Source of the DNA: Baffinella frigidus | Taxonomy: Eukaryota; Cryptophyceae; Cryptomonadales; Baffinellaceae | Assembly: GCA_026770585.1 (NCBI GenBank) | Contig: MU646712.1 | Location: 245,588 to 276,607, forward strand | Length of the DNA stretch: 31,020 nucleotides | Direction: 5' to 3' | Notes under the pieces: model-generated | The model's input: the letters and a program-made list of their open reading frames with translations, nothing else | The model's database searches: none | Told to the model about the DNA's origin: nothing | Part shown: positions 1-31,020 of the stretch, one piece after another | Numbering within the stretch: the first letter of the stretch is position 1 | How the letters are laid out: each line of letters begins with the position of its first letter | Position numbers and translations under genes: made by a program

Positions 1-145
1 GTGTAGGGTGTAGGGTGTAGGGTGTAGGGTGTGGGGTGTAGGGTGTGGGGAGTAGGGTGTAGGGTGTAGGGTGTGGGGTGTAGGGTGTAGGGTGTAGGGT
101 GTCGGGTGTAGGGTGTAGGGTGTAGGGTGTAGGGTGTAGGGGTTA
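1..145 (+). repeat. TGTAGGG telomere-like tandem array
   Basis: About twenty head-to-tail copies of the heptamer TGTAGGG, a one-base variant of the TTTAGGG telomere repeat, with occasional TGTGGGG units. The array runs off the left edge. It gives way at about 170-280 to a looser TTTCGGG/TTCGGAG repeat. It lies in the intron or 3' flank of the minus-strand kelch gene, so the sense strand there is C-rich. Confidence 0.95.
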
Positions 146-280
146 GGATGCAGCGCGGCAAACTGCTCCGATTAGGGTTTCAGGTTTCGGGTCCGAATTT
201 CGGGGTCCGAAGTTCGGAGTCCGAAGTTCGGGTTTCGAATTTCGGGTTTCGAATGTTCGGGTTCGGGTTTCGGGCTTTAC

Positions 281-366
281 ATATCGTCCATGAGCTTGAA
301 CTTCCCTCCGTTTGGCGAAGAGAACTCCCCCCCGAACACGAACAGGTTGCCCTCCCAGAGCCCCGT
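281..366 (-). CDS. kelch exon TGLWEGNLFVFGG
   Basis: The exon starts after the acceptor ttttttaacag and ends before the donor gtaaag. It reads TGLWEGNLFVFGGEF, then SSPNGGKFKLMDD, a typical kelch beta-strand with the GG doublet. Two damaged copies of its first 20-40 bases lie upstream in the intron at 468-487 and 880-920, which supports this one as the functional copy. Confidence 0.7.
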
Positions 367-3300
367 CTGTTAAAAAAACACGAAATTAAAAAATACAACA
401 ATTAAAACATGATTTCTTGCAGGTTGCGAGCCCCACGTGATGTCAAATTCTTGAAGAGAAAAATGGTTTGCCCTCCCAGAGCCCCGTCTGCGAGAGAGGT
501 GTGCATTGTTGCGGATCGTCTGCATCTTACCACACAGCGGACTTCCAAGGGATTTGAGTAACCCCTAAGCGATAAGACCTAGGACCCTACGGTAGGCAAC
601 CCGTAGGGGCAGAGGGGGGTCCCTACGGATAAGGTAACTGAAACTCGGGCACTGAGTGCCCGAAAATCCCTTCGTAGCCCTCTGTGTGGTGGGTCACACG
701 CAACCACTTCAGGCTCGCATTTCTGATGTTATCAGAGAGTGTGTGCCTCAAGAGTTAACTAGCGTTTTGCCGGGGCAGCACTCCCCGGCGAAGCAGAACT
801 TGGTCAGTGTGCCCTGTGGGGTCTTTTTCGGATGACAGGCAAAATCCGTGTGATTCCCTTTAGCCGGTTTCTTCAAAACTCCTCGGCGAAGACGAACAGG
901 TTGCCCTCCCAGAGCCCCGTCTGCAGGTTGTGAGCCCCCCTGTCAACTTCTTGGTAATGTCAACTTATTGGTGATGTCAACTTATTGGTACCATCACGCC
1001 CTCTGATCAGTCAACCTTCCGACGATTTCCGAGGCGGGCCTGTCAGTCCCGAGGCGGGCCTATCAGAGGGGGGGGTTGCAACCTGGTGGACACGTTTCTA
1101 CCAGGCGACACCTCCCACCATCAGCCCTCCGAAGTGGACCGAATCTCGATTTTAGCTTTCTCGATTTCCGCCTGAGCCGGCTCAAATTCGACTCGGTTGG
1201 AGCCATTTTCAGGCGGAAAGGGCTGAAAATGGCTCAAGGCAGATCCTGGATGTGGTGCTCTAACCTGGTGGGCGCTGCGGGCAGAGGGGCCGCCTCCCGG
1301 AAACGTCCCCCGCGCACTCGCCTGCTTCCAGGTTTCGGGTTTGGGGTTTGGGGTTTGGGGTTTGGGGTTTAAGGTGTGGGGTTTGGGGTGTGGGGTGTGG
1401 GGTTTGGGGTTTGGGGTTTGGGGTTTGTGGTTTGTGGTTTGTGGTTTGGGGTTTGAGGTTTCGGATGCACGTACTTGAGCGGCGGGGTTGAGAGCGAAGA
1501 GCTGGTCTAACCCTACACCCCTACAACCCTACACCCCTACTCCCCACCACGCACCCCCCACCCACCACACTCTACCCCCCACACTCTACCCCCCACACCC
1601 CAACCCCTGAACGTACATCCCAACCCCCGAAAGTCCAACCCCGTACCCACAGGGAGCGTAGCGGCGGGGTACAGAAGACCTTCTACCTCTGCCTCCGTCG
1701 GGTTCACTCATCGGTTTCACACCAAAAGTTGACGGATTTGCACCACAGAACAGGGAAATTGACTTGTGGTCTCCTCCGGTTGTGGTCTCCTCCGGACCAC
1801 ACGGGTTTGGGGTTTAGGGTTTAGGGTGTGGGGTGTGGGGTGTGGGGTTCAAGGTCAGGACCTGAACCTTAGCGGCGGGGTCGAGTGCGAAGAGCTGCCT
1901 GAAGACGACGTTCTTCTTCCCGTTCTGACTAATAGTATTATAGTGCTGACTAATAGTATTATAGTGCTGACTGATAGTATTATAGTGCTGACTGATAGTA
2001 TTAAAGTGCTGACTAATAGTATTGTAGTGCTGACTAATAATATTATAGTGCTGACTAATAGTTTTATAGTGCTGGCTACTAGTATTGTAGTGCTGACTTG
2101 TAGTAGTATAGTGCTGGCTACTAGTATGATAGTGTTGACTAATAGTATTATAGTGCTGACTAATAGTATTATAGTGCTGACTAATAGTATTATAGTGCTG
2201 ACTAATAGTATTATAGTGCTGACTAACAGTACTATATTGGACCTTGGCGGCAGGGTCGAGAGCGAAGAGCTGGTTGAAGAAGACGTTCTTCTTGCCGTCG
2301 TAGTACTCCCCCCCGAATATCACCGCGGCCGAGACTGTACCAAGGGATGAATTGAGATTGCAGCCATCTAAGTTTTTTTAGGATTCTCAGTACAAGTTAG
2401 TGGGGCTATCTAAGAATTTCAGGATTCTCGGTGGAAACTCTGCGCTTGCCAGTACAAATCCTAAAACAGACTTGTTGAAGAATACGTTGTTTTTCCCGTC
2501 GTAGTACCCCCCCCCCCCGAAAATGACAGCGTTCGAGATTTCACAAGGAAACGGTTTTAATTTTTAAAAATTGATTCAATGAACATTGCTACACGGGTGC
2601 TTTAGTATTACTAGTCAAACTCATTATGTGTAGTAAATTTCTTTGCCAGAAAGTTTTAAATTAAAACCGTTTCCCTATGAGATTGTACTCCAGCGGGATC
2701 AACTCAGTGCCAGACCACAATATATTCCATGTCGTAACGCGTCCATCTAAAGGATTCATGGTACAAACACAGGTAGTTCAACCCCCTAAAAACGAGTCAC
2801 GCTCAGGAATGGCTCCAAACCGAACGCAAATCTGAGATTAGATGCACTGAGGACCGCGAAGAAATTGAGTGAAGCTGTGTAAGGGTTTGAAGAGTCTCCC
2901 TATAGTAGATTTCGGGTTAGCGCGGAATTCACTTCAGGTCGGGGGATCGAAAACCCCCCAAAACTCGCATTGATTTCTACGCCCATCTAAAGTTTTATGC
3001 TATCTTACGCATGAGTTTGATGACAAGATTGCGACCCCAGCCCATATTATGACACAAAACGAATCACTTTCACGTTTTGTCGTTCCCCGATCCCCCGACC
3101 TGATCTCGAAAAAATCCGCGCTAACCCGAAATCTACCATACGAATTCTTTGTACAAAGCTTGAAACAGACTTGTATGGATTGGAAGAACAAGTGCTTCGT
3201 CCCGTCACAGTTTAGGGTTGGGGTGTAGGGTTTAGGGTTTAGGGCCCTCCACCCCCGATAATGACCGCGGCCGAGACTGTGGGTGTGGGTTTCGGGGGTG

Positions 3301-4220
3301 GGGGTTGGGGTGTGGGGGGGGGGGGTGACTTTTCAGGGTTTAGGGTTTACCCCAGCCGCCTCCTTCGGAGTTTGGGGCTTGGGGTCTGGGAGTCGTGATT
3401 CAGGGTTCAGCGTTTGGGGTTCAGGGTTTGGGGTGAAGGTTTCAGGGGGTGGGTTGTAAGTTGTAGGGGTGCACCCGCGCCGCCGCCCGCCGCCGCCTTC
3501 CCAGGAAAGCCCGCCTTGTCATCAAGCATCACAGCCGTGAGCGAGAAGTATCCGCGCGGGGAGGGCCGCTCCTCGGCCCAGGTCGGGGCCGAAGGACCAG
3601 CCGCAACCCGAGGCTCTGCACCCGGGTTGCAGCGCCCCGCGCTGGACGCCGCCGGGGCGCCGGCGGGCGGGGCGCGTGCGGGAGCGGCGCCTGCGGAGGG
3701 GGGAGGGAAAAAGGGGGGTGAGGAGGAGTAATTCGTGTGGATCGACGAGTGGGCTGGGGGTGCAGGACACCCCCAGCCTCAAAACGCTTTTTGTCGCCGT
3801 GTTTGCTGCAAGAGGATGAGGCTAGGATGTTCAATGCATGCCGCACGAGTTTTTTCCTTCGCGGAACCCTTAACCCTAAACCCTAAACCCGTCCAGGGTG
3901 CAGGATCTGGAAGGAGATTCCGGATCTTTACGGACAGATGATGTGCACCGCACCTGCGGCGGCGCTGCCTCCAGAGGCAACGTCCGCGATCGCTTTCTTG
4001 ACGCGCTTCTCGCTCAGCTCCTCCCACGAGTGCCGCTCCTTGAGCAGCGTGCGCACCTGCCGAGGGACACCTTCGCTGAGGGGCCAGCGGGATTCATGAG
4101 TCGTCGTTACAATTTGGGGGATTGAGGAAGGGACGGAACCTTGGCGGCGCCGAGGTCCGGCTGTTCCGCCTTGAGGACTTTCACCGCCTGCTCCAGCTCC
4201 GCGTCACTGGGAGTTGCCAT
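281..4220 (-). CDS. kelch-repeat protein gene, 5' part (3' end outside the window)
   Basis: Minus-strand split gene. The exons I can support are 4220-4140, 4056-3954, 3690-3515, 2334-2243 and 366-281. The start ATG at 4220-4218 opens MATPSDAELEQAVKVLK. Exons 1 and 2 give a charged helical N-terminal module ending in VSEKR-like spacing (ELSEKRVKKAI). Exon 3 is Ala/Pro-rich and then reads SPRGYFSLTAVML. Exons 4 and 5 carry the kelch signatures SAAVIFGGEYYDGKKN and GNLFVFGGEF. Kelch motifs form beta-propeller blades that bind partner proteins; the partner is unknown. Junctions 1-2 and 2-3 are in phase. Junction 3-4 is one base out with any canonical site I could find, so an exon, an unusual splice site or a frameshift is missing there. 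More blades probably lie between 2243 and 366 and beyond base 1. The gene could be decaying. Confidence 0.65.
468..487 (-). pseudogene. decoy copy of the kelch exon 5' end
   Basis: Twenty bases identical or nearly so to the start of the exon at 366, preceded by a ctcgcag acceptor-like sequence, and then losing similarity. It is a partial intronic duplicate of the splice junction, not an exon that keeps the kelch motif. Confidence 0.7.
530..689. mobile_element. TIR element, family A copy 1 (160 bp)
   Basis: The ends read CCACACAGCGG and, inverted, CCACACAGAGGGCTACGAAG. The interior has the nested stem CCTAGGACCCTACGGTAGG. Related copies lie at 14746-14906 (161 bp, complete), 15071-15171 (partial) and 19516-19631 (partial). 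No coding capacity, so it is a MITE-like non-autonomous element. Confidence 0.8.
880..920 (-). pseudogene. second decoy copy of the kelch exon 5' end
   Basis: Reads QTGLWEGNLFVFAEEF and then a stop. The GG of the kelch motif is lost to a short deletion. It is preceded by an acceptor-like cctgcag. It shares the same exon edge as 366-281 and 468-487. Confidence 0.75.
940..1332. other. intron segment without a recognised gene
   Basis: Holds short direct repeats (TCAACTTATTGGT-like at 945-990; GAGGCGGGCCT twice at 1031-1060) and two CCACCAGGTT motifs on the minus strand. Nothing coding was recognised. Confidence 0.5.
1333..1460 (+). repeat. TTTGGGG/TTTAGGG degenerate telomere-like array
   Basis: Runs of GGGTTTG and GGGTGTG heptamers, decaying into GGTTTGTG. 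It lies in the kelch gene intron with the C-rich strand as sense. Confidence 0.9.
1469..1506 (-). pseudogene. decoy copy of kelch exon 4 3' end
   Basis: Minus-strand translation gives DQLFALNPAAQV, matching NQLFALDPAAK at the end of the exon 2334-2243. It is a partial duplicate in the intron and is followed by TTTGGGG repeats. Confidence 0.7.
1858..1923 (-). pseudogene. decoy copy of kelch exon 4 (GKKNVVFRQLFAL)
   Basis: Minus-strand reading GKKNVVFRQLFALDPAAK, then a gttcag donor-like end. It starts inside the exon, at the 21-bp minisatellite boundary, so it lacks the acceptor and the GGEYYD part. Confidence 0.8.
1925..2236 (-). repeat. 21-bp minisatellite, array 1
   Basis: About fifteen tandem 21-bp units containing AGTCAGCACTATAATAC on the minus strand. 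It begins a few bases after the donor of kelch exon 4. The unit length is a multiple of three, so both strands stay open (for example TNSIIVL), but this is a repeat artefact and not a gene. The same unit recurs at 5921-6213 on the opposite strand. Confidence 0.95.
2243..2334 (-). CDS. kelch exon 4 (SAAVIFGGEYYDGKKN)
   Basis: Acceptor ggtacag at the 5' side and donor AAG/gtccaa at the 3' side. It reads SAAVIFGGEYYDGKKN, then VFFNQLFALDPAAK, a complete kelch blade segment. Length is 92 bases (2 + 30 codons). Degenerate copies lie at 3150-3285 and 2467-2528 (5' part) and at 1858-1923 and 1469-1506 (3' part). Confidence 0.75.
2345..2466. other. intron segment with short imperfect repeats
   Basis: Two copies of a GCCATCTAAG...TTTAGGATTCTC-like stretch (2363-2390 and 2407-2430). 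Nothing else was recognised. Confidence 0.4.
2467..2528 (-). pseudogene. decoy copy of kelch exon 4 5' part
   Basis: Minus strand reads AVIFGG-like sequence, then a G-run expansion that shifts the frame, then YYDGKNNVFFN. The homopolymer breaks the exon. Confidence 0.75.
2539..2682. mobile_element. TIR element, family G copy 1 (144 bp)
   Basis: The inverted ends contain AAGGAAACGGTTTTAATTT and its complement. The interior carries TGTGTAGTAAATTTC, a motif shared with other families. It is inserted next to the decoy kelch exon at 2467-2528. Confidence 0.85.
2901..3140. mobile_element. TIR element, family F (240 bp)
   Basis: The ends match as TATRGTAGATTTCGGGTTAG, continuing CGCGGA and TCAGGTCGGGGGATCG further in on both sides. 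Only this copy is seen in the window. No open frame of note. Confidence 0.85.
3150..3285 (-). pseudogene. decoy copy of kelch exon 4, split by a telomere-like insert
   Basis: Minus strand: acceptor cccacag, then SAAVIIGGGG, then a short CCCTAAA-type stretch, then YDGTKHLFFQSIQ-like sequence. The telomere-like repeat sits inside the exon copy, at the position of the GGEYY strand. Confidence 0.75.
3286..3480 (+). repeat. degenerate G-rich telomere-like sequence
   Basis: Irregular GGGTTTAGGG, GGGGTGTGG and long G runs. It lies in the intron between kelch exons 3 and 4. Confidence 0.7.
3515..3690 (-). CDS. kelch gene exon 3 (Ala/Pro linker plus SPRGYFSLTAVML)
   Basis: Acceptor cctccgcag; frame continues from exon 2 (AAA-G/GC). 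It is a disordered Ala/Pro/Gly-rich stretch followed by TWAEERPSPRGYFSLTAV, like the loop and strand before a kelch GG. The 3' end is uncertain: GACAAG/gc at 3515 would be a GC donor, but then the phase to exon 4 is one base off. Confidence 0.55.
3691..3953. other. kelch gene intron 2
   Basis: GC-rich sequence with a short CCCTAAA run near 3870-3890. No other feature recognised. Confidence 0.5.
3954..4056 (-). CDS. kelch gene exon 2 (helical N-terminal module)
   Basis: Acceptor ccctcggcag, donor GCAG/gtgcgg. It reads VRTLLKERHSWEELSEKR and on to ASGGSAAA. The charged amphipathic pattern with W and SEKRVKKA resembles short N-terminal modules I recall from other protist proteins; I cannot name a domain for it. 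It joins exon 1 in phase 0. Confidence 0.7.
4140..4220 (-). CDS. kelch gene exon 1 with start codon
   Basis: 81 bases, 27 codons, ATG at 4220-4218, donor AAG/gttccg. It reads MATPSDAELEQAVKVLKAE and PDLGAAK. This ATG was chosen because the reading continues helically into exon 2 and the upstream sequence turns into the divergent spacer. Confidence 0.7.
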
Positions 4221-4438
4221 TGTTTCGCGTCCTCGCTTCGATCCCATGCACAGACGGCACGTGACAGCTCAGTCGCTTTATTCTGGGGGGGGGTTGGGAT
4301 CGGCGGGGAACGGGGGTCGACAAAACGTCTCCCCCGGTCGGCACGCGAGGCCACGCAGGTGGTGCGCTCACCGCGCTCCTCCTCCTCACCCTCGGAACGC
4401 CTGCCGCCTCTTCTGGGAGCGGGGCCCGGCTCCTCACG
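4221..4438. promoter_or_regulatory. divergent intergenic spacer, likely bidirectional promoter
   Basis: 218 bases between the start codons of the minus-strand kelch gene and the plus-strand kinase gene. It is GC-rich, with a palindromic CACGTG at 4258-4263 and several CTCCTCC tracts. No telomere-like array or TIR element was seen inside it, unlike every other non-coding stretch of this length nearby. The promoter role is inferred from position only. Confidence 0.5.
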
Positions 4439-4735
4439 ATGCAGGCAGAGGTCTAACTCCTAACCCCTAAACCAAACCATAAACCCTTTTAGAAACCCTC
4501 ACGCCTCACCCAGGTCAAGGCGGACGTTCTCAAGGCGCTCGGCCCCGGCGCGGAGGTCACCGCGAACCCCTAAACCCCTAAACCCCAACCCCCAAAATAA
4601 CCCCCTAACCCGTAAACCGTGAAGTAGGTGACGAAATGCCGCGAGCTGCAGCGCCTGTGGGCGGGGTATGGCATGGTGTATGAGGTTACTGCGACGCGGG
4701 GGGACGGGGGGCTGGAGAAGCTCGTTGTTAAGAAG
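4439..4735 (+). CDS. kinase exons 1-3 (N-lobe)
   Basis: Exon 1 is only 12 bases (MQAE), donor GAG/gtctaa. Exon 2 gives VKADVLKALGPGAE. Exon 3 gives VTKCRELQRLWAGYG, a nucleotide-loop-like segment, through to EKLVVKK, the N-lobe lysine strand. All three are phase 0 with GT-AG introns of 63 and 72 bases, the shortest in the gene. The short introns already contain CCCTAAA-type repeats. Confidence 0.85.
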
Positions 4736-5159
4736 GTCTATACCCTAAACCCTGTTCCTCGTCTATGAACCCTAAACCCTAAACCCTAAACCCTAAATCC
4801 GAAACCCTCAACCCTCAACCCTCAACCCTCAACCCTATACCCTAAGCCCTAGCCCCCAAATTCCCGAGATTCCAAGAGACGAATGACTTGGTTCTTCCTT
4901 CCGATTCGAGGCGTTTCCCACTCGAGAATGCAAGTGGGGCCTAGTTACATGTGGGGTTGTAAACATTTGTACCAGGAATGGGTATTCCAACCTCGCGTCT
5001 GGACTAATCTCGCCTAGTTACGTGACCAATTAACGAAGGTTACTACACTCATGCCCACGTTTAAAAGAAAATTGGGTTGAAATAGGCCCCGCTAGCATTC
5101 TCTTGTGGTCCAAGAAGTAGGGAAGGTGTTGAGAGGTTCGGGCCAGGTTATTCCTTTCA

Positions 5160-5209
<50 letters not shown>

Positions 5210-5372
5210 CTCTCTCACTCTGTTTTTCTCTCTTACTCTGTTTCTCTCTCTCTCTCTGACTCGGTTTCTCTCTCTGGCTCTGTTTCTCTCTCTCTGTCTC
5301 TCTGACTCTCTCTCTCTCTTTCTCCATGACTCTCTCTCTCTCTCCTCTCTCTCCTCTCTCTCTCTCTCTCTT

Positions 5373-5411
<39 letters not shown>

Positions 5412-8016
5412 CTTCTCTCTCTACCACAAACCTTGCTCTGTCGCTCGCTCATCACCCGGGAGGGCAGGTAAACGCGCCCAAGGAGGATGCAGATGACTCA
5501 ACCGGACACGCTCAAATCACATTTAATAATGATAATAATAATCAAAAATACCTAATTACATGCAAGATCTATCGCACCTGGTATAATTTGATATGTATCA
5601 ATAATATTGCAAACTGATATTAATACGGGGCTTTCACACCTGGTATGAACTGTCCTTCGCTCAGCTAAACCCCTGGGAGGGCACCACTAACCCTCACGGT
5701 TTGAGCAAATGGTCGAATTCGGCGGTACGTAATGCCCTTGAAGGCAGCCAAATTCCGGCGTCGGTTATTTTCAAAACTCTGAAAGCAGAGTGTTTAGAGT
5801 TTTAAAACTGTTACGTAATTTCCCAAATGCTCAAACCGTGAGGGCTGGTGGGCAGGTGAGCGCGCCGAAGGAGGATGCAGATGACCCAACCGGATAGGTG
5901 CGGTGCACCGCACCTGCTGACTAATACTAATCCTATAAGTCAGCACTATAATACTATTAGTCAGCACTATAATACTATTAGTCAGCACTATGATACTATT
6001 AGTCAGCACTATAATACTATTAGTCAGCACTATAATACTATTAGTCAGCACTATAATACTATTAGTCAGCACTATAATACTATTAGTCAGCACTATGATA
6101 CTATTAGTCAGCACTATAATACTATTAGTCAGCACTGTAATACTATAAGTCAGCACTATGATACTAGTAGCCAGCACTATAAAACTATTAGTCAGCACTA
6201 TAATACTATTAGTCGCGCTCAGCTAAACCCCTGGGGGGGCAGGTGAGCGCGCCGAAGGAGGATGCAGATGACCCAACCGGACACGCCAGAAAGCTCAAAT
6301 CCTACCAGGTGCGAGAGACCCGTATTATAAACCTCAATACAGGTCTCTCGGGGTTTCAGGTTTGGGGTTTGAGGTTTGGGGTTCGGGGTTGAGGGTTTGG
6401 GGTTTGGGGTTTGGGGTTGATAGTAAAGGTCTCTCGCAGCTGGTATGATGTGAGCCTTGGGACGCGGAGCTGGAACAGGCGGTGATCACCCAACCTCATT
6501 TTGAGCCAGGATGCTCAGATCCTACCAGGTGCGTGAGACTCATATTATTGATGTTTATGGATATTATTTATCCCTTATCTGCCTCCGTCCTTTGAAGAGG
6601 ATACTTTTGAGAGAACGCGTTTTGGGCGCGGATGAGTCCCACTCGGAACACTACGGGGAGCATTCTAAAGTTAATTATTGGATTATTTCTAAGGAAACAC
6701 GCCAAAAGTCAGCAATTTTGGCCACGTCATGTCCAATTTTCCGGGCAAGACGTGCCTCGCAGCCTCCCGAGTGGCAGCTGCGAGAGCGAAAGCGGCCTTG
6801 ATTACTACCGTTACCTTAAGTTAACGGAGGTTCCACTTTTGCTTTGAGACGATGCACTCTCGACTTTTGTCTCGGTGGGCAGCGCTCTTCGGGGCTGCGC
6901 AACGAGCCAAACGGACTGGGGACTCGCTAACGGCGAGAAGGATCTGACGCCCCAGCCCACACGGGTGAAACGGCAGCCATGTGTACACCCCCAGAGGCTC
7001 TGTCTCGAACATCCCACACCTGTTGACTTAACCCACAACTGTTAACTTATCAGGACCAGGTCAGGATCAGAACCCCCCACATTGTCAGCGCGGGCTGAGA
7101 TTTTTGGAGTTTAGGTACTTGTCTTTCGAGGGCCTTCACGGAAGGGAATACCCACTCGGTGGACTTCGAACCTTTCATCAAAAGTCAACTTACCTGAAGA
7201 CAATTAACTTTAAGATTTTTTCGAATTCAAATTGGTCTCGTAACACCCCGGAATCCGGGGTCAACGAAACCCTCGTAGCCCACGGAGTGGATGGTGGCCA
7301 TGTTGGTTTCGATCCGTAATAAATGCAAGTCCCTCTCTCCCACGACTGTTGTCTGAACCGGGGATTCGCCAGACACGCCCGGAATGCTGGAGAGAGTAGT
7401 TGAGTAGATGCGAAGGGGAGGGGCGCGAATTGGCGGGTCTCTTGGGGCTTAAACATAGTAACCAATGCGAAATAATTCACCCCTGCTTCTTCAGACCAAA
7501 TTGAAGAGCAGGACACGGTGAGATTTTTGCCGTTTTCAAAAGCTGAAATAATGAACTTTGGGGCGAGCTGCGGCGCGCTCAAATTTGCTCAAACACCCTG
7601 CGGTTCGGTAAGTGAATGGGTCTTTACCACACAATCCCCTGCAAAACCACAAATTGTGTCAGCACTGCATGCGATTGTAAACGGGGAATGTGTTGTCAAG
7701 ACCGAATTTGCCCCATTTGCTAATCAAAAGCACTTTTAAGATATAAAACGAATCTCGATCAACAGGTGGAAGCAGCCTTCTACCGGCACATCGCACCAGG
7801 CCTCCTCTCGCACCCCCACGGCCCTGCCGTCCCGCACGCCTTGCTCGTTTCTGGGGGCGACGTTGCAGGCACCCTACCCCCGAGACCCTCCAAAACCCGA
7901 AACCCGAGGCCCGAAACATGAAACCCTGACCCCGGAACCCTGAACGCTTGTTTCTCACTCTGTTTTGCAGGATCGCAGTGCCTGGGGATGTCAGACCGAG
8001 AGGGAGAGAGTCAGAA

Positions 8017-8061
<45 letters not shown>

Positions 8062-10624
8062 GACAGAGACAGAGACCTGAAACCCGAAACCCGAAACGCC
8101 AACCCCTACACCCCAACCCGAAAAACTACACCCGAAACCCTACAGCCTAAACCCTAAACCCTAAACCCTAAACCCTAAACCCTAAACCCTAAACCCTCTT
8201 TTCCAGGGTCGCTCTGCCTGGTGATGAGAGATCTGCGCTCCTCTTTCGGGGAAGGCACTACGCGGTAGCTACACACCCAAACCTCAAACCCTAATCCCCA
8301 ACCCCTACACCCTACACCCTTAACCTTAACCCCGAACCCCAGACCATACTCCTTACAGACCCTGAACCCTACACCCCAAACCCTACGCCCCAAATCCTAA
8401 ACCCTAAACCCTTAACCCCAAATCCTACACGCCAACCCCCAAAGACTACACCCTGCAAACGCTTATCCCTGAACACTTCACCCAGAACGCTACCCCCTAC
8501 CCCTTACACCGTACACCCCACACCCCAAACCTCAATCCTAAATCTTAAACCCCAAACCCTTAACCCAAACCCTACACCCCAAACCCTACACCCCAAACCC
8601 CAAACTCCAAACCATAAACCATAAACCGTAAACCGTAAACCGCAAACCTTAAACCCTACACCCCAAAACCTGCACCCTAAACGCTACCGCCGAAAGCAGG
8701 AGAGGAACCCTACAGGAAGGCCCCGCGGGGGCCGCCCTCTCCTTCCTCGCTAGGTCTGCTGGGGTTGGGCCTTAGGGTCTCGCGCACCCACGGTAGGGGG
8801 GGTTAGGGTTTAGGACATAGGGTTTCGGGTTTCTGGTTTTAAGGTGTAGGGTGTGGGGGTTAGGGGTTAGGGGTTAGGGTTAGGGTTTACACGAGACGGT
8901 TTCGGGGTTCGGGGTTCGGGTTTGACCCAACGCTGAGTCAGGAGAGGAACCCTGCAGCCTCGCTAGGTCTCCTGGGTTCGGGGCTTGCGGTTCAAGGTAT
9001 AGGGTGAAGGATCCAGGGTTTAAGGTTCTGCTGCCCGCATGCCTGTGGTGGCCGCGTACTGATGGCGTGTGCGTGCCTAGTATCTACACGCACGTCAAGA
9101 TGGCTCAGATGACTCCCAATGGAGGAACTCCTATGACGCAGGTTCCGAGCGCCCGCATCCCCAAACCCCCCGTGAACTTCTCACGGTTCTAACTCTTCGC
9201 GGCTTCAAACCGTGCACTTCCCACGGTTCCAACTCCCCACGGTTTCAAACAAACCTTAAACCCTAAACACTCAACCCTTCAACCCGACACCAGGTTCCAC
9301 GCGGCAAATTGGGAGAAGCCTCCACGCGAGGACCTCTGGGAGCAGGTTTCGGGTTTCGGGTTTCCGGGGGGGGTCAAAATTCAACAGTGAAATTGCGGGG
9401 GGGGCACTTTTTCGGGTTTCATCCGGGAACATAATTAATTGAAAAGAAAATTGCCTATCAAACCGAGTTCTGGTCCCAATTGAATTTACTTAGGGCCCGA
9501 ATTAACCTTCGTCCAACTCCTATAAACAAATAGGGATCCATTTTCTTCTAAATTTAACATGTCCCCGGATTAGCTTAGGGTTTCGGGTGTTGGGTGTTGG
9601 GTTTAAGGTTGGGTTCCAGGGAGTAGGGATCAGGGAACATGTTTTAAAGGCTAAACTAGGGTTTACGGTTACGGTTTACGGTGCAGGGATGAGGGTTTAG
9701 GGTGTAGGGAGCAGGCTTGCATTTCCTGGATTTGTTCCGTACGCCACCTATCCTGTATTCGAGGGGTGTTTCGCCTCCATTCGGTAGGCTACGGGGCACG
9801 TCCCTCCCCGGATGGGGCACGTCCCTCCCTGGACATCCGGGGAGGGACGTGACAAATTGCTGACGCTTGGCGTGTTTCTTGGGCAATAATCCAATAATTA
9901 ACTTGGTTCCTCGTAGTGTTCCGAGTGGAGGAGACCTCTGGAAGCAAACCCTACCTGACCCCTACCTGACTCCTAAACCCCACCTACCCCTACCCGACCA
10001 AAAACGCCCACTATGTGGTAGAGTAACACACGGACATGTGGGAGAAAAGGTTTGGTGGGACAAGTCGCGCAGAGTCGTTTGGATCTCTCATCTCCAGGCT
10101 TTCATCAAACAACCATCTAATTTCGGACCAAGACAGAATCTGTCCCGCTATCTTAGGCCCCCCACGCGGAAGGTAAGGGTGTATATCCTATTTTAGGGAT
10201 CAAATGATGGTATCTTACGGCTTTTCATGAGGACAGATCGTGGTATGGTGCGAGATGACATCTCTGGGAGCAGGGTGGGTACTGGCCGCTGGCGACACGC
10301 CACAAGGAGCTGGGACAGATGGGCGCTGAATGGCGCAGGTGCGCTTTTGTCCTGTTACTCCTGGTACACTGCTAGCCAGAAGATTTTGCGTTAGTCAACT
10401 TCGAAAAAACGGGAGAGGGGTGTAACAAAATGGACGCCACTGTGGCGTCCGGGATTCTAAAGTGGACGGTTTCAGGGGAGGGTTACTTGAGTAAAAAATC
10501 TTGGCTAGTAGTGTAGAAGTGGAGGTTCCCGTTTGCGTTGAAACGTCCCACTCCCGACGTTTGTCTCTCGAGTGCAACACCAGAAGAGAGAGAGAGAGAG
10601 AGCGAGAGAGAGAGCGAGAGAGAG

Positions 10625-10659
<35 letters not shown>

Positions 10660-13600
10660 CGTTTGTCTGGGCGGGTCCGAGACCTTTGGGGACCTGCTTC
10701 AGCCACACGGTGGGCTACGAACCTTTCATCAAAAGTCAACTTGTCTGAAGACAATTAACTTGAAGGATTTTTTCAATGCAGATTGGTCACGTAACACCCT
10801 AAAATGCAGCCCCAACGAAACCTTCGTAGCCCACCGAGTGGTTGTGGGATGAGGGGTGAGGAGTGTGTGGTGCGGGTTTGGGTGTCGGGGTCTAGGCTTT
10901 GACGCGGGATCAGGAGCTGGAAGAGATTTATCAGGGGAAACCTATTTTTCTTTCATTTGATGGCAACGAAAATTACTATACAATTCGTTCTTATTAGTAG
11001 TATTAAAGCATTTGTGTAGTAATTTTCGTTCCCGCCAAATGAAGAAAAAAAATAGGTTTCCCCGGATAAAGATAGGCGCCGAATGTCAAAGCTTCTTTCG
11101 GGGGTTGAGGGTTGAGGGTTTCAGACGCGAGTACCTACACCCTACACCACCCTGGAGGCAACCCAGGGGCGAATCTTAAGTCAATCTCCCACAGATGCGC
11201 CCGGATTCCGGGCGCATTTGTATTGGAGTTAATTTAAGAAACCATCGATTTGCCCATAAGTTGCCTCCAGGGTGGCCCTATCCTAAACCCTGAACGTCTG
11301 GTCCCAGACCTTCTTTCCCAGACCTTTGGGAACCTGGTTCAGGGTTTAGGGTTCCGGGACGTGTTTCATTTCAACGGAAATGGATCGCTATGTGTTCATA
11401 GGAGTTAGAAGACGGAAGGTTAGTTATGGCCCTAAGTAAATTTAGACAGGGCCAGAATCCGGTTTGATAGGCCATTTTCTTTTGAATTAAACATGTTCCC
11501 GGATGAGTTTAGGGTTCGGGGCAAGGGCTTGGGTTATAGGGTCCGGGTTTAGGGCTTGGGGTTAGGGTGTAGGGTTTAGGGTTTAGGGTTTGACGCGGGG
11601 TACCAAGCTGGAACAGATAGCTGAGGTGCCTTCAGGGTTCTGGGTTGGGGGTTGGGGGGGCTACGGGGGTTAGGGAGCGGGGTGATGGCCTGGGTTTAGG
11701 GGTTTAGGGTTGGAGGGGGGGCACGGAGCTGTGACAGGCTTATCTCAGCAAAGGAGTTCTGAAACTCGTTTTCTTAAGTCAATTCCCCTTCAAATATGTC
11801 AACTTAGGCGGTCGGCGAATGGCGGGGGTGCCACTTGAGGCTAGAAATGGGACTATTTTAAAACAGTCATACTTTTACAAGTGAAGAAAAAAATTGTGTA
11901 GTAATTTTTACACAAATAGGGGCATTTGGTCACGTATCTCAAGTTATGACTTGAGATACGTGACCAAGCATGCCCGTGACTGGTGCTAAATTTAAGAACC
12001 CCACATTTAAAATACTCCCTCTTCCAGCCTCGAGTGGTGCGCATCTTCCGTTGCACCCAAACCCCGAACGAAACACTTAAGACCCCCCAAAACACTTTTG
12101 GGGGGGGTTAAGGTTCAGGGTTTACGGCGCATGGTTAAGGGTGCAAGGGTGTAGGGGTTCGGGTTTCGGGTTTGGCATACTGTGCTGGATCAGATGGGCG
12201 CTGACTGGCAAAGGTCCGCTTCTGCTTGGGCTTTCGGGTTTGGGGTTTGGGGTTTGGAGGGTGGGGTGCAGGGTGTTTGGAGGGTGCAGGGTGAGGGGGG
12301 TTTGGAGGGTGGGGTGCAGGGTGACCCCTGAACACCCTGCACCCCACCCTCCAAACCCCCCAACCCCAACCCCTGGGGTTTGCCATAGTGCGGCACACGG
12401 AGCGTGAGTGGCGAATGTCAAAGATGGTTCTCTTTCGCCGCTGTGGAACCCCCTAAACCTCAAACCCCAAATCCTACACTCCAAACCCCTCACCCCAAAC
12501 CCCAAAACCCACACCCTCAACCCCCGCACAAGGCTCAAAGCTGCAAACCCCGAAACCCCTAAATCCTCACCTGAACCCCCAAGCCCCCAAACCCTGCACG
12601 CACCTCCCAGCCTGTTGACTGATCCCGGCTGTTTGAGCGTTGACTAATCGCAGCGTGTCTCGACTGAGACAGGCGGGGGGGGTCGAGCACTAGTATACAT
12701 GGCATGGTTGACTCATTCTTGAAAAGGTTGACTCATCCGGGTGCCTCACCCAGGCTCAAGGCAGCAGCCGGCGCAATCGACAGGCGGATCAGGGGACTTC
12801 CAAAGGAGGGGGGGGAGGGGGCTTCGCCGAGCCTCCGTTTCCGCACAGTCGTGCACGGTGCGAGAGCCCTAAGCCCTGGACCCGCCCTAGACCTAGACCA
12901 TGAACCCTAGGCCTTGTATCCATAAACCCTAGCCCCTTCCGAAGGAACTCCTAAACCGTAAACCCTAAACCCTAAGATAGCCAGGAGGGTGGGGGGGCGC
13001 CCCCTGATGCCTCCGTTTTAGGGCTTAGGGTTTAGGGTTTAGGGTTTAGGGTTTAGGGTCCCCAAACCCCAAACCCAAACCCCAAACCCCAAACCCCACA
13101 CCCCAAACCCCAAACCCCAAACCCCAAACCCCAAACCCCAAACCTTAGCAGGGGACTTGAATGCAGGGAACTTGACACGATATGGGGCACAAATGCGCGA
13201 GTGGCACGCACCTGGGACGACCATCCACTTAGCAGCGAGCCAAGACCTTTTTGCCTTGAATTCAAGGTGAAAATCCGGTTAGACTCCAGGGCACCTGATA
13301 AGAATCTAGTGCAAATCGTTGAGATGGACTGTATCGGTCAAGCTTCCGGTGGCTGCTAAGTGGCAGGCCAGCGAGCCGCGGCCCTGAACCCCCAACTCCA
13401 CTCCCTTGCAGGGGACTTCAAAGCAGCGAACCTGCTCTTTTCGCGCGGGGGGGAGGTGTGCGCTGCATACGATCTTCAGGTAAACCCAGTAATACATGTA
13501 CCACGTAATACCCAAACCCTGGCCTTTTTTCTGGTAGGCGCGGTTCACACGGGCGAAGCGCTGAAAATCATATCCATTCGAGAATGCTAGAGGGGCCTTT

Positions 13601-16600
13601 TCATATGTGGGGTTGTAAAACTTTGTACCAGGATGAGGTATTCCAACCTCGTGACTGTGCTAAATTTGCGTACTGGATGTTATTACCACATATAATGTTG
13701 TGTACTGGCCACTAAAACCACATATAATGTTATGTACTGGCTTTTTGTACCACGAAAGATATAAATAATAGATGTATGGACAATGTCAGTATTTAGCGAA
13801 CCTGCTCTTCTCGAGCGGCGAGGAGAGATCTTGTGACCTTTCGGTGCCCGCTAAAACCACATACAATGGTGTACGCACCGTCAAAACCACATACAATGGT
13901 GTACACAACGCTTAAACCACTTACTAATTCTGCCCCACTTTGATTTCGTCTCCCCATCAATTCGCCAAACCCCCCTATTTCTCAGGTAAATTTCATGGGG
14001 GGGGGGTCAAAATTCACCTGACAAATTTTGGGGGGCGCGAATTGATGGGGAGACGAAATCGAAGTGGGACAGAGCTAGACATACAATGATTTACGCACCG
14101 CTAAAACCACGTATAATATTTTACACGGTTTGTTTGCCCGCATACAATGTTATATAAAGGTTGTTTTGTACCAGGAAAGAATACTGGCAGATTTATGGAC
14201 CATACAACTGCGAGAGTCTACGCCCTAAAACCTCACCCCTAATCCCTAAAATACGCGTGCACTACTGCGGGTGGGGTTATGGAACTGCTGGCTTGGGAAC
14301 CCTAAGCCCTAAATCCCAAACCATAAGCCCTAAACCCCAAACCATAAACCCTGAACCCTAAACCCTAAGCCCTAAACCCAAAACCCTAAACCCGAAACCC
14401 GAAACCCAAAACCCGAAACCCGAAACCATAAACCATAAACCATAAACCCTGAACCCTAAACCCTAAGCCCTAAACCCAAAACCCTAAACCCGAAACCCGA
14501 AACCCAAAACCCGAAACCCGAAACCCGAAACCCGAAACCCTAAAACCAACAAACCAACAAACCTTAAACCAGTACCCCTGAGCTTTCCCCTGATCCTTGC
14601 AACAGTAAAAGCTGACCCCTAATCTGTGTGTGCAGTACTGCGGCGGGGGTTACGGGAGCGCTGACTTGGTCATGCTTTTCGTCTCCGCTATGGAAGGTCG
14701 CACCCCTTTCGAATCCAGCTTCTCTATCTTCGGAGGCAAGAGCGTCCACACAGCGGGCTACGAAGGGATTTTCGGCCCATTTCGGGCCGAGTTTCCGTTA
14801 CCTGATCCGTAGGAACCCCCATATGTCCCTACGGGTTGCCTACTGTAGGGTCGTAGGTCTTATCGCTTGGTGGTTATTCAAAATCCCTTCAAAGTCCGCT
14901 GTGTGGTAGCAGTCCTGAGGCCACACGACACGGACTATCCACGGCAGGTCATTACTGGGAATTTCAGCACGCAACGGTTCGTTTCGTGGTACTCAATGGT
15001 ACGTAGCCACCTATCGACACGCAACTCCTCGACCTGTCACGACGGGATTTGGGGGGCTGAGCCACCTGCTTTCCGTTACCTTATCCGTAGGAAACCCCTT
15101 ATGCCCCTACGATATTGCCTACCGTAGGGTCCTATGGATGACTCTTGATGGGTTATTCACAAAATCCTTTCGTCCACGCCAGAACAAGGGCGTCCACGCC
15201 AGATCCTAAGTGCGAATTTCAGAACGCGACGTTTCGCTTAAAAGTGGTTTCGTGGTACAAATCCCACATTGTTGCGGTGCTCGGAATTAACTTGTAGCGT
15301 GATTCTCCCCCAAATCTCCAGAAAAAACTTCAGGAAAAATCCCACTTTCGACCTGGCGTGGTAAGGGCTTATTCGCCAATTCGGTAAGGGCTTATTCCTA
15401 GCTCTGTCCCACTTGATTTCGTCTCATCATCAAAAACATTTAGCCGTAGATGGACACTTAATTTGTACTGGAGATCCTTCTTTAAAACTAATGATAATGG
15501 CTAAATTTTTTTAATGATGAGACGAAATCAAGTGGGACAGAGCTAGTATTCGGCGGTTTGTGGCGCAGGGATGTGCGAGGCGCTAGGGGGGTCTTCTCAC
15601 GGAGTATCACCCCAGGCTGACCGTGGCCTTTGTTTAAATGCCGGTTTTTACAGTCGCGTCCAGGTTTGTACGGGGCTGGTCACGTGGCGTACGGATCATC
15701 CGCACGCCACGTGACCAGTCCCCGTACAAACTGTGAAAGAGGTTGTTTTATCTTGCCACTTGTAGAGTGTGTTCAAGGCCACGGTCAGTCTTGCGTGGTA
15801 CCTGAACACTGAACCCCAAACACAGGGATGTGCGGGGAGAGAGCGCGCATACACGAAACGCATATCTGTTCATTGCGCCTGCGATAATTTGGTAAGGGGT
15901 TATACGCCAGTGAGCTAAGCGGTTATACGGCGTTTTTTTTGTGAGATACGTCGTCGGTTTATCAACTTATTAAATCTCGCTTTCCCCCCCGTGCAGGGAT
16001 GTGCGCGGAGAGAGAGGGGGAGCTTCTCGCAAAGTACTGCTCCTTGCTTCAGGAGGCGCTTGCGGCGCACGGCCTGGTCAACCTGAACCCCCTCAACCTT
16101 CAAACCCCACACCCCTCAACCTTGAAAACCCTACACCTCTCAACCTTAAAACCCTACACCCCTCAACCTTAAAACCCCACACCCCTCAACCTTAAAACCC
16201 CACACCCTTCAACCTTAAAACCCCACACCCCTCAACCTCAAAACCCCACACCCCTCAACCTTAAAATCCCACACCCCTCAACCTTGAAAACCCGCACCCC
16301 TCAACCTCAAAACCCCACACCCCTCGACCTTAAAATCCCACACCCCTCAACCTTAAAACCCTACACCCCTCAACCTTAAAACCCCACACCCCTCAACCTT
16401 AAAATTCCACACCCCTCGACCTTAAAACCCCACACCCCTCAACTTTAAAAATCCACACCCCTCAACCTTAAAAACCCACACACCTCAACCTTAAAACCCC
16501 ACCCCCCTCAACCTTACAAATTCACCCCCCTCAACCTTAAACCCCACACCAATCTACTCTCGTAAGTAAATTTGATTAGGGCCAGAATCCGGTTTGATAG

Positions 16601-17549
16601 GCCATTTTCTTTTAAATCAAACCTGTTCCCGGATGAAGACCCTAGAACTTCGGCGCTCCCTGTAGCAGAAGGCGCTTGCGGCCCACGGGGGGTTAAACCA
16701 TAAAACCTGAATCCCGAACCAACCCCAAACCAACCCCACGCCCTAAAACATGAGGCCTGAACCCTAAACCCCAAACCCCATGCTCCTTCCTCGAATCTGC
16801 TCTTGCGGCCCACGGGATGGTGTACCCCTCAACCTTGCCACCCTAAGCAACCCACACCCTAGACCTCAAACCCTACGCAACCAGAACCCTGGACCCTAAA
16901 CCTCCTCCAATCTGCTCTCGCGGCTCGCAGGGTGGTAAACCCTCAACCCTCAACCGAGGGGTTGAAGGGTGCAGCCCTCGACCTTCCACTTGAGACCCTA
17001 AACCCTAAACCCTATACCCTGAACCCTAAACCCTAAACCCTAAACCCTGAACCCCAAACCCCAAACCCCAAACCCCAAACCTCCAACCTCAAACCTTAAA
17101 CCCTGAACCCTGAACCGCAGGGCGGGCGGGCGCCTTCCCTCGAGCAAGTCACGCGCCACTACGAGGTCTAATCCTGAACCCTCAACCCTAACCAGTTTGA
17201 CCATTTTGACCAGGTTGACCAGGTTGACCAGTAACTCTCAACCCTCAACCACTACGAGGTTCCCCCTCTCCCACACACCTTTTGGCCCTTAGCCTCAAAG
17301 CATACATAGTACTACCCAGACTGTAAACCTCAACCCTAAACCCTGAACCCTAAACCCCAAACCCTGAACCCCAAACCCTGAACCCTAAACCCTAAACCCT
17401 AAACCCTAAACCCTGAACCCTAAACCCTAAATCATAAACGCTAGTCTCGCGCGACGAAGCACGCTGCTGGGCACGCACGCTAGCTCTGTCCCAGTCTGTT
17501 TGGACTCACTCGTTTGTTGAGCCCGGACAGTTTTCTCACTCTGCCGCCC

Positions 17550-17595
<46 letters not shown>

Positions 17596-20500
17596 NNNNN
17601 NNNNNCCCCCCCCCTAAAACAAGGGAACCTTTGCCACTCCTAGCTCTGAGCGAGTCTATTTGGTCTCACCAATTTGGTGAGCCCGGGCTCTCTTGCGCGC
17701 CAAAATTCACGGATTTGTACCGCGAACCCGGCATGTCGACTTGAGAATAGTCTGTCAACCCCCACCAGCAACCCGTAACAGCTTTTACCGGAGCCTTGCA
17801 AGAATCCGGGAACGAAGTTTTTTTTTTGGTTTGTTCGTAGGACCCTGCGGTAGAAGTCCTTGGGGGCCTTGGAATTGCTAACGGGAGATACGGGCAGATA
17901 TGTCCGGTTTAGCTGAAATCTACTACAGTACCCAATCTGGTTACAAGCTGCATCGGGTTTATAGGTTATGGTTTACCATGAATCAATTTATTGGTACTGT
18001 GGAGCACCGTGTTCTGCATTCCCCCAAAGTCGATGAGTTCTCCTGTGGCCCTTGGCGACAAGTTTCCCTCAAGTTTATGGTCGGGCGTCATAAGTTCAAT
18101 AAAATACTCTTCTTTTCCTTTTCCTTCAGGTCTCGATGGGTCTTGCCGCGGTGCGCCTAAAACTTAAACCCCGAAGATAATAGAAGGACCCCCTAATCCA
18201 ATAATAGAAGGACCCCTTAATCCCCAAACCCTAAAACAGATGGCCCTGATCGACTTCCTGCGCTTTCTCGCGGGGCATGTGGGGTCTTGAGTCTTTCTAT
18301 TATCTTGAGTCTTTCCATAATCTTTAGTACTTCTATTATCTTGCGTCTTTCTATCATCTTGAGTCTTTCTATCATTCGTGGCACAAACCGTGGCACACAT
18401 AATACAAGGACTCAAGACGGATTCACGTGCACCATTTTGTGAACCTCTTCGCCTCTGGGCGCGGAAACCTTACCTTGAGTCTTTCTATTATTCGTGGTAT
18501 AAATCGTGGTACAAATAATAGAAGGACCCCCTAATCCCCAAACCCTAAAACAGCTGGCCCTGATCGACTTCCTGCGTTTTCTCGCGGGGTGGGGCATGTG
18601 GGGCGATACAGGTTCGACCCCTCTTTCAGACCAGCAAAACATGACCCCCCCTTCAGACCAGCAAACCACCACTCGGAACACTACGGGGAATGCTCAAGTT
18701 AATTATCGGATTGTTTCTAAGGAAACACGCCAAAAGTCAGCAATTTGGTTACGTGATGTCCAAATATCCGGGCATGACGTGCTTCGTAGCCTCCCGAGTG
18801 GCATGCGCCTCCCTTGCAAACCAGCAAAACATAATGCACCGGGGTGGGGCACGTGGGGCCACACCGGTCTGACCCCAAACCTAGGGTTTAGAGTTCAGGG
18901 TTCAGGGTTTAGGGTCTTAGGGCTCACAGACGTTTGGATCACTCATCTCCAGGCTTGGGAGTAACAAAGAAGAAGAAGATGATGAAGATGAAGATGAAGA
19001 AGAAGAAGATGAAGAAGATGAAGAAGAAGAAGAACGTTGCTGTGTACCAGTTTCGACACATGTCTCTTTGAGGAAAGCTGGGCCATTCATTCGACAGCCT
19101 AGACCCTAAACCACAAACACTTTGCAGAGTATCTCTCCGCACGTTGTTGCAGATAGAGCAGTTTCCCCCAACCCCTAACCCCTCACCCTAAACTCCCAAA
19201 CCCCAAACCCCAAGCCCCAAGCCTCAAACCCTGCAGAGTATCTCGCCCCAACCGCATCCCCGAAACCCGAATCCCGAAACCCTATCCCTTAAGTGGCCAT
19301 AGGGTGAACATTCGCCCTAACTCGCCCTAGGCAGGTCCTAGGGCCCTGCGGTAGGGCGTATGCGCCTACTGGCCACTTAAAAGATACCGCAAGCCCCTTG
19401 GCCCCCGAGGGACCGGCCCTTGAGAACTCAACAACCTACCCTAAACCCCGAGCCCCAAACCCCTGCAGAGTACCTCGTAGCGCGGGGGAGGGTTATGTTG
19501 GACAGGCTGCGCCGTCGAACTAGGACCCTACGGTAGGCAGTCCGTAGGGACATAGGGGGGGTTCCTACGGATACGGTGACCGGAACTGCCTTGATTCTGA
19601 AGCTTTTTGCCCTTGGTGGCCCGCTGTGTGGCCTAACCCCCCCACTCCACACCCTGAAGCAGAGTATCTCGTCGCGCGGGGGAGCGTCATATTGGACAGG
19701 CTCGATGGACCCGCACGAGAGCCCCTCCCCCCTCAGGTTCAAGGTTTACGGTTTAGGGTTCAGGGTTAAGGGTTTACCCACAGGTTATGCCCAGCAAGGG
19801 AGCCCCGCTTGCCTCAGCTTGTCCCCAAGCGTTGCCGAGTGAGGACGTGGCACAATTTAAAAGGATTTTAAAAACTTTTACCTGAATTTTAAGAGAAACG
19901 GACTTTTCAAATGAAAAAGCTGAGACCGGATTTCCGGTCCTGGCTTTTCAATGAATCCCGGGTTGCCTCGATAGCGGCTTCCGTCTTAGGGTTTAGGGTT
20001 AGAAGTCTAGGGTTCAGGGTTCAGGTTTCAGAGTTCAGGGTTCAGGGTTCAGGGTTGGATGCCTTGATAGCCCGGTGTGTGGGTTGGTCTCGATCCGTAC
20101 CCGACGGCGCCGCAAGAGAGCCCCTCTCCCCTCAGGTTTATGGTTTGGGGTTTATGGTTTAGGGTTGAGGGTTGAGGGTTTACCCACAGGTTATGCCCGA
20201 GGCTCCCGTTAGGGTTTAGGGGTTCAGGGTTCAAGGTTAAGGGTTAAGGGTCAAGGGTTCACCTTTTAGGGTTCAGGGTTCAGGTTTCAGGGTTCAGGGG
20301 TTCAGGGTTCAAGGTTGAGGGTGGTGGCGATGGGAGAAGGCAGGGAGCCCCTCTGCTCCTGCTCTCAGGTTATGCCCCAGACCCGAAAACGTTTTTGTCA
20401 GCCTCATCACCAACACCCGAAAAGCGCACCTGTTCGCCCAAACAGAGTCGTTGGCTGTCCACTCGAGGCTGGCAGAGGGAGTATTTTAAAAGTGGGGTTG

Positions 20501-20931
20501 TTAAATTTGTACCAGTCACGGGCGGGTTTGGTCACGTAGCTGCTTGATATCGGTCACGTGGCTGCCCACTTCGGCACCGATCAGCTACGTGACCAAACGC
20601 GACAATGTGTGTGAAATTTACTACACACCGCGCCACTTATAAAGGTTCCCCGGTTTTGAAATAATCACATTTCTAGCCTCGAGTGGGTGTCCGCACCCCC
20701 CTCCGCCACGAGCTTACCTCGACGCTCTCTACAGTGAGTTTTGGTTTGGTGTGTGTGTGCGCTGAATCAACGCCCCCCCCGCGCTCCGCAGGCGTGCGTG
20801 AATCGTGTTGGTTTGGTTTGTGTGTGCTGGATCGTTTTGGTTTGGTGTTTGTGTGCGCTGAATCACCCCCCCCCCGCGCTCTGCAGGGTTACCTCGATGC
20901 TGTCTACCGCGAGTTTCCCCTCGACGAGTAG
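4439..20931 (+). CDS. CHK/EcKinase-like small-molecule kinase, 17 exons, 350 aa
   Basis: Exons: 4439-4450, 4514-4555, 4628-4735, 6243-6308, 7766-7856, 8207-8254, 8720-8753, 9294-9345, 10274-10338, 12754-12857, 13412-13479, 14636-14696, 15997-16076, 17121-17165, 18554-18611, 19663-19736, 20887-20931. They sum to 1053 bases and keep one frame to TAG. The fold is the aminoglycoside-phosphotransferase/CHK (ecdysteroid-kinase-like) type: N-lobe strand LVVKK (residues 50-54), RFHAANWEK (134-142), GGYWPLATRHKELG (152-165), Brenner motif VVHGDFKAAN (205-214) with catalytic Asp209 and Asn214, metal-binding Asp228 in YDLQYCGGGYG, and C-terminal LRFLAGWGMWG and YLVARGSVILDRLDG. Such enzymes phosphorylate hydroxyl groups on small molecules; the substrate here is unknown. 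Length and motif order suit an intact enzyme. Introns make up about 94 percent of the gene. Exon ends 5, 6 and start 7 are the least certain: the frame requires GC donors there. Confidence 0.85.
4736..4860 (+). repeat. CCCTAAA/CCCTCAA telomere-like array
   Basis: Tandem heptamers with the C-rich strand as sense, beginning a few bases inside kinase intron 3. Confidence 0.9.
4918..5108. mobile_element. TIR element, family J copy 3 (191 bp)
   Basis: The ends read CCACTCGAGAATGC and, inverted, CCACAAGAGAATGC. It contains GTGGGGTTGTAAAC and GTACCAGG, shared with 13577-13665 and 20459-20686. Confidence 0.75.
5163..5412 (+). repeat. (CT)n microsatellite
   Basis: About 250 bases of CT dinucleotides interrupted by TTT and TCACTCTG. 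The Ser/Leu and Arg/Glu open frames across it are artefacts of the repeat. Confidence 0.97.
5468..5509 (+). pseudogene. decoy copy 1 of kinase exon 4
   Basis: After a gggcag acceptor it reads VNAPKEDADDSTGHA, then loses about eight bases relative to exon 4, so the frame and the KLKSYQ end are broken. Confidence 0.85.
5510..5690. other. AT-rich intron segment
   Basis: Contains a TAATAATGATAATAATAATC run and two CACCTGGTAT motifs (near 5576 and 5637) related to the ends of the element at 6305-6443. No gene seen. Confidence 0.5.
5691..5844. mobile_element. TIR element, family H (154 bp)
   Basis: The ends are CCCTCACGGTTTGAGCA and its near-exact complement. It is inserted directly upstream of decoy copy 2 of exon 4. 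Confidence 0.85.
5856..5897 (+). pseudogene. decoy copy 2 of kinase exon 4
   Basis: Reads VSAPKEDADDPTG and then a TAG stop, where exon 4 continues HARKLKSYQ. The break is followed almost at once by the 21-bp minisatellite. Confidence 0.85.
5921..6213 (+). repeat. 21-bp minisatellite, array 2
   Basis: About fourteen tandem units containing AGTCAGCACTATAATAC on the plus strand, the same unit as the array at 1925-2236 but on the other strand. In both arrays this strand is the sense strand of the host gene. Confidence 0.95.
6243..6308 (+). CDS. kinase exon 4
   Basis: Acceptor ggggcag, donor CTACCAG/gtgcga, 22 codons: VSAPKEDADDPTGHARK and LKSYQ. In CHK-like kinases this follows the lysine strand, and the KLKSYQVE stretch leads into the FY helix of the next exon. 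Chosen over two upstream decoys because only this copy is complete. Confidence 0.88.
6305..6443. mobile_element. TIR element, family L (139 bp), overlapping a splice donor
   Basis: The left end is CCAGGTGCGAGAGACC and the right end is GGTCTCTCGCAGCTGG, inverted repeats with one mismatch. The left end includes the exon 4 donor (CAG/gtgcga). The right end has a GCAG that could be an acceptor. The centre holds TTTGGGG-type repeats (about 6357-6420). Confidence 0.7.
6507..6540 (+). pseudogene. decoy copy of exon 4 3' end plus donor
   Basis: GATGCTCAGATCCTACCAG/gtgcgtgagac repeats the end of exon 4 and the first bases of its intron, without the preceding reading frame. Confidence 0.75.
6639..6774. 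mobile_element. TIR element, family I copy 1 (136 bp)
   Basis: The ends are CCACTCGGAACACTACGGGG and an inverted CCACTCGGGAGGCTGCG. It shares GAAACACGCCAAAAGTCAGC with copies at 18669-18801 and, inverted, 9777-9928. Confidence 0.85.
6775..7151. other. intron segment without recognised features
   Basis: Ordinary-looking sequence, with no telomere-like array, no decoy exon and no TIR pair that I could identify. Short open frames lack any recognisable motif. Confidence 0.4.
7152..7290. mobile_element. TIR element, family B copy 1 (139 bp)
   Basis: The ends are CCACTCGGTGGACTTCGAA and an inverted CCACTCCGTGGGCTACGAG. It is the same length as, and very similar to, 10703-10841, including GAAGACAATTAACTT and GATTTTTTC. 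Confidence 0.9.
7291..7765. other. unique-looking end of kinase intron 4
   Basis: No arrays or TIR pairs were recognised. It ends in the acceptor cgatcaacag of kinase exon 5. The open frames here show no family motif. Confidence 0.4.
7766..7856 (+). CDS. kinase exon 5
   Basis: Reads VEAAFYRHIAPGLLSHP and PHALLVSG, the FYxxIAP helix that follows KSYQ in CHK-like kinases. The end at 7856 (GGG-G/gcgacg) is a GC donor, chosen because a GT donor at 7862 would put exon 6 into a frame with an immediate stop. Confidence 0.75.
7971..7996 (+). pseudogene. decoy copy of exon 6 5' end
   Basis: A ttttgcag acceptor followed by GATCGCAGTGCCTGGGGATG, a mutated match to exon 6 (GGTCGCTCTGCCTGGTGATG). It runs straight into GAGA/GACA microsatellite (about 7998-8072). 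Confidence 0.75.
7998..8072 (+). repeat. (GA)n/(GACA)n microsatellite
   Basis: GAGAGA units followed by eight GACA units and GACAGA units, ending in CGAAACC-type telomere-like repeats. Confidence 0.95.
8135..8200 (+). repeat. near-perfect CCCTAAA array
   Basis: Seven to eight perfect CCCTAAA heptamers ending five bases before the exon 6 acceptor cttttccag; the pyrimidines of the array may serve as the polypyrimidine tract. Confidence 0.95.
8207..8254 (+). CDS. kinase exon 6
   Basis: Reads SLCLVMRDLRSSFGE; this is the strand that carries LLLEDL in relatives. The end was placed at GAAG/gcacta (GC donor) so that G/GC CCC joins exon 7 in frame. A GA-AG intron one triplet earlier would give the same protein. 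Confidence 0.72.
8280..8690 (+). repeat. degenerate CCCTAAA/CCCCAAA/CCCTACA array
   Basis: Continuous imperfect C-rich heptamers filling most of kinase intron 6, sense strand C-rich. Confidence 0.92.
8720..8753 (+). CDS. kinase exon 7
   Basis: Reads PAGAALSFLA with AG left over, donor GCTAG/gtctgc. It is the helix before the FHA motif. The acceptor is either tacag (8715) or aggaag (8719); the second keeps the frame with a GC donor upstream. Confidence 0.72.
8795..8940 (+). repeat. TTTAGGG-type array, G-rich strand as sense
   Basis: GGGTTAGGGTTTAGG and GGGTTCGG units in kinase intron 7, one of the exceptions to the usual C-rich sense polarity. Confidence 0.85.
8939..8975 (+). pseudogene. decoy copy of exon 7 3' end plus donor
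   Basis: CAGGAGAGGAACCCTGCAG, CCTCGCTAG/gtctcctggg repeats the exon 7 neighbourhood (8697-8765) with an internal deletion of most of the exon. Confidence 0.8.
9001..9293 (+). other. intron 7 segment
   Basis: A 62-codon open frame from 9004 shows no recognisable motif. The stretch ends with four short repeats of CACGGTTYCAAACC-like sequence (9176-9250) and CCCTAAA remnants. Confidence 0.4.
9294..9345 (+). CDS. kinase exon 8
   Basis: Acceptor acaccag. It completes Arg134 with exon 7 and reads FHAANWEKPPREDLWEQ, the FHAxxW motif diagnostic of CHK-like kinases. Donor GAGCAG/gtttcg. Confidence 0.88.
9420..9571. mobile_element. TIR element, family M copy 1 (about 152 bp)
   Basis: The ends read CATCCGGGAACA and, inverted, AATCCGGGGACATGTT. 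It shares TTGCCTATCAAACCG-like and ACTTAGGGCC-like blocks with 11351-11506 and 16562-16637. Confidence 0.75.
9777..9928. mobile_element. TIR element, family I copy 3, inverted (152 bp)
   Basis: Reverse-oriented relative of 6639-6774. An internal tandem duplication of GGGGCACGTCCCTCCC makes it longer. Confidence 0.8.
9929..9950 (+). pseudogene. decoy copy of exon 8 3' end
   Basis: GGAGACCTCTGGAAGCAAAC matches the exon 8 end GAGGACCTCTGGGAGCAG plus its intron start. Confidence 0.7.
9951..10256 (+). other. intron 8 segment
   Basis: Short CCCTACC-type repeats at 9945-10000, then unassigned sequence. No gene or TIR pair recognised. Confidence 0.4.
10257..10273 (+). pseudogene. copy of exon 8 3' end abutting exon 9
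   Basis: ATCTCTGGGAGCAG ends exactly at the acceptor of exon 9. It repeats the last 13-14 bases of exon 8, so the intron is bounded by a direct repeat ending in GAGCAGG. Confidence 0.85.
10274..10338 (+). CDS. kinase exon 9
   Basis: Reads GGYWPLATRHKELGQMGAEW then R, with AG left over. GGYW is the classic start of the linker helix in this family. Donor GCGCAG/gtgcgc. Confidence 0.9.
10586..10658 (+). repeat. (GA)n microsatellite
   Basis: GAGA with GCGA interruptions. The flanks repeat GACGTTTGTCT (10556 and 10659), so the microsatellite sits between short direct repeats. Confidence 0.95.
10703..10841. mobile_element. TIR element, family B copy 2 (139 bp)
   Basis: The ends are CCACACGGTGGGCTACGAA and an inverted CCACTCGGTGGGCTACGAAG. 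Same length as copy 1 at 7152-7290. Confidence 0.92.
10898..11090 (+). pseudogene. decoy copy of exon 9, split by a TIR element
   Basis: The left part reads TRDQELEEI-like sequence (exon 9 TRHKELGQM) and the right part, AGATAGGCGCCGAATGTC, matches CAGATGGGCGCTGAATGGC. Element G2 (10933-11064) lies between the two halves, so a duplicated exon was present before the insertion. Confidence 0.75.
10933..11064. mobile_element. TIR element, family G copy 2 (about 132 bp)
   Basis: The ends are GGGGAAACCTATTTTT and its complement. It carries TGTGTAGTAATTTTCG like copies 1 (2539-2682) and 3 (28077-28175). Confidence 0.88.
11147..11275. mobile_element. TIR element, family O (129 bp)
   Basis: Perfect 16-base inverted ends CCACCCTGGAGGCAAC. 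A central hairpin ATGCGCCCGG/CCGGGCGCAT is at about 11196-11219. Confidence 0.9.
11351..11506. mobile_element. family M copy 2 (about 156 bp)
   Basis: Ends in ACATGTTCCCGGATGAG and shares GGGCCAGAATCCGGTTTGAT with 16562-16637 and the middle of 9420-9571. Confidence 0.75.
11507..11720 (+). repeat. TTTAGGG-type array, G-rich sense, enclosing a decoy of exon 9
   Basis: GGGTTTAGGG and GGGTTGGGG units with a copy of the exon 9 middle (ACCAAGCTGGAACAGAT) at 11597-11613. Confidence 0.8.
11715..11750 (+). pseudogene. further decoy of exon 9
   Basis: GGCACGGAGCTGTGACAG resembles CGCCACAAGGAGCTGGGACAG of exon 9. Short and heavily mutated. Confidence 0.5.
11831..12037. mobile_element. TIR element, family J copy 1 (207 bp) with a perfect hairpin
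   Basis: The ends are CCACTTGAGGCTAGAAATG and an inverted CCACTCGAGGCTGG. Inside is a perfect 19-base hairpin at about 11929-11970 with arm TTGGTCACGTATCTCAAGT and loop TATG, plus TGTGTAGTAATTTT. Confidence 0.88.
12170..12216 (+). pseudogene. decoy copy of exon 9 3' part
   Basis: Reads LDQMGADWQR with a donor-like AAAG/gtccgc, against ELGQMGAEWR in exon 9. Confidence 0.8.
12236..12375. repeat. inverted G-rich/C-rich telomere-like repeat
   Basis: GGTTTGGAGGGTGGGGTGCA on the plus strand turns at about 12332-12340 into its complement CACCCTGCACCCCACCCTCC. The arms exceed 25 bases. Confidence 0.85.
12383..12430 (+). pseudogene. another decoy of exon 9
   Basis: CGGCACACGGAGCGTGAGTG and CGAATGTCAAAGATGG resemble pieces of the exon 9 neighbourhood seen at 11068-11090. 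Confidence 0.5.
12441..12600 (+). repeat. CCCCAAA/CCCTAAA array with a decoy of exon 10 start
   Basis: C-rich heptamers. At 12531-12548 AAGGCTCAAAGCTGCAAAC matches the start of exon 10 (CAGGCTCAAGGCAGCAGCC). Confidence 0.75.
12754..12857 (+). CDS. kinase exon 10
   Basis: Completes Arg173 and reads LKAAAGAIDRRIRGLPKE through to FRTVVH plus G. It is the helix and loop before the catalytic strand. Donor CACG/gtgcga; with exon 11 it makes the VVHGDFK motif. Confidence 0.9.
12870..13014 (+). repeat. short CCCTAAA runs
   Basis: Degenerate C-rich heptamers just after the donor of exon 10. Confidence 0.75.
13015..13146. repeat. head-to-head telomere-like fusion
   Basis: Five to six perfect TTTAGGG units on the plus strand (13021-13059) join directly to about eleven CCCCAAA units (13060-13145). 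The orientation flips at about 13059/13060. Confidence 0.93.
13147..13235 (+). pseudogene. decoy copy of exon 11 5' end
   Basis: AGCAGGGGACTTGAATGCAG then GGAACTTG reads GDLNAGNL, a mutated GDFKAANL. It has an acceptor-like AGCAG. Confidence 0.8.
13412..13479 (+). CDS. kinase exon 11 (catalytic loop)
   Basis: Acceptor cccttgcag. It completes Gly208 and reads DFKAANLLFSRGGEVCAAYD and LQ. Asp209 and Asn214 of the Brenner motif and the metal-binding Asp228 are all in this exon. Donor CTTCAG/gtaaac. Confidence 0.93.
13577..13665. mobile_element. fragment of family J element
   Basis: CATTCGAGAATGCTAG, GTGGGGTTGTAAA and TTCCAACCTCG match 4918-5108; the right end is missing. Confidence 0.7.
13788..13830 (+). 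pseudogene. decoy copy of exon 11 middle
   Basis: Reads ANLLFSSGEE from AGCGAACCTGCTCTTCTCG. It lacks both the HGD side and the YDLQ side. Confidence 0.85.
13924..14078. mobile_element. TIR element, family E copy 1 (about 155 bp)
   Basis: The inverted ends are CTAGCTCTGTCCCACTT (right side) and CTAATTCTGCCCCACTTTG (left), extending to TTCGTCTCCCCATCAATTCG. The interior is a second palindrome with poly-G. The flanking TA could be a target duplication, as in Tc1/mariner-type MITEs. Confidence 0.88.
14255..14295 (+). pseudogene. decoy copy of exon 12 5' end
   Basis: Reads HYCGWGYGTAGL, against YCGGGYGSADL. It is followed at once by CCCTAAA repeats. Confidence 0.85.
14296..14570 (+). repeat. 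CCCTAAA/CCCGAAA array
   Basis: C-rich heptamers with an internal duplication of about 110 bases (14340-14445 against 14445-14530). Confidence 0.92.
14636..14696 (+). CDS. kinase exon 12
   Basis: Acceptor gtgtgtgcag. Reads YCGGGYGSADLVMLFVSAME plus G, the segment after the metal-binding Asp that is conserved as GGG-G-xxDL in this family. Donor GAAG/gtcgca. Confidence 0.9.
14746..14906. mobile_element. TIR element, family A copy 2 (161 bp)
   Basis: The ends are CCACACAGCGGGCTACGAAG and an inverted CCACACAGCGGACTTTGAAG. Opposite orientation to 530-689. Confidence 0.9.
15071..15171. mobile_element. family A fragment
   Basis: Matches the core of 14746-14906 (CGTTACCTTATCCGTAGGAA to AAAATCC). 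The terminal repeats are lost or strongly mutated. Confidence 0.75.
15398..15546. mobile_element. TIR element, family E copy 2 (149 bp)
   Basis: About 32-base perfect inverted ends beginning CTAGCTCTGTCCCACTTGAT, extending to TTCGTCTCATCAT. The interior differs completely from copy 1. Confidence 0.95.
15618..15787. mobile_element. TIR element, family K copy 1 (170 bp) with a long hairpin
   Basis: The ends are TGACCGTGGCCTT and its complement. The internal hairpin at 15664-15730 has an arm of about 26 bases beginning TTTGTACGGGGCTGGTCACG. A second copy is at 29021-29188. Confidence 0.9.
15997..16076 (+). CDS. kinase exon 13
   Basis: Acceptor ccccgtgcag. Completes Gly251 and reads MCAEREGELLAKYCSLLQEA and LAAHGL. 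It matches the helix LLxxYHxxL in relatives. Donor CTG/gtcaac. Three decoys of its 3' end follow in the intron. Confidence 0.9.
16085..16545 (+). repeat. 22-bp minisatellite (CCTCAACCTTAAAACCC)
   Basis: About twenty units of 22-23 bases based on CCTCAACCTTAAAACCC then CACACC. It starts directly after the donor of exon 13 and looks like an amplified variant of the C-rich heptamer. Confidence 0.95.
16562..16637. mobile_element. family M fragment
   Basis: AGTAAATTTGATTAGGGCCA to TGTTCCCGGATGA matches the right half of 11351-11506. Confidence 0.85.
16640..16935 (+). pseudogene. three decoy copies of exon 13 3' end
   Basis: At 16668-16692 (AAGGCGCTTGCGGCCCACGG), 16794-16822 (reading ESALAAHGMVYPS) and 16914-16935 (reading QSALAARRVV). 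All repeat the QEALAAHGL end of exon 13 and are spaced by CCCTAAA-type sequence. Confidence 0.88.
16975..17112 (+). repeat. CCCTAAA/CCCCAAA array
   Basis: C-rich heptamers reaching to eight bases before the acceptor of exon 14. Confidence 0.92.
17121..17165 (+). CDS. kinase exon 14
   Basis: Acceptor gaaccgcag. Reads GGRAPSLEQVTRHYE in phase 0, matching SLEQLxxxYE of the family. Donor TACGAG/gtctaa. A decoy of its end (CCACTACGAGGTTCC) lies at 17243-17258. Confidence 0.85.
17195..17240 (+). repeat. TTGACCAGG short tandem repeat
   Basis: Four copies of TTGACCAG(G/T) between CCCTCAA remnants. Confidence 0.85.
17325..17440 (+). repeat. CCCTAAA/CCCTGAA array
   Basis: C-rich heptamers, fairly regular. 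Confidence 0.92.
17480..17690. mobile_element. family E-like ends around a poly-C and an assembly gap
   Basis: Two copies of TAGCTCTG at 17481 and 17640, each followed by TTTGGACTCAC/TTTGGTCTCACC and GAGCCCGG. Between them lie a poly-C run (about 17550-17613) and ten Ns (17596-17605). The length of this stretch is therefore uncertain. A similar end (AGACTGGGACAGAGCTAG) is at 27920-27937. Confidence 0.6.
17691..18170 (+). other. intron 14 segment with an 86-codon open frame
   Basis: The open frame 17900-18160 (MSGLAEIYYSTQSGYK...) shows no family I recognise and fits no phase of the kinase. Codon use looks random. Probably intron sequence. Confidence 0.4.
18175..18415 (+). pseudogene. decoy copy of exon 15 and short GAGTCTTTCTAT repeats
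   Basis: At 18236-18282, after AAACAG, it reads MALIDFLRFLAG then loses the WGMWG end. It is followed by six to seven 17-18 bp units GAGTCTTTCTATTATCTT. The flank TAATAGAAGGACCCCCTAAT recurs before the true exon at 18517. Confidence 0.88.
18554..18611 (+). CDS. kinase exon 15
   Basis: Reads LALIDFLRFLAGWGMWGDT plus G. The DxxRFxxGWGxWG block is characteristic of this kinase family. Donor ACAG/gttcga. Confidence 0.92.
18669..18801. mobile_element. TIR element, family I copy 2 (133 bp)
   Basis: The ends are CCACTCGGAACACTACGGGG and an inverted CCACTCGGGAGGCTACGAAG. Close to 6639-6774 over its whole length. Confidence 0.93.
18968..19033 (+). repeat. (GAA/GAT)n microsatellite
   Basis: AAGAAGATGATGAAGATG triplets. 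Open frames across it are low-complexity artefacts. Confidence 0.95.
19115..19520 (+). pseudogene. three decoy copies of exon 16 5' part
   Basis: At 19121-19150 (GCAGAGTATCTCTCCGCACG), 19233-19255 (GCAGAGTATCTCGCCCCAAC) and 19463-19512 (reading EYLVARGRVMLDRL, long enough to keep the motif). Each starts with a cag acceptor and is preceded by C-rich heptamers. The third is interrupted by element A4. Confidence 0.88.
19287..19380. mobile_element. TIR element, family D copy 1 (94 bp)
   Basis: Near-palindrome with ends CTTAAGTGGCCA. Related to 21481-21580. Confidence 0.85.
19516..19631. mobile_element. family A copy 4, inserted in a decoy of exon 16
   Basis: Contains CTAGGACCCTACGGTAGGCA and ends GGCCCGCTGTGTGG. 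The left terminal repeat is degraded. Confidence 0.8.
19663..19736 (+). CDS. kinase exon 16
   Basis: Acceptor ctgaagcag. Completes Glu312 and reads YLVARGSVILDRLDGP and EPLPPQ, the C-terminal LLDRLDG helix of the family. Donor CCTCAG/gttcaa. Chosen over three upstream decoys because it alone runs in frame to an intact donor. Confidence 0.88.
19740..20350 (+). repeat. G-rich telomere-like sequence with decoys of exon 16 3' end
   Basis: GGGTTCA and GGGTTTA heptamers, G-rich strand as sense. Embedded are two copies of the exon 16 end: 20096-20134 (reading DGAAREPLSPQ) and 20328-20368 (GAGGGAGCCCC-like, ending in CTCTCAG/gtt). A CCCACAGGTTATGCCC block occurs at 19778-19793 and 20192-20207. Confidence 0.82.
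20459..20686. mobile_element. TIR element, family J copy 2 (228 bp)
   Basis: The ends are CCACTCGAGGCTGGCAGA and an inverted CCACTCGAGGCTAGAAATG. It contains the hairpin TTTGGTCACGTAGCTG and GAAATTTACTACACA. Confidence 0.88.
20708..20745 (+). pseudogene. decoy copy of exon 17 5' part
   Basis: Reads AYLDALYSEFW, against GYLDAVYREFP. The following TTTGGTTTGTGTGTG...CTGAATCA block is itself repeated at 20805-20865. Confidence 0.88.
20887..20931 (+). CDS. kinase exon 17 with stop codon
   Basis: Acceptor ctctgcag. Reads GYLDAVYREFPLDE and TAG at 20929-20931. It matches the YLxAxYxxFP end of related kinases. Confidence 0.88.
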   Translation, partial: GYLDAVYREFPLDE

Positions 20932-21195
20932 ACGAGAAACCTCCAGAGGCTTCTACAAAGTTGACAGGTTTCTAGCATCGTCAACTTTTGGCGTGAACGA
21001 GTATAGGAGTACCTCGCTCAAAAGAAACGCCCACCACCCTAGGATCACGATAGGGCCCTAGGCGTAGGCTTACTGTAGGGTTCTAGGGGGAGGCGGTTTC
21101 TTATGAGTGAGGTACCCCTGTAGATGAAGTCGACGAGAAACCTCCCAAGATGTCCACGCAGTTGACAGGTTATTACCAGCATCGTCAACGTGCGT
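20932..21195 (+). repeat. duplicated 3' flank of the kinase gene, with a TIR element between copies
   Basis: TCGACGAGAAACCTCC through GTTGACAGGTT and AGCATCGTCAAC occurs at about 20929-20988 and 21130-21190. Element C1 (21001-21122) lies between. Probably 3' UTR sequence. Confidence 0.8.
21001..21122. mobile_element. family C copy 1 (122 bp near-palindrome)
   Basis: The ends resemble TACAGGGGTACCTCGCTCAT. The whole element folds on itself via CCTAGGACC/GGTCCTAGG. Confidence 0.9.
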
Positions 21196-21371
21196 ACCAC
21201 GCAAGATTGTAGGGCTGACTGCCTTACGAGAGTTAGGGTCGATGTGCGCCCTTTCTTAAGATCATAAGTAAACTATTCCTAGGACCCTACGGTAGGAAAT
21301 TCCTAGGGACCTAGGAATTTCCCAGGGGGGGTGAATAGATGGCGAGGTCAGCCCAAGAGTCTTGCGTAGTG
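21196..21371. mobile_element. TIR element, family P (about 176 bp)
   Basis: The ends are CACGCAAGATTGTAGGGCTG and an inverted CACTACGCAAGACTCTTGGG. The interior stem is CCTAGGACCCTACGGTAGG with CCTAGGAATTTCC. It abuts a decoy of exon 17. Confidence 0.75.
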
Positions 21372-21402
21372 CCTCGTCGCTGTTTACCGCGAGTTCCAAA
21401 AT
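21369..21402 (+). pseudogene. decoy copy of exon 17 downstream of the gene
   Basis: GTGCCTCGTCGCTGTTTACC then GCGAGTTCC reads CLVAVYREF. It lies beyond the stop codon, so the decoys continue past the last exon. Confidence 0.8.
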
Positions 21403-21480
21403 TGGACACCCTCAGAGTGTCAACTTAAGGATAGTCATCCAACCCGACTGAGGCGGAGCGAGTCTGTGGGGGTGCATGCA

Positions 21481-21580
21481 TCCCTTAAGTGACCAGTAGG
21501 CTGATACGCCCTACCGTAGGGCCCTAGGACCTGCCCAGGGCTTCCACGGGCGATTATTCGCCCGTTGGTCACTTGAGGGA
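21481..21580. mobile_element. TIR element, family D copy 2 (100 bp)
   Basis: The ends are TCCCTTAAGTGACCA and an inverted TCCCTCAAGTGACCA. Inverted relative to 19287-19380. Confidence 0.9.
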
Positions 21581-21659
21581 TGGCGGCCGTGTCGGCATTA
21601 ATAAAGGTCGCGCTTACGAGGGACTCACAAAACGCGCTGTTTGGCGTTGTTCTGGTGTT

Positions 21660-21787
21660 GGCATACAGGGGTACCTCGCTCATAAGGTGCGCCTCCCCCC
21701 TAGGACCACCATAGGGCCCTAGGCGTAGCCCTACTGTAGGGTCCTAGGAGGAGGCGGTTTCTTATGAGCGAGGTACCTCTGTATGCC
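21660..21787. mobile_element. family C copy 2 (128 bp including flanking palindrome)
   Basis: The inverted ends extend to GGCATACAGGGGTACCTCGC; otherwise the 121-bp unit. Confidence 0.93.
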
Positions 21788-21941
21788 ACTGCAGAGGCTG
21801 GGCTGGTTCCGCACAAACGTTTGCATTCTGCGAGCTGAGAGACTTTTTGTGCGGGCTCAGAGACTTCTGACGCCGAAAGACACGCTCCGGTCTTGCCGCG
21901 ACGCCGCTCATAAGAACCTGCCTCACCCTAGGAACCTACAG

Positions 21942-22062
21942 TACAGGGGTACTTCGCTCACAAGAAAACGCCCACCCCCTAGGACCACCATAGGGCCCTA
22001 GGCATAGGGCTACTGGAGGGTCCTAGGGGGGGGCGTTTTCTTACGAGCGAGGAACCCCTGTA
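21942..22062. mobile_element. family C copy 3 (121 bp)
   Basis: Complete unit, with CTCGCTCACAAGAAAACGCC and its inverted partner. Confidence 0.95.
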
Positions 22063-22132
22063 GGCCTATGCCTAGGGTCCTATGGTTGTTCTATGGGAGG
22101 GGCAGTTTTTTATGAGCGAGGTACCCCTGTAG
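22063..22132. mobile_element. half copy of family C fused to copy 3
   Basis: GCCTATGCCTAGGGTCCTAT to GAGCGAGGTACCCCTGTAG, the right half only, directly after copy 3. Confidence 0.9.
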
Positions 22133-22194
22133 ACATTCCAAAAACCTGGGTGTACTTTTTTCGTAAACCAGAGAACGCGCGCAGCGTAGTCTCA

Positions 22195-22196
<2 letters not shown>

Positions 22197-22260
<64 letters not shown>
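22197..22260 (+). repeat. (CT)n microsatellite
   Basis: CTCTCT with CCCT interruptions. Confidence 0.95.
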
Positions 22261-22336
22261 GACGCGAGCGTGAGGGCCTCGGTCAGGACGAGCCCGCCTG
22301 GGGACCTCAGGACGAGCCCGCCTCAGGCCGTTGCAA

Positions 22337-22384
22337 AACCGTTACGGAACCGTTTTGGAACCGTTGTGGAACCGTTACAGAGCT
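22337..22384 (+). repeat. 11-bp repeat GGAACCGTT
   Basis: Four units of GGAACCGTTRY/TT, imperfect. Confidence 0.85.
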
Positions 22385-22528
22385 ACGCACAGCGGGGATG
22401 CTGAGTGCACCTCTCGCCCCGAGGCGGGCCCGTCCTAGGGCTGCGTCCTCACGTGCCGGTCAGCAGAGACACGGGTGTGCGCAATGCCTAGGCGGCCAGG
22501 CAACGTTGTCTCTGCAACCGTGCCTGTC

Positions 22529-22650
22529 TACAGGGGTACCTCGCTCATAACAAACCGCGTCCTCCTAGGACCCTACAGTAGGCCTCTGCCTAGGGCCCCA
22601 CGGTGGTCCCTAGGGGGGGTGCGCTTTCTTATGGGCGACGTGCCTCTGCA
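22529..22650. mobile_element. family C copy 4 (122 bp)
   Basis: TACAGGGGTACCTCGCTCAT at the left end; more diverged right end (GGGCGACGTGCCTCTGCA). Confidence 0.9.
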
Positions 22651-22914
22651 GCAGCACAGCTTCCTCAAGGCGGCAGGCTTCACTCTGTGGAGCCTGCCAC
22701 TGAGTGGAGCCTGCCAGAGGCGAGAGGTCCCAGGCGGTTCATCACCCGGAAGATGGAAGCCCCCTCTCTCTCTCCTCCCCCCGCCCCCCGCCTCTCCCTC
22801 TGCTTTCCTCTCCCTCACCCACCCTCCCTCCCTCTCCGAGAGAGCCTCCCTCCTTCCCTCCCTGGACCCCGCGCTGCCGGAGCGTGCGACGGTTCCGTCC
22901 GAATCATTGCCTGA
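22651..22914 (+). other. intergenic segment, open frames without known motif
   Basis: Holds GGAGCCTGCCACTGA/GGAGCCTGCCAGAGG short repeats and a CTCTCTCTCC-rich tract. Plus-strand frames (for example QHSFLKAAGFTLWSL) are not recognisable. It lies between convergent genes. Confidence 0.4.
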
Positions 22915-23290
22915 GTTTAGGGTTGAGGGTTGAGGGTTGAGGGTTGAAGGTTCAGGGTGTAGAGTTCAGGGTTTGGGGTTTGGGGTTTGGGGTTTGGGGT
23001 TTGGGGTTTGGGGTTTGGGGTTTGGGGTTTGGGGTTCGGGGTTTGGGGTTTGGGGTTTAGAGTTGAGGGTTTCGGGTTTGGGGTTTAGGGTTTATGGTTT
23101 AGGGTTTAGGGTTTAGGGTTTAGGGTTTAAGGTTCAGGGTTCGGGGTGCAGGGTTTGGGGTTCAGGGTTTAATGTTTAAGGTTTAGGGTTTAGGGTTTAG
23201 GGTTTAGGTCTTAGGGTTTAGGGTTTAGGGTTTAGGGTTTGGGGTTTAGGGTTTAGAGTTGATGGTTTATGGTTTAGGGCGTAGGGTTTA
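22915..23290 (+). repeat. TTTGGGG/TTTAGGG array
   Basis: Long G-rich heptamer array just downstream of the minus-strand gene 27099-23548, so C-rich relative to that gene. Confidence 0.95.
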
Positions 23291-23547
23291 GAGGAATAGG
23301 CACCTGCGGCACCTTTTAGGCCGAGGCCTACACCCTAAGCCTTAAACTCTAAACCCTAAACCCTATTCCCCGGACACTGTCGTGTCAGTACCTCTCATTC
23401 CGTGAGTCATACTGGGTCAACACAAGAACCTGCGGTGGTGCACACCTTTGGAGCCTTGGGACTCAGGCCGAGGCGGTTTAGGGTTTAGGGTTTTGGGGTT
23501 TAAGGTTTCAAGGTTTAGGGTAACAGGCACCTTTGGAGCCTTAGGAC
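23291..23547 (-). repeat. three copies of a GCCTGAGTCCTAAGGCTCC block
   Basis: On the minus strand, GGCCTGAGTCCTAAGGCTCC then AAAGGTG appears at about 23525-23555 and 23447-23475, with a shortened copy at 23298-23330. They are decoys of the 3' end of the last exon of the minus-strand gene and its flank, spaced by TTTAGGG repeats. Confidence 0.8.
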
Positions 23548-23593
23548 TCAGGCCGAGGCAGAAACTGTCGTGTTGTGCTCGCCCCTGATCTCC
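23548..23593 (-). CDS. last exon (EIRGEHNTTVSASA, stop)
   Basis: Acceptor tcttggcag. Completes Arg and reads EIRGEHNTTVSASA then TGA. Damaged copies with the same acceptor context (GTGTGTGYTGGCAG, GGAGATCAGGGG) lie upstream at 23675-23705 and 23771-23805, and weaker ones at 24065-24170. Confidence 0.7.
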
Positions 23594-25204
23594 CTGCCAA
23601 GAGAGAAAAGTGCGTTTGTTACGGACACGAAGGGGTTAGCTCCAAAGGCATGTGTTCCCTTCCGTGAAGGCCTTAAAGTTATTGCCCCTGATCTCCCTGC
23701 CAACACACACGAAAGGGTCAGCCCCAAAGGCACCCCTGCACTGTGAGCGATCCCCGGCAGTACAGGGGTACCTCAGCTGCCCCCTGATCTCCCTGCCAGC
23801 ACACACGAGAAGAAGAGTGTGTGTATATAAACGTTATGGATCATACGTAATTGTAAAGAAAGTGTGTAGTACATTTCGTGTAGTGAATTGTGGGGTAAAT
23901 TTCGGGACCAACATGGCCACCATTCACGCCAGATTCTTGGAAGGGGTTGCCAAAAGTCAATTTTCCCCGAAGGCAGTGGTTCTCAAAAGTCAGAGTCCTA
24001 TCCTGTAAGGTTCTAAAAAATTCAACCCCCTCCTGGGCTCTGGCGTGGATGCATTCCCGGGACGAGGCAAACGCGCTGATCTCACGGTGGCCCCTGCCCT
24101 CACTGCCTGCACACACGGAATGAGGCGCATGCACGGATCTCACGGTGACCCCTGCCCTCACTGCCAACACACACGGAATGCAGCGCATGCACCAGCAAAC
24201 GTGGTCAGGCCAGTAGGACCAGGCTGTCCGTGCGGAACAACACAGGCACTGTGTCCGTGGCTGAGTCTAGGGTTCAGGGTTTAGGGTTTAGGGTTCAGGG
24301 TTCAGGGTTTAGGGTTTAGGGTTCAGGGTTCGGGGTTTAGAGTTTAGGGTTTAGGGTTTAGGGCTTAGGGGTCAGGGTATAGTGTTTAGGGTTTAGGGTT
24401 ATAGGGTGAACGGTGTAGGGTGTAGGGTGTAGGGTGTAGGGTGTAGAGTTTAGGGTGTAGGGTGTAGGGTGTAGGGTGTAGAGTTTAGGGTGTAGGGTTT
24501 CGGGTTTCGGGTTTCGGGTTTCGGGTCTCGGGTCTCGGGTTTCGGGTTCCGGGCCTCGGGTCTCGGGTCTCGGGTTTCGGGCTTCGGGTTTCGGGTTTCG
24601 GGTCTCGGCTTTCGGGTCTCGGCTTTCGGCTTTCGGGCGTCGGGCTTCGGGCTTCGGGTTTCTAGTTTCGCATTTCGGGGGTTTAGGAGTGTACCGGAGA
24701 GAGGCGAGGGCGTCGTCGAGAGTGCGCCGCACCTTGTGCTGCGCCATAGGACCTTAAAAAAATCACAAAGAAACGCATCAGGAATTCAGCCAGGACGCAC
24801 CCCAACCCCGCCCTTTGAAAAACAACCCCCGGGGGGGGGAGCAACACGCACGCACAAAATGACACTCCTGGGCGCAAAACAAGGGAGGCTGTCGATCCCG
24901 CGAATATTCCCGGAGGTGGGAAGCGTTCAGGGAGCATCACGCTTGCACAAAACAAAACAAAACTGTGCAGGAGGGAAGCTGAGGAGACCTGAGGAGAGTA
25001 GCACGCTACCTCTGGGGGCACACGCTTGCACAAAACCGCACTTCGGCGTGAAGGAGGGGGCTTTGCAGACCTGTGAAGCACGCGACCTCGGTGGCGTGAC
25101 ACGCGATGTCGAGCGCGCTCGAGAGAGAGAGAGCGAGAGAGAGTGTGCGCGAGAGAGAGAGAGAGAGAGAGAGCAGGGGAGAGAGAGGGAGGGAGGGATG
25201 GAGG

Positions 25205-25235
<31 letters not shown>

Positions 25236-27099
25236 GTAGCACGCGACCTTGGCGGCGTGGCATGCGATGTCGAGCGCGCTCGAGAGAGAGGGAGAGAGGG
25301 AGGGAGAGAGAGCGCGCGCGCGCGCTCGCGAGAGAGAGAGAGAGAAAGAGAGAGAGAGACCTGCGTAGCACGCGACCTCGGCGGAGTGGCACGCGATGTC
25401 GAGGGCGCTCTTCTCAAGATCCACCTTGAAAAGCTCCATCTGCCCCATGGTCTGCAGTAGGGTGTAGGGTTTGGGGTTTGGGGTTTGGGGTTTGGGGTTT
25501 GGGGTTTGGGGTTTGGGGTTTGGGGTTTGGGGTTTGGGGTTTGGGGTTTGGGGTTTGGGGTTTATATCAACGTGCTGGCACTTAAAATGGCGCAGGATCG
25601 GTGCGTTGCAGAGTGGCCGGAGGGACATTGGGGGGGGGGTCGAGACCTTTTTGATGCTGTCCATGTTGATGCTGGTCCTGGTTTAGGGTTTAGGGTTTAG
25701 GGTTTAGGGTTTAGGGATTAGGGTTTAGGGTTTAGGGTTTAGGGTTTGGGGTTTAGGGTTTGGGGTTCAGGGTTTAAGGTTTGGTGTTTAGTGTTGAGGG
25801 TGTAGTGTTTAGGGTTTAGGGTTTAGGGTTCAGGGTTTGATGTTTAGGGTTTAGGGTTTAGGGTTTAGGGTTTAGGGTTCAGAGTTTAAGGTTTAGAGTT
25901 TAGGGTTTAGTGTTTGGGGTTTAGGGTTTAGGGTTTCAGGTTTGGGGCTTTCCTGTCGAACATTCCTTCGATTGCGGCGGTCCACTCCCGGGACTCCTTC
26001 CTGCCAGTACACGGCGGGTCACGCGTGCCGCAAACACATACATACATACATACATACATACATACATACATACACACACGCACACCTTCCTGCGCAGCGC
26101 ACAGCGTGTCGCGCGTGCCGCAAACACGGCGCTGGCTCGCCACAAGTTGCCGTGCGGCGAGCGCGCAAAAACGCCCAGCAGGCGCTGTGTTGCATGGAGC
26201 CTCGCTGCGTTGCGACCATCAGCACGAGCACAAACTGGAGCCGGGGCGCACTTTTCGTTCTCGCGGTTGTCGGGTTCGACGTGGATCTCCTCCGGCATCG
26301 CGCGAGGCGGCGGCGCTGCGGCAGCTGGGAGCTTCTTGGGGGCTGGAGGCTTCGGGGCGTTCGGGGCGAGCGCGGTGGTGCTCGCAGCCAGCTTGGGCGT
26401 CCCAGCCTGCGCCCCCCCGAGCATTGGCGCCCTGCCCGGGAATTCCATGGCCCGCTTGGAAGGGACCTCCCGGGCAGGCGAAGGGGAGGTGCCGACCACC
26501 GGGGAGGTGCCGACCACCGGGGAGGCGCCGACCACCGGCTTGAGCAGCACAAGCGGCTTGCGGAGCGAGATCTTGGGCTTCTCCTGGACCCTCGGGGCCA
26601 GCAGCGGCAGCTGCGCTGCCGGCGGCTGAGAGAGCGGGGTGTCCTGCGGCGGATGAAGAGGGGGCCTGTCGATAAGGCGCGAGCGCGGCGCCTCAGCAGG
26701 CGCCGCCTGGGGAGTAGAGACTTGCGGCGGGAGAAGGTCCTCAGCCGGAAGAGGGTCCTTGGACTTGAGGCGGGAGGAGCTGTTCCCGGGGTCGAACATG
26801 TCGGTGTCGGCGTCGGTGGATGCGCTGCGGCGGGACGTGATGAGGGGAGTCTTGGGCCTCGAAGAAGCCCTCGGATCCAGCCGCGGCTGCGCTGCCGGCG
26901 GCGGAGAGAGGGGGGTGTCCTGCGCCCCAAACGAGAAGAGGCTTGACGCGCCTGCGCCAGGGCTGGGGTCCCCAAAGCTGAAGGCGGCGGGCGCGCCTGC
27001 GCCAGGGCTGGGGTCCATGAAGCTGAAGGCGGCCTCGGCCGGCGCGCTCTGGGAGGGCTGAGACTCCTCGTACGCGGCAGCAAAATTGAACATGCTCAT
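23548..27099 (-). CDS. Pro-rich protein with FSF repeats and helical C-terminus, 6 exons, 373 aa
   Basis: Exons on the minus strand: 27099-26252, 26000-25953, 25677-25647, 25451-25361, 24752-24695, 23593-23548. They total 1122 bases in one frame from ATG to TGA. Residues 1-60 hold FNF and three FSF repeats at 15-residue spacing (25, 40, 55) within FSFGDPSPGAGA-type units. Residues 60-280 are Pro/Ala/Ser-rich and probably disordered, with two DTPLSxPPAAQ and three VVGxSP repeats. Residues 283-373 look helical: EWTAAIEGMFD, MDSIKKTMGQMELFKVDL, SALDIACHSAEVACY, RRTLDDALASLREIRG. FxFG repeats followed by a helical region recall some nucleoporins, but I cannot assign a family. The junction 25953/25677 seems to use a GA donor. 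Every small exon has decoy copies beside it. Confidence 0.75.
23675..23810 (-). pseudogene. two decoy copies of the last exon 5' end
   Basis: Each reads TGTGTGYTGGCAG/GGAGATCAGGGG on the minus strand, then diverges. A family C terminal fragment (TACAGGGGTACCTC) sits between them and the next unit at 23760-23773. Confidence 0.85.
23811..24040. other. intron segment
   Basis: Contains GTGTGTAGTACATTTCGTGT, related to the TGTGTAGTAATTTTC motif of several TIR elements, but no TIR pair was found. Confidence 0.4.
24041..24200 (-). repeat. tandem 60-65 bp units related to the last-exon acceptor
   Basis: CCGTGTGTG..GGCAGTGAGGG then CAGGGGYCACCGTGAGATC occurs twice (24060-24115 and 24122-24178) on the minus strand. 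It shares the GTGTG..GGCAG acceptor context of the last exon. Confidence 0.75.
24265..24680 (+). repeat. TTTAGGG, TGTAGGG, then TTTCGGG array
   Basis: Three heptamer variants occur as successive blocks: TTTAGGG/TTCAGGG (24268-24400), TGTAGGG (24410-24495) and TTTCGGG/TCTCGGG (24496-24670). The blocks are homogenised separately. Confidence 0.95.
24695..24752 (-). CDS. exon 5 of the Pro-rich gene
   Basis: Acceptor ttttttaag, donor CTCCG/gtacac. Reads PMAQHKVRRTLDDALASL plus CG, helical. An upstream in-frame Met exists but the phase fits the preceding exon, so I treat it as internal. Confidence 0.7.
24985..25290 (-). pseudogene. three decoy copies of exon 4, separated by (CT)n
   Basis: Minus strand: 25225-25283 (reading SALDIACHAAKVACYA), 25072-25124 (SALDIACHATEVACFT) and 24990-25030 (EVACYSPQ only). 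The first two are each followed by a donor-like CAG/gtctc or CAG/gtctg and separated by CT microsatellites. Confidence 0.9.
25119..25360 (+). repeat. three (GA)n microsatellites between exon copies
   Basis: At 25119-25175, 25208-25230 and 25284-25360. On the sense strand of the gene they are CT-rich, directly after each donor copy. Confidence 0.95.
25361..25451 (-). CDS. exon 4 of the Pro-rich gene
   Basis: Acceptor ctactgcag, donor CGCAG/gtctct. Reads TMGQMELFKVDLEKSALDI and ACHSAEVACYA plus G. It is the only one of four copies with an acceptor and full length. Confidence 0.82.
25456..25562 (+). repeat. TTTGGGG perfect array (about 14 units)
   Basis: GGGTTTG repeated without change for about 100 bases, close to the acceptor of exon 4. 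Confidence 0.97.
25647..25677 (-). CDS. exon 3 of the Pro-rich gene (31 bases)
   Basis: Acceptor taaaccag, donor AAAAAG/gtctcg. Completes Arg and reads TSINMDSIKK. Both neighbours are in phase. Confidence 0.7.
25681..25945 (+). repeat. TTTAGGG array
   Basis: G-rich heptamers on the plus strand filling the intron between exons 2 and 3 of the minus-strand gene almost completely. Confidence 0.96.
25953..26000 (-). CDS. exon 2 of the Pro-rich gene
   Basis: Acceptor gtactggcag. Reads KESREWTAAIEGMFD plus AG. The donor appears to be GACAG/gaaagc (GA). No GT or GC nearby keeps the frame. Confidence 0.65.
26036..26078 (+). repeat. (TACA)n microsatellite
   Basis: About ten CATA units in intron 1 of the Pro-rich gene, flanked on both sides by GTGCCGCAAACAC (26027-26039 and 26117-26129), and next to a decoy of the exon 2 acceptor (GCGCAGGAAGGTGTGC on the minus strand, 26085-26100). 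Confidence 0.95.
26252..27099 (-). CDS. exon 1 of the Pro-rich gene (848 bases)
   Basis: ATG at 27099-27097, donor GAAAA/gtgcgc. High GC. It opens MSMFNFAAAYEES and contains the FSF, DTPLS and VVGxSP repeats. The upstream in-frame Met near 27213 would add a low-complexity segment; I prefer the one before MFNF because the repeat region begins there. It is the only long exon in the window. Confidence 0.78.
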
Positions 27100-27665
27100 T
27101 TTCGGAGCGACGACGAGGAACTCGAGCGCCCGCAGATGCTCCTGAAGACCCCCCCTCCCCCCTCCTCTTCCAGCGCAGTCGGGAGCGACGCCGCTCCTTC
27201 TCTCCTCCGTCACGCGCTACCACTCCACACGTCGCCACTGCCTCGGAACCCTTTGCGCGCTCTTCCCTGCAACAGCTCTGGATGGGGGGGGGTATTTCAT
27301 GTGTGTTCTTGGAGTCGTTTTTGCGTTCTTGGAGCCGTTTCTCCACATTTGGCCGTGATGGCCCCTGGCTCACTGAAAAACCTGAAGAAATTGACTTGAA
27401 AATAAACCCCCCTAGATCTGCATGGCGATTCTTTTTTCCGGGAGGTCGGAGGGCCACAAAGCCAGCTCTTCCTTTGTCTCGCCCCGCGCATCTCTCTTTC
27501 CGCGTGCAGGGCGCACGTCTGATCAACGCAACTGCGGCCCATTGGACATCAGGGTGGTCTTCCAATGAAACTCATCACGCATCACTCCGGGCGTGATGAG
27601 TTTGCGGGCGTCACAAACTGAACAGGCAGGTTATTTCCCCCGCTGACGGAGACGCGCCACCTCAG
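27100..27665. promoter_or_regulatory. upstream region of the Pro-rich gene, possibly bidirectional
   Basis: No telomere-like array. Holds a TIR-like stretch 27285-27418 (GGGGGGGTATTTCA to TTGAAAATAAACCCCCC) with GTTCTTGGAG..CGTTT twice, and a 12-base hairpin AACTCATCACGC/GCGTGATGAGTT at 27566-27601. The promoter role is inferred from position. Confidence 0.4.
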
Positions 27666-28832
27666 ATGGTGCGAAAGGACCTTCCTCAACGCGCGCTCCT
27701 GCAGCCCCCCCAGAGAGCGTGGGACCGAGGTCTGGGCCTGCTGCAGCACAAACGGAGAATCTGGCTAGGAGCTAGGATGCCCCTGTACATTTGGAGTAGC
27801 CTGCGAATCTCTGAGGACGTCTTGCATTTTTTTCATCAGGAATACTGGGTTCGTGGTAAAAATCCGTCAACTTTGCAGCGGGAAAGAGCCTGTTCTCAGC
27901 AAAATGGTGAGACCGAATCAGACTGGGACAGAGCTAGCATACAGGGGTCACGCGCGACAAGGACTCGCACAACCTTAGACTCCTGTGGAGCCCTAGGGTT
28001 CCACTGTGACCTATTCCTAGAGGCCTAGGACCCCCTAGAGACGGTCTGTGTAAATATTCTGGAGTACCAGGCAGTTCCTCCGGGGAAAGGTATTTTTCTG
28101 TCAGAAATTGGCAATGAACATTGTTACACAATTGGGTCGTACTAGTAATAGTGAAGATTTTGTGTAGTAATTTTCAAAACCCTAAACCCTAAACCCTAAA
28201 CCCTAAACCCTAATCCCTAATCCCTACAGCCTAAACCCTACACTCTACACCCTACACCCTACACCCTAAAGCCTCAACCATAAACCCTGAACCCTAAACC
28301 ATAAACCATAAACCCTAAACCCTACACCCTCAACCCTCAACCCTCAACCCTACACCCTACACCCTACACCCTACACCCTAAACCCCAAACCCTAAACCCT
28401 AAACCCTACACCCTACACCCTAAACCCTGAACCCTGAACTCTGAACCCTGAACCCTGAACCCTAAATCCTGAACCTTGAACCCAAACCCCTAAACCCTGA
28501 ACCCTGAACCCTAAACCCTGAATCCTAAACCCTCAACCCTAAAGCCCAAAGCCCAAACCCTACACCCTGAACCATGAACCCTGAACCCTAACCCCCCCCC
28601 AAAAAACCCTGAAACCCTAAACCAATTAAGTCAACCAGATACACCTCATAAGTGTGCTGAGGGTGTTCATGTTTTGTTTTTGATGGGCACATCAAAAAAG
28701 AGCTTCTAGTGCTCGACGCTTGAGCCACATTACTGGCTGATGTGATTCGAAAGGAAGAATGGCCTTCCTACAGAACAAGTTCAGGTGCCCGCCTATGTTG
28801 GGAGCTCGAAGAACCTAAAGGACCTAAAGGAC
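27666..28832 (+). CDS. possible 5' end of a plus-strand gene (weak)
   Basis: Candidate exon 1 at 27666-27729 reads MVRKDLPQRALLQPPQRAWD, donor GAG/gtctgg, 64 bases. Candidate exon 2 at 28774-28832, acceptor cctacag, reads QVQVPAYVGSSKNLKDLKD. The phases fit (1 + 2). The 28.2-28.6 kb CCCTAAA array between them has the sense polarity seen in the other genes. Family not recognised. Confidence 0.3.
27835..27937. mobile_element. right end of a family E-type element
   Basis: Ends TCAGACTGGGACAGAGCTAG, matching inverted 17480-17500. The left end was not found. Confidence 0.6.
28077..28175. mobile_element. family G copy 3, right end replaced by CCCTAAA
   Basis: GGGGAAAGGTATTTTTCTG on the left and TGTGTAGTAATTTTC near the right. 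The right terminal repeat is missing exactly where the telomere-like array begins. Confidence 0.8.
28176..28622 (+). repeat. CCCTAAA/CCCTACA/CCCTGAA array
   Basis: About 440 bases of C-rich heptamers in blocks of different variants. Confidence 0.96.
28774..28832 (+). CDS. exon-like segment (VQVPAYVGSSKNLKDLKD)
   Basis: Acceptor-like cttcctacag and donor-like AAGGAC/gtgtgt. A similar copy lies inverted at 29808-29852, reading EPVPVSAYVGSLKNL. Conservation at the protein level in two copies suggests coding origin; which copy is functional is unclear. Confidence 0.4.
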
Positions 28833-29020
28833 GTGTGTCGGAAACTCCGGAACAACACACACGTGACCAAAATTATCATTCTTCAACAAATTTTGATGTG
28901 TACCAGTCGCGTCCAAAAACCAAGGTCGGAATGGCTCATACCACCCAGCGGACTTCGAAGGAATTGTGAATATCCCCAGAAGGGAGTACGAGCTAGCGGT
29001 ACTGAACGCGTAGAGCCACT

Positions 29021-29188
29021 CCGATGCCTTGGTTTAAATGCCGGGTTATACACTCGCGTCCAGGTTTGTACAGGGCTGGTCACGTTACCTGCGAAGTATT
29101 CGCGGGCAACGTGACTAATTCCAGCACATAAATTCTAAAAGAGATTTTACCTTGGACACATACAATTTGCATGAAAAGGTCACGGTCC
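29021..29188. mobile_element. family K copy 2 (168 bp)
   Basis: GGTTTAAATGCCGG and CTCGCGTCCAGGTTTGTACA as in 15618-15787; the hairpin arms are more diverged. Confidence 0.85.
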
Positions 29189-29201
29189 GGTTTCAACTCA
29201 A

Positions 29202-29343
29202 CCCTACTGTAGGGTCCTAGGGGGGCGCGCTTTCTTATGAGCGAGGTGCCGCTGTACCTCGCTCAAGAGAAACTGCCTCCCCCTGGAACCCTGCCGTAGG
29301 CCTACATTTATGGGCCTACTGTAGGGTCCTAGGGGGGGGCGTT
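29202..29343. mobile_element. two partial family C copies, overlapping
   Basis: A right half (29202-29255) ending GAGCGAGGTGCCGCTGTA runs into the left end of a second copy (GTACCTCGCTCAAGAGAAAC), whose right end is lost at 29343. Confidence 0.88.
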
Positions 29344-29388
29344 AAGCTTCCGTGAGGGTGCAGCAGGTCCTTGGGGCTAAGGGACTCC

Positions 29389-29545
29389 TAGATCCGTCCG
29401 AGTACAGTTGGGCACGTCGATATTTCGCCCCCCCCCCAAAATTTCCCAGGTGAATTTCATGGGGGGGGGGGGGGGTCAAAATTCACCTGTGAAATTTTGG
29501 GGGGGGCGAAATATCGACGTGTCCAACTTTACTCGGACAGAGCTA
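29389..29545. mobile_element. TIR element, family E copy (157 bp)
   Basis: The ends are TAGATCCGTCCGAGTAC and an inverted TAGCTCTGTCCGAGTAAAG, extending to GTCGATATTTCGCC. It shares the internal palindrome GGTGAATTTCATGGGG with 13924-14078. Confidence 0.88.
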
Positions 29546-29682
29546 TGACTCATGCTTGTGTCCTCCCACCAGCCCACGAAGGAGGGAAAACGTTGTTTTT
29601 TACAATGTCTAATGAATGAATAAGCACGCCAGCGGTCGGCCTTGACGGAAGGTCAGGGGAGACGGGGACCCTGTAGCTCCTT

Positions 29683-29803
29683 TTCAGGGGTATCTCGCTC
29701 ATAAGAAAACGTCCACCTCCTAGGACCACCATAGGGCTCTAAGCATAGGCCTACTGTAGGGTCCTAGGGGGGGGCGTTTTCTCATGAGCGAGGTACCCCT
29801 GTA
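29683..29803. mobile_element. family C copy 6 (121 bp)
   Basis: Complete, with CTCGCTCATAAGAAAACG and its inverted partner. Inserted next to the inverted exon-like copy at 29808-29852. Confidence 0.95.
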
Positions 29804-29807
29804 GGTT

Positions 29808-29852
29808 CTTCAAGCTCCCAACATAGGCGGACACTGGAACTGGTTCTGCAGA
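29808..29852 (-). pseudogene. inverted copy of the exon-like segment at 28774
   Basis: Minus strand, after ttctgcag: AACCAGTTCCAGTGTCCGCC, then TATGTTGGGAGC. Its 3' end is cut by element C6. Confidence 0.7.
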
Positions 29853-29876
29853 AAAGGCCTGCTTCCGGGCTAGTAG

Positions 29877-30269
29877 AGAGAGATTGATAATTTATTGCCA
29901 AACAACCAGCATCAGCACCGCACATGCTACGCATTGTGCCACTTACTGTACCCCGTGTCGGCCGCTCATACGAGCCTTTTCCGGATGGATTCTAACTCCA
30001 CCTCCTACAGGCTAGGCGAGAAGATCCGTGGGGACGTCGACTTGCCAGACGCCAGGCCGCCCGGACGCCTGGACCCCTCGTTGGAACCATTTGGGCTGCG
30101 ACACGGCCGTCAGAAACTTGCCGATGTCTTCTTGCCTGTAGGAGGTGGAGTTAGAAACCATCCGGGAAATGCTCGTGTGAGCGGCCGACACGGGGTACAG
30201 TAAGTGGCACAGTGCGTAGCATGTGCGACACTGACGCTGATTGTTTGGCAATAGATTATCAATCTCTCT
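29877..30269. mobile_element. 393-bp foldback element with arms of about 133 bp
   Basis: Arms start AGAGAGATTGATAATTTATT and pair with the right end. They include TGCCACTTACTGTACCCCGT. Arm identity is roughly 90 percent by eye. The spacer of about 125 bases (30012-30136) has no recognisable coding sequence. Confidence 0.93.
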
Positions 30270-30299
30270 TCTCGCCTGCCAGGGGGGAAGCGCCGTGTT

Positions 30300-30375
30300 G
30301 TTAAGGGTTTAGGGGGGCTTCTGTTTTAGGGTCCAGGGTTTAGGGTTTAGGGTTCAGGGTTTACGATTGAGGGAT
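30300..30375 (+). repeat. TTTAGGG/TTCAGGG short array
   Basis: G-rich heptamers between the foldback element and family C copy 7. Confidence 0.88.
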
Positions 30376-30496
30376 TACAGGGGCACCTCGCTCATAAGAA
30401 AGCGCACCCCCCTAGGACCCTACAGTAGGCATATGCCTAGGGCCCTATGGCGGTCCTATGGAGGGTGTAGTTTCTTATGAGCGAGGTACCCCTGTA
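30376..30496. mobile_element. family C copy 7 (121 bp)
   Basis: TACAGGGGCACCTCGCTCAT to ATGAGCGAGGTACCCCTGTA, complete. Confidence 0.95.
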
Positions 30497-30855
30497 GAGT
30501 GGGGGCAGGACCTGGCCACGCCCCGCGCTTCAAATGCTGCACTCACTCCCGCACGGAGGGCTCTTGGGGGGGGTATTCAAAAGTCATTTTTCAAGGGAAA
30601 ACGGCATTCAAAAGGTAATTTTATAAAGGAAACGGCTCCAAGAACGGGCCAATGGCTCCAAGAACAGGCCTGGAATACCCCGCGCTCCCGCTGTGAGCCT
30701 CGGTCAGACAGGTCGCGAGCCTCGGCAATGGGCTAGGTCGCGAGGCTCTAGTTGACTGATGTGATGACCTGCTCTCCTCGACCGGTGCGCTCCCAGGAGA
30801 GCTCTCCTCGAGCTTCAAAGCGGCGGGCGTGGCCAAGCTGGGCCCCGATGCGCTC
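30497..30855. other. unassigned segment with a TIR-like stretch
   Basis: 30568-30680 has ends GGGGTATTCAAAAG and an inverted GGGGTATTCCAGG and contains GGAAACGGCTCCAAGAAC, related to 27285-27418. A possible coding fragment at 30789-30858 (reading SSSFKAAGVAKLGPDALPG) is unconfirmed. Confidence 0.45.
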
Positions 30856-31020
30856 CCAGGGTTCAGGGTTCAGGTTTTAGGTTTTAGGGTTCAAGGTTGA
30901 GGGTGTAGGGTGTAGGGTTGACATTTGGGGTTCAGTGTTGGGGGTGCAGGGTGTAGGGTGTAGGGTGTAGGGTGTAGGGTGTAGGGTGTAGGGTGTAGGG
31001 TGTAGGGTGTAGGGTGTAGG
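30856..31020 (+). repeat. TTTAGGG then TGTAGGG array
   Basis: Degenerate G-rich repeats sharpening into perfect TGTAGGG units (30945-31020) that run off the right edge, in the same orientation as the array at 1-145. Confidence 0.96.

Follow-up and report, generated by a model that had tools for sequence, protein, structure and literature searches.

Same-strand partial copies of flanking exons in the introns of a kinase gene and of other genes of the cryptophyte Baffinella frigidus

The window analysed here, the whole stretch of 31,020 nucleotides taken from contig MU646712.1 of Baffinella frigidus, contains a kinase gene that raises the question of how its introns came to hold degraded pieces of the very exons that they flank. 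Transposons are the usual explanation for the lengthening of introns. Here, exon sequence itself has been copied into the introns, leaving polar copies that can be compared with each other. These copies offer an internal clock for duplication, and their decoy junctions provide a natural test of how splicing ignores them. They are also a warning for the annotation of cryptophyte genomes, in which decoys could be called as exons.

Partial exon copies in the introns of the kinase gene

When joined, the exons of the gene (Table 1) yield one open frame of 361 amino acids, with AG at the acceptors and GT or GC at the donors; GC donors are apparently used by exons 5 (window position 7869) and 6 (window position 8255). 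The predicted protein matches the Pfam families APH (2.5e-12) and EcKL (9.1e-7) and is up to 62% identical to its relatives across 89% of its length. A search of the species' own genome (382 Mb, 1364 contigs) showed the gene to be present as a single copy, with 11 of 11 matches lying at exon places. A scan of viral contigs found no relatives, and Pfam scans with short exon fragments gave no useful match. Tandem or telomere-like repeats, as defined by the mask, make up 4,617 bp of the 15,407 bp of intron. By eye, introns 1, 2, 5 and 6 (4451-4513, 4556-4627, 7869-8206 and 8255-8719) consist largely of degenerate CCCTAAA-type, telomere-like heptamers; the masked fractions of these introns were 0, 0.47, 0.75 and 0.89, respectively, intron 1 having been missed by the mask. 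The heptamers often stand directly 5' of acceptors, where they may supply a branch point and a pyrimidine tract.

Copies of the exons were searched for by Smith-Waterman alignment, using 17 kinase exons with 25-nt flanks as queries (exon 1, with 12 nt, was left out) and with tandem and heptamer repeats masked. At a score of at least 34, dinucleotide-shuffled queries gave a background of 0.23 matches per exon on both strands of the window. The 17 exons produced 21 direct matches at this threshold in their own flanking introns, one in the other introns of the gene and two elsewhere. Both of the latter are copies of the coding sequence of exon 18 (E18) located past the stop codon, and splicing is therefore not needed for the copying process. 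Inverted matches at the same threshold numbered three in the own introns, all of them of the E4 donor edge, none in the other introns and five outside.

The original prediction had placed decoys near exons 4, 6 to 13 and 15 to 17, with a short one for exon 14. Direct copies scoring at least 34 within the exon's own introns or 3' flank were found for 10 of the 17 exons (E4, E6, E7, E9, E11, E12, E13, E16, E17 and E18), and E10 gained one at a threshold of 28. No such copy scoring at least 28 was present for E2, E3, E5, E8, E14 and E15; weak copies of E8 and E14 are visible by eye only. The decoy EYLVARGRVMLDRL, predicted to be in frame and then assigned to exon 16, was recovered upstream of the exon that is E17 in the present model.

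At a score of at least 28, all 13 upstream direct matches in the kinase gene lay at the acceptor or 5' side of the exon and none included the donor. Among the 12 downstream matches, six crossed the donor and none spanned the acceptor; one of the 12 corresponds to the E7 acceptor flank, the E7 decoy being an almost complete copy that lacks only the middle. The decoys are located 32 to 1846 nt from the live exon. Stretches from an exon to its outermost decoy account for 7,446 of the 15,407 intron bp, and the decoys proper for 906 bp. Whether decoys are as frequent elsewhere in the genome as near their own exon, which the original prediction had named as a check, was examined for exon 4: a search of the 382 Mb returned three matches, all within its own gene, namely live exon 4 and the two strongest of its upstream decoys, in a search that was not exhaustive, because the known downstream decoy (77%) was missed.

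Table 1. Positions within the window of the kinase gene, its live exons with their copies, and exons of two further genes (E, exon)
Feature	Position	Strand	Remarks
Kinase gene, APH/EcKL type	4439-20931	+	18 exons, 1086 bp CDS, 15,407 bp intron
Live E4	6243-6308	+	
E4 upstream decoy, acceptor and exon 1-44	5444-5511	+	86% identity, score 95; also returned by genome search
E4 3' edge and donor, two inverted copies	5568-5591, 5621-5657	-	scores 36 and 42
Acceptor flank of E4 copy	5660-5683	+	96% identity; apparently parted from 5847-5894 by palindromic insert
Palindromic element within E4 decoy	about 5684-5849		GGGCA at both borders (by eye)
E4 upstream decoy, acceptor and exon 1-39	5847-5894	+	98% identity; also returned by genome search
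E4 3' edge and donor, inverted copy	6421-6458	-	score 48
E4 downstream decoy, exon 25-66 and donor	6484-6548	+	77% identity
Live E6	8207-8254	+	
E6 upstream decoy, acceptor and exon 1-25	7964-7995	+	
Live E7	8720-8753	+	
E7 downstream near-whole copy	8939-8991	+	middle deleted, donor retained
Live E9	10274-10338	+	
E9 downstream decoy, exon 36-65 and donor	12184-12224	+	83%
Live E11	13412-13479	+	
E11 upstream decoy, acceptor and exon 1-23	13148-13174	+	
E11 downstream partial copy, exon 14-44	13795-13825	+	without donor
Live E12	14636-14696	+	
E12 upstream decoy	14257-14296	+	acceptor AG changed to AC
Live E13	15997-16076	+	
E13 upstream decoy, acceptor and exon 1-40	15565-15606	+	
E13 upstream decoy, acceptor and exon 1-18	15823-15843	+	
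E13 downstream decoy over donor	16655-16699	+	GT aligned to TT
E13 downstream decoy over donor	16802-16826	+	GT kept
E13 third downstream decoy	about 16915	+	by eye
Live E16	18554-18611	+	
E16 upstream decoy, acceptor and exon 1-50	18237-18284	+	87%
E16 downstream decoy, exon 32-58 and donor	18840-18876	+	84%
Live E17 (EYLVARGSVILDRL...)	19663-19736	+	
E17 upstream decoy (EYLVARGRVMLDRL)	19465-19508	+	89% to live exon
E17 shorter upstream decoys	19124-19143, 19237	+	score 28; by eye
E17 downstream decoy, exon 41-73	20102-20134	+	realigned: through donor and 38 nt of intron
Live E18	20887-20931	+	carries stop codon
E18 acceptor, two upstream decoys	20696-20741, 20770-20792	+	
E18 coding sequence, two copies past stop codon	21109-21145, 21372-21395	+	
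Exon of second gene, kelch-like by eye	2243-2334	-	upstream decoys 2548-2468, 3280-3247; downstream 1923-1863, 1506-1474
Last exon, probably of same gene as kelch-like exon	277-366	-	upstream decoys 923-877, 490-468
Exon of third gene	25361-25451	-	downstream decoys 25281-25231, 25120-25070 (3' part and donor)

Copies in other genes and at exact splice junctions

Two more genes of the window, both on the minus strand, contain copies of their exons, and all eight of the eight copies show the polarity seen in the kinase gene, in genes that were chosen after the copies had been seen. The matches of the kelch-like exon to Pfam Kelch_3 and Kelch_4 are far below the cut-off (E about 0.2).

A larger set of 33 exons at 14 loci was taken from Pfam hits in the species' own genome, comprising 12 of the 17 hits to HSP70, 9 of the 10 to TCP1 and 12 of the 45 to kinesin; two stop-containing kinesin hits, each overlapping another hit (C506:56113 and C112:294252), were excluded as queries. 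Direct copies with a score of at least 34 occurred within 3 kb of 19 of the 33 exons, or 21 when either strand was counted, in a set that was not fully blind, copies having been seen beforehand in loci L032, L033 and L039 and hinted at by overlapping kinesin hits in C506 and C112. Direct matches near the exon numbered 60 (478 per Mb of masked sequence searched); far direct matches, counted across the remaining loci plus the window, numbered 165 (52 per Mb), and many of these lay in flanks. Near inverted matches amounted to 4 (32 per Mb) compared to 78 far ones (24 per Mb), and the near copies thus have predominantly the same orientation as the exon, as expected for tandem duplication. Upstream copies fell into the 5' half of the exon in 29 of 32 cases and downstream copies into the 3' half in 24 of 28 (Fisher, 1.5e-9). 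At the nine loci without prior sight of copies, 12 of 20 exons had direct copies, again with upstream copies in the 5' half (17 of 19) and downstream copies in the 3' half (13 of 14; Fisher, 2.3e-6). The results show that introns of this genome hold same-strand part copies of their flanking exons, with the 5' part and acceptor upstream and the 3' part and donor downstream, and that series of such part copies sometimes stand in tandem. The phenomenon is not limited to the kinase gene.

In the flanks of an intronless HSP70 gene (L030) no direct copies of the open reading frame were found, and the same was observed for the long open reading frames of L042, L043 and L020; the long open reading frame in L033 had one direct copy per side. 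L030 and L031 on C709 are two intronless HSP70 genes that form an inverted, head-to-head pair and score equally against Pfam, and an HSP70 paralogue on C62 (L032) is divided into about 18 exons. Among the named proteins in the best 120 matches of the intronless HSP70, the top identities were to cryptophytes, namely Guillardia theta (90%), Hanusia phi (88%), Hemiselmis and others.

Exact splice junctions were compared in 33 exons, 17 from the kinase gene and 16 from outside the window, the latter being picked from exons having copies. These represent 16 of the 19 exons with direct copies, in which the edges could be set by eye; two could not be set, and L038 was left out of the junction, age and homology analyses as its 5' anchor matched twice. 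Overlapping matches were counted once, and E18 was excluded from the donor count. The original prediction had stated that upstream decoys keep the acceptor and the 5' part of the exon, and downstream decoys the 3' part and the donor. This was clearly borne out, as 37 of 39 acceptor-bearing copies were located upstream and 2 downstream, while all 27 donor-bearing copies were located downstream and none upstream (Fisher, 1.7e-16). Only one of 65 junction copies comprised a whole exon, not counting the E7 decoy with its lost middle, whereas the expected share of whole-exon copies would be 38% for units of 200 bp (P 9e-13), 11% for 100 bp (P 0.004) and 7% for 80 bp (P 0.04).

Tandem units and the growth of introns

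At some loci the units could be read directly. L046 contains a tandem unit with a period of about 262 bp, L048 four tandem units of about 220 bp whose copies all end at exon position 64, and L044 a composite unit of 369 bp that is present twice; in L034, tandem units are broken by an insert with CCTACC on both flanks. Homology extended over at least 70% of the period in 14 of 77 adjacent pairs, over less than 70% in 63 and over less than 40% in 43. Plain tandem duplication must therefore invoke later insertions or decay, to which we ascribe the pairs short of full-period homology and which were read in some loci only. Tandem duplication offers no explanation for the three inverted copies at the donor edge of E4.

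We consider it likely that the copies arose by recurrent local tandem duplication, in which one boundary of the duplicated unit (about 100-400 bp) lies in an exon and the opposite boundary in an intron. Short tandem duplications would arise often and locally; replication slippage, unequal exchange and the repair of breaks are all candidate routes. Where one end falls into an exon and the other into the adjacent intron, the exon would survive in one complete version, and the intron would receive an exon fragment together with its splice junction and grow by the length of the unit. Duplications of a whole exon, or those with both ends within the exon, would damage the message and be purged by selection, and the rarity of whole-exon copies matches what selection would produce. 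This filter, together with geometry, may give rise to the polarity, because a tandem duplication ending in an exon must leave the acceptor and 5' part upstream, or the 3' part and donor downstream, when one intact exon is kept. As the process recurs and the live edge exchanges sequence with copies already present, snapshots of the live exon would accumulate in series; unequal exchange of this kind could expand series whose copies share the same inner end, as seen in L048. The snapshots would then decay about neutrally and gain MITE-like and telomere-like inserts. The proposal that introns lengthen, and that former junctions become buried in them, through repeated local duplication over splice junctions is supported in this gene and in others of this genome. 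The polarity needs no splice-specific cause, since any tandem duplication that ends in an exon and has one intact survivor suffices; it follows from geometry and selection without splice-aware machinery.

The same polarity, with one exon always intact, would result if double-strand breaks inside exons were repaired by copying from the sister on one side only, with overshoot, and by end joining, the inner end of the copy being the break site. Copy ends were indeed found mostly in the middle of the exon: the inner ends of upstream copies had a mean position of 0.52 of the exon (n=36, KS p 0.005 against uniform) and the starts of downstream copies one of 0.55 (n=27, three values beyond the exon omitted, KS p 3e-4). 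However, ends in mid-exon may also stem from selection against near-complete copies, and several copies in L048 share both inner end and flank, which better fits the expansion of an array. A breakpoint common to upstream and downstream copies, which is the sharpest prediction of break repair and was suggested by E17 (40/41) and L033 (45/45), did not hold in permutation over 11 exons (count within 5 nt, p 0.32; mean, p 0.84) and was dropped. Mending of breaks in exons thus appears rather unlikely as the source of the copies.

Recurrent tandem duplication, the preferred reading, has relatives among the routes of intron gain. Tandem duplication is called the best supported such route in PMC3443670, which reviews gain by tandem genomic duplication of an AGGT segment; a potato RdRp case is given in PMC4974935. 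AGGT-type gain resembles the present case in that tandem duplication puts copied exon sequence and duplicated splice sites into an intron; it differs in that a single duplication within an exon creates a new intron, whereas here existing introns apparently grow by repeated junction-spanning duplications at many exons, leaving serial decoys. Over 15 nt at the kinase junctions, exon end and intron end agreed at a mean of 6.1/15 positions (permuted 5.6, p 0.07), and the start of the next exon and that of the intron at 4.8/15 (permuted 4.6, p 0.32). AGGT copies abutting the splice sites were not found in the kinase gene, with the intron between E8 and E9 as a possible exception. The end of this intron (10258-10273) copies the end of E8 at 13/15 nt and is the sole site of AGGT-type appearance; another copy is located at about 9936. 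Intron gain at double-strand breaks (PMC3443670 and, for Daphnia, PMC4202315) likewise leaves direct repeats at coding sites from repair, but these are short repeats around one new intron, whereas the present copies are about 20-100 nt long, span junctions and are repeated. In the partial texts returned by a literature search, there was no account of introns lengthened by serial part-exon duplication. Tandem duplication is established for intron gain (PMC3443670); what is unusual is its repeated use for intron growth that leaves fossil parts of exons behind.

Age and order of the copies and the remaining explanations

Live exons and their decoys differed at 9.1, 9.5 and 25% of codon positions 1, 2 and 3, respectively, and at 20.7% of positions in the intron flank. 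This pattern fits neutral decay of the decoys (about 9-10%) together with free change at intron and silent sites of the live gene. When decoys were compared with each other, 92 of 505 columns were variable at codon positions 1 and 2, as opposed to 75 of 249 at position 3 (p 2.7e-4) and 97 of 277 in the intron (p 3.3e-7). By set, variation at position 3 exceeded that at positions 1 and 2 in 15 sets versus 3 (p 0.008), and variation in the intron did so in 7 versus 3 (p 0.34); the position-3 contrast persisted inside base groups (G/C, p 0.028; A/T, p 3e-4). As the decoys vary less at codon positions 1 and 2, part of the difference between them seems to have been gained while the sequence was live exon, and from this comparison the decoys look like snapshots of the live exon and not like copies of one dead copy.

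The copies could alternatively be functional parts of splicing, as alternative or regulatory part exons under selection. In the decoys, the AG was kept in 37 of 39 and the GT in 25 of 27 cases, compared to 69% of 213 and 72% of 185 of the same dinucleotides elsewhere in the alignments (p 3e-4 and 0.015). However, the excess is small when codon positions 1 and 2 are used as neutral yardstick (AG, P 0.017; GT, P 0.16), and a special conservation of the decoy AG and GT, strong against the one reference and weak against the other, was not retained as a finding. In addition, 15 of 73 exon parts carry frameshifts and 5 of 73 stops, and AC replaces AG in two decoys (that of E12 and one in L045). A function of the decoys in splicing is improbable.

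With regard to order, the original prediction had each new copy pushing the older ones outward. Here only a trend was seen: the nearest copy was better than the farthest in 12 sets and worse in 6 (p 0.16), and identity showed no significant relation to distance (Spearman -0.05, p 0.70, 71 copies). As identity does not drop with distance, the picture of older copies lying farther out is unsupported. It is conceivable, though we hold it with considerable doubt, that introns in this lineage grow by a one-way ratchet, in which partial duplications recur at the two edges of most exons and turn introns into a layered fossil record of exons. Earlier exon sequences could then be recovered and dated within one genome, and buried splice sites would perhaps be weakly kept through a role in splicing.

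Exons had also been implied to be the targets of the process, which is not clear from the counts. Among 100-bp windows without dispersed repeats, 33 of the 48 exon windows had a local direct copy, as did 177 of the remaining 645 (27%), where the exon set is biased to exons with copies, the other set includes unlisted exons, and exon copies stay detectable for longer, one side being conserved. An earlier count in the kinase gene alone gave 9 of 17 exon-centred versus 10 of 46 intron windows with copies. Exon targeting was dropped, since non-exon windows likewise carry local copies; probably, a general process of local duplication is made visible by exons, and these are less special than they appear.

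A mobile element, either introner or MITE, that carries and inserts exon edges and splice sites is a very improbable source. Palindromic MITE-like families fill the genome, and some such elements stand at copy borders in L033 (by eye), but the copied part is the local exon, and the exon 4 search (one exon, limited sensitivity) yielded nothing outside its own gene. The palindrome inside the E4 decoy has its own flanking repeat, and by eye the decoy therefore seems older than the insertion. Introner elements (PMC9860276) also alter intron content genome-wide, and MITE-like elements are abundant here too; an introner is nevertheless a dispersed element, whereas the unit repeated here is the local exon edge, and with the exon 4 query no dispersal over many genes was seen. 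Hardly credible is an assembly artefact, that is, false local duplications, for although a gap of 10 N lies within a poly-C run of the window (17596-17605), false duplications are expected to be near-identical and unpolarised, whereas the copies are incomplete and polar, with identities mostly of 70-98%, and are present at 19 of the 33 family-hit exons on several contigs.

A palindromic MITE-like family of 121-125 bp (TACAGGGGTACCTCGCTCATAAG...) has many copies between window positions 21000 and 30500, where other palindromic families occur as well; genome-wide, 40 of 3203 first-look candidates for the 121-bp family were scored, and these matched. An imperfect palindrome of 393 bp is located at 29877-30269 (77% over 414 columns).
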